DNA from: Enoplolaimus lenunculus
Lineage: Eukaryota > Nematoda > Enoplea > Enoplida > Thoracostomopsidae
Assembly (NCBI GenBank): GCA_030248215.1
Contig: JASANG010003514.1
Location: 62,001 to 126,000 of the forward strand
Reading direction: 5' to 3'
DNA: 64,000 bases
Both the position numbers and the translations under genes were made by a program. The notes below the pieces were generated by a model. It did no database searches, was not told the origin of the DNA, and saw only the letters and a program-made list of their open reading frames with translations. Positions 1 to 64,000 of the stretch are shown one piece after another (the stretch's first letter is position 1; every line of letters begins with the position of its first letter).

Positions 1-40
1 AACAATACAGTCGAAATATGCTTCAAATTTAAATAAATAT

Positions 41-120
41 ACATACATACATATATACATACATATATATAAATAAATAAATAAATAAATAAATAATATA
101 TATATGTATGTATGTATATA
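41..120. repeat. AT-rich microsatellite (ATAC/TAAA/TATG)
   Basis: Short runs of ATAC, TAAA and ATGT units follow each other and nearly form an inverted repeat. This is simple sequence with no coding content. Confidence 0.9.
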
Positions 121-370
121 GTGGATTTAGCGGAGAGTGGGAGGGGCGTATGCTGCCCCGTCAGCAAATTTTTTATGATATCAGAAAATGGGCACATTTA
201 TAGCATACAGTAAAAATTGCATTGCATAACTTTTGTCAGACGTGCGGCTGATTCATGGGAATGCTGGATATATCCATCCACTATCGAAATACTTGCTAAT
301 CATGCTTTAAAGTGTAAAATTACGAAACCCAAACAGTATCCCCCCGAGCAAATCATAGGTCCGCCACTGT
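118..370. mobile_element. hAT-like MITE, family J, degenerate copy
   Basis: The left end reads AGTGGATTTAGCGG and the right end GGTCCGCCACTG, an imperfect inverted pair of the CAGTGGCGGA type usual for hAT elements. The interior (CCCGTCAGCAAATTTTTT) matches family J copies near 17.7 and 62.8 kb. A 92-codon frame inside it has no other support. Confidence 0.4.
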
Positions 371-621
371 ATGTTCCTATATTCATACATGTGTCTTGGG
401 TCGTATGTAAAGGTGATATGGGATATATGTCTGATGGATCTTCTCGGACGCTCGATAAAACTAAAATAGACAATTTTATACAGGCTTTGAAGTAACCGAT
501 TAATAAATGAAATAAGCACTATTGTAAAATTAAGCTATCACAGTGTAAATGTTCCTGTTTACTGGTTCTGCTAGAATCTAAAGTCCTGTAAGCGTTTATT
601 TTCGTTGTCATCACAGGAAAT

Positions 622-696
622 GTGGTAGTGTCATAAAAACTTCAGTATCCAGGATATTGAAGCCAAACAAGCTTCAGTGACCATGGAGACTACCGC
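622..696. repeat. Foldback repeat, family O
   Basis: GTGGTAGTGTCAT with CTTCAGT on the left faces CTTCAGTGACCATGGAGACTACC on the right, making a short hairpin. A better-preserved copy lies at 45097-45176. The flanks from 371 to 1030 show nothing recognisable. Confidence 0.45.
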
Positions 697-1029
697 TTCA
701 AAAGTCACCAGGTGTACGCATGTTATTGTGGAAGTTGCATATATTCGCTGTATACGACCCTGGCATCCATGTTGAACAACGTGGCATAAACCACATAAAA
801 ACAGCCCTGTTGTTCAGGTTCAGGCTTTAAATCGAACGACAAGTCGCCGAGCCAAAGCACAGCATCAATTGATCGAACCCCAATATAAACACAGTTTGCT
901 GATATAAGCATGAAAATAGAAAAGTTCATGAATCTTGTGTTGCTGAATAACTTTTTGACGCCCGTATTTTCACACACACGCACACACACAGGCTGCTTTA
1001 AGTATAGCCATGGCCCGCTTAGCACGGCC

Positions 1030-1160
1030 CAAACTAGGGCGGATAGACAGTGACGGGCGGATCCAAAAAATTTTTGTCACAGTAGTCCACGCGATATAGT
1101 GTAAGCGGTGATGAGCGAAGCGAGCAAGAAGCCAAATGCAATATTAGTAGTAAATCTTGA
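1030..1160. other. Fragments of dispersed repeats (families J and K)
   Basis: GACGGGCGGATCCAAAAAATTT resembles a family J end. GAGCGAAGCGAGCAAGAAGCC resembles family K, which recurs near 2380, 34720 and 39870 with similar flanks. No gene is visible. Confidence 0.35.
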
Positions 1161-1368
1161 TGCAATGTGTTGGGTTTGATCCCTGTTGTGGGTGGGGCAA
1201 AGGTCTGGGTGGGGCCCCATTTAATCTGTTCGTGGGTTGAGTTGGCAAATGAACCTGCAAGCAGTAGTGCCATGGGTAAAGATGAAACGATGGAAAAAGA
1301 GAAGCATGAAAAAAAAGATTAACAGTTGTCTTGGGACAACATGGCGAAAATCGTATGGTACAACATAT

Positions 1369-1609
<241 letters not shown>

Positions 1610-2624
1610 GTCAGATTAAAGTAGTTAAGATTCATTTCTAGAGGGTATGACATCTAATGAATGATTCTTTTCAAGCTACAGTAGCGAACGTGAAAATTTG
1701 TTTCAACTCTTTCAACGAGTAGATTAATTCCAAAGCCTGTCAAAAGCGACCGCTGTTGGTTATTTCTCGACAACATTGGGGGGATGCGGTATGCTCAATC
1801 GATATCCCCTGTGATAGCAATTTGTAACACGTAAAAACTGTTGTTGTGGGTACGAAATGTGTTGCTCCTTGCTCAGTTTTAGGGACAAAAAACTTTAGGA
1901 GACAGAGTATTCGTCGGTTCAAACCACGCCATACAGTACAAAGGCACCGTTTTGCTTTTGCGACCGTCGAGACAAAGGCTTGTATATTGCGTGGTAGTTC
2001 CACCCCCCACGCGGGTGTAGTCACGATTTCATTTCGGCAGGGGATAACTTTAGTGAACGCTTTGTTTGCTATCGAACATACCGAGCGAGAAAATTTTTTT
2101 GACTTCGAATGCTGAAGTAATATTTTAAAGCCGGGGGGTGAACGCCCTTTTTTGTCGCATCTGAAATTTTGTGATAGGATATACCCTGATATATCTCTCG
2201 TTGTATATAAATCCTGGTGTCGTAGCGATGATTTTGGGTTTTTTGTTACTATCAAACGATTTAGGATATGAGCCAAAGAGCGCAAAAGTTCTTGTGAACA
2301 CAACAATAGCAGTTTGTTTAATGGTTGTCACATTTCGACACTAGAATATCAGTGAGAGGAAAGTTGTGAGTGGCAAAAACGTCACCACCGAAGCGAGCGA
2401 GAATCCAAACGTCATTTTAGTACTAAAGCTTAATACAAAATCTTACGGTTGATTTCGGTTGGGGGGGAGCGGTAAACTGAGGTACTTGTTTGGATCCGCT
2501 GGTAATATGGCACAATTAGTACTGTCGTGTTTTGAATGCAGTATAAGCCAAACCGATGTCAGTTCGTTAAAATTTACTAAATATTCTCAGTGATAATTCA
2601 TGAATACATATCTGCTTTCAAACC
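1610..2624. other. No recognised gene; family K fragment
   Basis: The longest open frame is 188 codons on the minus strand (1740-2306). It has mixed composition and no motif I recognise, and only weak signs of being coding. Positions 2370-2440 (GAAGCGAGCGAGAATCC and flanks) match family K. Confidence 0.4.
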
Positions 2625-2790
2625 TGGCCGGTAGCCAGCTCAGCTAACTATGGAGTGGGGCTAAAAATTTCTCACGACTGGATATAAGGGTTTTTGATGA
2701 CGTATAAGCAAGGTTGAAAATTTTCTAGACGCGGCAAATTTTCCCAGAGGGGCTGAGTGTGCCCCTGGACCACCATTGGCTACGGGCTTG
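2625..2790. mobile_element. MITE family F (GCCCGTAGCC ends)
   Basis: The left end is CCGGTAGCCAGCTCAGCTA and the right end TTGGCTACGGGC. The interior AAGCAAGGTTGAAAATTT(T)CTAGA is shared with copies near 10.6, 24.1, 24.9, 33.5, 43.6 and 58.9 kb. It is about 165 bp and non-coding. Confidence 0.6.
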
Positions 2791-3362
2791 GCTTAAAGTT
2801 TGTTTAAAATTCACCTTGAACTGGCAGTTAAGAAATGCGGGGACGCTTTTGAAGCTTTGAGAATTTATGCCGTAGGTATGACAATAATGTTTTTCAATGT
2901 GTAAGCTAAACCATGTAAAAAAATGAAATCATTTATCATTAATTATTACTAGAAAGCATATATAAACGGTGTAATAAAAATAACGGAAACGGATAGTGAT
3001 CAAGAACACATATTAAAACAGACATTAAAGCACAGAAATGTTTAGAAAATCTTATTGTTTTCCCGTAAAACAACTATGGGATACACTAAGATTTACGTGG
3101 ATTTTTAAAATTTTATAGGATAGCGAATTTGATTTTGTTTTCAGTCAAAATGAACAGTTAAAGCATACTTATAAAGGAAAATTAAATGCTTATTCACGCA
3201 ATTAACAGCCGGCCAAAGAGTAAAAAATACTCTAAATTCCGGCATTTCCAAAATAAAACGGTAAACACCATTTTTGACCGGAAATTCAAACGAATATCCG
3301 GTTGCTCCCTGATATCTGGCAATACGAAGTTGTCACGTCCCCTGTGAGTATTTTACTGCGTA
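2791..3362. other. No gene seen
   Basis: AT-rich unique-looking sequence without long frames, splice-framed exons or clear inverted repeats. Confidence 0.5.
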
Positions 3363-3525
3363 AGGGTTGTGCTGTACTTGACGTCCGGCGCCGTCCGGCG
3401 TCGTCCGTCACCGTGCGTCACCCGTACGGCGCTATATTCCCCGCGGACCCCGGTGGGTCAGGACGTCACCCGTACGGCGCTATATTCCCCGCGGACCCCG
3501 GTGGGTCAGCTATACTCAAGGCAGA
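3363..3525. repeat. GC-rich family N element with 48-bp tandem duplication
   Basis: AGGGTTGTGCTGTACTTGACG begins the family N signature, as at 4038, 8855-8990 and 38488. A 48-bp unit containing CCCGTACGGCGCTATATT and CCCCGCGGACCCCGG is then duplicated in tandem (3416-3511). The block is far more GC-rich than its surroundings. The frames across it are by-products of the duplication. Confidence 0.55.
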
Positions 3526-4187
3526 CCACTGAGACCAATCTGCGTAGCATTATTTTTGCCTTGAAATTATAATCAGTAGTTTCTATTCCTTAGGGGTGAA
3601 GGATACTATCGTGGGGTCAAATGACGGCTGGCCATAAATCAGTTAAGCCGAGGGTAATTTCGCTGCTATCACAAAGCGAACACCAGCTTAATTTGTTACT
3701 GCTGCAGTTGCACGGCATTAGAACGTCTAATGTGAGACGTACTAGAAATAATTCTCAAGAACGCAACATGCTAGTCGGTTCTGCAACTTGAAGCTTTTTA
3801 TACACTTCCGCACTGCCGAAACAGTCGTGATTTTGGTATGCTAAGATTTGTTTTAGTTTTTAGTTTGAAATATAAATGTGGCACAGTTACCACCTACACA
3901 CATCAATTTGAAGCTTAGTATTACGTTTAGACTTAGTGTAGGTTAAGGAAATTGTTTACCTAGATCTAAGGTCTTTGACTAATCCTAAGTATAAGCGTTT
4001 GCTCAAGCCGTTGACTAAGTGTAGTAACCTAAAGTCTTAGGGTTGCGCTATACTTTAGTGTGCCGGACACCGGCGCATGACGCCGCACGCCCAACCCTTA
4101 GATTTAACCTTAAATAAGACGAGAAAGTGTAACAAGCGTTCACCCTGTGTTATGTACAAAAGGTATTCTGTAATGTAAAATAATTGA
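3526..4187. other. No gene seen; second family N fragment at about 4038-4100
   Basis: Most of the stretch is unremarkable. Around 4038-4100 AGGGTTGCGCTATACTTTAG faces CGCCCAACCCTTA, an inverted pair typical of family N. Confidence 0.4.
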
Positions 4188-4641
4188 CGTTTTCGGTTGT
4201 CCTACCCCCAGCCGGAGTTTGCCTAAAACTGGTTTGATTTTGAAAATTTTTGCATATTTGTGCTTCTCATGAACTCGCCTAATCGTCTCATGCCCAAATT
4301 GGAGGTTTTGAAAAATTCGATTTTTTAAGTTTGCAAGTTTTCCCTGGGGCCCAAACAATTTTTGGTCAAAATATTAGACTAATTATACACCATTCGATAC
4401 AGGTTGCACAGCTGAGTGGAGTGGTGTTATATTTTCTGCAATCAGACGTTTAGCAAACGAGTTATGGTCAAATAACAGATTTGGCTCCGTCCCGAACCGT
4501 TGGCAGTGCGCCAAACTGACAATAACTCGCTAATCAATGGGATGATCAGGGGAGGTCATGAGAAGCTCAAATATGCAAAAAAATTTTAAAATCCAATCAC
4601 TTTTAGACAAACGCCGGCTGGGGGGACAATAACCAAAACGA
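4188..4641. mobile_element. MITE family R, about 454 bp
   Basis: The ends are inverted: GTTTTCGGTTGTCCTACCCC on the left and GGGGGGACAATAACCAAAAC on the right. Subterminal AATTTTTGCATATTTGTGCTT and TCAAATATGCAAAAAAATTTT also pair. A related copy lies at 50382-50835 and a half copy at 12040-12243. No coding sequence is carried. Confidence 0.65.
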
Positions 4642-4697
4642 TGCGAATTTTTTGTCGCGGATTTTAGCAATTTCAGTAATCCGAAGTGGATATGCTT

Positions 4698-4831
4698 TCA
4701 ACTTACCGAACAAGCGCTTCTGGAACAGTTTTGCTTGCGTGCAACGTGTTTCGTATTTGACGACTGAAATTTGGTAAATATATTATGCAAATCAGGTTTG
4801 CCCTTGCAATCCCATGGCGTTTTTTGGGTTC

Positions 4832-4901
<70 letters not shown>

Positions 4902-6463
4902 GCTGCTGCTGTTGCTTAAGCGAGATCGCGATAGTTGCGGTCGTTGTTTTTGTTGTTGCTGTTGATGATCCTGATGTTGTTGGTTTTGAGGCTGTATTGG
5001 TTGTTGAAGATGATTATGGAGTTCTAATCGTTGTTTTTGTTGTTGTTGTTCTTGTTGTTGTTTTTGTTGTTGTTGAAATAAACAAAAATCTTCACTTACT
5101 GCAGTACCGGATGCATTGTTCAAAGGCAACGTGTAATCTCGTGTTTGAGGCAGAAACGGATTCTGAAATTTTCAATGTTTGAAAATGTAGAAAAAATGCA
5201 ACAAACTTATTCTTTGGAATAAGCACTTTTTACGGAACTATTTTCTCTCATGATGAAACTTTATGTATCCGGCAACAAAAATGATAAGCTTATAGTTTAA
5301 TTTAGGGTTATTGCATGTGACAACGACACCCCCTCTAAACAAAGGGGGTCGGCCAAAAACGCAACGCCCGGTGGTACATTTCTTCCCATGCGGAATCCCA
5401 GGAGTTCCACACTCTTGTATTATACGCACTTGATAAAACAAGCGCACTCTTGTATTATGCACTCTTGATATTACGAAGTGCAATTATTACCCTGCCGTTA
5501 TTATTCAACGCTACGAAATTGTCGCATCGTGAATAACTCGTTGAAGGCACTTTTTGACAATAGGACAAGCCGTCGCCAAATTGTGGTCCAGCAAACTCGC
5601 GAGCAGTACAGTTCGCACTTTCGCCACTCAACCAGGCTTGTGTTTCGCAAGCTTTGCCAGCATCCGGTCCAACATTTGACGCGGACGAAACATGCTAAAA
5701 TTATAGAATGACACAGTTATAATAATATTGAAATCAAATAGACAATGACCATAGTTAATTATGTCGCTGTAGTTCGTTCCAATATGCACTCTACAGTACA
5801 ACCGGAATTTCGGTTCCAGTACGCCAGGATGCGACCGGATACCAAAAACTGTCGAAGCCGGATAAGCTAATATCCAGCGGGAGCCGGATAATGAATTTAA
5901 ATGGTCACATCCTGCAGTATACGTAATGAAGACTGTTCGGTTCAGTTTAATGATTAACTTTTCCGACACTATTTTACTTCAAAAATACTTAGCTATTAAA
6001 TTTACTGGTGGCTAATGTATCGTATGAACAGCTTGTACACGTTTATTTGATATCAGAGAACCCTGAAACAACTTACTTTGTTGCTGGTGGCTGCATTAAA
6101 GTTAGTAGCCGCCCCATTTGCAACACAGTTGTAATTATTATTGCGATATATGGAATGATTATTATTATTGTTGTTGTTGTTGTTGTCGGCGTTATTGTTG
6201 ATGTTGTTGTTTTTGTTGCTGTTACTGTTGCTACCGTTGCCAGTTGCTCCAGGTTGTTGAAAATCGTCAAGTAATCGCTGAAGTTGACTGCGTAAATAAT
6301 AATTTTCTTTTTCTAATTCTGAATAGTAGCCAGAAGCTAAAGCGTTACTTCCGGTCGCACTTCCGGTGTTGTTGTTATTGTTATTGCTATTGTTGTTGTT
6401 GTTTTTGTTGTTGTTGCTGCTGTTGTTGTTGCTGTTGGACGGATGTGGTTGAGATGCCAAGTG
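4698..6463 (-). CDS. Candidate Asn/Gln-rich protein with short coiled coil (two exons of a partial gene)
   Basis: Two minus-strand exons are proposed. The first is 6077-6463 (129 codons, acceptor CTTATAG, donor GTAAGT). The second is 4698-5162 (acceptor TTTCAG, stop at 4698). Both are phase 0, so they join in frame. The first encodes Asn/Ser-rich tracts around a non-repetitive segment, YYSELEKENYYLRSQLQRLL, whose Leu/Ile spacing fits a coiled coil. The second encodes NPFLPQTRDYTLPLNN, imperfect Gln tracts and then about 23 Asn. The Gln tracts are broken by other residues, which argues for translation, but the ATT run may be plain microsatellite. A GTAAGT at 5094-5099 could instead end the second exon after 21 codons (5100-5162). 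No start-codon exon was found upstream. Such composition is common in regulatory and RNA-binding proteins, but I do not recognise the family. Confidence 0.45.
4834..4902. repeat. (ATT)n microsatellite
   Basis: About 23 ATT units, read as poly-Asn in the minus-strand candidate exon. It is followed by imperfect CTG/TTG-rich sequence (Gln codons on the minus strand) to about 5080. Confidence 0.9.
5300..5475. mobile_element. Family G element, half copy
   Basis: GGCCAAAAACGCAACGCCCG, GGTACATT and repeated ACTCTTGTATTA match one arm of the foldback family seen complete at 23628-23960 and 46428-46795. It lies upstream of the candidate exon ending at 5162. Confidence 0.5.
5476..6076. other. Probable intron of the Asn/Gln-rich gene
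   Basis: The stretch between the two proposed exons begins on the minus strand with GTAAGT. It holds a GC-richer patch with repeated CCGGATA and GCCGGATAA words near 5830-5890. No coding sequence is evident. Confidence 0.35.
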
Positions 6464-6579
6464 CTATAAGAACAACGGTAATATGAGCAATAGTTTCAAA
6501 CGTTTTGAAATCTAGGTTACTGCTGATATATTTAGAAAAGTCAGAACAACAATCGTATTTGCGTACGGCATTAAGGTAA

Positions 6580-6725
6580 TAACCAATATAACAAGGCGTA
6601 CACTTGTCGCATAGAAAGAATTACGCCGTAGGCTATCCCAGATCGTAATTACGCCCTGGACTAGCCAGCTCAATTCGGAATTGGGATAAATTACGACTTG
6701 GGTTACGACATATACATTTATACAA
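6580..6725. mobile_element. Family E inverted-repeat element
   Basis: TACGCCGTAGGCTATCCCAG and TTACGACTTGGGTTACGACA flank the central palindrome TCAATTCGGAATTGGGA. The reverse complement aligns with 23488-23605. Confidence 0.55.
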
Positions 6726-7554
6726 CAACTTACCTGTAAAATTTGATGAAATTGCTGCCAGTATTTTGTCGATGGGTATGCGGTCATTAATTATGCAATT
6801 AATTCTATAGTCACAGAGGGTGTGTTTAAACGAAGCGTTCAGCTGAATCCGAATTCTAACCGATTCCTGTTAACGGCAGATGCTGATCATAATTGTACAT
6901 TTTAGTTTGGCTTTTTAGACTTAAAACTATTTCCAAACACTAAATTCTGAAACGCGTATTCAAATTTTAGCTCACGGGAACATTGGTCAGACCGCAGCTA
7001 AGGTATGCGAGCCCCCTCCTGCGAGATGAAACTCGCTCCTAATTGCCAAGGCAACGCCTCGTGAGATTCCACCAGTGCGGTTCACAGGGGTAGGCAGGAA
7101 ATACGATGAGGACTCCGTATGATTTCTTAAAGCCCTATGGGTGCCACCGGATCTTTTTGTTGTTCATCGGGACAACCGTGTCGTATGCAGCGACCCGATT
7201 CCAGACAAAAATGATTGGGTTACACATATTTTGCGTGCTCCTACAGATTCGATATTTTTGGCCATGTGAAGGTTTTGAAACGATCAGAATGTAGACTAAA
7301 TTTCTCCGAGGGTCCAAAACCTTTAGAAGAGTCACTTCGAGTGCGACCCCGAGAGGATGTGAGGTCACCCAAGGGATAAGGGAGATGATAGCCTCGCCAT
7401 TTGTAACAAATGTTACGAACAGGAGCGTATTTAATCAGCGCACAACATTGCGCAAATGTGTTTTGCGAGACAGCGTGGCGAGCGAGAAAATTTTCTGCGC
7501 ACTCATTCTTCGTAAAATCGAAAAAGCGATTTGAAGCCTTTTAAAGTTACTATT
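6726..7554. other. No gene seen
   Basis: Mixed sequence with short overlapping frames only (70-80 codons), none with plausible splice framing or a recognised motif. Confidence 0.45.
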
Positions 7555-7632
7555 TTTTGTCTCAAAACTTAAGCTTACTCTATTGCAGTCTCGCAGAAAA
7601 ACGTTCCGCCCCTGACGTTTACATGGGCACAA
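7555..7632. mobile_element. Fragment of telomere-repeat MITE, family A (one end)
   Basis: AACTTAAGCTTACTCTATTG, CAGAAAAACGTTCCGCCCCTG and TTTACATGGGC form the right arm of family A without the TTAGGC core. Confidence 0.7.
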
Positions 7633-7877
7633 TTTTGTAGCACACAAAACACATTGTAAGCTCTTTCAGGACAACTACGCATCAAAATTATATTGCATAC
7701 TGGTTTTGGTAACAAAACTGCATCAACTTTGCCATAACGACTTCATTCATTGGAATTAACAAATAACGCTGTCATCGAACTGTAATAAATCTTTCAGTTG
7801 AAACCCGCGTTTAAATTTAAAACCAACCACTGAGAAGATTTATATTTTTTAAACGGAACTTCAATAAATTTTACCAA

Positions 7878-8000
7878 GAGTACATGATATTTAACCAGAG
7901 TGTTCAACAACTACCTGGATTGTGCGTGATACAAAATGTACCAGCACTCGTTGTGTTTTTGACCGACGTCATATATTTAGGGCGGTCGATTTCATGAGCA
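7878..8000. mobile_element. Family G element, half copy
   Basis: CCAAGAGTACATGATATTTA, ATACAAAATGTACCAGCACTCG and TTGTGTTTTTGACCGACG match the left arm of family G (compare 46428-46520). Confidence 0.5.
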
Positions 8001-8025
8001 CTATCGTGTTTCTTGCTTTTAACCC

Positions 8026-8113
8026 CTTCCTATAGCTAAGTGGTGATGGTATACGCGTCCCACTCCAAGTAGGTCTCAGGGGAAATAGAAAATATTCATG
8101 TGAGAAAGGGTTA
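8026..8113 (+). mobile_element. tRNA-derived SINE, family H
   Basis: TATAGCTAAGTGGTGATGG matches a pol III A box (TRGCNNAGYNGG). It is followed by CCCACTCCAAGTAGGTCTC and the shared tail GAAATAGAAAATATTCATG ending in GTGAGAAAGGGTTA. The same head and tail recur at 8247, 31855, 40706 and 55183. Confidence 0.6.
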
Positions 8114-8246
8114 AGCGAAAAATTTTCAGTTTACTATCTATAACCCCTTCTCACATTGAGTTGCCTATACGCAACTCAGCGCAGTGAATATACGTTAAAT
8201 AGTATATATCGCACCGTGTTTAACAATTGCAACACGTATACATAGT

Positions 8247-8473
8247 ACTAAATCACCACAAGACGTGAGAGCCCCTCGGGCTCGAGAGTCAAGCTCCTAT
8301 AGCTGAGTGGTGATGGTAATAGCCTCCCACTAAATCACCACAAGACGTGAGAGCCCCTCGGGCTCGAGAGTCAAGCTCCTATAGCTGAGTGGTGATGGTA
8401 ATAGCCTCCCACTCCAGTCACTGGAGTTCGAATGTCAGGGGAAATAGAAAATATTCATGTGAGAAAGGGTTAA
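8247..8473 (+). mobile_element. tRNA-derived SINE, family H, with 82-bp internal tandem duplication
   Basis: The head ACTAAATCACCACAAGACG through CTATAGCTGAGTGGTGATGG is present twice in tandem, with starts at 8247 and 8329. The second copy runs on into a B-box-like GGAGTTCGAATGTC and the standard tail. A box and B box in the right order identify a tRNA-related SINE. The duplication gives the element two A boxes. Confidence 0.7.
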
Positions 8474-8524
8474 ACACATAAACAGAGCACGAATGAATAT
8501 AGGGATGCAAAGTAATATACTGTT

Positions 8525-8645
8525 TTTTAACGACCTACCCCAAAATAAAGACGGGCAGGCACCAAAAATGCAACGCGCGCTGAGTACATTGTTTTCTACA
8601 CAGAATATATCGAGTTGCATACTCTTGTATCCCTACACTCTTGAT
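8525..8645. mobile_element. Family G element, half copy
   Basis: GGCACCAAAAATGCAACGCG, GTACATTGTTTTCTACACAG and GTTGCATACTCTTGTAT match the right arm of family G. Confidence 0.5.
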
Positions 8646-8854
8646 TTTTAGTAATGATTTAAAATTAGTTTTGAACTCAGACTCAAAACGTCGAGGCATA
8701 GCATTGCCTAAATTTGTCAAGTTTTAAATAAGTTCAAAATACCGGTGACAACGAGTCATAAATCAACGTTCTAAGTGCCGTTCAGGTTCGTGAAACAGCT
8801 GCCAAAATGTTTAAGGTACGTAAACATTTGTGGAACCAAAATTAAAGTTGAACC

Positions 8855-8992
8855 AACATCCGTCATCGTACGATATCGTACATGAGTAATTCGTGTACGA
8901 TACCGCACCATGACGCACGGTAACGAATGATGACAAGCCAAACGGTGACGGACGGCGCCATACGACAAATATTAGCACAACCCTAAGTGTCA
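8855..8992. repeat. Family N element
   Basis: The run contains CGATACCGCACCATGACG, GGTGACGGACGGCGCCATA and an AGCACAACCCT end. It resembles 40975-41060, with GC content and CG frequency above the background. Confidence 0.45.
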
Positions 8993-9568
8993 ACAAGGGT
9001 CTAAAGTCTAAGCATGTGATGATGTAATAGAAATGTAACGCTTGAAATTTAAAATTCTGTCTAAAAAATTAAAATGTTTTATAAAAAAGTAAAAATTTAA
9101 AAAAGAATAAATTTATTAAAATTGACTGAACTGTTGTTTTAATTTTTAATTAAAAATATTAAAGCATGCTACATAAACACAGTGAGCGCATAGTTTCGCC
9201 TGCTAACACTAGCGCGAGCGACGGAAACAAACCAAATACACCAATTCTTTAAACAAATTGAAATTTTTTTGTTTCCAAAAATCTGACCAGAGACTTGTGT
9301 CTGTATCAAATTGGAAACTTCAAAATTTTTTGAAAAGCTTTCGAGTTGACGTTGTTTTTATTGAACCAAACTTTCACTTAAACATATTTGTACTGTTGTT
9401 TTTAGCTGGACATTTTGAGAATTTTAAAATCATAATGTATATTCTGGACCGAATCTCATATTTCACTTTCGTGTCTATAAGAAGTTTTACCTACAAAAAC
9501 ATTTCTACAGTTTCAAATATTGAACAGTGACGGACTTATGATAGCGTAGGACCAGTGTTCACATGGTT
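8993..9568. other. No gene seen
   Basis: AT-rich sequence, with AT runs at 9040-9170. A 90-codon plus-strand frame at 9258-9530 has a low-complexity hydrophobic composition and no support. Confidence 0.45.
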
Positions 9569-9872
9569 GGCCATTGTATAGAATAGGGCCGCGACCGTAG
9601 TATAAGCATATTGCTAAGCCTATGCCTAAATCTTAACCTAAGCCAAATCCTAATTGTAAGAGTGAGCTTGAACCTATGCCTAAGCCTAAGGAAAAAATTA
9701 GAACAGGTACGGAACAGTAGTATATGCAAAATCGTAAGCGAAAGTTCAAGCGTAAGCGTAGGAATGAGCGTATACCTAAGCTTAAGCCTAAGCCATAAAT
9801 TAGTCTAAAACTTTAGCTTGCTCTATTTTAGGCGCACAGAAAAACGTTCCGCCGCTGATCTTTACCTTGGCC
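9569..9872. mobile_element. Telomere-repeat MITE, family A/C hybrid end
   Basis: Ends are GGCCATTGTATAGAATAGGG and CTGATCTTTACCTTGGCC. The core holds degenerate CCTAAG units in two blocks separated by a GAATGAGC-type spacer, with the usual subterminal TTTAGCTTGCTCTATTTTAG and CACAGAAAAACGTTCCGCCG. About 300 bp and diverged. Confidence 0.7.
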
Positions 9873-10582
9873 GAACGGTTCAAGCTATCTGTACTGTTTA
9901 TTTAGTTTAGAAACCATGTTTAGATTATATCTTCAAAAAGTGTTAGGTTTAAGCCTAAGCGGACATTTTAACCGAATTCCATACTTAATTAACTAACTGC
10001 TCGGATAGGTGCTATACGCATTTGAGAATACGGGCCCTAGCCTGGCTCCACAACCAAACCGTAATATTTCAATACCCACGTTCAAAGCCTGATCTTGACA
10101 CATTCCTTAAATTAAATCTTTCCCACACCCGTATAACAAGCGACGCTTACAACCATGCCTGCAGTTTACGTTCCTTGTTTAGAGTTTGCGACAGTTTCAA
10201 AGCGAGGGCGGAATGTTTAAACCAATAAATACGTCAAACGCATTATTAAACTCTGACCACACTGGCATATTCAAAAATTTGAAATTAATGGGAACAACCG
10301 CCGATAACAACCCCACTATCATATAAGCTGGTAAAAATAGATTTTGGCAAATAGGTAAACGCTTACTCAATAACGCGATGACCCTACCTAAACGAAAATG
10401 AAATTCGATCGCCAGAATCTGTGCCCCACCCGCCCCCCGTTCTCGGAGGGCCCATGTCTTGAAATGTGTCCCAGCGTCTGGCTTATTTCATACGGTATAC
10501 GGTTTGCTAATTATTTCCGGTTTACAAAACTTTGTCACTAACCATGTGTCTTTGCGTTTATAAAAATAACACTACAGTATAA
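9873..10582. other. No gene seen
   Basis: A 68-codon frame at 10022-10228 is unsupported. Otherwise unremarkable sequence. Confidence 0.4.
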
Positions 10583-10740
10583 GCCAGTAGCCAGATTTAC
10601 CTTGCTAGGGAAGACTAAAAAATTTTAACGAGAGAGGCATACAAGGGTATTCGGTACAAGCAGGCTTGAAAATATTCTATGGGGGGTCAAAATTGTTCCA
10701 GGGAAGCTTAGCCCCTCGCCCGGGCCCCGATACGAGCCTG
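10583..10740. mobile_element. MITE family F copy
   Basis: Contains CCAGTAGCCAGATTTACCTTGC, GGCATACAAGGGTATTCGG and AAGCAGGCTTGAAAATATTC, with a C-rich right end GCCCCTCGCCCGGGCC. The right inverted repeat is degenerate. Confidence 0.5.
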
Positions 10741-10920
10741 CATACAGTAGTTTATTTTTGAACTTTGACGCATATAATATAATATAGGCAGAAGCCAGAC
10801 TGTGGTGTTACTAAATTTAAAATATTACTTCGATTCAACAAGGATTTCAATCGTCAAAGTTAACAGGCAACGTGAGTAAGCTATAGTTTATTTTGTGCCT
10901 CGAAATTTTTAAATAAAAGT

Positions 10921-11145
10921 GGCCCATGTATAGAACAGGGCTGGATCGTTTTCCGGCGGGGCTGTAATACAGTCAGTTTACGCTTTAGACTATCTTTTTG
11001 CTTTTGCTTAGGCTTCGGCTTAGGCTTAGGCTTAGGCTTAGGCTTACGCTTAGGAATAGGCTCATCCTTACGCTTAGGCTTAGGCTTAGACTTTGGCTTA
11101 GGAATATGTTTAAATACTGTGCCGCCCACGTTCTTTACATTGGCC
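10921..11145. mobile_element. Telomere-repeat MITE, family C
   Basis: GGCCCATGTATAGAACAGGG opens the element and TTCTTTACATTGGCC closes it. Between them lies GCTTAGGCTTAGGCTTAGGC, a CGCTTAGGAATAGGCTCAT spacer and a second TTAGGC block. The flanking 8-mers ATAAAAGT and AGAAAAGT match at 7 of 8 positions, as expected for an ageing 8-bp target duplication. Confidence 0.85.
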
Positions 11146-11389
11146 AGAAAAGTCAACCAAGCAGGGCCATAGGTATGGCAAACGACCCCATATCCGCTTC
11201 GACCTGATATTTAGGGCCTTTTGGAGCTGTGACGTAGCAGCTGATCTAATAATAGAATCACGTACACAGAGGAGACTTATATATTGCCGGAAAAATACTC
11301 TAGAGCGAGAAACCAAATCAGCGTAAATAACGCAATCCTTAACCTGAATAGCGTCGAAGGGGTAAAAGTGTTCTAAAATCACATTTACT

Positions 11390-11440
11390 GTAGTGACCTA
11401 AATAAGAGAGGGGTAGGGGTTCCCATTTTGAGTCCCAATT
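11390..11440. mobile_element. Family M terminal fragment
   Basis: ACTGTAGTGACCTAAATAAG matches the terminal repeat of the 450-bp family M elements at 13585 and 21271. Confidence 0.5.
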
Positions 11441-11866
11441 AATAGAAGTGTGTATTCCTAATAAGAGTTCATAAACGGATAGAGTCTCTAAACGCTAATT
11501 AAATGCTTCGTCTGGTTCGTTTTGCTATAAATCTTAAACCTAAAGACACTTCTGCATTTTAAGAAGCGGTTTTTGTCGCCAGCAATTTCTTATGCGTTTA
11601 ATACAAGGTAACAAATGTCAAATTGCATTATAGAATGAACCGGAAATTTAGTTTTTGGCCTAAACACTTCATTTTCTAAACTTTAAAGCCAGCCACGCAC
11701 TTGACGGGCGATTAAAACCAAATGACAAGGCGGTGAGAAAACATGCCTAAGCGCATTCATAGTGCATATTTCTAGCGAGTCAGTTTCGCTTATAACCTCT
11801 ACCAGCCAACGTGGTTTCAAATTTACAACTCTAAAACGTTTCTCATAAAACGTTTTAAAAAATATG
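11441..11866. other. No gene seen
   Basis: No frame longer than about 60 codons and no recognised repeat. Confidence 0.4.
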
Positions 11867-11990
11867 CTCTAATTTGCATATATATGCTGTCTCTTGTTTA
11901 TATATAAAACAATCATTACAACAGCTGGAACGCTGTTCAAAGTACGACGTATGTGGGACGTTCTAGATTTAATAATATGGATGTCAATAT
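11867..11990. repeat. Dispersed repeat, family S
   Basis: CTAATTTGCATATATATGCTG, CTGTCTCTTGTTTATA and CATTACAACAGCTGGAACGC align with 59551-59665. Function and ends are unknown. Confidence 0.5.
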
Positions 11991-12039
11991 CATTTTTCCA
12001 GTTGCAACAAATTGCAAATTTGAACTTTTGAAAAACTCC

Positions 12040-12243
12040 ATGTATTTGAGGTCCCAAGGTGTAATTTATATTTTTTTTTGATCAAATGATTTGACGCGCT
12101 GTCTCGAATTTTTCAAAAACTCAAATTTCGGCGTGATATGCATTACAGAAAGTCTTGGGGCAGTAGAAATATGGCAAAACATTTGAAATCCCGTCTTTCG
12201 TAAACACCGGCTGGGAAAGGATAACGGAAAAGATCCGCACTTT
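12040..12243. mobile_element. Family R half element
   Basis: GAATTTTTCAAAAACTCAAATT, followed by ACACCGGCTGGGAAAGGATA, matches the right half of family R at 4188-4641. Confidence 0.45.
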
Positions 12244-12255
12244 CACTAAAGCGTC

Positions 12256-12435
12256 GGCCACTTATAAAGAACACGGCCGTAACAGCAGTATACGCATATT
12301 CATAAGTCTAAGCTTAAGCGTAAGCGTAAGAATGAACTTATACGTTGTCCTAGGTAAAAAAATTAGTCAAAAGCTTAAGCTTACTTTATTCTAGATTCAC
12401 AAAAAAACGTTCCGCCTCTGATCTTTACATGGACC
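12256..12435. mobile_element. Telomere-repeat MITE, family A
   Basis: Begins GGCCACTTATAAAGAACACG and ends CTGATCTTTACATGGACC. The core is reduced to TAAGTCTAAGCTTAAGCGTA, so this copy has few intact TTAGGC units. Confidence 0.7.
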
Positions 12436-12874
12436 AAAGGTTCTATATCGGTATAAAACTGATTTGGAGTTATATAAAAGTTGTGACATTTCAGTGAGTT
12501 TGTTATACGACAAAAGGTATTCCGAATCGAAAAGTTACAAAACAAACAACAGCTTTTCGCACTTCGCGTCTTATCTTCTAGCAGGTGATTAATGTTAAAA
12601 GGCTTTATTATAGGCTTAAAATAACTAGCGAACACATCTAAACGAGCTTCTAAGTTCTAATTAGCATCTGTAATGCTATCATCGTTGCCTGTGAAATTAA
12701 CCGAGTCACGCAATATAGAAATCCAAGCTTATCAAAAAATGAAAATTTATAACATAACCCTGTCCGTTGAGCTTATAACTAAAAGATTGAAGGCACAGCC
12801 TCAGTCAAGGGGCGTAAACGATGTCAAAATATTCGCAGATTTCGAAAATTCGGTAAGCTTTTAAGCTTTAGATA

Positions 12875-13000
12875 ACCTTTTTTGGTTAGGCTTAGGCTTA
12901 TGCTTAGGTGCAAACTCATTTTTACTTTTAAGCTTAAGATTAGGTTTAGGCGTAGGAATATGCTATACTACAGTTACGCACCTGTTTTGCACCTTGGCTT
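12875..13000. mobile_element. Telomere-repeat MITE, 5'-truncated family A
   Basis: TTAGGCTTAGGCTTATGCTTAGG, a CAAACTCATTTTTACTTTTA spacer, a second TTAGG block and the terminal CACCTGTTTTGCACCTTGGC are present. The left arm is missing. Confidence 0.6.
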
Positions 13001-13584
13001 AATGTTGAAAAACATTCATTAACTTCTCACTGCGATTTTAGTTTTGTATATACTCAAGTTAATAAATAGCTATTTTTAATATAATCTTAAAAATTACTAA
13101 AATCTGAACATTTTTATTTATATTGTTTCAAAATCAATGCTTTTCCCCCACACTTTTGTGGTTTTAGCTCTTTTAAAATTTTCGAAATTTCTGCTGAAAT
13201 TTTAGCGTAATTTGTATAACTTTATGCGAAAACACTATATTTGCCGTCTCTCAGTTCAAGCAATATTCTCTAACAAGTTGAGCTGGCTACGGGCCGGTAG
13301 GTATTAAAGATTTTGGGGAAAAACTACTCTACTGGCTTTGTTCAAAGCCTTGGGTACTTAATTTAAAATAGAATTAATTTTAAATTTAAGATTGTCAATA
13401 CCCTACTAAATTATTTAACACGTTTGTATAATGTATTAATATTCTAGGTTATACCTGATTATATAATGGTATTTTTGGGCAAAATGGCATATTAAAGAAG
13501 TTGTATATAAGATATCTTTATTGGTTAATAAAACAGGCACTGTTTAGACCGGTGGGCGGTGTCAAAGCTACGCTTAGTGTAGCT
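13001..13584. other. No gene seen; family F end fragment near 13275
   Basis: GTTGAGCTGGCTACGGGCC near 13277-13296 is an isolated family F terminus. The remainder is AT-rich and non-coding. Confidence 0.4.
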
Positions 13585-14035
13585 TACTGTTGTGACTCGA
13601 ATAAGAGGGGGGACTGATATTTATTTGGCCTCTCCAGAGGGTACTCTCCTTGTTATTCGGTCACGGACTGTTATTTATTTTTAGCTCGCCCTTCACCGTT
13701 CTTCGTTAATGATATATATTCGGTATTGCAACTATCCGTTGAATTAAACGTTTTTTGCGTTGCATCAAAAGTTTGAGCGATAATGCAAGGTTATACTTTG
13801 GAATGTTACTTTCAAAACTTAAGTACGCTTTAAGTTTCGAACTCAACTTTATTTGATCCTGGAGTCATTTATATGCCACAATTATGGATAATTGTCATTT
13901 ATGGATTCTAATTAGGGTTTACGTACTCTATCGGCTTACGGACTCTTATTAGGGGATACGGACTCCTATTGATCGGGACTCAAAATGGGACCCCCTATTA
14001 TTACCCCTCCCCCTCTTATTTGGGTCAATACAGCA
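13585..14035. mobile_element. MITE family M, about 450 bp
   Basis: The left end TACTGTTGTGACTCGAATAAG and right end CTTATTTGGGTCAATACAGCA are inverted. The interior includes GGCCTCTCCAGAGGGTACTC, CAGACTGTTATTTATTT-type text and the repeated GGACTCTTATTAGGG / GGACTCCTATTGATCGGGACTC block, all shared with 21271-21729. No transposase is encoded. Confidence 0.75.
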
Positions 14036-14659
14036 CATTCCCCAAATGGGAAGCTTCACGCCGGAGGCCGCAGGGATTCCCCAGGATTGATAAAATAACG
14101 ATTTTTTGCATTGAATCTTTGGATTGGTTCAAATATAATTCTGGTTACTACTTCGCTCGTTGAGAATGCGAAGTTTTCTTCAAATGAGTTACTTGAGCCA
14201 GACGGTCAGACCCGATCCACGTCCCTGTGAGAAGTTCGTGATTTACCTGATTATTATGTAATGTTTCACTATATTTTATGTTTGTATACAATAAATATGT
14301 CTAAACAGCCGTTACTGTCCGTTTCGTCCTTAGAGGTCGCACGTATGATACCAAAGGTACAAAATGAAGTTATTTTATACCTACACGGTTATCCTTGAGT
14401 CGGGCAAAAACTAAGACAGGCGTTGGATAGAACACCGGGTTGAGGTATTGACTTTAGGGTCCCGCGGATCTTTTCTCTGGGGTGCCCGACTTTCTGCGGT
14501 TTCTTAAAAATCGTAGGATTTAAAAAATTTACATATCTGAACTTTTCATGCCATCCTGTAGTCACTACATGTTAAAATTTTAATTTTTAAAAATTCAATT
14601 TTTTTTCGCTTACGTAATTTATAATTTATATATCATTCGATGGTATCCAACTTTTCGCT
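14036..14659. other. No gene seen
   Basis: AT-rich, with poly-T and poly-A stretches at 14570-14620. No recognised feature. Confidence 0.4.
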
Positions 14660-14813
14660 ACTGTAAAGAACAGCGGCGGAACAGTATTAAGCATATTCTT
14701 AAGCCTAAGCCTAAGCCTAAGCCAGTCATAAAAAATTTATCTAAATCCTTCAAGCTTACTCTATTATAGTCCCGCACAAAAACATTCCGTCTCTGATGTT
14801 TTACATGGACCAA
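14660..14813. mobile_element. Telomere-repeat MITE, family A, short
   Basis: ACTGTAAAGAACAGCGGCGG begins it and GATGTTTTACATGGACC ends it. A single CCTAAGCCTAAGCCTAAGCC block is present, and the spacer with the second block has been lost. Confidence 0.7.
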
Positions 14814-15465
14814 ATTTTTCCGAATTGAACTATTTGTTCAAGAGTTCATATCGGACGAAGCGGTTCGGCCAAATCGGGCCGGCCGGCGTTCTTCAGGTTA
14901 CTGTATTATTTCGCACTAAAAATTGTTGTACCCGTTGTGATCTAAAGCAACATGTTATCAAAGACGTATATGCGTTGCAAACCGAAAGCTTATACGACAT
15001 CCATGACATATATCATGCAATGTTATACTGTAAAAAATGCTATCAACACTTTCATGACAGCTGATCTTTGTTGTAGTACAAAAATTTGGCTATCAAGAAC
15101 TTGTTTGCGGCTTATCAGGGCCAGGCAGGGTACCGGTCCGGCCAGCCAGGCCGCTGGCTGATCGGCCGGCCTCTGGTTGGTTCTACATCTGCCATGTAGG
15201 CCTTGATACTCAAAGAAATCAATCCCTTTGTACGACTTCTGAGTTAATATGACTACGAACATTTGAATCAGCATTCCTAATGTTCTAATTTGTGAGTAGC
15301 TAACTTGCCAATTCGCAAATCCATTATCTGAAAACCCTGTAATCTATATATATCCAAAGCACGCAATTAAGCACCGTTGAGAATGATGTTTAGTATAATT
15401 TTCTGTGAACTACAAAAGCAATAGCTACAATGAAAAAGAGATACAATTATTAAATTATGAACAAC
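14814..15465. other. No gene recognised
   Basis: A 79-codon plus frame (14825-15064) contains several Cys (CCTRC, CKKC) but no complete zinc-binding domain. GC-rich GGCC/CCGG words cluster at 15120-15180. Confidence 0.35.
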
Positions 15466-15985
15466 AAACATACAAACGAACAAACAAACGGACAAACAAA
15501 CAAGCAAGCAAACAAGCAAGCAAACAGACAAACAAACAAACAAACAAACAATCAATCAAACAAACAAACGGACAAACAAACAAACAAACAAACAGACAGA
15601 CAAACAAACAAGCAAGCAAACAGACAAACAAACAATCAAACAAACAAACAAAATATTTAACAACAGACATCATCAAACAAGCACTGCAACACCAATTGGC
15701 AACCATAACAACCCAACAAAAAACAACAGACATTGCCAAGTTTGAGTAAAACAGCAACAACAAACAAACAAACAAGTAAACAATCAATCAATCAATCAAT
15801 CAGACAGACAAACAACAAACATACTCCAAACAAAAACAAAAAAAACAAGCTATTAATCAGTCGGTCAAACAAACAAACAAACGAACAAACAAACAAACGA
15901 ACAAACAAACAAACAAACAAACAAACAAACAAACAAACAAACAATCAAACAAACAAACAATAAGTCAAACAAACAAACACCAAAG
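15466..15985. repeat. (CAAA)n microsatellite cluster, about 500 bp
   Basis: ACAAACAAACAAGCAAGCAAAC-type runs occupy most of the interval, broken at 15660-15760 by a CAACA-rich non-tandem segment. Frames reading NKQTNKQ or VCLFVCLL are artefacts of the repeat. Confidence 0.9.
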
Positions 15986-16122
15986 AAAGTAAAGCAACAG
16001 ACAAACGCATGTTAAAAATTGAGTTCCCGTTATAAAAAACAGGAAGAAACAAACGTCGCTGAACCACATACAGAAGCCGAGGGTAAGAACAAAACTGAGA
16101 GACAGAAAGCTAAGCGACTCAC

Positions 16123-16300
16123 GGCCAATGTACAGAACAGGGGGGTGGAACAGTAGCATAAGCATAATCCTAAGCCTAAGCTTAAACCTAAGCGTAGGAA
16201 TGAGCAAGCCAAAGCCTAAGCAAATAAATTGTCTAATGCGTAAGCTTCCTTTATTCTAGACCCACAGAAAAACGTTACACCCCGGATCATTACATGGGTC
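16123..16300. mobile_element. Telomere-repeat MITE, family A, with 8-bp target duplication
   Basis: Starts GGCCAATGTACAGAACAGG and ends CGGATCATTACATGGGTC. CGACTCAC flanks both sides (allowing a one-base ambiguity at the right end), which gives a perfect 8-bp duplication. The core has two CCTAAG blocks around AGCGTAGGAATGAGC. Confidence 0.85.
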
Positions 16301-17234
16301 ACGACTCACAGATTACTTTGAAAGCACCCCAGGGGGTGATGTTGAATTTCTTGCCGTTGATGGCAACCATACAAATATATAGATTAGTGCGTATCTTTGC
16401 TAAAGTTGAACATTAGCGCAATTACTTACACATATGCCGATCTATGCAAACGCACGTCCAAGCATAAGGAATCATTCACAGCTTTAGACACAACTATCGA
16501 GACATCTAAACGCCTACCGAAGGCAGGGTCGCAGCAGCTGATCCAAAACGAGGGATGCAGGAAGGCATCACAGCGGTCGCATGCTTGACTCAACTGCAAG
16601 AGGGCCGAGATCCAGTTCCTGGCGTGTTTAACTTTGGGCAAAACTTCAAACAGGTGCAGACCGTGTTGTGCCAACAGAGCGCAATATATAATGTTGGAAG
16701 ACCAAATATAATTTGTAACATAGGCACATTGGTATTTTTTCATAAAATTTTTCATTCTATGTCATGCAAAAATATTTGGCTAAAAAATTCACAGTACTGT
16801 CGTTAAGACTTAAAGAGTTAGCGCAGGTCGTGGCATAAAATCGGAATTCAAATATGAGTTTGCCATAGTAGATTCATCAGCCTGCAGCCAAGCTGATATT
16901 ATTGGTCAAAAAATAACATTTAGGGCTGTGTCGATTAGCATCGACACTTCGAAAAGCTTGCCGATTAGTTGCCGAGTTTTACGTTTAAAATTTAGTTCTA
17001 AATCACGTAAATATCTTGCAATTTTTCATTACATATATGCTGCAATTGTTCGAAATAAAATAAAATTACAAAATTCGTGCAAAATCATAAAAATTTCGAT
17101 ACATCAGCTTTCCGTTTGTGTTGTTTTGATCGTCGTTCGTTCGCGTTTCCGTTATTTTTATTATCCGTCAGCACCCTGATAAATTATAAGAATCTTTACC
17201 ATTTTATCACAAAAAAGTTTCTGACGGGAAGTTG
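16301..17234. other. No gene recognised
   Basis: Overlapping plus and minus frames of 83-109 codons occur at 16426-16806, none with a known motif. AT-rich sequence follows. Confidence 0.35.
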
Positions 17235-17540
17235 CACGCCCCCTCGGGATCCGCTAGTGTAGTCGAAAATATCGCCCGTTTAAATCAAACATACCCTAAA
17301 CAAATTTTCACTCGTGCTCAACTATTAAACTTTTATCCTCACAAAACTTTTTAATTCGTGTGTCATTCGCATTTTGTCGTCACACCTGCTCTTCATATCG
17401 CAACATTTTTATATTGACGTCGAATCAACATGCGACAAAACGTGTTCCGCGCTGCTCCAGTTATAACGTGAACCCCGCATAAACTAAGCATACCAACGCT
17501 TAAAGAAATTTTCACTCGAGCTTAACAATTACACTTTTAT
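17235..17540. repeat. Family J end plus family L repeat
   Basis: CGGGATCCGCTAGTG is a family J terminus. GACAAAACGTGTTCCGCGCTG and CCAGTTATAACGTGAACCCC identify family L, found again at 42480-42620, 43080-43140 and 51090-51140. Confidence 0.45.
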
Positions 17541-17711
17541 CCGTTCTTATACAGAACTTCTAATTGGATAAAGCATTTTTTACGCTTCGCAAAATCGCTG
17601 ACACATTACTGTCATACTTTTTGGCTCAACATATCATTGAATTGACTGCCAATAAATTTTTTTCCTTACCACCCCCAGTTACCTGTAATGTTTTCAAAAA
17701 AATGAGTTCAC

Positions 17712-17900
17712 TAGCAGATCCAGAGGGGCGCGTACGCTCACCCGTCAAAAAATTTTTTTATAATAACATCATAAAGTCTGCCTACCTTACCATTTTTCCC
17801 TCTCAAAAAATGGGTACATATATAAACATACAGTAAAACACTGCGTTTCATAGCCTTTGCCAGTCTCCCCCGTACGAAATTTCTGGATCCACTCCTGAGT
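17712..17900. mobile_element. hAT-like MITE, family J
   Basis: Inverted ends ACTAGCAGATCCAGAGGGGC and AATTTCTGGATCCACTCCT surround CCCGTCAAAAAATTTTTTTA and AAAAAATGGGTACATATAT, which are shared with 118-370 and 62805-62995. Confidence 0.5.
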
Positions 17901-18769
17901 CGGGGCTTATAGTACCTGTTCAATTTAGGATAGGGTATTTTGTCTAAGTACCATGTTAGCTTACGCATGATAATTCTGTAATAAAGAGAAACTGTTAATG
18001 TAATATAAACAGTAGTACGAAAGCGAACGTATTACTGCTATCCATTAAATGATGTAAAAGCTCAAGCTAACATTTCGGTTCGTTAAGGGTATATCTTCTT
18101 AAGGAATTTTTCAACTGTTAACGCAGTTTTTAGGCAAAAATCAATTTTAAATTTCCTATAAAAGCGTCTATTTTGATAGTTGTTGAGAAAATTTAGAAGC
18201 ATAAGTTTAGTAGTGTTTAACCACCTAGTTTATGTGCTAAAATCGGTATTATTTGGCCACGAGAACTAATTTTTATTTGATATTTAAATATCAGTTCGTA
18301 GTGTATTTATGCTAATCAACCGAGTTGGCTTAAGATTTAAAGACATCGAGTGTAAAATGTTTTTGAGGCATTGGTTCGACGCTTGAAACAGATTCTTTCT
18401 TATCGTTGAACGATAAGACTAAAAATTCCGGTTAGTTTTCGTCAGGCACGCGGTCAGTGGTGAATTCACTCTGACGGCGGGGCTGGTAAATGTTATGAAA
18501 CGCAATTTTCGCTGTATGCTATATATGTGGTAATTTTGTGAGGGATAAAAATTGTAAGGTAGGGAGCTTACCATTTTAGTACGAAACAATTTTTAACAGG
18601 GGGACATAAATTATATTTCAATTCATATATATCTCGCGAAGCCGACCCAGTTTCAAAATTCAGACAATAAATAGGCTTTTTTTAATAATTTGATCCTTGT
18701 AGAAATGTTTCAACCTCGCTTGTTAGTAATTTGAACTACTACTACCAGTGCTATTGATAGAATACAAAC
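17901..18769. other. No gene seen; family J fragment near 18450-18500
   Basis: GTGGTGAATTCACTCTGACGGCGGGGCTGG resembles the family J terminus with its GACGG run. Nothing coding is visible. Confidence 0.35.
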
Positions 18770-18996
18770 AAATTCTAGTGAATTTAATCCAGAATGAGTT
18801 GGATCACTGGGTCTGAATTAGGTCTTTAAGAGCTCAGAATTCTAGATTCGTTGAACTCAGATACTTAATCAACTCACCCGGAATTAAATCAACTCGAGTG
18901 AGTTAATGTTTACTGTTATTAATTAAAAAATAACCAGAAATGACTAATTCGTTGTGTGAGTTGATTTTAATCAACTCCCTCGAAGTTGACAGTGTC
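18770..18996. mobile_element. MITE family D2, degenerate copy
   Basis: TAGTGAATTTAATCCAGAATG, AATTAGGTCTTTAAGAGCTCAG and the terminal ACTCCCTCGAAGTTGACAGTG match the GAGTTGATT family clustered at 25.8-27.9 kb. The ends have decayed. Confidence 0.55.
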
Positions 18997-19456
18997 CGTG
19001 TATCTGAACCTACAATTTCACAACAAAACAAAACGAGTCAATTTGACGTAATGAAAAATATTCAAAATCATAGAATAAAGTTTGAATAAACTTCTTGCCT
19101 AAAATAGTGACGAACCTACACAACCGTGCCTAATTGGTTAGCCAGGTTCAAGAAGGGAAAACTTCAATTTTATTTTTGGTTTGGAAAACAATTTTCAAAT
19201 TAATTTTTCATCACCATCGTTGGTTGTTCCGTTGATAGTCGAAGGCAAATTTAAATTTTGCTTGCTAAAAATCGGCTGGTTGTCTTCCCTCAAACAAGCG
19301 TTTGAAGCTATATTTAGCTTTATCTGAGTCAAAGATTAGAATTGAAGCTAATTTCAAAACTGTCGAACAATTCTACACGTTGGTTTACGTAGCCTTTGGT
19401 GAGAATGGCGTATAGGATGGATATATATACCTTCCAATATTTCCATTTATCCTTTT
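18997..19456. other. No gene seen
   Basis: AT-rich sequence without recognised repeats or frames. Confidence 0.4.
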
Positions 19457-19684
19457 GGTCCAAGTTACTTTAAGGGGCGTCCAGGTGTCTGGTGCGTCTA
19501 TAAAAGAGTATGTTTTTAGATTCTAGACTACATTTTTTGCTTAGGCTTAGGCTTAGGCTTAAGAGTTTATTTTTTGTAAAGCTTAGGCTTAGGCTTAGAC
19601 TTGGGAGTTCATTTTTTCAACGCTTAGGCTTAGGCTTAGGAAGACGCTTAATCACCTGTTAGGCCCCTAACAGTAACATTGGCC
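19457..19684. mobile_element. Telomere-repeat MITE, family B
   Basis: Begins GGTCCAAGTTACTTTAAGGG and ends CCTAACAGTAACATTGGCC. The core has three GCTTAGGCTTAGGCTTAGG-type blocks. Flanking ATCCTTTT and ATACTTTT agree at 7 of 8 positions, consistent with an 8-bp target duplication. Confidence 0.85.
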
Positions 19685-20059
19685 ATACTTTTTATACACT
19701 TTAGAATAACCAGCTGGATTCAGGTAAAATAAATTATATCATTCGTTACGCTGGTTCGCAAGAAAAAAACTTTTACATCAGATTTCAGGCCTTCTAGAAA
19801 CGGAATCCTGGCCAAGTCATTGGCTAAAAATCATATGGATATAGCCAAATGAAATACACAGCGATCACAACTCAGATATGCGTAAATTATTCATTAAAAT
19901 GTTGTATTTTAGAAACTAAAAGCATAATAAAACAAAAATAGTTTTATAATAAGGATTTTATACGCAACCATACCAATCCACTCTCTACGTCTGGCAGTTG
20001 TATAAAGTTTTCAATATGAAGCGTAGGAAGCTCAATAAAAACAATGATAGAAACAAAAC

Positions 20060-20215
20060 ACAAAACAACTATTATAATAATAAACAATAATAAATAATAA
20101 AATAATAATAATAATATTAATAATAATAATAATTATTATTATTATTATTTTTATAATTATAATAATAATTAATATATAAAATAATATATATTAAGATTAG
20201 CAATAGTAATGATTG
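20060..20215. repeat. AAT/ATT-rich low-complexity region
   Basis: TAATAATAATAATAATTATT-like runs form a local inverted repeat. No coding content. Confidence 0.85.
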
Positions 20216-20758
20216 TCATAATAATAACTACAACTAACAATTAATATGTAACATGTGGTCTTCCGCTGGCTCTTGGGTGAAATTCGATCTCCGGCTCGAG
20301 TCGAAATTTTGCTGGAGGTTCCGGTAGTTTCAGTTGTAAAAAGTCTTACCATATTTACCAAAACGGTGCCCTGAACAGAGTTCATTTGCCGATTCATAGC
20401 AATTTTGAAAACCGTAAAACAACCGTTTTTGCAATGAGTAACGTAAACCGAATTAAATCGGCGGTCCGGTCTGATTCGAATTATTCCGGCGCAGACCGCT
20501 TCGGCGCTGTTTTGAATCGGTCGCAACTATCAGAGACGGTGGCTGATATTTGCTGAAAGTTTTACTGCACTGGTCTTCATGGTCTAAACGGGAAACATTT
20601 GTTAACAAAAAATGGTTTCAACCGGTATTCACACGTTTTTCGAGAAGTTTGCAATGGTGTTTTTCGTCTCAATAAGTTTAGGATTACGGATCAGTGCAAT
20701 AAAGTAGTAATTGTTTCGTAATTAAAAACTTTTTGACAGTGTTGTTCGACTTCTGATT

Positions 20759-21060
20759 CGGCCTGCTGGCGATCCGCCAAATCCGGACCGGTCCGGTTTA
20801 GCCTGCAAGCAGATTGGTCCTGGCGATCCGCCAAATCCGGACCGGTCCGGTTTAGCCTGCAAGCAGATTGGACCAGACTGCAAGCGGATCGGTCTTGATT
20901 GCACGCGGATCGGTCCAGACTGCAAGCAGTCCGGTCCAGACTGCAAGCGGTCCGCTCCAGACTGCAAGCGGTCCGGTCCAGACTGCAAGCGGTCCGTTCC
21001 AGACTGTGAGCGGTCTGGTCCAGATTGCAAGCGGTCCGGTCCAAATTACAAGTGGTCCGA
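20759..21060. repeat. 21-bp minisatellite preceded by a 54-bp duplication
   Basis: From about 20870 the unit AGACTGCAAGCGGTCCGGTCC repeats roughly nine times with small changes. Before it a 54-bp unit containing GGCGATCCGCCAAATCCGG is duplicated (20766 and 20820). Because 21 and 54 divide by three, both strands stay open (DRTACSL on the minus strand). The locus is much more GC-rich than its surroundings. Confidence 0.85.
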
Positions 21061-21270
21061 CACGGCGCTATACGTTACGAGGCGCGGTCCGTAATCGGTC
21101 CGAAAACCGTCCAGTTTAGTGTCCCGGTTATTGATACATTTAGCTAAATTTAACATAATTTTACAAACCTATTTTTACTTCACATTTGGTTTCGATTCAA
21201 ACTCTGGCAAAACGTGTTGACCTCGGGTTTCGGTATTTTTCAGCTCTGGCTGCACCCTGCTACTGGCATG

Positions 21271-21729
21271 CACTGTAGTGACCCGAATAAGATGGGAGAT
21301 TGATATTTATTAGGCCTCTCCAGATGATACCCCCTTAATATTCGATTACAGACTGTTATTCATTTGAACCCGCCCTCAGCCGCCTTTTGTTAGTTAGACC
21401 TAACACCCATCATCTCTATGTCGTTGTCTCTTTTGAGCACGACTGACCTTCCGCAGCATTTTTTTGGTTGCCATGTTCGTTGTTTTAGGCTATCCTTAGG
21501 AATGTACCTTCAAACTTAACTACGCTTTAAAGTTTCGAACTCAACTTTATTTGGTCCTGAAGTCATTTAGGCGCTACAATTAGGGATAATTGACATTTAT
21601 GGACTCTAATTACGATTTAGGAACTCTATCCGCTTACCGACTCTTATTAGGAATACAAACTCCTATTGATTGGGACTCAAAATCGGAGACCCCCTCTTAT
21701 TATCCCTCTTATTCGGGTCACTACAGTAC
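21271..21729. mobile_element. MITE family M, about 459 bp
   Basis: CACTGTAGTGACCCGAATAAG and CTTATTCGGGTCACTACAGTA are close to perfect inverted termini. The interior aligns with 13585-14035, including the GGACTCTAATTA and GGGACTCAAAATCGG blocks. Confidence 0.8.
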
Positions 21730-23487
21730 TACCAGGAGCCGATAATATCTTTTAAACAAGACGACACAATTTATCGGGGTTTGCGTTTCACAAAATGTAC
21801 CAGCGTGCGATGCGTTGTATCCCTGCTCAAACTCACTGTTTCAGAAGGTCGAACTCACATTCAAGCAGTCCATCGCAATTCTGACTCGAAATTTTCTCAC
21901 AACAGACAAAACCATATTTCTCAGTTGACCAAAGCTTTTCGCACACCCACCATAAATGGGTTGCGGACAAAAACGTACCGCGTCCTGGGTACATTTTCGC
22001 TAACGTTAATTACATCGAGCACTTTTAAGGCTTATAGCTCGAGGTGAAACTTCGCAACAAAAAGTTTCATAACAAACCCGAAAACTGTTTAAACTCCAGA
22101 TAATTATAACCGGATACCAATACGGTATCAAACACAATAGCACAAAAAAATTGAAGAACGCCTGACCAACAATACCCCCCCTACACATCAGGTATACCAG
22201 CTTACCAGTACGGGAACAAAATAGTAGGGTTAACAAAAGGCGCCGCTCTGTCTAGTACCGTATGGGTATGAAACGACTCGAACAGGGTGAGAGCCAATTG
22301 AGCAAAAAAAATTGCGAAATATTGGGTTTTGAACGGAAAATTAGCAAATCATTAATAACAATAATTCCATAACGCAGGGTCTTCAATTGGCAAATATTAA
22401 TTTGTGGCCAGACAGGTACGGTTCGACTATTTTCAGACCCGTTTAGCGGTTGTGGTTTACGAGTATATATTTTTTGGTATCCTGGCCATATTTGGTAATA
22501 TAATGAGTTTCGTAGTGTTTGTATATTGCCGTGCATATATATAAACTCGCATATATTTGTCACTGTGTTTATTCGCTACTGTAGGTATTTTTTCCTGATA
22601 CTGCTGGTCAAAAATGCTGAAACTCCAGCCCTTGCAACCAGGACACCTCATGGGAGTTTGGGGCCATTTTTTGACGCGGTTCTCTGGTCATGTGACATTT
22701 TTCCGACAACAGCCTTTGAGTATCAAAAAGTTGCCAATATGTGTCTGAGAGTTGTTTACATTGAAAAAAATTTTGGCTTTGATAAAATGAAAATTTGTTC
22801 TACAGTAACCCTTCAAAAAATTTTTGACCCCTTCAAGCGCAGTTGACCTGGACGCAAAACGGAACCTGGTTTGGTTCCATTATGCTAAATGAGTTTGAAT
22901 GCTTTGTGATGGACGCTTTTCAGGTTAGCAATCGATCTATATTCAGTCTGGATACGACGATCGGAATGAAGCTACGTATGTTTGTACTAGATTATGCATA
23001 TCAGCTTGCAAATATATATCTAAATTATGTTAAAATATTATGCTAATGTTTTTGTTTACTTAATAGGCCTAGGCAAGGATAGGGGGGTAGCAGTGAGTCG
23101 ATAGGAGGGAGCAGTGAATCTCAATCCACCGTGAAAATGTTTTAACCCCCACTAGAAATGACTTAGCTAATTTTACGAGAGTCACAACATAAAGCGACAA
23201 TTTCACACGGCTACAGCTGTGACGGAACTGGAACCAGCGGAAAATGTACATCCGCTACATCCGGCACAAACTTGAATTTGTAAAGGTTATGGACTGAAGT
23301 GCCATATATTTCGAACACAGCCGTGGACAGGTCTTCATTTCGGGAAGGGGTGTAATCTTATGAAAGACACGGTTTTTGTCCTGTAGGATATTGAAGGTTT
23401 TTGTTAATCTATGTTGGATATGGTTTTGTCTTTTTTCAGAAATTTTAGTAGGCAGGAAGGTATATATCTGTTCTAGCCTTTTCTTTG
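21730..23487. other. No gene recognised
   Basis: Frames of 100-125 codons (21670-22047 plus, 22252-22563 minus, 22526-22846 plus) overlap one another and lack motifs or splice framing. No clear repeat is seen. This is one of the longer stretches not assigned to a repeat family. Confidence 0.35.
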
Positions 23488-23605
23488 TATATGTCGCAGC
23501 CCAAGTCGTAATTTAACCCAATTCCGAATTGGGCTAGTGCAGGGCGTATTTACGACTTGGGCTATTGGGCTGATTAATACTTGGGCTACGACATATATAC
23601 CGCTG
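23488..23605. mobile_element. Family E inverted-repeat element
   Basis: TATGTCGCAGCCCAAGTCGT on the left and ACTTGGGCTACGACATATA on the right are inverted, around the palindrome CCCAATTCCGAATTGGG. Homologous to 6580-6725. Confidence 0.65.
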
Positions 23606-23627
23606 ATTTAGAATCGCATAACAATTG

Positions 23628-23960
23628 GTTATATCATGAGTGCATAATTCAAGAGTGTGCAACTCTTGGGGTCCCGCATGGTACAAAATGTAGCACCGGG
23701 CGTTGCGTTTTTGTCCGACACCCTTATTTAGAGGGGGTCGCTATCACACGAATACCCCTACAGTAAACTATATGGGGAGCACGTTTGACGCCGCATACAT
23801 AAATTGTCATGGTTCGCACCGGTTGCGCCCCCTCTAAATAAGGAGGCTAGGGCAAAAACGCAACGCGAGTCGGATACATTATTTCCTGCACAGAATGTAC
23901 TCAGTTGCATACTCTTGTTAAAGTATGCATCATCCACTCTTGGTTATATTAACGTAAGAA
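23628..23960. mobile_element. Foldback element, family G, complete
   Basis: The left arm (AAGAGTGTGCAACTCTTGGG, GTTGCGTTTTTGTCCGACAC) pairs with the right arm (GGGCAAAAACGCAACGCG, CAGTTGCATACTCTTG) over roughly 120 bp. The centre is CCCTTATTTAGAGGGGG opposite CCCCCTCTAAATAAGG. Confidence 0.7.
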
Positions 23961-24029
23961 GCTGCTTCGCTCGTGCCCGTAGCCAAGGACAAAGGCCAGG
24001 GTAGCTAAGCCACCCACACCCCTAGAAAA

Positions 24030-24150
24030 ACTTTGCTCCCGTGCTAGAAAATTTTCAACCTTGCTTGTAAGTCATTGAAAACCCTTGTATGCCCCTTCTG
24101 GAATACTGTTAGCCCTCGCCCCCTAGCAAGGTGAGCTGGCTACGAACATG
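24030..24150. mobile_element. MITE family F, reverse copy
   Basis: AACCTTGCTTGTAAGTCATT, CCCTTGTATGCCCCTTCTGG and AGCAAGGTGAGCTGGCTACG are the family F sequence in reverse orientation. Confidence 0.55.
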
Positions 24151-24386
24151 GCTTCGCTTTGGTGTTTAGTAAAAAATTGTGGAATACAGGCTGAAGGACA
24201 CTTCGTGGTGTCTCGCACCATGTCAACACCCCACAATCCCAGGCAAGTAGGAGGTTTGAGGAGGGGGTCAAACCTTTGTTTGTGATTTTTGTCCACAGGT
24301 TTTTAGGAATTTTTTTCAGTTGGTTACACAAGAAATTCTGGCACAGGATTGGTTAGGCAAAAATGTTGAATTTTCAACGAACCATC

Positions 24387-24601
24387 TACACTGCAAAAAT
24401 GGGGAGTCAATTTGACTCTCTCGGCATGAGGCTTTTCCAGACTACACAAACTGAGTCAAATTCGACTCCACCAGAGTCAAATTCGATTCACTATGTCGCA
24501 CGCTTTAGGCTGTGGCGGAATCAAATGTGACTCAGTTTGCGTAGTCAGGAAAAGCCTATTTTCGAGAGAGTCAATTTGACTCCCCATTTTTTACAGTGTA
24601 G
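24387..24601. mobile_element. Palindromic MITE, family D (TA target)
   Basis: The whole 215 bp folds on itself. TACACTGCAAAAATGGGGAG faces CTCCCCATTTTTTACAGTGTA, and GACTACACAAACTGAGTC faces GACTCAGTTTGCGTAGTC. A TA at each end suggests a TA target duplication as in Tc1/mariner-type MITEs. Seven copies lie in this window. Confidence 0.8.
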
Positions 24602-24837
24602 TCTTGTTGTAGGTTTATTTGAAATATAACCAACCCTACAAAGGAACCGCAAAATATGCTATGTGAATCAACCCAGTTTCTACGATATACGAATAGACAG
24701 GTGATAGCATAGACACTATTACACTAAGCTATTGTCTGGCGGGATACAGAAAAAAACCCAAGAAATTAACTATATAAAACAACTAAGTTAAGCATATGAT
24801 TTTTCTACATATCACTACTCAACATTAGGATACGACC

Positions 24838-25082
24838 ACGCCCGTAGCCAGCTCATCTTGCTAGTGGTGCGGTACGAATTTTTCAGGAGGGGCATACAAG
24901 GGTTTTCGTTGACTACAGCCAGTCCCGTAGCCAACTTATCTTGCTAGTGGTGCGCTGAAAAAATTTTCAAGAGAAGCATACAAGGGTTTCCTTTGACTTG
25001 CAAGCAAGGTTGGAAATATCTTTAGAGGGCCAAAATTTTTCGATTGGGGTTGAACCCCCTCTGGCGCTATTGGTTACGGGAT
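24838..25082. mobile_element. MITE family F, two adjacent copies
   Basis: CGCCCGTAGCCAGCTCATCTTGCTAGTGG is followed about 85 bp later by TCCCGTAGCCAACTTATCTTGC. Each is followed by GGGTTTTCG or GGGTTTCC text. The pair ends in ATTGGTTACGGGA. The first copy is truncated. Confidence 0.6.
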
Positions 25083-25175
25083 GTCATACCTATGCCTAAA
25101 TCTATGCCTAAGGACAAAATTAGTCAAAAGCTTTGACTTGAATCTATTTCAGTTCCACAGAAAAAGGTTCCGCTG
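25083..25175. mobile_element. Telomere-repeat MITE fragment, family A
   Basis: CCTATGCCTAAATCTATGCC, AAAATTAGTCAAAAGCTTTG and CCACAGAAAAAGGTTCCGC form a partial right arm with a degenerate core. Confidence 0.55.
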
Positions 25176-25201
25176 GTTCAGCAACACACGTTAAACAAAG
25201 C

Positions 25202-25400
25202 GGCCCATGCAAACTACAGGGGCGGAACGTTTTTCTTTGGGACTGCAATAGAATATTAAGCTTAAACTTTAGACTATTTTTTCTGCTTAGCTTAGGCTTA
25301 GGAATATGCTCATTCTTACGCTTAGGTTTGGGCTTACGCTTACACTTAGGCTTACGAATATGCTTATAATACTGTTGCGCCCCTGTTCTTTAAATTGGTC
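25202..25400. mobile_element. Telomere-repeat MITE, family A
   Basis: GGCCCATGCAAACTACAGGGG opens and CTGTTCTTTAAATTGGTC closes the element. AACAAAGC and TACAAAGC flank it (7 of 8 match). The two TTAGGC-type blocks are separated by AATATGCTCATTCTTACGC. Confidence 0.85.
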
Positions 25401-25565
25401 TACAAAGCTAAGATGTGTTTCAATATAAGAAAACAGTAATTACACCACAAATTTTTCTAATTTTCAAGCCAAAGTTAACGAACAAAATTATTAAGTGAAG
25501 TTACAGAAATACGACTATAAATAGCGTTCTGTGCACGCACACACTATTTCATATGGCTCTTGTAT

Positions 25566-25779
25566 ATACACGGCAAAAAATGGTGAGTCAAATTGACTCC
25601 CTCCGAAATAGGCTCTACGGGACTACACAAACTGAGTCAAATTCAACTCCGCAAGAGTCAAACGTGCGACTATGTGAGTCGAATTTGACTCTGGCGGAGT
25701 CTAATTTGACTCAATTTGTGCAGTCCCGTAGAGCCTATTTCAGAGGGAGTCAATTTGACTCACCATTTTTTGCAGTGTA
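25566..25779. mobile_element. Palindromic MITE, family D
   Basis: TACACGGCAAAAAATGGTGAG faces CTCACCATTTTTTGCAGTGTA, with GGCTCTACGGGACTACACAA facing TGTGCAGTCCCGTAGAGCC. Nearly a full-length hairpin. Confidence 0.85.
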
Positions 25780-25817
25780 CACATTACCCGAACATTTATG
25801 GTTAACAATAAGGCTTA

Positions 25818-25977
25818 TACACTGTAAATTCCAATGAGTTGATTAACCACTTTGAGAGTTTAATAATTAACTCACAATGAGTATTATTGAGTCAGAATTC
25901 TGAGTTCTGAAAGTCCTAACTCAGACTGAGTGATTCAACTAATTCTGAGTTAAAATCAAGTCAATGGAATTTCAGTG
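25818..25977. mobile_element. MITE family D2
   Basis: TACACTGTAAATTCCAATGAG and CAATGGAATTTCAGTG are inverted ends. The interior consists of GAGTTNATTNA-type words and TTCTGAGTTCTGAAAGTCC. Confidence 0.7.
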
Positions 25978-25979
25978 AA

Positions 25980-26077
25980 AGGGTACGCTTAAGCACAAAA
26001 ATTAGTCTAAAACTTAAGCTTACTCTATTCCAGTCTCACAGAGAAACGTTCTGCTCCTGATCTTTACATGGGCTCTA
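25980..26077. mobile_element. Telomere-repeat MITE fragment, family A end
   Basis: AAAACTTAAGCTTACTCTATTCC, CACAGAGAAACGTTCTGCTCC and GATCTTTACATGGGC make up an isolated right arm directly behind the D2 copy. Confidence 0.6.
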
Positions 26078-26144
26078 TTTTACATAAAAGTTAATAAATT
26101 CACAATCGCGATGCAAAAGTGTTGCAGGTACCGCTAAGCTACTG

Positions 26145-26388
26145 ATGTCTACTCTTTAACTGAGTTAATTAGTCAACTGAGAGAGCGAATTAGTCAATTT
26201 TGGTTATTTCTGAGCACAAAACATCTACTCCGTCTGAGTTGATTTAATTCCGAGTAAGTTGATTAATTTAGAACGAGTTCAATTCATTCAGAATTATTAG
26301 TTCTGAAAGACCTAATTCACAGCTCAGGCTTCTACAGTGGGTTCAAACTCATTCTGAGTTAAAATCAACTCACTGGAATTTACAGTGC
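26145..26388. mobile_element. MITE family D2
   Basis: AACTGAGTTAATTAGTCAACTG on the left and CACTGGAATTTACAGTG on the right, with GAATTATTAGTTCTGAAAGACC inside. Confidence 0.6.
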
Positions 26389-26582
26389 TGTGTTTACCAT
26401 TTATATACAACACAAATAACTGCGAACTCGACATGATAAGGTGTAGAAAAATTTATCAAACAGCTGTGACCGCTAACGAAAAATTTCTGACGGCAAAAAT
26501 TACATAGCACTATTCGTCGCAATATAATCTTAGTTAGTTTGTGTCAATTGACCTAGATAACCTGTGATTAGCTTGTTTTTCT

Positions 26583-26754
26583 GGCAAGTGTTACTGCTTA
26601 GGGGCGTAACAATAGAATAAGCGTATTCCTAAGCCTAAGCGTTGCAAATATGTGTTCCTAAGCCTAAGCCTAAGCAAAAAATGTAATCTAGAATTTAAGT
26701 CTACTCTTTTACAGACCCACCAGATACTTGGACGCCCCTTAACTTAACTTGGGC
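26583..26754. mobile_element. Telomere-repeat MITE, family B, perfect 8-bp target duplication
   Basis: The ends are GGCAAGTGTTACTGCTTAGGG and CCCTTAACTTAACTTGGGCC. GTTTTTCT lies immediately outside both ends, an exact 8-bp direct repeat. The core is two CCTAAGCCTAAGC blocks separated by GTTGCAAATATGTGTT. Confidence 0.9.
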
Positions 26755-26917
26755 CGTTTTTCTTATATTCCGTTGAACGATAGGTTAATAAGCGAGTAAA
26801 TAGACGGCCGAGCCAATGCAACGCTGGCTTACGATTGGTTTAAAAATTTCAATTTGTATATTGCAGCGTACGAGTCCAGTACAAATTGAAATGATTTATA
26901 AGTAATTTACAACTAGC

Positions 26918-27172
26918 TACACACTGAAAATCCCAGTGAGTTGATTTCAACTCAGAATGAGTTGAATCACTCAATCTGAGTTAGGACTTTCAAAACTCGG
27001 AATTCTGAGTCTATAAAACTCAGTCTGACTTAATTATTCAACTTACACGAATTAAACTGAACGCAGAATGAGAATCAACTCAACCCAGAGTGAGTTAATG
27101 CTTATTATTATTAACTCATAAATAGCTAACTCGCTAGCTGAGTTGATTAATCAATTCATTGGATTTTACAGT
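26918..27172. mobile_element. MITE family D2
   Basis: CTACACACTGAAAATCCCAGTG and CATTGGATTTTACAGTGCA are inverted. GAGTTGATTTCAACTCAGAATG begins the interior. Confidence 0.7.
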
Positions 27173-27257
27173 GCACGTATAAAAGCAAAACAATTGCCAG
27201 TATTTTCATAACGCAACTGAAAACAGACACCGATTTCCACCGAGACCTAAAACGAAC

Positions 27258-27497
27258 ACTGTAATTTCCAATGAATTGATATTCATTCACAACGCGTTGA
27301 ATTGTTGAGTCGGAATTAGGTCTTTGAGAACTCAGAATTTTGAATAGATTGAATTTATTCTGAGTTAATTAGTAATCAAGGCATTAGGAATTAAATCAAC
27401 TCGGACAGAGTTAATGATTACTGTTATTAACACATAAATAGCCTGAAATGACTAATTCAGTGTCTGAGTTGATTAATCAGCTCACTGGAATTTACAC
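27258..27497. mobile_element. MITE family D2
   Basis: AACACTGTAATTTCCAATG and CACTGGAATTTACACTGG are inverted ends of a 240-bp copy. Confidence 0.7.
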
Positions 27498-27621
27498 TGG
27501 ATATCTGATTACACCTCGGAGTTGCCTGAGGAAAAACTGAATTCCGCGGGTTATAAACAACTCAAAATCGAATGGCTTTGAGTTAGATGCTTCATTGAAC
27601 ATTGAAATAATACAACGCAGT

Positions 27622-27901
27622 ACACTGTAAATTCCAATGAATTGATAAATCAACTCAGCTAAAGACTTAGTTATTTCTGAGTTAACAACAGTTAACATTA
27701 AATCACTCTGAGTTCAGTTGATTCTCACTCTGAGTTCTGTTTATTCCGTGTAAATAGAATAATTGAGTCAGAGTGAGTTTTGTTCACTCAGAATCAGAGT
27801 GAGTTTTGTCGACTCACAATTCTGAGTTCTGAAAGTCCTAACACAGGCTGAGTGATTCAACTGATTCTGAGTTAAAACCAACTCACTCGAATTAACAGTG
27901 T
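27622..27901. mobile_element. MITE family D2 with internal duplication
   Basis: TACACTGTAAATTCCAATG begins and CTCGAATTAACAGTG ends it. CAGAGTGAGTTTTGT is repeated internally (near 27775 and 27798). Confidence 0.7.
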
Positions 27902-28317
27902 TAGGATGTTGAAATTAAATTCTTTCGCGCTCAATTTAAATGTCTGACAAAATTTATTCAGTAAAACCAATTCTTACCTCACCGCTTGTATGCAAGTTTT
28001 GCAGCGAACCTTCGCGTTCCGTATTTGCTAACGTAATGTTTTCATCATACGATTGATCTTCACTCATTGAGTATGATTATTTGGTCAAGCCAACGCCAAA
28101 GGGGATTGTCACGTGAAGTACTGCTAGGTCATACTGAGAGCAGGGGTGATATAATTATACCATAGTATTTTCGAATTGGCCCACGATTACGTATTTAACA
28201 TTACTAAATTATATTATTATTTTTAAGTTGTAGCTAAATTTAGTACTACTGAATCTTAAAATATCAATATATTTTTCAACACGCTTCTTAAGCCATGTAA
28301 ATATAATTTTTCAGTCT
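27902..28317. other. No gene recognised
   Basis: AT-rich sequence without a recognised repeat. CAATTCTTACCTCACCGC near 27970 could read as a minus-strand donor, but no frame supports an exon here. Confidence 0.35.
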
Positions 28318-28445
28318 TGGTAGAAACCAGAACTTCGGACCTTTCAATAAAGCAGCTGGAAAAGCAAGCATACAGAGCGGAGATCGAACTAGCTGTCTTA
28401 GAATTCCGATTCAAGCGCTGTACCACTGCGCCAAATAGACTGCTT
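28318..28445 (-). mobile_element. tRNA-derived SINE, second family
   Basis: On the minus strand TTTGGCGCAGTGGTACAGCG (A box) is followed by CTAGTTCGATCTCCGCTC (B box) and a tail containing CTTTTCCAGCTGCTTTATTG and AAGGTCCGAAGTTCTGG. The head and tail are homologous to 61388-61525, so this is a SINE and not a lone tRNA remnant. Confidence 0.6.
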
Positions 28446-28819
28446 CTTCAACTAGTTTTTTTGTCGACTATATGTGTCGACTGATATTCTGGCGGCTAGC
28501 AGAACTGAAGCAGCCACCCCCATATGTTATTTGGGGGGCCGCACCCCCAAAGGGCGCCCACCCTAACCGGATGAAACAAAAACCGTTAAAGTTTTGAAAC
28601 TGCTATTTTCAAATGCTTTTAGACACTACACAGGCCTTATAGTAACCACAAGGTAGCTAAATGCTAACAAATTTTCTCGCTCGCTACACTTGCTGGCTTA
28701 CAATTTTACTTAAGATAATATAACTCTCATGAAACAAGATAATCAAGAACGGTAATGAAGAAATTTTTGAGTAATGTGTGCTGTGTGCTGTCTCTTCTAG
28801 TTGGAGCATATGAAGATTG

Positions 28820-29023
28820 TACACTGGAAAAAATGGTGAGTCAAATGGACTCTCTCCGAAATAGGCTTTTCCAGACTACACAAACTGAGTCAACTCCTAC
28901 TCTACTAGAGTCAAATTTGACTCATTGAGCGATTCATTGAGTCGAATTTTTGACTCTGTTTGTGTAGTCCGGAAAAGCCTATTTCGAAGAGAGTCAATTT
29001 GACTTACGATTTTTTGCAGAGTA
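28820..29023. mobile_element. Palindromic MITE, family D
   Basis: TACACTGGAAAAAATGGTGAG faces TTACGATTTTTTGCAGAGTA. AGGCTTTTCCAGACTACACA faces TGTGTAGTCCGGAAAAGCCT. Confidence 0.8.
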
Positions 29024-29122
29024 AAATGTTTTACCTAAAATATTAGCCGTTAGGTTCTTTTAAAGAATATGTCAACAAAACTTCACGCAGCGTGCGAAGT
29101 TTAATTCATTCTGAAGATGACG

Positions 29123-29377
29123 TCACTTTCTAGATCCATCATTTTGCAACTTTGGTGTGAAACTGTTTTTGGGGTCGGCGTCCGAACCGCTATCATCTGT
29201 ATCCACTTCTACACTGAGGGCCCCCATCCTGGAGTTTGGAAGCTCCCCACTCCTGTCTGCTCTGCCCAGCCGGCTAGCATCCATACAGTACGCTGTACTA
29301 TATTGCATGTGCACATAACGGACAAGCTTGTCTCGCACGCTTACATTATTCATCACTTGTACATTCTGGATCAGCAA
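29123..29377 (-). CDS. Possible terminal exon, unrecognised protein
   Basis: On the minus strand an acceptor-like ACTTTTAG precedes an 84-codon frame starting LLIQNVQVMNNVSVRDKL and ending with an acidic, Ser-rich tail (VEVDTDDSGSDADPKN) before a stop at 29123. The composition is that of a real protein C terminus, and the DNA is less AT-rich than its surroundings. A weak donor (GTGACG) just before the stop allows continuation instead. No upstream exon was found, since only MITEs and simple repeats follow for 2 kb, and I recognise no family. Confidence 0.3.
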   Translation of the reverse strand: MLIQNVQVMNNVSVRDKLVRYVHMQYSTAYCMDASRLGRADRSGELPNSRMGALSVEVDTDDSGSDADPKNSFTPKLQNDGSRK

Positions 29378-29528
29378 CTAAAAGTGATTGCAACACGTTT
29401 GTTATTGCCAATCAGCTTGTTTCATATTTGATTTACTTGAAATATGCACAATAATTGACTCGAACGATACTTAACCTAAGTATTGTTTGCGTTTCAGCTT
29501 TATTAATATAGATATGCATACATTTGTT

Positions 29529-29772
29529 CACTGTAAATTATAGTGAGTTGTTTTTAACTCAGAATGAGTTGAATCACACAGGCTGAGTTAGGACTATTAG
29601 AACTCAGCGTTTTGACTTAATTCAATTCATTCTGAGATAATTAATCAAATAACACGGTGCCAACTCAACTCAAATGAGAATCAGCTCAACTCAGAATGAG
29701 TTAATGTTCACTAATTTTAAATCACAAAATCGCTAACTGAATTAATGAATCAACTCGTTGGAATTCACAATG
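29529..29772. mobile_element. MITE family D2
   Basis: TTCACTGTAAATTATAGTGAG and CGTTGGAATTCACAATG are degenerate inverted ends. The interior carries AACTCAGAATGAGTTGAATCA. Confidence 0.65.
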
Positions 29773-30259
29773 TTATTTCTCTTAAGACAGAACCAGCAAC
29801 AAGCCAGTGGCCATCCGGGCCGGGGGGCATCTATAACCCCTAGAAAAATCATACTACCCCCCAAATCTCTGAATAGTATTCGCCCCACTTGTAAGTCTTG
29901 CAAAATCAACATGAAACTTCAAAAATTGGCTTGAGCCTTATTTAATTATTATTCCATAAAACAGTGCTCGCACATCAAGAAACGGTATACGAATTTTGGG
30001 TGCTCAGCCTTCAAGCCCCCATGACGGTACAGCCCGACAGGCTCACGATCTTGAGGGCGTCTCCCTATTGCGGTAAAAATATAAATTATCTCTTAAAACA
30101 AATTTCACACGCTTTTTGCACCCGGTGCTAGATACCTGATTATATACAAATTAGTAACTAAGAAACAAACCATTTTTTTCTTCTACATTCGTATACAGCG
30201 GTTCAAAATTAGTTCAGTAGACGGTATTTGTTTTACTTAGTGAAACCTGTAATCTAAAC
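29773..30259. other. Family F remnant, otherwise no gene
   Basis: GCCAGTGGCCATCCGGGCC with CCCCTAGAAAAATCATACTACC near 29800-29880 looks like a decayed family F element. Nothing coding is seen. Confidence 0.35.
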
Positions 30260-30395
30260 AGCGTATATATGTATATATATAAATATATAGATGTATATAT
30301 ATTTATATATACATATATATGTATATATATATTTATATGTATATATGTATAAATATATAGATATAATATATAGATGTAGATGTGTATATTTCAAT
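30260..30395. repeat. (TATA/TATG)n microsatellite
   Basis: TATATATGTATATATATAAATATATAG-like text runs for about 130 bp. Confidence 0.9.
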
Positions 30396-30997
30396 TTATG
30401 AGAGTACGGATCATTTTGTTTCGGCACCTTATAAAACTTCAAAGAACACATTTTGACCACTTAACTCTGGCAGATTTATAGGTGAATATATAGCAAAACG
30501 GGGGCAAACTCGTCATTCGGGGTAATCCCGCCTCCATGAGGTTTGCGGGTCCATTGTAAAATACCTTGCTTGACTTGATTTTATAACATTACATAGCTAG
30601 GGTTGCGCGCAGTACGTGGTGTCCTTTCATGCCGCATGTAGTTATATTTCGAAATGTTATACACAAATTTAAAGATAATCTCGACATATCAGGAATTTTA
30701 GGCAGCTATGACTTGTGCTTGTATCCCATTTGTTTTTACCGACAAAAATTCCGTATATTTTAAATTATCTACGTTTGTAGTACATGAATCGAAAGCTCAT
30801 TGCTTTTTCTATTATTCTGGATGCTTAAAGTTATTTTTTGAAATATTCTTTTTTGATATATAGGCCAATAAAAACCGTTCCGATGAAATTAAATGGTTAA
30901 TATTCGGGCAATTTTGTAAACATGTCGGAATTAAGTTGACAGTACTTTTACGCCAATATTTCAGCTGTAGTTTTCTGGTTGCTACCTGTTTGATAAA

Positions 30998-31184
30998 GGA
31001 CCAATGAAGAATAGGGGTGAAACAGTATTATTAGGATATTCCTAAGCTTAAGCCGAAACCTAAGCGTAAGACTGAGTTTATTCTTAAGTCTAAGCCTAAG
31101 CCTAAGCCAAGCAAAAATAAATTAGTCTAAAGCTTAAGTTTAGTCCCACATAAAAACGTTCCGCCCCTAATCTTTACATGGTCC
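30998..31184. mobile_element. Telomere-repeat MITE, family A
   Basis: GGACCAATGAAGAATAGGGG and CCTAATCTTTACATGGTCC bound two CCTAAG blocks. The subterminal CTATTG-type piece is deleted, so TTTAGTCCCACA follows AGCTTAAG directly. Confidence 0.75.
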
Positions 31185-31854
31185 TAGTCGTTTAAGGCTG
31201 GATTAATTCATCGCCAGCAGATAATATTATTACCGGTTTCAAAATATCTGAAGTTTGCCCGTTGAATGTGTCGGTTATTGATCAAACGCTTTTGAACGGA
31301 CAGCCGGCTTACTTGGTGAGGTTCGGCTTAATAATTCGTCGCCAAGCCAACCCGACTCTGAACACCGTGAAACGATTAAGAAGGAATGTAACCGGCACTG
31401 GTTGCATGGCTTTTGCCAAGGCGACTGGACAAAAGACAAGAATGGTCAAGAATAGAAATGCGGTATATGGTGTCATGAAAATTGCCGGCGCAAAACCTTA
31501 AGTCTTATTATATGCAAAACCTGTGCACCCAAAATTAAAAATATGCTAAACTAAAACTTTAAATAATCGCATTATTTCAAAACATTGAAGTGAAATTGCA
31601 TACCGAATGTTTGAGTTAACTTTAATATTGCAAGCCATTGGTTGCGCAATTCATGTATCCTCATAATTGTTTACGTATTTGTTAATGTTGTTAATGTAGC
31701 AAACATGATGCACTGTGTATATTTGTGGCATTTGCTATTTCGATAAAATTGATCAGGTAATTGAGATAAACGTTGTGTCAAGTTTATCCGAATTGTGACG
31801 AAATTAGGCAAAAACTATAGTCTCGGCTTTTTGGCCAAAAAACGCTTATGTGTG
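31185..31854. other. No gene confirmed; basic 79-codon plus frame at 31262-31501
   Basis: The frame ends in a Lys/Arg-rich segment (KRLRRNVTGTGCMAFAKATG) and lies just past the MITE. It starts only at a TTG and lacks a good acceptor, and I do not recognise it. The rest is AT-rich. Confidence 0.3.
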
Positions 31855-31984
31855 AACCTTTCTCACATGAATATGTTTAATTTCACATGAGATACACTTG
31901 CAAGGTTAGATTCGATCCCCAGTCTCACGGGTGGGAGGCGTTTATTGACGCTCGAGCCCGAGGGTGCTTTCACGTCTTGTAGAG
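31855..31984 (-). mobile_element. tRNA-derived SINE, family H
   Basis: TTCTCACATGAATATGTTTA (tail) followed by AGATTCGATCCCCAGTCTCAC (B box in reverse) and GCTCGAGCCCGAGGGTGC is the reverse complement of the 8247 element. Confidence 0.6.
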
Positions 31985-32234
31985 ATAAAGATAGAGACGC
32001 CAAAAACTTGTCGAAGATGGCCCCGGTTTTTAAAACTTGTAAAATTTCAAAGCACAACTTTAACTTCGCAACTGCAAGATCTTATATTCGCCGTTGACCA
32101 CTTGAATATTCTGGTTAGTTCATTAAGGCTTAGGTTTAGTGGTTTTGGTTTATGCTTGGTCGTAAACAAACCCCCAAAATGTGTCGATTTCCCGCAACCT
32201 TATAGGAGTTTACAGCGTTTCTTTCATATCTCCT

Positions 32235-32420
32235 GTACACTGTACAAAATAGCGAGTCAAAATTGACTCTGTCTCCAAAATAGGCTTTTCGGAACTACAC
32301 AAACTGAGTCAAATTCGACTCAATTTGACTCTGGCGAAGTCGAATTTTGACTCAGTTTGTGTCGTCAGGAAAAGCCTAATTCGGTGAGAGTCAATTTGAC
32401 TTACCATTTTTTGCAGTGTA
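32235..32420. mobile_element. Palindromic MITE, family D
   Basis: TACACTGTACAAAATAGCGAG faces TTACCATTTTTTGCAGTGTA. The middle is shortened relative to other copies. Confidence 0.8.
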
Positions 32421-32651
32421 CAAAAATACATACGCGGGTTCATCTATGTATAGGTATAAATGTACACTCTAGCAACATAATAAGTGGTATTTGTATATAT
32501 TTTTTGAAAAAACAAATAAATTATCGATGTTGTCATAAGATTAAATATCATTTTTTGTCGGTTGAAAATATTAACGGTAAACGAAAATGTAACTTATCTT
32601 GTATTACAGGATTCTTTTTTGCCATTCTAAACAAACAAGTTCGAGTTTGGT

Positions 32652-32937
32652 GGTGGTATAGACACACACCAAAAAAACTATTTGAAAATTTCAAGACTCT
32701 AACTTTCTTAATTTTGGTCGCAAAAAACTTCGCAATTTCAGACAATATTTCTTGAATATCAGATAATTTGTTTTTTCGTGTACGGCGAGGTTGGTGGTAT
32801 ACACTCGCACACACACCAAAAAACTGTTTTAAAATTTCAAGACTCTTCTAACTTTCTTAATTTTTATTGCCGAAAAAGTTCGCAATTTCAGACAATATTT
32901 CTTGAATATCAGATAGTTTGTTTTTTGTTTACGGCGA
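32652..32937. repeat. Two tandem copies of a 141-bp unit
   Basis: GGTGGTATAGACACACACC, AAAATTTCAAGACTCT, CTTAATTTT and CAATTTCAGACAATATTTC recur in the same order one unit later. The differences are small, so the duplication is fairly recent. Confidence 0.8.
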
Positions 32938-33051
32938 GGTACGTGAAGGATCTGCTACTACGACTCTGTATTCTCAAATGGCTATACCACCGATTTACTG
33001 ATTGGCTGAAAGCAGTGTTATAGACTGCGCGACCGGGCTACACAACAACGG

Positions 33052-33320
33052 GCCAGTGGTGGATTCAGAAATTCCTGGTGCGAGGGTATGTACAAGTGAA
33101 AAATGTTAAGTATTGGCATATAAAGCGGATGTTGCATAAATTTCTAGCTTATGGATATCTTGGTTATTACTAGGACGAAAAGGGTTTTTGTTCTTTGTCC
33201 CGCATTTTTAAAAATTACCATAAGTGCCATTATAGCTTACGTTGGTTTTAACCCTGAAAAAATTTTGCACGCGGCAGCCGGTGGTTGATGCATCCCTCCA
33301 TCCCCGCGTGGATCCACCCT
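33052..33320. mobile_element. Possible family J (hAT-like) element
   Basis: CCAGTGGTGGATTCAGAAATTC on the left and CGTGGATCCACCCTTG on the right are a loose inverted pair. A GC-rich tail with CCGGATAGATCC follows. Confidence 0.35.
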
Positions 33321-33506
33321 TGCAACGGGCCGGTCTCCATCCAGTGCGGATCCGGATAGATCCAGCAATCGTGAACAGCCGGAACGGACCGGAAGTCAAA
33401 GCAACGCTTCCCTTATTAAATACTAAACGAGAGCCATTTTCAGTTTTCATCCGTACAGTTTTAAGCCTGTTGAATAAGATCACTAAAAAATCAAAATATG
33501 GATTAA

Positions 33507-33665
33507 AGCCCGTAGCCAGCTCACCGTAACGACGGGGAGTTCAAAACTTTTAGGATAAGTACAGAATGGTTTTCGATGGCTTACAAGCAAGGTTGAAACC
33601 TTTCTAGGAGGAGGTCAAAACTCTTCCAATGAGTGGGGCTCAGGCCCCACTAAATCGTTCATATC
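33507..33665. mobile_element. MITE family F
   Basis: AGCCCGTAGCCAGCTCACCG, TGGCTTACAAGCAAGGTTGAAA and GGGGCTCAGGCCCCAC. A further CGGGCCCGTAGCCAAGGG end lies at about 33740. Confidence 0.6.
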
Positions 33666-33811
33666 CTACACTATTACACCGTCCTCAAATGCGTATTAAC
33701 CCATTCTGCTAAAACAATTAGCCCCTATGCCTCGGGCCCGTAGCCAAGGGTGGGCCAAGGTTGCTACTCCTCGCTTCAATCGTATCGGTCGCCTGTCGCC
33801 TTACCAATTTC

Positions 33812-34085
33812 GGCACATGTAAAGATCAGGGGCGGAACGCTTTTCTGTGGGACTGCAATTTAGTAAGCCTAAGCTTTAGACTATTTTTAAGCTTGGCTTA
33901 GGCTTAGGCTTAGCCTCAGGAATATGCTCATTCTTACGCTTAGGCTTAGGCTTAGGCTTAACAGTATGCTTATAATACTGTTGAGCCCCTGTTCTTTACA
34001 TTGGCCGCGTTCTTACGATTAGGTTTAGGCTTAGGCTTAACAGTATGCTTATAATACTGTTCCGCCCCTGTTCTTTACATTGGCC
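33812..34085. mobile_element. Telomere-repeat MITE, family A, with duplicated right end
   Basis: CGGCACATGTAAAGATCAGGGG begins the copy and GTTCTTTACATTGGCC closes it at about 34007. A second right end follows at once (TTAGG block, then AACAGTATGCTTATAATACTG and GTTCTTTACATTGGCC). The TTAGGC core is well preserved in both parts. Confidence 0.8.
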
Positions 34086-34324
34086 GCAATTTCTAATTAC
34101 GAGCCTAATTTCGCAATTTTTTGTTTTCATTTCATTAAACAGAAATCACTGGCAAGATAAATCTTACTTGAAAATGAAACTTTTCACAATGTCACAGTAT
34201 TGAAACTTCAATTTCAATCTGATACGCTATTAATAACTAAAAACAGTTTTTGTGGAAACAAAATAAAGGATATGGTGTGTGTGTATAATTAGCTGTAATT
34301 ATTAAGAAAACTATAGTTCGGGGA

Positions 34325-34562
34325 GGGGCAACGTAAAGAACAGGGGCTGTACAGTATTATAAGCATATTGTTAAGCCTAAGCCTAAGCCTAAGCGTAACA
34401 ATGAGCATATTTCTAAGCCTAAGCCTAAGCCTAAGCCAATCAAAAAAATTTGTCTAAAGCTTAAGCTTATTCTGTTGCAGTCCCGTAAATTAGTCTAAAG
34501 CTTAAGCTTATTCTATTTCAGTCCCACAGAAAAACGTTCCGACCCTGACGTTTACATGGGCC
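34325..34562. mobile_element. Telomere-repeat MITE, family A, with 40-bp internal duplication
   Basis: Two CCTAAGCCTAAGCCTAAGC blocks flank GCGTAACAATGAGCATATTTC. The segment AGTCTAAAGCTTAAGCTTATTC to CAGTCCC is duplicated before the terminal CGTTTACATGGGCC. Confidence 0.85.
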
Positions 34563-35124
34563 GTTCGGAGCATGAGGCACTTTTCATAGGCACATCACAT
34601 CAGCGTCGTGTGGTAATTCCGCAACTTTCTTATTGGTTGAATAGCATGGATTGTTATCAGTAGCGAATCAAAAAATTTCTGATGACAGAGGCTGCACACA
34701 GTATATATAGTGACAAAAAACTCGCGAGCGAAGCGAACCAGAACGCAGACACCATTTTAATATTAAATATTAGTACAAAAATTTTCGTTTTGATACTTGT
34801 TTAAGGCGTAGGCACGAATAACCAACCCTAGAATCAGGCCAGTGACTTGACGCTATATTTACCCTCCTGAAATCAAATAAATGTTTCTTCTAAACACAAA
34901 ATGTTTCCACAGTTTCTTTGAAGTTAACCGCAAAATTTCGTACGATACAAACAAACTTTAGGTTTCATACAAGTGACCTTAGGTTCGGAAATACTATATC
35001 ATTATTACACAAGCAGCTTAAAACTGGTCACTTTTAACTACGAATTCAAATAGTTTCGAATCCTTATTGAGAAGGTAAGTTCCATTGTGGTTGGGATAAT
35101 ATGGGGGTGATAAGAGTAGGACCG
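34563..35124. other. Family K fragment; no gene seen
   Basis: AACTCGCGAGCGAAGCGAACC at 34720-34745 and following sequence match family K (2370, 39860). The rest is AT-rich. Confidence 0.4.
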
Positions 35125-35338
35125 TACACGTGCAAAATATGGAGAGTCAAATTGAATCACTCCGAAATGGGCTCTACGGGACTACACACACTGAGTCAAA
35201 TTCGCATCCGCCAGAGTCAAACGGGCGGCTAAGTGAGTCGAAATGGACTCTGGCGGAGTCGAATTTGACTCAGTTTGTGTAGTCCCGTACAACCTATTTC
35301 GGATGGAGTCAATTTGAATCAACGATTTTTTCCGGTGT
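35125..35338. mobile_element. Palindromic MITE, family D
   Basis: TACACGTGCAAAATATGGAGAG faces a decayed right end (CGATTTTTTCCGGTG). GGCTCTACGGGACTACACAC faces TGTGTAGTCCCGTACAACC. Confidence 0.8.
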
Positions 35339-35754
35339 TGCTTGTAGAACACGTTTAAAGAAGATAATTTTTCGGGGGGGAAGACACGTGGAGATTTGAT
35401 TTCACTTATGGGCCAGGAGACGTTTTTGGTAGAATCAGCCGTCTGGTCGTTGTTGTCTACGGATAGGGATATAAATTTACACTGGGATGTCCATAACCAG
35501 GGTGTAAACAAATGGTAAAAAGCAAACGGAAAATGGATATTGAAGTACAAAAAGTTTCAAAGGCGTTTTATTCTCTTGCCAACACAATTGAGGCGTGCAA
35601 ATATTCACCGGGCTTTCTAAAATGATATTCAAAACTAGCAGATACATTGAAATTTTTAAGATTCAGGTGAGTTTTTTACAGTTTTATTTGTTTTGTGAGA
35701 TATGAATGAACCATTTTGAGCATAAAAATAACAGAATTTCAAGTGTTTCTATAA

Positions 35755-35855
35755 CGGAAACGGATATGAATTTTTACCAAAAACGGCAACGGATACGGAT
35801 TTTTACCAAAAACGGCAACGGATACGGATTTTTACCGAAAACGGAAACAGATATT
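35755..35855. repeat. Short tandem repeat of about 30 bp, three copies
   Basis: AACGGCAACGGATACGGATT followed by TTTACCAAAA repeats three times. Similar CGGAAACGGATA words occur at 2980. Confidence 0.8.
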
Positions 35856-35946
35856 CCATTACATAGTGTTCTTGACCCATGTAATATAACCTGGGATTCG
35901 CAAAACAAACAGCGAACGCGTGCGGCCGTTGCAACAACATCTTATT

Positions 35947-36016
35947 CCGGTATATGTGCACAGGCATGGCAACATTGGCTTTACATACACTTACGTGCAC
36001 ATATACCGACATGGAT
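35947..36016. repeat. Short foldback, family I
   Basis: CCGGTATATGTGCACAGGCA and TTACGTGCACATATACCG are inverted around a short loop. The same ends flank the nested element at 61883-62140, so this copy represents the empty foldback. Confidence 0.6.
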
Positions 36017-36268
36017 CTTCTTCGTAGAAATCCTGAGTAAAGCAAACGAAAAGTTCGACGCTGTTTTAAACTTGCTTTATTCCACTGAACAGTTTAGTCT
36101 TATGTGCGTTTGGAACGGTGATTTAATGGCCAAATACCTCCAGATCCGCCCATACACCGCATGAAGCACAATGGATAAGGTTTAAAAACTCAGACGTAAA
36201 ATTGACCATTAATCCGTTAGCAACAGTCGCGAAACGTATTTTGGTTTGGGAGCTTAGATCCCCATGGA

Positions 36269-36388
36269 TACACTGCAAAAATGGTGATTCAAATTGACCA
36301 TGTTTGACTTTGGTGGATTTGGATTTTGACTCAATCGTAGAGCCTTTTTCGGAGAGAGTCAATTCGACTCACCATTTTTTGCAGTGTA
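36269..36388. mobile_element. Palindromic MITE, family D, internally deleted
   Basis: TACACTGCAAAAATGGTGATTC faces GACTCACCATTTTTTGCAGTGTA. Only about 120 bp remain. Confidence 0.8.
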
Positions 36389-36712
36389 TGTGCCGGGCGA
36401 AATTTTATCGTTTATTTTTCAGGTATACGTTCAGGATTTACAATTTATTGCCGGCTAGGCTTTGAGAGGAAAGTAGATAGGTTCTAAGGGTTTGCTTTCA
36501 AGAGGTCATTATTTTGTCTTTCGTTGCTTGTTTTATTCGAAATAGTAAGTAATTTAGGACATATTTCAGTGAAAACGTGTTCCTTCTAATATTAAATATT
36601 TTAAAACATTTTAAGGGTGGCGAAATATGATATCGCAAACGAAAGCGATTGTCAAAAAAAGAATTTTACAAATATTTTTTCAATTTAAAACTCTATTTAT
36701 CTTTAGCAACAG

Positions 36713-36914
36713 TGGCTAATGTAAAGAACAGGGGCGGAACAGTATTATAAGCATATATCTAAGCCAAAGCCTAAGCCTAAACCTAAGCGTAAGAATGAGC
36801 ATATTCCTAAGCCTAAAAGCCTAAGCTGAGTCTTTACCAAGCAAAAAAATAAAGCTTAAGCTTACTCTATTCTAGTCCTACAGAAAAACTCTCCGCCTCT
36901 GATCTTAACATGGG
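36713..36914. mobile_element. Telomere-repeat MITE, family A, perfect 8-bp target duplication
   Basis: GGCTAATGTAAAGAACAGGGG and CTGATCTTAACATGGGTC are the ends, and GCAACAGT directly flanks both. The core is two CCTAAG blocks around GCGTAAGAATGAGCATATTC. Confidence 0.9.
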
Positions 36915-36954
36915 TCGCAACAGTCAAACGAAAAACGAAAAAAAGTGTAATTAG

Positions 36955-37113
36955 TAATACAGTAGTATATGCATATTCAAAAGCCTAAGCACCTAAGCGT
37001 AAGAATGAGCTCATACCCAAAGCCTAAACCCAAACAAAAATAGTGTAAATATTAAGATTGCACTCTATTGCAGTTCCGCAGAAAAACGTTCCGCCTATGA
37101 TCTTTACATGGAC
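36955..37113. mobile_element. Telomere-repeat MITE, family A, 5'-truncated
   Basis: Starts within the left subterminal region (ACAGTAGTATATGCATATTC) and ends GATCTTTACATGGACC. The core is degenerate (AGCCTAAACCCAAAC). Confidence 0.7.
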
Positions 37114-37760
37114 CGCCAACACAAACACGCCTCAAAATAAAAGCCAAAAATCACAGTTTTAATATATGCAACAGTTGCATCCGAACATTATAATGTTTAT
37201 TTGCGGATTGTGTCTATACGAAAACCTAAAAATATATTAGCTGAAATCTATTAGCGGCGGTTCCTTAGTGGCTGTAGGCTGTGCCACTACAGAAAGGCAG
37301 TCTGAAGGGGGTCCACTGCGACCGTATGTCAGCCCTCATTGGTTGAAAAAATTTGTTTATGTTAATAAATAAATGTTAGATGAGATAAATTAATTTATAC
37401 ACAAACTATACTGAAGCAGACTTTAATAGTTTGGAGACCCTTAAAATGGAAATTCTAGCAATGCCTGCAGGACGTCAGGGGTGAAGGATAATCTCAGATG
37501 ATTTTGAGGAACATCCAAAGCTGAAAATACCGTAAACCTTTTGTATCCGGTATCTTAGAATTTAAGATGTTTCACAAGTCACGCCTTTTACTACAAAACT
37601 ATATATACTTGGCTAAATCAATTAAATGAGCATTCAAAGAAAATAGAGATAATTTTCTTTGCGAAAAATTTTGGGAAAACAAAGAAAAAAAGACACTTTT
37701 GTAAGATTAAATTTTTTTCGCTCGCTGCACTCGCTTTTAATCAGTGTTTAAGGTTAATAC
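37114..37760. other. No gene seen
   Basis: No long frames or recognised repeats. Confidence 0.4.
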
Positions 37761-38287
37761 ACCCACACGAGAAATAAAATTCTGGCTACGTCCACCCTCA
37801 CGAAATAAAATTCTGGCTACGTCCACCCTCACGAAATAAAATTCTGGCTACGTCCACCCTCACGAAATAAAATTCTCGCTACGTCCACCCTCACGAAATA
37901 AAATTCTGGCTACGTCCACCCTCACGAAATAAAATTCTGGCTACGTCCACCCTCACGAAATAAAATTCTGGCTACGTCCACCCTCACGAAATAAAATTCT
38001 GGCTACGTCCAGCCTCACGAAATAAAATTCTGGCTACGTCCACCCTCACGAAATAAAATTCTGGCTACGTCCACCCTCACGAAGTAAAATTCTGGCTACG
38101 TCCACCCTCACGAAATAAAATTCTGACTACGTCCCCCTCACGAAATAAAATTCTGGCTACGTCCACGCTCACGAACTAAAATCCTGGCTACGTCCACCCT
38201 CACGAAATAAAATTCTGGCTACGTCCACCCTCATGAAATAATGTTCTGGCTACGTGCACCCTCACGAAGTAAAATTCTGGCTACGTT
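37761..38287. repeat. 31-bp minisatellite, about 17 copies
   Basis: The unit CTCACGAAATAAAATTCTGG plus CTACGTCCACC repeats head to tail with very few substitutions. Homogeneity is highest in the first ten units, and the last few carry changes such as CATGAAATAATG. No inverted ends were seen. Confidence 0.95.
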
Positions 38288-38428
38288 CTTGAGACATCAT
38301 ATCGCGTTTTTAGGTTCCGGTCGTTTTGTACTTTGTCAACTCGCAGCCAGAAATTTTCAATTAGAGAGTACGACTTCATTTGGCGCCGTCAGCGAAAACG
38401 TTGCTTACTTACAATTTGTTTTCAATTT

Positions 38429-38677
38429 GAACCAATGTATAGAACAGGGCCGTAACAGTATTATAAGCAAATTCGTAAACGTAAGCATAATGGTTGCGTT
38501 ATACTCTCTACTCGACGCCGGACGCCGTCGCCGTGCGGCGGCGCGCGGCAGCGTCCAGTTCACTCAAGTATGGCGCAACTCTAATCCTACGCAAACAACA
38601 CAGTTTAAAACGTAAGCTTACTCTGTTGCAGTTCTGCATAAATATATTTCGCCCCCCCCCGATCTTTACATGGGGCC
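38429..38677. mobile_element. Telomere-repeat MITE interrupted by a family N element
   Basis: CCAATGTATAGAACAGGGCCG and GATCTTTACATGGGGCCA are the outer ends. At about 38488-38588 the core is split by a GC-rich insert with inverted ends TGGTTGCGTTATACTC and AAGTATGGCGCAACTC, typical of family N. The interior of the insert holds GCCGTCGCCGTGCGGCGGCG. Confidence 0.75.
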
Positions 38678-39014
38678 AAAATGGGTCCAAATTTGTCAAA
38701 AAATAAACAAATTCTTGTCCTACGTAAACATTTTAAATCCGCAATTACATCGCTATGAATTTTTACGTTTCACAAACAAAAGTCCGAAGAACCAAAATGC
38801 AACGAAGCAATGCATTTATTCTAGTGAAAATATAAACGATAACTTAAATCGATGCTCAAGGGAGCCACATTGCAATGGAAGTATCATTCATGGCACTTGG
38901 CACGTTTTTATGCCCACCGATACGTAGTAAAAGGCGCCCCGGAAAAAACTTTTTTCTGGTTCTATTCAGCCCATCGAACTTATACCCGTCTTGTCCAGTG
39001 TCGTATGCACATGG

Positions 39015-39170
39015 TCGTTCGCAAAAAATAATATTTGGGCGCACCGGATATATAATTTTGGGCGACTGCTATAATTGTACCTTAAAGATTGTTTACTCTT
39101 AGACCTAGTCTATTTGGGGGGCATCAGCCAAATTTATGAGGCCACGGCACCAAAGTGCCCCCTCGTGTAG
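39015..39170. repeat. Dispersed repeat, family P
   Basis: GGGCGCACCGGATATATAATTTTGGG, AAGATTGTTTACTCTTAGACC and TATTTGGGGGGCATCAGCC recur at 43263 and 63195. Ends are uncertain. Confidence 0.6.
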
Positions 39171-39289
39171 ACGCTTTTGCGTATGCAGTGGGGTATACGG
39201 AAGATATAGTAGGATACGTTTCGGAATTCTTGAAGGTATTCCAAAAAGTCACACTTGAAGAGTTATCGACCCGTCTTAATTATCGGCGT

Positions 39290-39390
39290 CTGCTCACTAA
39301 GCTTTAATCTGTGCCTAAACCTAAATCTAAGTCTAAGTGTAAGCCTAAACATAAGCGTAATCCTAAGCCAAAGCTTAAATCCTCCTAGCA
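39290..39390. repeat. Degenerate CCTAAG block
   Basis: GTGCCTAAACCTAAATCTAAG and AAGCCTAAACATAAGCGTAAT look like the core of a decayed telomere-repeat MITE whose ends are lost. Confidence 0.5.
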
Positions 39391-40002
39391 CAAATCATAT
39401 ACAGTCTTCCGGTTTCCAAGCGGGTATGCTCTTTTAATTAACACGAGCCGTTTTAGCAATTACCCTACTGTATACTAAAGGTCAAAAAATTTCTTGTTCG
39501 CCTTCATACGTAGAAATTACACTTTGCCGACATGAAATCGTGTCTACGGAGACTTCCGTATCCGCAATTCTTTTTAACGACATTAAAGCAGTTCCGGTTT
39601 CAGAGGCAGCTTAAGTTAGCAGGTTCCGGGTTTTGCAAATCTATATAGCAACCACGTTCTACAGTGTATATTTGAAATACGTTCTTCACTCAGTACAATG
39701 TGTTATTAACACGGACTATTGCTCAAACCTGTGTACTTAGCTAGTATTATTCAAGAAGTTATGGCCCGGTGAAAAGTTGCATCTGACCCAATTGTCCCTA
39801 CAATTTAGCGCTGGAACAGACGGAGGTGGGGGTCCCCAAAACGTCCCGATCGGGGGCAACGAACTCGCGAGCGTAGCGAGTAAGGAGCCAGACGCATTTT
39901 ATAACTTCGGCGATTTTTGTTTCAACCGGCTAGGACGGGAGTCCCTTTAGGAGTGGGTCCCCCCAAATGGGGGTATGAGAAATGGTTGCTTCGACCCTGC
40001 CT
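39391..40002. other. Family K fragment; no gene seen
   Basis: AACTCGCGAGCGTAGCGAGTAAGGAGCC at 39862 matches family K. GTCCCTTTAGGAGTGGGTCC with CCCCCAAATGGGGG near 39940-39970 resembles family Q. Confidence 0.4.
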
Positions 40003-40239
40003 ACACTGTAAATTTTAGTGAGTTGATTTTAATTCAGAATGATTTGAATCGCTAATCGCGAACTAGGTCTTTTACAACATTGAATTTTGAGTTTTAGTCA
40101 ACTCATTCGGAGTTAAATCATTCAACTCACTCAGAATCAACTCATCTCCGAATGAGTTAATGTTTATTGATAATAAGTTTACAAAGAACTAAATTCACTA
40201 GCTCACAATTGATTAACCAACTCATTGAAATTTAAGGTG
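40003..40239. mobile_element. MITE family D2
   Basis: TACACTGTAAATTTTAGTGAG and CATTGAAATTTAAGGTGTA are inverted ends with TA at both sides. Confidence 0.7.
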
Positions 40240-40705
40240 TAGTGTCACTATGAGTTACTGATATTTCACTCGGTCCCATTCACCCACATCAAGTATACGT
40301 ATAAGCGTGGTAAACGACTAGGGCAATAGAATTTCTAAAACAGGCTAACTTTGGCCTACTCGGAACTCAAACTCGGCTCACTTGTAACACCAATCAAAAC
40401 GCAACGTTAAAATCACTGATCGGTGATAGGTTCTACATACATTTGAGAATATATATGAGCAAATGTTTAAGGATGTCTGTCAATGACATTTATTTTGGCA
40501 TAAAACCTATCGCTAACTGTTGATAGATGTTATAGCTATTTGAATATATGGTTCTATAACCTAAAATTAAACCCGAGTTAATGCGCCAGACTAAACATAA
40601 ATATAGTCCGCTTTATTCACTATAAGACTCTCTAAGGACAGTAGAAAGTGCAATATTTTTTATAATCTTCAAAAAGTTATACCAGTGATGTGTTCTTTAT
40701 TTTTA

Positions 40706-40858
40706 ACCTTTTCTCACATGAATATTTTCTATTTCATCTCGCAGCTATGAATATTTTCTATTTCATCTCGCAGCTAATAATACTCGAGGATTCGAACACC
40801 GCTGACCGGAGTGGTAGGTGTTCAGTTGCTCATAGTCAACTCTATGTAAGAAAGGGTT
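40706..40858 (-). mobile_element. tRNA-derived SINE, family H, with duplicated tail
   Basis: CTATGAATATTTTCTATTTC is duplicated in tandem (29-bp unit), followed by GAGGATTCGAACACCG (reverse B box) and GGAGTGGTAGG. Reverse orientation of the 8026 element. Confidence 0.6.
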
Positions 40859-41062
40859 AGCGTTAGTACTCGGGCACATGTTACTTTTAGGGCTGTCCCG
40901 GTTTCTGGTTATAAGAGGTTTGGTTTAAGAAATTGCTGATCCATGAATATATACTTGAGTACGTAAGGAGTTCCCGTACGGTACCGCACCGTGACGGACG
41001 GTGACGGATGGCGCCGCCATACGGGTGACTGACCGTACCGGGCGTCATCAAAAGTACCGCGC

Positions 41063-41275
41063 TACACTACAAAAAATAGTGAGTCAAATTGACTCTCTCC
41101 GAAATAGGCTAAAAGGGACTACACAAACTGAGTCAAATTCGACTCTACCAGAGTCAAATTCGACTCACTGAGTTGCACGTTTGACTCTTTCGGAGTCGAA
41201 TTTGAGGCGGTTTGTGTAGTCCCGTGGAGCCTATTTCAGAGCGAGTCAGTTTGACTCATCATTTTCTGCAGTGTA
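41063..41275. mobile_element. Palindromic MITE, family D
   Basis: TACACTACAAAAAATAGTGAG faces CTCATCATTTTCTGCAGTGTA. It follows directly behind a family N fragment (40975-41060). Confidence 0.85.
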
Positions 41276-41377
41276 TCCTTATTATATTTCGGATTTATGC
41301 AAATTGTTTTCTGGTTCGGTTATAAAAAAGTCACAGAACAGGTGTCCGTGTGTCTGAGATTTTACGTGGACGCTGTA

Positions 41378-42310
41378 TAACATGCTCCAAATGTGCAATT
41401 TGGAGCCGAGCAATTCGAGTCGAAAATTGTGCACGAGAATAACGTTTAAAGCAGACACTTTTGAGCTGTGTACGAGTGCCAAACTAGTTCAACACGAGTG
41501 CGTTAGCACGATTGTTAGACTAGTTTTGCTCAAGTATACAGCTCAACAGTTTATGCATTTAAACGATGCTCCAAGTGTGCAATTTCGAGCCGCGCAATGC
41601 GAGTCCAAAATTGCGCACGAGAGTACCGCTTAAAGCAGAAACTTTTAAGCTGTGTACGAGTGCAAGTTCAACAAGAGTCCAAGTTCAACAAGAGTGCGTT
41701 AGCACTACTGTTGCACTAGTTTTGCTCAAGTATACAGCTCAACAGTTTATGCATTTAAACGATGCTCCAAGTGTGCAATTTCGAGCCGAGCAATTCGAGT
41801 CGAAAATTGCGCACGAGAGTAACGTTTAAAACAGACACTTTTGAGCTGTGTACGGGTGCCAAACTAGTTCAGCACGAGTGCGTTAGCACTACTGTTGCAC
41901 TAGTTTTGCTCAAGTATACAGCTCAACAGTTTATGCATTTAAACGATGCTCCAAGTGTGCAATTTCGAGCCGAGCAATTCGAGTCGAAAATTGCGCACGA
42001 GAGTAACGTTTAAAACAGACACTTTTGAGCTGTGTACGGGTGCCAAACTAGTTCAGCACGAGTGCGTTAGCACTACTGTTGCACTAGTTTTGCTCAAGTA
42101 TACAGCTCAACAGTTTATGCATTTAAACGATGCTCCAAGTGTGCAATTTCGAGCCGAGCAATTCGAGTCGAAAATTGCGCACGAGAGTAACGTTTAAAAC
42201 AGACACTTTTGAGCTGTGTACGGGTGCCAAACTAGTTCAGCACGAGTGCGTTAGCACTACTGTTGCACTAGTTTTGCTCAAGTATACAGCTCAACAGTTT
42301 ATGCATTAAA
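41378..42310. repeat. 184-bp satellite-like tandem array, five units
   Basis: Units start near 41378, 41562, 41758, 41942 and 42126. Each contains GATGCTCCAAGTGTGCAATT, CGAGAGTAACGTTTAAAAC and TATACAGCTCAACAGTTTAT. Unit 2 is 12 bp longer through a duplicated AAGTTCAACAAGAGT. Units 3-5 are almost identical and units 1 and 2 diverge. Each unit keeps an 83-codon frame open, but the period is not a multiple of three and the array looks non-coding. Confidence 0.9.
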
Positions 42311-42479
42311 CGATTCTCCAACTGCGTGATTCGAGTTGAGCCAATCGGATCGCAACTGACTCACTTTCACCATCCCCAGGACGTGCGAGTATAAATGGTT
42401 CAGTAGCTAAAAATGTGCCATAACTGTCTTGTAATGTGACTTTTGCCTGTGAACACCTGACTTTAACAGCTGATAAACG

Positions 42480-42622
42480 GGCAATTCAGAAGACGAACAA
42501 AGATTTTTAAAGCGAGTGTAATGCGGCGTTCATGTTATAACTGAGGCAGCTTGGAACACGTTTTGTCCAAGTTAATTCGACGCCAACATAAAACTTTGTG
42601 ATCCGAATAGCGGTTATGTAGA
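42480..42622. repeat. Family L repeat
   Basis: GGAACACGTTTTGTCC and GCGTTCATGTTATAACTG are family L words in reverse; compare 17400-17480 and 43080-43140. Confidence 0.4.
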
Positions 42623-42634
42623 CAAAATGTGAAC

Positions 42635-42978
42635 GTCATATGACATTGGCTTACAAATCACTGATATCAAGCGATGATCGTGTTAAATATCATATGATAT
42701 TTATACAGGACAATGGAATTTGTGCACGCTAAATAAAACAGTAAAAAGTCGGATAATGCAGCATTAAATGATTTCGCAAGTTGAATTAGCTTCTACCGTT
42801 CTGTTTCTCGCTAAGTTTTTCCCAAAATATATTCCTAAGTACAAATAATTCAAATTTGAAATTTTAGTGTCATATGACATTCTACAGTACAATCAAGCTA
42901 GTTTACCACAACTTTGCAGACATTTTCAAACATATCATATGATACTCGCAGACAATATTTGGAATATCATATGATATT
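42635..42978. repeat. Cluster of CATATG-centred palindromes
   Basis: GTCATATGAC (42635, 42869), ATATCATATGATAT (42687), TATCATATGATA (42933) and AATATCATATGATATT (42963) are perfect palindromes in otherwise unlike sequence. Spacing is irregular (52, 182, 64 and 30 bp). Confidence 0.7.
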
Positions 42979-43262
42979 GCAGTACAAACAGTAGATGTCA
43001 TATCAGGATAGCAGACAATTCAAATTTTTTGAATCTCATAGCCGATAAACGGTCAGACAAAATGTTACCAGCTATAGTCATAGGGACAAAACGTGTTCCA
43101 GGCTGCCCCAGTTATAACGTGAACCCAGCATAACAAGCGAGAATATATTTGACCTGTTACAATTAAAAAACGTATTATAACTGTCTAGTTTTGGTCGCTT
43201 CGAACATTTCAGAGGGTTTCTATCTCATGTATACCCCCTTACGCTCCTGCTTATCGCGACCA

Positions 43263-43440
43263 CGGGCGACCGTAAAAAATTAGATTTGGGGGCACCGGAT
43301 AATTTTGGGAGGCCTTACAATTGCAATACAAGATTGTTTACTTTTAGACCGAGGCTATTTGGAGAGGCACTAACAGAATTTGGAGGGGGGCACGACCCCA
43401 TAATGCACCCCCCGTGGGGACGCTCTCGATCGCACCTCGG
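43263..43440. repeat. Dispersed repeat, family P
   Basis: TTGGGGGCACCGGATAATTTTGGG, AAGATTGTTTACTTTTAGACC and GGCACGACCCCATAATGC, homologous to 39015 and 63195. Confidence 0.6.
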
Positions 43441-43565
43441 GCCCTTCGTTGGCCGCATTGTGAAAATAAACGCTAAGACCCAAACAAACAACAAACTAAT
43501 TTCGCTTAGTTGGTAATATATCTACTAAGCATTAGCATATCACAGCATCAAATGAACAGCGTTTG

Positions 43566-43728
43566 ATACGAGCCCGTAGCCAACTGGGTGGGGGCTCAGC
43601 CCCCTTGGAAAAATTTCGCCCTCCCTAGAAAAGTGTCAACGTTGCTTGCACGGCACTAAAAACTCTTATATACCCCTTCTGAAATCTTTTTACCCCCACC
43701 CCTAGCAAGTTGAGCTGGCTACGGGCCA
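43566..43728. mobile_element. MITE family F
   Basis: GAGCCCGTAGCCAACTGGGTGGGG on the left and AGTTGAGCTGGCTACGGGCC on the right are inverted. CAACGTTGCTTGCACGGCAC lies inside. Confidence 0.7.
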
Positions 43729-44602
43729 GGTTTGATACTATTTCCAGGTTTAAAATCACATGAAAAAGCTTCAGAATAAACTACGTATACCACACGCGAT
43801 TGAAGGGATTTTAAACCATCAAAGAAACAAAAAAAAGATAAAACATACACCAAAAGCAAAGTCCGACCTTGCACAAGGTTTGTCATTAAAGGTATCATAC
43901 TGTGTAAATACGGCATATACTCAGAACCAAATGCACGGTCACACAGTCAGGCCAAACCATCTGTGTAGCAAAAAAATTTTCAGTGCTATATTACTCAAAA
44001 TAATATTTCTGATATTTAAGAAAAAATTTCTTACATTTATTGAAATATAATTAGCAAAGTGCACATGAAAAGTATTTCTGTTATAAAACAGAAAAGATTT
44101 CAGAAACGTTTTGAAATATAAAGTATGAACATAAAAAGTTTTCCAGTTGCTATTTTTTGAAAAATTGTCTTAAATCTCAGAAAAACGTGTCATATTTGCC
44201 ACAGAGAATACTTTACTGAATATATTCAGAAATACTTTTTTGTGTGTAAAGCTGCGTTTAGCTTCAGGCTTGGGTAGTTTGCGTACTTCTTTCACTATTA
44301 TATATCGCACAGCCTCGGTTAGAAATTTCTGGATCCGCAACTGGAGATTTAAACAAACACATTGGCATATTAACCCCTCCATGTCTGATACAGCTTTATA
44401 AGCTTATAATCACGATGACGTTGACAAGATCGACTCGAGGGGTACGTGAGCTCCCTCCCGAAAGAAATCAAATAAGAATTCATAAACTGTATCGCGACAA
44501 TTCGTCGACCGACAACTCATCGACCGATAACTTGTAATCTGAAATACACGCTTCATAACATTAAGTTCGGTCGGGTATTCACTTTAGAACTGTTTGCCAG
44601 TA
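43729..44602. other. No gene recognised
   Basis: A 96-codon Lys-rich plus frame (43760-44050) and short minus frames lack motifs. GAAATTTCTGGATCCGCAACTG near 44325 is a family J terminus. Confidence 0.35.
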
Positions 44603-44784
44603 CATAGACCATGAGCGTAACAGTAGTATAAGCATATTCCTAAGCCAAGAAAGAGTTTATACCTAAGTCCTAAGTCTAAGCCTATAAGCCTGCGTCTAAA
44701 CAAAAAATTAGTCTATTAAAGCGTAAGCTTTACTGTATTGCAGGTCCACAGAAAAACGTTCCGTCCCTAATCTTTATATGGGCG
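44603..44784. mobile_element. Telomere-repeat MITE, family A
   Basis: Left end decayed (ACATAGACCATGAGCGTAAC), right end CCCTAATCTTTATATGGGC. The core CCTAAGTCCTAAGTCTAAGCC is degenerate. Confidence 0.7.
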
Positions 44785-45096
44785 CAAATTTTTACAGCTC
44801 TACCGTAATAGTACATTTCAAAAAAAATTGAAAAGTAATAGAAGAACTTCAAGCTCTGAAACCAAATTCCGGTCTTTAAATGCGGATACAAGATATACAA
44901 GACACACTACCTTTCAAACCATTTTTGCGTATAAGAACGAAATAATCCATAGACATGAATAAGTGAGAATATAAAACTGTCACAGTACAAGCGGAATATC
45001 ACGGATAAAGGATCACAGACTTTGAATATAAGTTGGTAAATTTAATAATGCAACTTCCACAATAACATGCGTACACCATGTGACTTTTGAGGAGGT

Positions 45097-45176
45097 AGTG
45101 TCATGAACACTGAAGCTTTTTTGTCTTCTGGATCAATGAAGCCAAAAAGCTTCAGTGTCCATGACACTACCACAAT
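45097..45176. repeat. Foldback, family O
   Basis: GTAGTGTCATGAACACTGAAGC and GCTTCAGTGTCCATGACACTAC are almost perfectly inverted with a 30-bp loop. Compare 622-696. It lies about 110 bp beyond the stop of gene A. Confidence 0.7.
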
Positions 45177-45286
45177 TTGTTGTTCAAAACGCTGATCAAT
45201 GGCATTATTTCGCCACACATTCCTTAATTTTCAATAATCCCGTATTCAGCAATAATTTATAGCGCTGTGTACAGCGGAAATAAAGT

Positions 45287-45751
45287 TTAATTCAAAAATT
45301 TCCGTCCAAAATCGTCTAAAATGCTAATAATACGCTCAACGCGAGCGTGATACAGTTGTTCGCCAAGATTGTGGTGTTGAATAAATTTTTTCGCTCCTAA
45401 CATATTAGCTATGCCAAGCGCGCCAAATTGCGCCATTAGTGCGTCGCGCGCGCGCGCAATTTCGTCGCGTGTAATAGGACATTCGATTCCTGGGTTTAAG
45501 GCAGCGTGTAAAGTAGCCAAGTAACGGTTTTCAATTGTTTGCTGATATTTACGCCGAAACCCGGTTGTTGCGCTGACTACGCTGATTGTGCAAATATCGG
45601 TCATACAACTTCCAAGATGCGCTAGTTGGAAATCCAGCATCGCTGCTACTGAATTTGATGGAGATCCGTCCGCGGTTCGACGCCATAAAATGTTGTTCGG
45701 CTGTAAATCACCAAGACAAACCACTCGAGTAAAGCCAAATTGTGTTGGGTC
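45287..45751 (-). CDS. Gene A exon 4 (465 nt, catalytic half)
   Basis: Acceptor ATTTCAG, stop at 45287. Encodes DPTQFGFTRVVCLGDLQPNN and the C-terminal helices to ILDDFGRKFLN. Confidence 0.9.
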   Translation of the reverse strand, partial: DPTQFGFTRVVCLGDLQPNNILWRRTADGSPSNSVAAMLDFQLAHLGSCMTDICTISVVSATTGFRRKYQQTIENRYLATLHAALNPGIECPITRDEIARARDALMAQFGALGIANMLGAKKFIQHHNLGEQLYHARVERIISILDDFGRKFLN

Positions 45752-48700
45752 CTGAAATATGTCACATTAAAAGTCTGACTGATTGGATCAGCGTCCATAT
45801 TTTCAAATATATAGCAACTATTATCAGTTAGTAATAGGTTTTCAAACTCACTAACCGTTGCAGTTGTTGAACTCAAAATTGGTCCAGAAGTAGTGTAAAT
45901 TATTGACCGAACAATATGCGAAATTTTGAGCTTCAACATTCACTTGTTCGAAAGTTACAGCATCATGTGATCAGCTAATTGCAGTGCCTAAATGGCTCTA
46001 GCACCAAATAAAGTTGAGTTCGAAACTTTAAAGCGTACATAAATGTTGAAAGCAGGGCATACAACCCCCATTTGGGGGTACCCCACACCAAAGAGATTCC
46101 CCCCGCCATGATAAGATTTTAAACAAAAACTTTAAAAAATATTTTGATCATCGCAAGGGGTCCCACCCCGGAATTTTTGGCGGCCTCCATCGTGGCCTGC
46201 TTCGGCACTGTAGCTTATAAACGGGCAGCTACAATAAAAACTTTGTCTAACTCATGTATGAGCCAATATGAAATAGTTTTTAAGAGCATCTTGCTGATAA
46301 CTATAAGCTTGTTTTAGTTTCAATTTGTAATACAAAGGATTAAAAAAATGAAGAAATTGATTATTTTGTTAAATGAACAATTGCTAATCTTTACTGTATT
46401 TTTTTATATGAAATTGCTGCTTAATTTAACCAAGAGTGGATGATCATTGTAACAAGAGTGTGCAACTATCCAAAATTATTTGTGCGGTACAAAATGTACC
46501 ACCGATCGTTGCATTTTTGGTCGACCTTCCCTTTATTTAGAGGGGGCGGGCGGCGGGTAATTGATGTTTAAAATGTAGAATGCGCATGCTTTCAAAAAAC
46601 GGAGTTAGTTTACAGTTGCAGTATTTCAACGTGTAAAATTGAAAAAATTGTCAAACTTGATCCCCCTATAAATCATGGGGTGGGGGTGGCAGGCCAAAAA
46701 CGCAACGCGTGTTCGGTACATTGTTTTGTACACAGAATGTAACCAGTTGCTCACTCTTGTTATAAACAGTGATCATCCACTCTTTATTTAACGTAGCTAA
46801 CGAGATTTTATAATTATTACACATTCTTCAACTAAAGACTGTATGTAAACTTTTCAATGTTTTCACACGATCCAACTGAAACAGGACCTAAGAATATCTG
46901 CTCAATCAGCATAATACATGCTAACACAAAGATATAACGAAGGTACTGCAATAGCCAATGGGCGTAGTCTATGAGCATTGTTTGCACACACCTAGCGACG
47001 AGACAGGTAAACTGAACCATTGCTTTATTTCAAGCCGAGCTTGGAACTTTTTGTAACCAAGGCAATGATTTAAAACGCATGTCAGATTGAAAGTTTTTTC
47101 AAAAATGATACTTGTTGCTAGTTGGAATTCAAATATTAACTACTCAAAGATATTAAAGTAAACTTACAACGTAAATTGCTAGCTGTCGTTCGGCGGCTTG
47201 TTTGATTTTCATAATTTGTTCTGCAGTAAATTTTACACGATCGACACCGATATCTTCGATTGTTGTTTGAACATTTTCAATAAAATCACCTTGTAACGTT
47301 GAGAATGGGGTCGATTTGAGCGGATTGAAATAACGTTCGTAGTCCGGGTTGTTGAACCCGAAAGCTTGCACTTTGGCTACGTTGTCAACCAGTTGCAGTG
47401 TTTGTTCAATATTCATTTCGTTTCTGCAAAACTATATTTCTATACAACAGTTTTCCGTTTTCAACAGTCGAAACAGCCTAGCGACTGTTATTATAAAGGT
47501 TGAAACTTGCATCAGTTACATGTGTATATTAAAGCTGGAACGGCGCACATAGCACATACGTATTTTGGGCTTCGTTGCAACAGATTTTTGATTACGTTAC
47601 GAATGCCAATTGACACTGTATGCATTGAGAATACCTATTGTTTCAGATGTGTTTATATATCTGAAAAGCACGACAGGTTTTCAAAAAGCAGTTTTTTTAA
47701 TTTCGTTCACTTAATATGAGGGGTACAGGCAATAATTTGGCCTAGAGCCGAAGAAGCCTTAGTCCATTTGCGCATGTGTGCAACTACGTGTACTAGTAAT
47801 GTTTAATTTTTTGGTGTTTCAGTTTAATTACTTTTGAATTCAACAAAAAAATGACACTTGGCTGTATATTCGGAAATGGGAGCCTTTTTCTTTATATTGA
47901 AGACCCAAAATAAATTGCTTTGGTTTAAGTACAGCGACACAAGTTGTAAATTATACAAAACAGTTGCAAGCTGGTCAATGATTACCCAAATTCAATGCTA
48001 ACACCAATTTCGGTCAAATCTTCCAAAATAAGCATTCCAGGAGTGTCTTTGTCGGCAAGTTGAAAATAGAACATTTTTGCCAGCGGAATTGGTGCCGGCG
48101 GATGTGTGTTGAAATACGAATACGTGTTGCACTCCTGGTTGTGTAAAGCAATTAAGTTTTCTTGAATTACTCCTGCTGTTGGCTGCTTGATAACTACTGC
48201 TCTTGGCAACAAATTCAAATCTAAAATTGATGAGCAGTTGGCATCGTAGCCTCCACGACATTTTGGGCCAATGTTACTTTAAGGAGCGTAACCAGTAGAT
48301 TAAGCGTATTTCTAATCCTAAGCCTAAGCCTAAGCGTTGCAAAAATGAGTTCCTAAGCCTAAGCCTAAGCCTAAGCAAATAATGTAATTTAGAATCTAAA
48401 CCTACTCTTTTATAGACCCACCAGAAACCTGGACACCCCATAAAGTAACATGGGTCACATTTTGTAAAGGTAACTTTGCAGCAGGCAACAAACGCACAAT
48501 GAAACTTTTGAGTTTTTGTTCAGCTTCGACATTTAAGCTTTTAAGCTTGTTGACTACTGAAGGTTTTTCGGCTGCAGTAGACAGCATACTGAAACCAAAT
48601 AGCTTCTCTGTGGTGGGGTAACTGTTGGAAGCCAAAAAATGTTTTTGTTTACCACACGGCGAAGCTATGGATTCAGTGTTTTGGCTACTGAAGCTGTTTT

Positions 48701-50207
48701 ATGCCACTGTATAATACCACTGATACCAGTTTCATGTCTAGGTACGCACTCATGGGCCCATGTTACTTTTAAAGCCGTCTCGGTTTGTGGTGGGTCTGTA
48801 AAAGAGTAAGCTTACATTCTAGACTACATTTTTTTGCTTAGGCTTAGGCTTAGGCGTAGGCTTAGGCTTAGGCTTAGGCCTAGGTTTAGGCTTAGGTTTA
48901 GGTTTAGACATTGTAGCGGAGATTGGGTTAAAAATAAACAGTCCGCAACCGAATAACAGGGAAAAACCCTATGGAGAGGCCAAACAAATATCAGTCCCTC
49001 CTTTTATTCGGGTCACTACAGTACCAATCATTAATGAATTTCGATAAACCAGTCGTAGCGGGACTACATTTATTGAGCGAAGCTCGAACGTACGTAAGCA
49101 ATTAAGCTAATATGCAAATTAGCTATTAGCTAACTATTCAATTATTGGTTTTGGATGTTTGTAAACTATTTATTCAAATTCCTCGCATCCAAAAACCCTT
49201 CAGCCACTCTAATAATTTTTGGAATAATTTAAAAAGTCCTAATTTTGTTTTGTCAATTAAGCTAATATGCAAATTAGTTATTAGCTAACTATTCAATTAT
49301 CGGTTTTGGATGTTTGTAAACTATTTATTCAAATTCCTTGCACCAAAACACCCTTTAGTGCTGAAATTATATTTCTTTTAACCTTAATAATTAGTGAAAT
49401 ATTGTAAAAAGTCCTAATGTAGGCTTATAAACTATGCTAATATGCAAATTATCTATTAGGTAACTGCTCAATTATCGGTTTTGGAAGTTTGTAAACAGTC
49501 TACGCAGATTCCTCGCACCCAAAAACCCTTTAATGTTAAAATTAGATTGGTTCTAATTGTAATAATTAGTGAAATATTGTGGAAAATCCTAATTTAGGCT
49601 TAATTAATTATGCAAATTAGTCTGTAGCTAATAAAGCTTAAAATTTTAAAACCCTAATGCGAGGTTAAAACCCTAATGCGAGGTTAAAACCCCAGGATAA
49701 TTGGCTTTCAAACAAAAATAGTTTATCAAAATCGGTTCAGCCGTTCCTGAGATTCTTTTCGGACGGACAGACGGACATCCACCTTTCGACCCCAAGTACA
49801 AAACATAAAACGCTTCGCGAAACTCAGAGCTTCGCTCGGAGTTTCGCTTCGCTCATTAATGGACTTCAATCAAACGCATCTGATTGGCCTATTCTATAGA
49901 TAATCCAAAAACAACATATTTAAATATAATAAAAACTTAGATAATAAAAATAAATACAAAACTAACCTTTACTACCCGGGTCCCAATCAAATTTTACACT
50001 GGTACACACCGATACAAATCCTTTGCCTTGTCCAATGATAGAACAGTTATGGTTGTGAAGTTTGCCGTGTGCATCAGGATACGCTTTGGTCACTATTTTG
50101 ACCAGCCAGTCGATGTCTACTGGAAGTTTGACAGAATCTTTCTCGGTGGCATTTTGAGAAGCTGCGGAGTTGTCTTCGGACGTAGACTGTGTCACTTCAG
50201 TAGCCAT
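45287..50207 (-). CDS. CHK-kinase-like protein (EcKinase/DUF1679-type), gene A, four exons
   Basis: Exons on the minus strand are 49967-50207, 47986-48220, 47168-47423 and 45287-45751, giving 398 residues. All introns are GT-AG with phases 1, 2 and 0. The fold is an aminoglycoside-phosphotransferase-like kinase. Visible motifs are a Gly-rich loop IIGQGKGF (57-64), the ATP-binding Lys in AVVIK (92), its partner Glu in HNQE (110), the catalytic loop CLGDLQPNNILW with Asp259 and Asn264, and the metal-binding Asp284 in LDFQ. The usual His of the HGDL motif is Leu257 here. Relatives phosphorylate small molecules such as ecdysteroids or choline; the substrate here is unknown. It has an 11-residue deletion after Lys92 relative to gene B, which lies upstream in the same orientation about 3 kb away. 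The ATG at 50207 begins MATEVTQSTS, matching gene B in length. Confidence 0.85.
46049..46208. mobile_element. MITE family Q in gene A intron 3
   Basis: AAAGCAGGGCATACAACCCC on the left and GGCCTGCTTCGGCACTG on the right are inverted. AAACTTTAAAAAATATTTTGATCATC inside is shared with 54918, 55409 and 58331. Confidence 0.6.
46428..46795. mobile_element. Foldback element, family G, complete, in gene A intron 3
   Basis: AACCAAGAGTGGATGATCATTG faces AGTGATCATCCACTCTT. GTTGCATTTTTGGTCGACC faces GGCCAAAAACGCAACGCG. About 365 bp with long arms. Confidence 0.75.
47168..47423 (-). CDS. Gene A exon 3 (256 nt)
   Basis: Acceptor TTTTGCAG, donor GTT/GTAAGT, phase 2 in and 0 out. Encodes the helical segment NIEQTLQLVDNVAKVQAFG. 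The length equals gene B exon 3. Confidence 0.85.
47986..48220 (-). CDS. Gene A exon 2 (235 nt)
   Basis: Acceptor ATTTTAG, donor GG/GTAATC, phase 1 in and 2 out. Encodes LPRAVVIK, HNQECN and MLILEDLTEIGVS, the last a conserved stretch of the family. Confidence 0.85.
48266..48456. mobile_element. Telomere-repeat MITE, family B, in gene A intron 1, perfect target duplication
   Basis: GGCCAATGTTACTTTAAGGAG and CATAAAGTAACATGGGTC are the ends. ACATTTTG occurs at 48258-48265 and 48457-48464, an exact 8-bp duplication. The element ends 45 bp upstream of the exon 2 acceptor. It splits an otherwise open minus-strand frame. Confidence 0.95.
48749..48912. mobile_element. Telomere-repeat MITE, family B, 3'-truncated
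   Basis: GGGCCCATGTTACTTTTAAAG starts it, and a TTAGGC block of about 12 units follows, drifting to TTAGGT. The right end is missing and the block runs into a family M half element. Confidence 0.8.
48950..49027. mobile_element. Family M half element
   Basis: CCCTATGGAGAGGCCAAACAAATATC and TTTTATTCGGGTCACTACAGTA are one end of family M, abutting the truncated telomere-repeat MITE. Confidence 0.6.
49099..49625. repeat. Three-copy tandem repeat of about 155-175 bp in gene A intron 1
   Basis: CTAATATGCAAATTAG, TATTCAATTATNGGTTTTGG and CCAAAA(AC)CCCTT(T/C)AG recur at 49106, 49261 and 49436, with a partial fourth copy near 49600. The units contain TGCAAATTAG words and diverge moderately. Confidence 0.75.
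49690..49862. mobile_element. Possible retroelement or MITE tail with GGACAGACGGAC motif
   Basis: AAAATCGGTTCAGCCGTTCC followed by GAGATTCTTTTCGGACGGACAG matches a motif seen at the ends of dispersed elements in many invertebrates. Downstream, CGAAACTCAGAGCTTCGCTCG and GGAGTTTCGCTTCGCTC form an inverted pair. The class is inferred. Confidence 0.4.
49967..50207 (-). CDS. Gene A exon 1 (241 nt)
   Basis: Runs from the ATG to a donor reading AAAG/GTTAGT, phase 1. Encodes residues 1-80, including the Gly-rich loop. Gene B exon 1 has exactly the same length. Confidence 0.85.
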
Positions 50208-50381
50208 ACAAAAACCGTTTATATATATTCTATTTGAAAATATCTTAAAAGTAAAGGTATACCGCTGATTTCTACTATCGATAATTTCACCAAAGCATCT
50301 GTGACAATAGGAATAATGTCTAGGTATAATAGTGTGACACAACAGTGATTTTATAATGAAGATGGTTAAATTTTGAACAAT

Positions 50382-50835
50382 TTCCGGGTCTTTGCCGTTA
50401 CACCTCCAGCCCGCCTATACCCAAAAATTATTGTATATATCTTGAATTTTTTTGCACATTTGAGCTTCTCATCTCATAACCTCCCCTGATTAATATTAAC
50501 TGATTTAGCGATGCCAACGACTTGGGACAGCGCCAAAACAGTTATTTGATCGTAATTCGTTAACCAATCGTCTGATTGCAAAAATTTTAACACCGTTTAA
50601 CTCAGCTCCACATGCCGCTTCAAATGGTTTATAATTTGTTAAACTATTTGACAAAAAAATTTGTTTGGGTCCCAAGTGCCGCCGACTTTGGGACCTTAAA
50701 ATTGAATTTTTTAAAAACTGAAATTTAGGCGCGAAATGATCAGGGGAGGTCATGAGAAGCTCAAATACGCAAAAAATTTTTAAATCTAAGGATTTTTCGG
50801 TAAACGCGAGCTGGTGGGTCAACGGAAAAGACCCA
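50382..50835. mobile_element. MITE family R
   Basis: GGGTCTTTGCCGTTACACC on the left and GTGGGTCAACGGAAAAGACCC on the right are inverted. GCACATTTGAGCTTCTCATC pairs with GAGAAGCTCAAATACGC. Homologous to 4188-4641. It begins about 175 bp upstream of the gene A start. Confidence 0.7.
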
Positions 50836-51219
50836 AATTTCTTAAGCCTGCATCATATTTTTGACAAACTCCAACGCAATAAGCGTAAGCCGAAGCCTAA
50901 ATGTGGGAAGTAAATATATACAAGAGCTCTGTCACCTTTCAGACTAATACAGGCGAACTATATTCTCGATTGTATAGCATTTGACAGTTAGAAATAGGCC
51001 TCATAACGTTGATAGCAGATATTTAAATGAAGTTTATAAAAATTTAGACAGCGAATTAACATGCAGACTATATATCGCATCCATTGTTACAGAAACAAAA
51101 CATGTATCCATGCTGCACCAGTTATAACGTGAACCACACATTAGTCGTGCAGTGTCAAGTGTAACGGCCTGTGTCAACAATAGGGGCCTATCGACTGGGA
51201 GACAGACAGACTGCAGATT
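50836..51219. other. Family L fragment; no gene seen
   Basis: AAACATGTATCCATGCTGC and CCAGTTATAACGTGAACCAC at 51100-51140 match family L. TAAGCGTAAGCCGAAGCC at 50880 is a trace of a TTAGGC-type core. Confidence 0.45.
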
Positions 51220-51345
51220 TTATAGGCTGCGAAACTTAGGCTTGAATTAGGCTTAGAATTACGATTAGGCGAAGGATTGGGTTCAGGCTTCGTTTAAGGT
51301 TTGCGATTAGCTTAGGTGTAGGCTTAGGTTTAGACTTAGGCTAAT
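51220..51345. repeat. Degenerate TTAGGC array
   Basis: AACTTAGGCTTGAATTAGGC, GATTAGGCGAAGG and GCTTAGGTGTAGGCTTAGG are scattered units with no surviving ends. Confidence 0.5.
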
Positions 51346-51509
51346 ATTCAGTATTCTCAGGCTTCTATTATTTGCATGTCCCTGTATAATCATTTGGTTT
51401 TGATTTATTACTCATTGGGTTCATAGCGAAAAAAACAATCTTTTAAAAAATTTATTTTACTACAAAGAACAATATAAATAGACTAAAGAATATCTATTAT
51501 TAGCAAGTT

Positions 51510-51709
51510 GGCCCATATTACTTTTAGGGTCGTCCCGATTTCCGGCGGGTCTGTTAAAGAGTAGGCTTACATTCTAGAGTACATTTTTTGCTTAGACATC
51601 AGCTTAGGCATAAGCTTAGGCTTTGGCTTACGAAAACGCGTTTGCAACGCTAGGCTTAGGCTTAGGAATACGCTTAATCTACTGTTACACCCTAAAAGTA
51701 ACATTGGCC
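51510..51709. mobile_element. Telomere-repeat MITE, family B
   Basis: GGCCCATATTACTTTTAGGG and CCCTAAAAGTAACATTGGCC are well-matched ends. AGCAAGTT and GACAAGTT flank it (6 of 8). Confidence 0.85.
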
Positions 51710-51984
51710 GACAAGTTCATGTAAAATCAGGATTATATGAAGTAAGAGACCATATTTACCCCAAAATTCCGAAACTAACGAGCTGAAATTGAAGTTTGGT
51801 CAGTGCTATTTTAGAGAGCGCAACTACAGCCTAAGCGTATTTCTAATACGAAAAAGACTAAGCATAAATAATTCAAAACATAGCCTAAGCCTGAGCCTGA
51901 GCAAAAAATAGTCTAAAATTTAAGTCTTCGTAAAACCCAACCTGAAGCGTATAAGCTTTAGTCTATTTCATTTCAACTGGAGGT

Positions 51985-52050
51985 CCATGTGAAGATCAGG
52001 AGCGAAACGTTGTTCTGTGGGACTGCGATAGAGTAAGCTTAAGATTTCGA
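51985..52050. mobile_element. Telomere-repeat MITE, isolated family A left arm
   Basis: GTCCATGTGAAGATCAGGAGCG and TGTTCTGTGGGACTGCGATAG, then the core is missing. Confidence 0.6.
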
Positions 52051-52100
52051 ATAATCTACGACTGTCGTTCGAAGTGTAGCTGGATTAATTATGTTGTTGT

Positions 52101-52272
52101 GGCCAATGTATTGTACAGGAGAGAAACAGTAGCATCAACGCATTCCTAAGCCGAAGCCTAAGCGTAAGAATGAGCTTACACAAAAGCGCAAGCGTAGCAA
52201 AAAATTGTCTAAAGCTTGAGCTTACTCTATTTCAGTCCCACAGAAAAACGTTCCGTCCTGACCTTTTTGGGC
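52101..52272. mobile_element. Telomere-repeat MITE, family A
   Basis: GGCCAATGTATTGTACAGGAG begins and CGTCCTGACCTTTTTGGGC ends this shortened copy. Confidence 0.75.
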
Positions 52273-52354
52273 TGTTCTTAACAACTTAATTAAGGACACA
52301 AAGCACAGTGTACGTACAGAAACGTGAAATTTTACCTTTGACAGCAAAATACAG

Positions 52355-52559
52355 GGGCAAATGTAAAGAACAAGGGTGGAACAGTATTATAAGCTTATTC
52401 CTAAGCCTAAGCCAAAGCCTAAGCGTAAGAACGAGTTTATTTCTAAGCCTGAGCCTATTGCACCAAAGCCTAATCCAGGCAAAAAATTTAGTCTAAAGCT
52501 AAAGCTTATTCTATTCTATTCCCATAGAAAAACGTTCCGCCCCTGATCTTTACATGGGC
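52355..52559. mobile_element. Telomere-repeat MITE, family A
   Basis: GGCAAATGTAAAGAACAAGGG and CCTGATCTTTACATGGGCC bound two CCTAAG blocks around GCGTAAGAACGAGTTTATTTC. Confidence 0.85.
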
Positions 52560-53261
52560 CATACATTCGAGAATGTGGGTACTTGGTTATATGCTAAACG
52601 CACAAGCATTATTATTCTAAGAAGTATCGACAGTTTAAAATAAAATAAAAAATAAATAAATAAATAAAAATACAACACTCCAAACATTAAATCTCTCAAA
52701 TCGCGTCGTGAGAGGGTTGGAACTGGTCCGATTCTTAGGGTTAGGGCGCGGCCTGGGTCCATCACCCTCGGCCCACCCGATCCACATGGATCCGGGCCCG
52801 GAAATTTTATATTTTTTGGAGCACAAAACAAAACATGTAACAAATGGTATCTGATTGCAAATTAAGTACTTGCCATACATGGCAATCTGTTGTCAGAAAA
52901 TATAAACGTTCAAATGCAAAAACGTCCAACCGAATAGCAGGAAAACAATTTTAGAAAAATGTCTAGGTATTGCGTTCGTCTGTTGCGTGTGTACAGACTG
53001 TCGGATCTGGGCGCGTCCTCAGACATAAAGTGATAGAAATGAACGATTACAATTCCGAATGGATCGATTTTACCAACAAACTGTGAGTTGTACCCCCTAG
53101 CGGATTAAATTTTTTGTGACAAAATGACAAAATCTTAATCTTACAATTTTCCCATCAGAAAATTTTTTGGTGATAAAATCCGATTTAATTAGCAATTTTT
53201 GCTGTTTTTATATTCGATCTTCATATAAAATTTTTGCGTCAAATTAGTCGGTTGTTTTTTG
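52560..53261. other. Gap between gene B 3' end and the MITE cluster
   Basis: (AAAT)n near 52640-52670, then a GC-rich patch with CACATGGATCCGGGCCCGG at 52780. No gene is visible. Confidence 0.45.
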
Positions 53262-53723
53262 TTACAAAAATTTTGTTCCATATTCGTCCAGAATCGAAAG
53301 AACTGACTCCGCCTGTTGTTCGTGAAAATCTTCTGGCAATCCAAGATGTTTGATAAACGATTTCATCATCGGAAACGTTGACAAACACAACACTCCATAC
53401 TGTGCCATCAGGATATCGCGTGAACGAACAATTTCGTCGCGAGTGATTGGACATTCGATCCCAGGCTTTAAATGATCGCGCAGCGTAGCCAAATAGAAAT
53501 CTTCGAACGCCGTTTGGTGTTGTTGTCGTAACTTTTTTGGAAAATTGAACGAAATTAAATTGGCGATGTCGGCCATACATGCGCCTAAATGGACTACTTG
53601 GAAATCGATCATTGCGACAATGTCGTCTGAAGGCGTTCCGTCCGCGTTGCGTCGCCATAAAATATTGTTCGGTTGAAGGTCGCCAAGGCAAACCACTGGT
53701 GTAAATCCAAAGTCGGCTGGATC
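53262..53723 (-). CDS. Gene B exon 4 (462 nt, catalytic half)
   Basis: Acceptor TATTTTAG, stop at 53262. Encodes DPADFGFTPVVCLGDLQPNN and ends ILDEYGTKFL. Confidence 0.9.
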   Translation of the reverse strand, partial: DPADFGFTPVVCLGDLQPNNILWRRNADGTPSDDIVAMIDFQVVHLGACMADIANLISFNFPKKLRQQHQTAFEDFYLATLRDHLKPGIECPITRDEIVRSRDILMAQYGVLCLSTFPMMKSFIKHLGLPEDFHEQQAESVLSILDEYGTKFL

Positions 53724-56700
53724 CTAAAATAAACACTTTAACGCGTTCCCAAAACAAATCTGGAAACTTGTAGCAGTGACAGATTCAGGAATGGTTCGTA
53801 ACGAATCTGAGGTTGGTTTAATTTCCACGAGTTAGTTTAGGGACCAATTTTTGAGTTCATTTTCAGGCCCTCAACATTTTGACGAACTACGTAACTGAAC
53901 CAGGCCGAATCGCAAGCTTCTCGAGCTGAATTTGAAGGAAATATCGAAATATTTCAAACGCAGAGAGCGAAGAGTCAAACACTGTTGTCTTAACAACAGT
54001 ACAAAGCTGCAGTTTAGAGTCCGTCTGGTCGCCAATCATTGGATCAATGAAATGTGTGTAAAACACCTTTGCCCGTATTCTCAAATCTGTGTGTAGCACC
54101 TATTACCAGTTCGTGATAAGTCTTGTAACGATGAGGTTTGAAATTGAGCACATTTATTGCATTCCATTAATACTCTACTTCTGTGCAAATTTTGACGTGT
54201 GCAAGTGCAACAGTTTGTTAGCTTGAAAACCTATTACTAACATTTCAAACCTCACCATTCCTTGGTTCGAAGGTTACAAGACCTATCATCCAACTTAGGC
54301 GCTACACGCATCTGACTAATATAGTAGGACTCTTTACTCTAAACATCGGAAGTTTCGCTTCTGCGTTGTTTCGAATGCGTGAAATTTCATCCAGACTGAA
54401 TTTGACACGATCTCTGCCAATTTCTTCGACTGCTTTGGCTACGTTTTCGTCAAATTTAGCAAATATTTCTTCAAACGGGTTATTTTTAATCGGTTTGAAA
54501 TATTTGCCATCGTCAGGATGATTTATCCCGTATGCATGAACGCGAGCCACATTAGCAATAACAGCTTTCATCTTATCAACAGTGATTGTTTCTCTATAAC
54601 GCAACTGCGGCCCATGTATGGAACAGGGCAAGATCGTTTTCCGATGGGGCTGTAACGTAAGCTTTAGATCAGCTTTTGTGCTTAGGATTAGGATTAGGCT
54701 TAGGCTTAGGAATAGGCTCATCCTTATGCGTAGGCTTAGTCTTAGGCTTTGGCTTAGGCTTAGGATTATGTTTGTACTCCTGTTCCGGCCCTGTTTCATA
54801 CATGGGCACAACATCTACGTATAAAAGGTCTTAAGTTGTAAGAGGGGCACGTGAACGCACATTGAAATCAACTCATTTCAACAGAGTTTTAAACAATAAC
54901 TCTTTCTAGAGCTAACCGATGCCGGAGCAGGCAAGGGTGCCCCCCTTCCAAAATTTTAGGGTAGAGTCCCCTTGTGATGATCAAAATATTTTTTAAACTT
55001 TTCGTTTAAAATATTGTTAGAGTAGGGGTTTCTATAAGGGTGGGTTCCTCTTTGGGGTGTCCTCCCCCCAATTGGGGGTATGGTGGGTGACTGCTCTGGC
55101 ATTGGTGCTAACTTTGTTTATATCTTTTATTTTTTAACAACTCATGTACGTTCATCTAAACTACACTAAACTCAGTCGTAACCTTTTGTCACATGAATAT
55201 TTTCTATTTTATTTAAGACCTAATTGATTCGAACTCCGGAGACTGGAGTGAGAGGCGTTTATCATCACCGCTCGGCTATATTAGCATATTATTAATGGCT
55301 CTAAATTTGGCGTCATACAGAATGTATATGCTGTATTTATCAACGGATACTAAGTAGTGACAACCATCAGATTTATTGTCTGAGCAGGCCAAATGCTGCC
55401 GAAAAGCATGGCCGGAGCAGCCATCCCCCATATCCTCCATTTGGGGCCCATAAAAGGAGTCCCTCCCAAACAAGATTTTAAACAAATATAAAAAATATTT
55501 TTATCATCGCTGAGAGCCTTCACCCCGAAATTTTTGGGGACACCCGCCCAAGGCTGCTCCGGCATTTCCGAAAAGTACAAAGTAAATAATCTTCCTGGCC
55601 ACCATGCTAAAGTCAACGGACACATTGTGATGCTAATAAACCATGCCATTTGGGGTGTCATGTTTCTATTATTACATAAGCGGCACAGCCTTGGTAGCAA
55701 GCGTGTATATTTCACTAATTTTTCAATAGCTTTCGATAGAAATTTATGGAGTTTTTGAAAATTTGTCGTGTTTCGTAAAATATAGGATTCACTATAATCC
55801 TACCGTGGGTGGTGGTGCCGGTGGCTGACTATCTCAGGTTGATAATGAACTTTTCCCAACAGCTGTTACTGTAATGTCTCCAACGAACCAATGGTTGGCT
55901 TTTCACAACCGCTGTTAATCTAACGTTTCTAACGAACCAATGGTTGGCTTTTCACAACCGCTGTTAATCTAACGTCTTCAAAGAACCAATGGTTGGTTTT
56001 TCACAACAGCTGTGAATCTAATATCTCCAACGAACCAATGGTTGGCTTTTCACAACAGCTATTAATCTAATGTCTCCAACGAACCAACGGTTGGCTTTTC
56101 ACAACAGCAGTTAATCTAACGTCTTCAACGAACCAATGGTTGGCTTTTCACTGGCTTTTCACAACAGCTGTTCAGCTAACGTCTCCAACGAACCAATGAT
56201 TGGCATTTCACAACAGCTATTAATCTAATGTCTCCAACGAACCAATGATTGGCTTTTCACAACAGCTATTAATCTAATGTCTCCAACGAACCAATGGTTG
56301 GCTTTTCACAACAGCAGTTAATCTAACGTCTTCAACGAACCAATGGTTGGCTTTTCACAACAGCTGTTAAGCTAACGTCTCCAACGAACCAATGATTGGC
56401 TTTTCACAATAGCTATTAATCTAATGTCTCCAACGAACCAATGATTGGCTTTTCACAACAGCTATTAATCTAACGTCTTCAACGAACCAATGGTTGGCTT
56501 TTCACAACAGCTGTTAAGCTAACGTCTCCAACGAACCAATGATTGGCTTTTCACAACAGCTATTAATCTAATGTCTCCAACGAACCAATGGTTGGCTTTT
56601 CACAACAGCTGTTAAGCTAACGTCTCCAACGAACCAATGATTGGCTTTTCACAACAGCTATTAATCTAATGTCTCCAACGAACCAATGATTGGCTTTTCA

Positions 56701-59700
56701 CAACAGCTATTAATCTAATGTCTCCAACGAACCAATGATTGGCTTTTCACAACAGCTATTAATCTAATGTCTCCAACGAACCAATGGTTGGTTTTTCACA
56801 ACAGCTATTAATCTAATGTCTCCAACGAACCAATGATTGGCTTTTCACAACAGCTATTAATCTAATGTCTCCAACGAACCAATGGTTGGCTTTTCACAAC
56901 AGCAGTTAATCTAACGTTTTCAACGAACCAATGGTTGGCTTTTCACAACAGCTGTTAGGCTAACGTCTCCAACGAACCAATGATTGGCTTTTCACAACAG
57001 CTATTAATCTAATGTCTCCAACGAACCAATGATTGGCTTTTCACAACAGCTATTAATCTAACGTCTTCAACGAACCAATGGTTGGCTTTTCACAACAGCT
57101 GTTAAGCTAACGTCTCCAACGAACCAATGATTGGCTTTTCACAACAACTATTAATCTAATGTCTCCAACGAACCAATGATTGGCTTTTCACAACAGCTAT
57201 TAATCTAATGTCTCCAACGAACCAATGATTGGCTTTTCACAACAGCTATTAATCTAATGTCTCCAATGAACCAATGGTTGGTTTTTCACAACAGCTGTGA
57301 ATCTAATGTCTCCAACGAACCAATGGTTGGCTTTTCGCAACAGCAATTAATCTAATGTCTCCAACGAACCAATGGTTGGCTTTTCACAACAGCAGTTAAT
57401 CTAACGTCTTCAACGAACCAATGGTTGGCTTTTCACAACAGCTGTTAAGCTAACGTCTTCAACGAACCAATGGTTGGCTTTTCACAACAGCAGTTAATCT
57501 AACGCCTTCAACGAAACAATGGTTGGCTTTTCACAACAGCTGTTAAGCTAACGTCTCCAACGAACCAATGATTGGCTTTTCACAACAGCTATTAATCTAA
57601 TGTCTCCAACGAACCAATGATTGGCTTTTCACAACAGCTATTAATCTAATGTCTCCAACGAACCAATGGTTGGCTTTTCACAACAGCAGTTAATCTAACG
57701 TCTTCAACGAACCAATGGTTGGCTTTTCACAACAGCTGTTAAGCTAACGTCTCCAACGAACCAATGATTGGCTTTTCACAACAGCTATTAATCTAATGTC
57801 TCCAACGAACCAATGATTGGCTTTTCACAACAGCTATTAATCTAATGTCTCCAACGAACCAATGGTTGGCTTTTCACAACAGCTGTTAAGCTAACGTCTC
57901 CAACGAACCAATGGTTGGCTTTTCACAACCGCTGTTAATCTAATGTCTCCAACGAACCAATGATTGGCTTTTCACAACAGCTGTTAATCTAACGTTTCCA
58001 ACGAACCAATGGCTGGCTTTTTACAACAGCTGTTAAGCTAACGTCTCCAACGAACCAATGGTTGGCTTTTCACAACAGCTATTAATCTAATGTCTCCAAC
58101 GAACCAATGGTTGGCTTTTCACAACAGCTGTTAATCTAATGTCTCCAACGAACCAATGGTTGGCTTTATGTCTCCAACGAACCAATGGTTGGCTTTTCAC
58201 AAAAGCTATTAATCTAATGTCTCCAACGAACCAATGGTTGGCTTTTCACAACAGCTGTTAATGTAACGTTTCCAACGAACCAATGGTTGGCTTTTCACAA
58301 CAGCTGTTAATCTAATGTCTCCAACGAACCAGTGCCGGAACAAGCTAGCGTGAGGGCCGCTATAAATTTCGGGGTGCGGGCCCCTTGCAATGATCAAAAT
58401 ATTTCTCAAATTTGTTAATTTAAAATCTTGTTAGGGTGGAGACCCTTTTTTGGCGTGGGGCTTTCAAACGGGGATACGGGGGGTGGCTTCTTCGGCCGTG
58501 CAACGTTCTATAACAATTGCAGTTGAGCAATTAGGTGAGTATGCAATTTAATTTTCAATTTCAACTTACGCAAACGGTAAACTAACACCAATTTCGGTTA
58601 AATCTTCCAAAATCAGCATTCCAGGATTAGTTTCGTCCGCAAATTCATAGTGAAACAATTTCGCGAGTGGAATCGGAGCCGGTGAATGTTCGTTAAAATA
58701 CAAATACGCGTTGCATTCTTGATTGTGTAGCGTAATTAATTGTGATCGAATAACTTTGGCAAAATCTTCACTGAACTGTGACATTCGTTCAGATGTCGGT
58801 ATTTTGATTACTACCGCTTTTGGTAGGGAATCAATGCCTGTAAAACTTATAAGTTTGAAAATTCGGCATACCGAACCAGCGCTGCGGATTGGTAGCCGGA
58901 GTGAGGGGGGCTCAGCCTCTTCTAAATAATTTTGGCTCCCCCTGACAATATTTTTTAACCTTGCTTGTAACGTTAACCAAAATCCTTGTATGCCCAAAAA
59001 ATTTTAGCTTTTTCTAGCAACATGAGCTGTCTATGGCTTTGCAGGGCTTGCGTGATGTAGGCATTGCGTATTTTTGAATTAATGTATTTCATCAGCAAAA
59101 CGGTCAATCTTACTTTAAGGGGTGTAACAGTAGATTAAGCGTATTCCACAGCCTAAGTCTAAGCCTACGCGTTGCAAAAATGAGTTCATAAGCCTAAGCG
59201 TTAGCAAAAAATGTAATCTAGAATCTAAACGTACTCTTTTATAGACCCACCAGAATCTTGGACGCCCCTTAAAGTAACATGGGCCAGCAAAACGATATTA
59301 AACAGTTGGCCCTAAAACCCATGTCTTGGCAGCAAAATTTCCTAAATTTTACTACATCAAACGACCAATGACAATGTATACTGAAAAATCCCAGCTTGAA
59401 TGTTAGCCAGAGTGATGACTCTTAATACAATGTACTACATCGGTAAATAATTGCAAGAAGTTACAAACTTGCATAAATTCTTGTTGCGCAACTACTAGTT
59501 AGGTGGCAAACTTTGCAATCCTAAAAAATTCCTCGTTAAACTTTTTAAGAATGTGTTCTAATTTGCATACTGTCTCTTGTTTATACATCAAACAGTCATT
59601 ACAACAGCTGTAACGCAGCCCAAAATACGTATGTGAGAAGTTCCAGGTTTAATAGATATAGTGTACATGAAACGTTCAAAGCAAACCAGATACAAATGTT

Positions 59701-60187
59701 TTAACAACAGAGTATACATTAATGGGCCCATGTATAGAACAGGGCCGGAACAGTAGTATAAGAATATTCCTAAGCCTAAGCCTAATCCTAAGCATAAGTG
59801 TATGAATGACCATATTCCTAAGCCTAAGCCCAAGCCTAAGCCTAAGCAAAAAAATTAGTCTAAAGTTTAAATGGACTTTATTATAGCCCTCCGGGAAACG
59901 ATCCGGCCCTGTTCTATATAGTGGCCCATTAATGTTTTGAACGTACCTTTACTGCTTGGATCCCAATTAAACTTAACACTTGTGCACACCGAGACAAATC
60001 CCTTGCCTTCACCAATAATGGAACAACTATGACTTCGAAGTTTACCATCCGCTCCAGGACAAGCATCGTTCACGGTTTTAATAAGCCACTCGAGATGAAC
60101 CGGAAGTTTGACCGGTTCCTTGGCAGCGGCTGTCTTTGAACTTTCTTCTTTTACTTCGTCGGTAGTCGGCGTCTCTTTTGTAGTCAT
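53262..60187 (-). CDS. CHK-kinase-like protein (EcKinase/DUF1679-type), gene B, four exons
   Basis: Minus-strand exons 59947-60187, 58570-58837, 54338-54593 and 53262-53723 encode 408 residues with the same intron positions and phases (1, 2, 0) as gene A. Motifs are IIGEGKGF (57-64), Lys92 in AVVIK, Glu121 in HNQE, CLGDLQPNNILW with Asp270 and Asn275, and Asp295 in IDFQ. As in gene A the HGDL His is replaced by Leu (268), so the change predates the duplication. The N-terminal 50 residues differ (MTTKETPTTDEVKEESSK) while the kinase motifs are conserved, which suggests both copies are under constraint. Intron 2 is about 4 kb and repeat-filled; intron 1 has a MITE 14 nt past the donor. The substrate is unknown, and detoxification or small-molecule phosphorylation is plausible from family knowledge. 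Confidence 0.85.
54338..54593 (-). CDS. Gene B exon 3 (256 nt)
   Basis: Acceptor GCGTTATAG, donor AGA/GTAAAG, phase 2 in and 0 out. Encodes ETITVDKMKAVIANVARVHA. The acceptor has little pyrimidine tract because a MITE ends 15 nt upstream. Confidence 0.8.
54609..54807. mobile_element. Telomere-repeat MITE, family C, against the gene B exon 3 acceptor
   Basis: GGCCCATGTATGGAACAGGG and CCCTGTTTCATACATGGGC are matching ends. TTAGGATTAGGATTAGGC and GCTTAGGCTTAGG blocks lie inside. It ends 15 nt upstream of the exon on the minus strand. The 8-mers next to the ends no longer match, so the insertion is old or rearranged. Confidence 0.85.
54918..55107. mobile_element. MITE family Q
   Basis: CCGATGCCGGAGCAGGCAAGGG and GACTGCTCTGGCATTGGTGC are inverted. 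GTGATGATCAAAATATTTTTTAAAC is the shared interior. In gene B intron 2. Confidence 0.65.
55183..55283 (-). mobile_element. tRNA-derived SINE, family H
   Basis: GTCACATGAATATTTTCTATT (tail), TTGATTCGAACTCCGGAG (reverse B box) and ACCGCTCGGCTATATTAG (reverse A box). In gene B intron 2. Confidence 0.6.
55409..55564. mobile_element. MITE family Q
   Basis: ATGGCCGGAGCAGCCATCCC and GGCTGCTCCGGCAT are inverted ends. AAACAAATATAAAAAATATTTTTATC lies inside. Confidence 0.65.
55878..58330. repeat. 49-bp minisatellite, about 50 copies, in gene B intron 2
   Basis: Each unit is close to TCTCCAACGAACCAATGGTT, GGCTTTTCACAACAGCTATT, AATCTAATG. Three main variants alternate: GATTGG with CAGCTATTAATCTAATG, GGTTGG with CAGCTGTTAAGCTAACG, and GGTTGG with CAGCAGTTAATCTAACGTCTT. 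Their order recurs in blocks of three to five units, a higher-order pattern. Nearly every unit has CCAATNATTGG or CCAATNGTTGG, and many have AACAGCTGTT. The array fills most of the intron. Confidence 0.97.
58331..58500. mobile_element. MITE family Q abutting the minisatellite
   Basis: AGTGCCGGAACAAGCTAGCG and GGCTTCTTCGGCCGTG are the decayed ends. AATGATCAAAATATTTCTCAAAT is shared. The element begins inside the last minisatellite unit (CGAACCAGTGCCGG). Confidence 0.6.
58570..58837 (-). CDS. Gene B exon 2 (268 nt)
   Basis: Acceptor TTTTACAG, donor TTTGC/GTAAGT. Encodes IDSLPKAVVIK, HNQECNAYLYF and GMLILEDLTEIGVS. It is 33 nt longer than gene A exon 2. Confidence 0.85.
58880..59045. mobile_element. 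MITE family F in gene B intron 1
   Basis: TGGTAGCCGGAGTGAGGGGG with GGCTCAGCC, AACCTTGCTTGTAACG and ACATGAGCTGTCTATGGC correspond to a decayed family F copy just upstream of the exon 2 acceptor. Confidence 0.5.
59102..59285. mobile_element. Telomere-repeat MITE, family B, perfect 8-bp target duplication, in gene B intron 1
   Basis: GGTCAATCTTACTTTAAGGGG and CCTTAAAGTAACATGGGCC are the ends. AGCAAAAC flanks both exactly. The core is short (CTAAGTCTAAGCCTACGCG and AAGCCTAAGCG). Confidence 0.9.
59551..59665. repeat. Dispersed repeat, family S
   Basis: CTAATTTGCATACTGTCTC, TTGTTTATACATCAAACAG and CATTACAACAGCTGTAACGC are homologous to 11867-11990. Confidence 0.5.
59725..59926. mobile_element. 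Telomere-repeat MITE, family C, perfect target duplication next to the gene B exon 1 donor
   Basis: GGCCCATGTATAGAACAGGG and CCCTGTTCTATATAGTGGCC bound two CCTAAG blocks. CATTAATG occurs at 59717-59724 and 59927-59934. The donor GT of exon 1 lies at 59945-59946, so the element ends 18 nt inside the intron. Confidence 0.95.
59947..60187 (-). CDS. Gene B exon 1 (241 nt)
   Basis: ATG at 60187 to donor AAAG/GTACGT, phase 1. Carries the Gly-rich loop. A family C MITE begins 20 nt below the exon edge. Confidence 0.85.
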
Positions 60188-60579
60188 GGTTGAGTTTGAA
60201 TTTAAATTTAAATATCGACGCTTTGGTTACAAGATAATTTAGATAAAAAAACTGTAATAGCAATTTTATGGTATTAATCGGTGCTTTTATATGGACAAAG
60301 CTTTGATAATACAGTGACTACAGGAGTCACTGAGGCATTAGATGTATCTAGAGTCGTTTTTTGCTGGAGTTGCAGTCGTCTTTACGACCGTTATACCCAA
60401 ACGCTTAGTCTTACCTAATACATTACCCAGCCCGATATACAACTGACACTGTAGCTGTAAAATGGGCCAATGTTATTTATTGTCACCGCCCTGTATTTTC
60501 GCTAGCGGCTGTGATAATGTGGAGTTAGGCGAGAATTCTGCTGCCGTTTTCGGTGATTGCAGCGCAAAATGAGCGGCAA
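60188..60579. other. Upstream region of gene B
   Basis: AT-rich 5' flank. On the minus strand a TATTACAG occurs about 60 nt before the ATG and could serve as a trans- or cis-splice acceptor, though nothing confirms it. No other gene is seen. Confidence 0.35.
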
Positions 60580-60655
60580 CCTTTGTAGATTTCGATATTA
60601 TGACCGAGAGATTCTCAGTCCAGCGCGCTACTACTGAACCACGCCGCTTCACAAT
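60580..60655 (-). mobile_element. tRNA-like SINE head
   Basis: On the minus strand GGCGTGGTTCAGTAGTAGCG is an A-box-like start, followed by CTGGACTGAGAATCTCTCGG. The B box is decayed (GGTCATAATATCGAAATC). It has a tRNA-derived layout without a full cloverleaf. Confidence 0.4.
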
Positions 60656-60795
60656 CAGCTGCTGTATTTCTGTTCATATGTGCTCTATCTGTCTAATCTC
60701 AACATACGCCCTTTTAAGGCCATCTTGATTCCTTTGTGTATTCTGATTATTGGATCTCCGTATGTGTCTTTTATGGCCCTTCATATGCATTTAGC

Positions 60796-61173
60796 AGGGT
60801 TCCATCGGAATTCCGATTCCGGCAAAATTTGACTTCCGATTCCGGCTGACTGCAGTTCTGATGCCGGAATTCTGATTTTTCGGTTATGAGTTTTTAAGAT
60901 GATTGGACCTTAGATTTTGCTTGTTTCGTTTTGTTTCGTGCATTTGCAATTATTCTATTGGTTTTTTCTTTGTAAATATATTCCGTCAGCTATATAAACA
61001 ATTTTTACTGAAACTGTGAACAGTTACGGAAACAGGCATACTACAACAAATGCTAAGTCCTACACCTTTAACTTTTTAATAGAACTATTAAAACTTGACT
61101 CCGATTCCGATTCCTACGGAAAATGATTCCAAATTCACTTCCGGCAAAATCTAGTTCCGGTTGCAAACCCTGA
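60796..61173. repeat. Repeat rich in CCGATTCCGG words, possible inverted ends
   Basis: GCAGGGTTCCATCGGAATTCC on the left and CCGGTTGCAAACCCTGAC on the right can pair. GATTCCGGCAAAATTTGACTTC pairs loosely with TTCACTTCCGGCAAAATC. No gene is visible. Confidence 0.45.
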
Positions 61174-61387
61174 CATTTAGTCTCTCGGATGCACAGCATG
61201 AGCTGGTGTCGTCTACATTGGTCACAGCCTGTCACAGCGGCAATTATCAAAGAAACATGTGTTACGAACAGATAAAAACGTTTTCGCAAAAATATTTCGT
61301 TGTATTAAAAATTCCAAACTAAAACATTTTCACCAAATTAAGCTGTTTTATATTTATCGCATCGTACAACACACCAGTCCACCACTG

Positions 61388-61525
61388 TCGAAGGGTTCAG
61401 GACTTGCGATCTTTTAACTAAACAGCTGAAAAAGCCGACCGGCAACGAAGGGATCAAACTTCAAGCTTGTGGATTCCGAGCCAAGCGTTATTACCACTGC
61501 TCCACGTAACCTGCCTTTTCAACTG
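61388..61525 (-). mobile_element. tRNA-derived SINE, second family
   Basis: Minus strand: ACGTGGAGCAGTGGTAATAACG (A box), GAAGTTTGATCCCTTCG (B box), then the tail GGCTTTTTCAGCTGTTTAG and AAGATCGCAAGTCCTG, homologous to 28318-28445. Confidence 0.6.
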
Positions 61526-61796
61526 CTTTTTCGACCATGCACCGGGACAAGCATGGTACAACTGTTTCTACTGTTACAGTAAGGGAACTTGAGTGCGAAG
61601 TCAAATGAATCCAAAAATTGACGTATGTGTTGTTGCAGCAAAGACCGACAACTATCCTGCTACGGTAACTCAACCCAACACCACGCACTGCGCCGTGGAA
61701 AGATCATATTGTAAAAACCCAAGTTTCAAAATTCGGTTCAAATTGTTGGTACTAACGGTCTGCACGACCCCTGTTTGAAGTTTTGGCCAAAGTTAA

Positions 61797-61868
61797 TGAC
61801 CACGCCGGGATTCGAACCTCGGCCCTCTTGCACACGAGCCAAGCATGCTATCACTACACAGTGCGGTC
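61797..61868 (-). tRNA. tRNA-Thr(CGT)-like gene or pseudogene
   Basis: The minus strand folds as a cloverleaf. GACCGCA and CGTGGTC form an acceptor stem (one mismatch, one G-U), CTTGG/GCAAG an anticodon stem (one mismatch) with loop CTCGTGT, and CGAGG/CCCGG a T stem with two mismatches around TTCGAAT. GTGTAGTGATAGC matches an A box and GGTTCGAATCCC a canonical B box. Stem mismatches and repeat-rich surroundings favour a pseudogene or SINE head over a working tRNA. Confidence 0.45.
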
Positions 61869-61882
61869 ATTGCAATAACTTC

Positions 61883-62140
61883 GTATACCGGTATACGTGC
61901 ACAGGCATGGCAACACTTGCAGTGGCGGATCCAGGATCTCAAAATGGGGGGGGGCAAAATTTCACAGGTAACAAACTTATTTTTGACCCATACTGTAGTG
62001 ACCGAAATAAAAGGGGGGTCCCCATTTTGAGTCCCAATATAATTTTTGTCGAGATGCTGTTGGGGAGGGCCACGGCCGGGGTGCCCCCCCCGTGGATCCG
62101 CCATTGAACACTTGCTTTACGTGCACATATACCGACACAA
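61883..62140. mobile_element. Foldback (family I) split by a hAT-like MITE
   Basis: GTATACCGGTATACGTGCAC and TTACGTGCACATATACCG are the outer inverted ends; 35947-36016 is the uninterrupted form. Confidence 0.7.
61920..62106. mobile_element. hAT-like MITE, family J, with perfect 8-bp target duplication
   Basis: CAGTGGCGGATCCAGGATC and CCCCGTGGATCCGCCATTG are inverted ends of the hAT CAGTGGCGG type. AACACTTG lies on both sides (61912-61919 and 62107-62114). The interior contains ACTGTAGTGACCGAAATAAA, a family M end. Confidence 0.85.
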
Positions 62141-62391
62141 ATAAGACAGAACTAAAACAAGCCTGTGCGATGAATATTCTGATATGTTTAGCTTGATTAC
62201 ATTGTTTAAGTTTCGTATTGTTTAGCGGTATTTGAATATGCAAATCAAGGCTTATAATTGCTCAAAAATTCACATTCGTGTGTATAATTTTCCAACAAGT
62301 GCGTTAATAGGTTAAAATATGCAAAAAACTAACTAATTTTGAAACCAAAAGCTGGGAATAAGGCTAATCTGGTAAATACGTCAACTTGGTT

Positions 62392-62558
62392 GGCCCATGT
62401 AAAGATCAGGGACGGAACGTTTTTCTGCGGGACTGAAATTGAGTAAACTGAAACTTTAACTTTTTTTGTTTAGGCTTAGGCTTAGGTGTAAGCTCATTCT
62501 TTCACTTTAGGATTAATATTCTTATACTACTGTTACGGCGCTGTTCTATGCATTGGTC
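62392..62558. mobile_element. Telomere-repeat MITE, family A
   Basis: GGCCCATGTAAAGATCAGGG and CGCTGTTCTATGCATTGGTC are the ends, one A-type and one C-type. The TTAGGC core is short (GTTTAGGCTTAGGCTTAGG). Confidence 0.8.
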
Positions 62559-62804
62559 GTTTGATCAAACTCTGGGGGTTTCCTTTATGATAATTTTTAT
62601 GCCTAAACAAAAAACGTAGATAGAGTTATTATAATATCTCTAAAACATTTATTTTGAATTATTAATTCCCATAGCATAAACATAGTTGAAAAAGCCTCAA
62701 AAAACAACAACAAAAGCTTTTTTTGCTGAAATTTTTAAAAAAGTACATCAGATATATTGAAAAAATAGTCTACGTTGACAGAAAGGATCCGAGTCTACGT
62801 ATAA
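62559..62804. other. No gene seen
   Basis: AT-rich sequence with an A-rich run at 62690-62720. Confidence 0.4.
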
Positions 62805-62995
62805 CGACGGATTTAATAATTTCTGACGGGATAGGGCGGGGCTGGCAAAAGTTATGAAACACAATTCTTACTGTATGCTATAATGTGCCAATTTTCTGAG
62901 AAGGAATAATTGCTATGCTGATCGTACCATTTTATTACAAAAAATTTCTGACGGAGGGTCGTACGCCTCCGCCTCTTTCTAGATCCGCTAATGTC
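62805..62995. mobile_element. hAT-like MITE, family J
   Basis: GACGGATTTAATAATTTCTGACGGG and TTCTGACGGAGGGTCGTACG with CTTTCTAGATCCGCTAATG are the inverted arms. The middle (TTATGAAACACAATTCTTACTG) matches 18497 and 17840. Confidence 0.5.
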
Positions 62996-63194
62996 TGCGG
63001 AGATTTATTCTGAAAGAGGGGAAACCGTCGAAAAGTAAAAAAAAATTAAACTATGGTGTTTTGCTAGGCACTAAAACGCGTATCAAATAGCACACAATTG
63101 TGATCAATAGATAAGGGGGGCAAACGGTTGGAATACCACGTTATAGCCCAACACGGTGCTTCCTTTTAGGGTTTCCTCAGTAAAGGCTGGGGCG

Positions 63195-63350
63195 TCCGCA
63201 TAAAATTATATTGCGAGGCACCGAATAATTTTGGGGCCCTACAATTGTAATTCAAGATTGTTTACTTTTAGACCGAGTCTACTTGGAGGGCATCAGCCAA
63301 ACTTGGGGGGGGGGGGGAGCACGCCCCCTTGTGTCCTCCGTCGGGACACC
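63195..63350. repeat. Dispersed repeat, family P
   Basis: GAGGCACCGAATAATTTTGGGG, CAAGATTGTTTACTTTTAGACC and GGAGGGCATCAGCCAAAC, with a poly-G run at 63306. Confidence 0.6.
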
Positions 63351-63810
63351 CCCTGAGTACACCAACTCCAAAAGCTGGTTGTTTCTGGTAGGCAGAAGTT
63401 AGTTTTTTTCTGCTTTGAATAAACTAAACAAGGCTTTGAACCATTCGTTTTAAAATTTGGTCAAAAAATTTTAGTTCCAATTTTTTGCCCACAGGAATCT
63501 TTCGGAAATTTATATTTCTGGACGCCAAATGATGGTTCGGTATGGCCGGACGGCAATGGGGCCCTGACCCCATGAATGACATTGACAAATATGTTAATTG
63601 TTTTAACTAAATGCAAGTGAGACGAGGAGTATACTTAAAAACAACACCAAATATACTTTGGTAACAGAAGTGTCCCTTCATAAGGCAGATTCAGGCTGCT
63701 GGTCAATGGGGGTCGGCCGTTACGTCCAGGGCGAACTAAGTATCATTTATGAATTTTTAGGTACTGGCTCATTTGAATATTATGGTTCAGAAAAGTTACA
63801 TTCGGACAAT
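63351..63810. other. No gene recognised
   Basis: A 77-codon plus frame (63658-63891) runs into the MITE fragment that follows and has no support. Confidence 0.35.
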
Positions 63811-63890
63811 TGGTCCATGTATAAAGATCAAGGGCGGAACGTTTTTCTGCAGGACTGCAATAATACACTGAGCATAAAAGCATTAGATTA
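63811..63890. mobile_element. Telomere-repeat MITE, family A left-arm fragment
   Basis: GGTCCATGTATAAAGATCAAGG and AACGTTTTTCTGCAGGACTGC, then the core is missing. Confidence 0.6.
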
Positions 63891-63904
63891 ATTCTTTTTG
63901 ACAC

Positions 63905-64000
63905 TTACGCTTAAGGCAGGCCAAAAACGCAACGTGCGCTGGCTACATTGTTTTGCAGACAGAATGTACACAGTTGGAGGGTTGTATGGTTTGAATAAAC
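63905..64000. mobile_element. Family G element, cut by the window end
   Basis: GGCCAAAAACGCAACGTGCG, CTACATTGTTTTGCAGACAG and ATGTACACAGTTGGAGGG match the right arm of family G. Confidence 0.5.

Follow-up and report, generated by a model that had tools for sequence, protein, structure and literature searches.

The TTAGGC hexamer caps most nematode chromosomes, and this locus raises the question of how the hexamer came to lie at so many sites of the analysed window (the whole stretch of 64,000 nucleotides). The window holds 24 tandem runs of at least two exact units, versus a mean of 0.005 and a maximum of 1 in 200 dinucleotide shuffles, so that a chance origin of the runs was rejected; single units numbered 124 versus 32.1 in dinucleotide shuffles. 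A sequence-only reading had assigned the repeats to about 30 complete or partial elements with inverted ends, and this was confirmed: end-clusters of elements numbered 35, of which 23 were paired and 12 solo, although some few solos belong to the paired element next to them. The inverted ends (GGCC[C/A]ATGT...) fall into three end-subfamilies, within each of which TIRs of ~27 bp match with few mismatches. Element ends reach beyond 9569..62558, the first lying at 7564 and the last at 63862. The elements and solo ends are listed with their strand and, where scored, the match of the 8-bp target-site duplication (TSD):

9569..9872, minus: A/C-type, with an additional C3-like end inside; TSD 5/8
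10921..11145, plus: paired, C-type 5' and A-type 3' end, 7 exact units including a run of 4; TSD 7/8
12256..12435, minus: paired A/C-type, 0 exact units left
12886..12999, plus: 3' part only (5' end unrecognised), 3 exact units
14656..14811, minus: paired A-type, single block of 3 units; TSD 6/8
16123..16300, minus: paired A-type, 2 units; TSD 0/8 as aligned, an 8-mer match by eye if the boundary is shifted one base
19457..19684, plus: paired B-type, 8 units in three blocks plus one; TSD 7/8
25202..25400, plus: paired A-type, 2 units; TSD 7/8
26583..26755, minus: paired B-type, 3 units; perfect 8-bp TSD
30998..31184, minus: A-type, single block of 2 units
33812..34085, plus: A-type, 3' part duplicated (A3 ends at 34006 and 34085); TSD 7/8 at the outer A3, 3/8 at the inner A3
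34326..34562, minus: A-type, subterminal piece duplicated, two blocks of 3 units; TSD 4/8
36714..36916, minus: paired A-type, 4 units; perfect 8-bp TSD
36959..37114, minus: A-type, weak 3' end, neighbour of 36714..36916
38429..38677, minus: paired A/C-type, 0 exact units; TSD 4/8
44595..44785, minus: paired A/C-type, 0 exact units; TSD 5/8
48266..48456, minus: paired B-type, 5 units; perfect 8-bp TSD
48755..48911, plus: B-type 5' half, 7 units, array directly joined to an unrelated MITE fragment
51510..51709, plus: paired B-type, 3 units; TSD 6/8
52101..52273, minus: paired, A-type 5' end and C/B-like 3' end, 1 unit
52356..52560, minus: paired A-type, 3 units; TSD 1/8, none recognisable
54609..54809, plus: paired C-type, 4 units; TSD 2/8 as aligned
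59102..59285, minus: paired B-type, 2 units; perfect 8-bp TSD
59725..59926, minus: paired C-type, 5 units; perfect 8-bp TSD
62392..62558, plus: paired A/C-type, 2 units; TSD 4/8
7564..7630, minus: solo A5 end, no nearby unit
25121..25173, minus: solo A5 end, 2 nearby units
26003..26075, minus: solo A5 end, no nearby unit
40873..40915, plus: solo B5 end, no nearby unit
51982..52053, plus: solo A5 end, no nearby unit on its own strand
63812..63862, plus: solo A5 end, no nearby unit

Paired elements from a 264-kb sample were 139–304 bp long (n = 54, that is, 55 TSD pairs minus one 401-bp pair that re-used the 3' end of its neighbour). Contig starts contained 40 elements or solo ends in 140 kb, and extrapolation to the genome gave ~85,000 copies (55,000–119,000). 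Being short, non-coding, present in high copy number and bounded by TIRs and a TSD of fixed length, the element group has the features of a MITE.

The duplication was measured on the 55 pairs. An 8-bp TSD matched at a mean of 0.632 (versus 0.306 shuffled), with at least 7/8 bases identical in 18 of the 55 pairs (versus 0.51 expected), and other lengths from 4 to 11 gave little or no signal, the 9-bp signal being weak. Since they are flanked by 8-bp TSDs, the paired elements are insertions. The 37 pairs with a match below 7/8 count against the explanation that we favour and nonetheless hold to be quite likely, namely that most of the short interstitial telomeric repeats here were seeded by a MITE group whose core is a telomere-type minisatellite. 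Neither the three end-subfamilies nor the 8-bp TSD had been described in the sequence-only reading.

We then related TTAGGC runs of at least two units to element ends. In the window and 10 kb of each flank, 25 of 25 such runs lay beside an end, on the expected side. At 14 contig starts, 29 of 31 were in elements (11 of 11 for runs of at least three units), and in four regions picked for long arrays 15 of 23 lay beside an end. For all samples pooled, 69 of 79 runs had an end next to them with the side and strand as expected (baseline: 21.8% of random positions within 250 bp of any end). Genome-wide, (TTAGGC)3 occurred at 30,537 positions versus 18 for the reversed pattern, and among perfect tandem hexamers of at least three copies TTAGGC accounted for 16 of 21 at contig starts and for all 16 in the window sample. 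With 8-bp TSDs flanking a TIR element that holds nearly all runs at the contig starts, the proposal that the blocks move with a transposon was supported. Because a many-copy element has the telomere-type hexamer as its core, a transposon, and not chromosome fusion, seems to be the source of most short telomere-like stretches in the pieces sampled. An origin of the usual kind for interstitial telomeric repeats, by fusion or by break repair with the aid of telomerase and with transposons only in the vicinity, has against it the placement of the runs at the contig starts (beside ends, with side and strand as expected) and the TSDs at the elements' own ends; we regard this origin as very unlikely, although five of eight long arrays, with ~280–430 bp of flank read, lay outside recognised elements.

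These long arrays do not fit a picture in which all TTAGGC sits in the MITE. Three of the eight examined were inside elements and five outside. Elements contained arrays of 78 and 65 perfect units (TSDs 7/8 and 8/8) and a 21-unit run at C113 (TSD 6/8), and the longest of the eight, 98 units at C86, was outside. None of the eight was at a contig end; all were interstitial, in an assembly that may lack ends. At least 101 of the 507 genome-wide (TTAGGC)33 positions fell in the first five arrays, which leaves room for few kilobase-long perfect arrays. A candidate second TTAGGC carrier beginning TACTGTAGTGACCCGAATAA was rejected, as it proved to be a MITE of another kind, which abuts the array at window position 48911 and also occurs ~190 bases beyond a 30-unit run at C358.

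Within the elements, counting the units per copy, as had been suggested, gave at least one exact TTAGGC in 49 of 54, at least two in tandem in 35 and none in five; 18 of 54 copies held 0–2 exact units. The units form a central block, with degenerate hexamers occupying much of the element. The GGAATATGCTCATTCTTACGC-type spacer (~24 bp, similar to the 3' subterminal stretch) was present 0, 1, 2 and 5 times in 12, 33, 8 and 1 of the 54 elements. Orientation is fixed: with respect to the GGCCCATG end, 198 units run forward and 2 in reverse, and the core is present in this single orientation in all three subfamilies.

In some hAT elements, clustered short subterminal motifs bind the transposase. 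The TTAGGC-type hexamers could be binding repeats of this kind that match the telomere by coincidence, and the 8-bp TSD (which fits hAT among others), the hAT genes of this genome and the spread of degenerate hexamers across much of the element are consistent with it. However, the units point one way and form a central block instead of lying at both element ends, five of 54 elements have no exact unit left, and long pure TTAGGC arrays outside elements are left unexplained. We consider this reading unlikely.

A superfamily was sought through a transposase-bearing partner. MULE/Mutator elements make 9-bp TSDs; this assignment was rejected, as the TSD is 8 bp and no MULE transposase was matched (PF10551, 0 matches and 0 candidates in the genome). 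Among 15 Merlin matches, GGCC ends were absent at the six loci read (2.4–3.4 kb), a minority of which had settled ends of their own, and among 45 hAT matches they were absent at the two loci read. One of these, L041, the only complete hAT copy read, has CA[A/G]TGGCGGATCC-type ends, in contrast to the GGCC[C/A]ATG of the MITE group, and its own 8-bp duplication; at the second, ends were not recognised. The TSD length is thus common to the MITE group and the hAT superfamily, which it fits without being specific to it. A strict-pattern search for long TIR pairs with TSD (58 TIR starts found in the 264-kb sample and two 3-kb loci) yielded ten pairs, the longest of 274 bp. No partner with the same ends was found by the MULE search, at the six Merlin and two hAT loci, or among the long TIR pairs, which counts against the favoured explanation.

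Under the explanation that we favour, a non-autonomous TIR transposon group of ~200 bp, with three related end-subfamilies and an 8-bp TSD, has a minisatellite interior of (TTAGGC)n blocks split by the ~24-bp spacer. A TTAGGC seed, perhaps telomeric and made by telomerase, would already have been present before the three subfamilies diverged from their common ancestor. Mobilised in trans by a transposase, the element would then have reached tens of thousands of sites, and interstitial telomere-type repeats would have been spread genome-wide with it. After insertion, arrays would decay by point mutation, while in a few copies slippage or unequal exchange would lengthen them, the longest such array having 78 perfect units.

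Array divergence was 0.066. Simulations of neutral decay gave 0.083 ± 0.008 when set to the mean divergence of the ends and 0.073–0.078 ± 0.006 when set to 0.10, which is close to the median. Array divergence also did not rise along element divergence (Spearman 0.15, p 0.33, n = 47). Both the slightly low value and the missing rise would suit arrays kept for a host or element function, as a putative platform for telomere proteins or a stock of repair templates; according to a 2022 review of nematode chromosomes, interstitial tracts can serve as telomere-repair template in C. elegans telomerase mutants (PMC9071541). But the arrays are purer than simulated by only some two standard deviations, and by between one and two at 0.10, slippage turnover explains it equally well, and the 0–2 exact units of a third of the copies (18 of 54) are few for a platform. 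Any sign that the arrays are maintained is faint at best, and we think retention for function very unlikely.

The host is a nematode genome, with 116 cuticle-collagen matches, and it has a telomerase gene, matched once (E 1.3e-18) within an open frame of 729 aa. Both agree with the assumption that TTAGGC is the telomere unit. As none of the eight long arrays lay at a contig end, TTAGGC is an unproven candidate for the telomere repeat of this species. The SL1 leader is widespread in nematodes, and its exact sequence had no match in the genome, so the host may belong to a lineage with a less documented telomere unit.

Non-autonomous elements that have tandem repeats inside, MITEs included, are a known class, likewise short, non-coding and bounded by TIRs and a TSD, with a variable array; the present group stands out by its very high copy number and by an array built of the nematode telomere hexamer. 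Judging by its title, a study of armored catfish (cited in PMC6410037) reportedly places a hAT element in an interstitial telomeric sequence, at one site and as a fusion scar. It joins a hAT-type element to such repeats as here, whereas ours is a dispersed repeat-carrying family. RcS5 and Cele elements are the subjects of older C. elegans repeat papers, which lay outside our comparison; in top-ranked titles and abstract openings, few of them from subscription journals, we found no description of a TTAGGC-bearing nematode MITE. By its title, Herrick 1985 is said to treat telomere-bearing elements (TBEs) of Oxytricha. These ciliate elements are also DNA transposons named for carried telomere-type repeats, but they belong to Tc1/mariner, have coding capacity and are flanked by C4A4 repeats at their ends (PMC4724952). 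The nematode element differs in its small size, its lack of coding capacity, its 8-bp TSD and the position of the repeats in the centre. Degenerate TTAGGC is likewise scattered along C. elegans chromosomes, with no carrier element described in the consulted parts of that review, in contrast to the one MITE group that holds most sampled short tracts here; the abundance of such tracts on chromosome arms, it states, 'remains a mystery' (PMC9071541).

A broader reading, which we put forward as unlikely, is that most interstitial telomeric sequence of an animal genome could stem from one transposon family, which would have dispersed telomere-type seeds by the tens of thousands (some expanded to tens of units) and so supply candidate cryptic telomere seeds that might bind telomere proteins, prime break healing or serve as template for telomerase-independent maintenance. 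In such genomes, TTAGGC searches for fusion scars or telomeres may mostly match transposons. With most sampled short tracts inside inserted elements, a concrete carrier of interstitial telomere tracts becomes visible, and their origin becomes testable by genome comparison.

The assembly comprises 296,342,434 bases in 3185 contigs, and the window corresponds to positions 62001-126000 of contig C666. We found 24 TTAGGC runs of at least 2 units in the window versus a mean of 0.005 in 200 dinucleotide shuffles of it. Genome-wide, (TTAGGC)3 occurred at 14,969 + 15,568 positions versus 10 + 8 for the reversed pattern. Reading the flanks of the window runs revealed inverted ends that bound elements around them, and consensus building distinguished three end-subfamilies:

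Consensus ends of the TTAGGC-bearing elements
Subfamily A: GGCCCATGTAAAGATCAGGGGCGGAAC ... GTTCCGCCCCTGTTCTTTACATTGGCC
Subfamily B: GGCCCATGTTACTTTAAGGGGCGTCC ... GTTACGCCCCTAAAAGTAACATTGGCC
Subfamily C: GGCCCATGTATAGAACAGGGCCGGATCG ... TGTTACGGCCCTGTTCTATACATTGGCC

Mixed-subfamily pairs, mainly A with C, made up 13 of 54 elements.

The analysis covered a 264-kb sample: the window extended by 10 kb in both directions, the 10-kb starts of 14 contigs, and four 10-kb regions picked for containing long TTAGGC arrays. Runs were counted as linked if an element end lay at most 250 bp away on the expected side and strand; 21.8% of random positions fall within 250 bp of any element end. Among runs of at least 2 units, 25/25 were linked in the window with its flanks, 29/31 at the contig starts and 15/23 in the four long-array regions (at least 3 units: 9/9, 11/11 and 7/13, respectively). 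With lone units included the linked share was 182 of 308, which is expected if chance hexamers are mixed in. The orientation of TTAGGC relative to the element ends was fixed (198 units versus 2).

The same sample contained 170 end matches, of which 143 stopped at most 6 bases short of the outer boundary; 55 pairs were formed, one re-using the 3' end of a neighbour. Flanking 8-mers of the pairs matched at 0.632 per base versus 0.306 with shuffled partners; lengths 7 and 9 gave 0.38 and 0.36, and the rest of lengths 4-11 stayed at the shuffled level. Perfect 8-bp duplications flanked 7 pairs (0.14 expected) and at least 7/8 matching bases 18 pairs (0.51 expected), while in the other 37 of the 55 the duplications were decayed, misplaced or absent. 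This pattern identifies the elements as insertions of the kind that a cut-and-paste transposon makes, with target sites duplicated over 8 bp. The proposal of the sequence-only reading that TTAGGC blocks travel as cargo of a MITE group is borne out by these duplications, the end linkage of the runs and their fixed orientation.

Duplications of 8 bp are compatible with hAT, P and some other superfamilies. For hAT we obtained 45 matches among 150 scored candidates and read two loci. On contig C1802 (locus L041, about 470-3992), a hAT element with ends CAATGGCGGATCC / CAGTGGCGGATCC and the 8-bp duplication GCTATGGT carries a 498-aa open frame with a hAT dimerisation domain. At the other (L052, contig C120), a short non-autonomous element with CAATGGCGGATCC/CAGTGGCGGATCC-type ends lies next to a hAT transposase piece whose own ends were not recognised on reading the locus. 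MULE transposase had no match in the genome. Merlin had 15, and none of the six loci read carried the element's ends. Two Merlin-type transposase matches (L046, L047) have very long inverted repeats, with arms of 100-170 bp and more.

The element core acts as a minisatellite, with 0, 1, 2 or 5 spacers in 12, 33, 8 and 1 of 54 elements, respectively. In a clean example at C1:19453-19701, a perfect 8-bp duplication flanks an element whose blocks contain 4, 4 and 3 perfect units. The spacer probably arose by duplication, since it resembles the 3' subterminal stretch of the element. Divergence of the element ends from consensus was 0.119 (748 of 6305 sites; median 0.102), and array units diverged from TTAGGC by 0.066 per site, computed without two consensus variants at block edges. 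In simulated elements parsed identically, array divergence was 0.083 or 0.085 (+- 0.008 or 0.007) for an end divergence of 0.119, 0.073 or 0.078 (+- 0.006) for one of 0.10, and 0.065 or 0.066 for one of 0.08. Array and end divergence were not correlated (Spearman 0.15, p 0.33, n = 47). These data at most hint at slight homogenisation, such as slippage would produce.

Other repeats and features were observed alongside:

Further features of the window
21272-21728, about 13585-14070 and 48912-49023: unrelated MITE of about 460 bp, ends TACTGTAGTGACCCGAATAA...TTATTCGGGTCACTACAGTA
45290-45766 and 53265-53723, both minus strand: two apparently paralogous open frames with matches to ecdysteroid-kinase-like / DUF1679 families
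61797-61868, minus strand: weak tRNA match (29.8 bits versus a gathering score of 29)

More copies of the unrelated MITE were found at five loci (L021, L031, L035, L037, L039), and at window position 48911 a fragment of it directly abuts a TTAGGC array. Another repeat has a short degenerate TTAGGC stretch behind a CATAACT... motif (L041, about 880-1000; L029, about 8000-8090), and a repeat around CGGTGC[A/G]ATATATACTATTTAACGTATATACACTGC is near-identical at L039 (about 5200-5400) and L023 (about 9000).

Long arrays gave a different picture. We infer some 38 arrays, each 25-32 or more units long, from the 813 genome-wide positions of (TTAGGC)25 and 507 of (TTAGGC)33. Of arrays with at least 20 units, eight were inspected, a non-random sample because they were the first of the matches listed or those preceded by A. 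Three lay inside elements (C2, 78 units; C81, 65; C113, 21), and the other five had no element around them, as judged from flanks of 280-430 bp or more on each side:

Arrays outside elements, and a neighbouring element
C86:269359-269946: 98 units, no recognisable element
C84:50252-50461: 35 units, no recognisable element
C47:233279-233476: 33 units, no recognisable element
C358:164919-165098: 30 units, no recognisable element
C2496:11354-11497: 24 units, no recognisable element, set in locally repeated sequence
C1:396059: 16 units, outside elements
Near C1:402.1 kb: compound array, outside elements
C84:49980-50136: complete C-type element, 115 bases from the C84 array and not enclosing it

The view that genomic TTAGGC lies mainly inside elements fits the short runs sampled, as at the contig starts, and does not fit five of these eight long arrays. 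Several of the non-element arrays are sharp-edged, and none of the eight inspected stood at a contig end. They could stem from free expansion or from break repair aided by telomerase. Telomerase is present in this genome, its RNA-binding domain having one match, in a 729-aa open frame; none of the sequence read shows its repeat at a chromosome end. The cuticle-collagen N-terminal domain, which marks nematodes, had 116 genome matches, so the host is a nematode. Alongside these, the exact 22-base SL1 leader had no genome match. Its absence suggests that the species either falls outside most Chromadorea or has a variant leader.

The contig starts held 40 elements or solo ends per 140 kb, or 2.86 per 10 kb (bootstrap 1.86-4.00). 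Extrapolated to the assembly, this gives ~85,000 copies (55,000-119,000), a rough estimate because contig starts are a non-random sample and some solo ends may be parts of one element.

A telomere-bearing element of Oxytricha is reportedly bounded by C4A4 repeats, to go by the title of a study. This coding Tc1/mariner transposon is the nearest named system (PMC4724952). For C. elegans, one paper describes TTAGGC tracts of unknown origin that can template telomerase-independent maintenance (PMC9071541). A review of interstitial telomeric sequences raises the possibility of transposition by mobile elements, and among its references is a catfish case with a co-located hAT element (PMC6410037). 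Among MITEs with a tandem-repeat core, a known class, the element described here differs in its unit, the telomere hexamer, and in its very high copy number.
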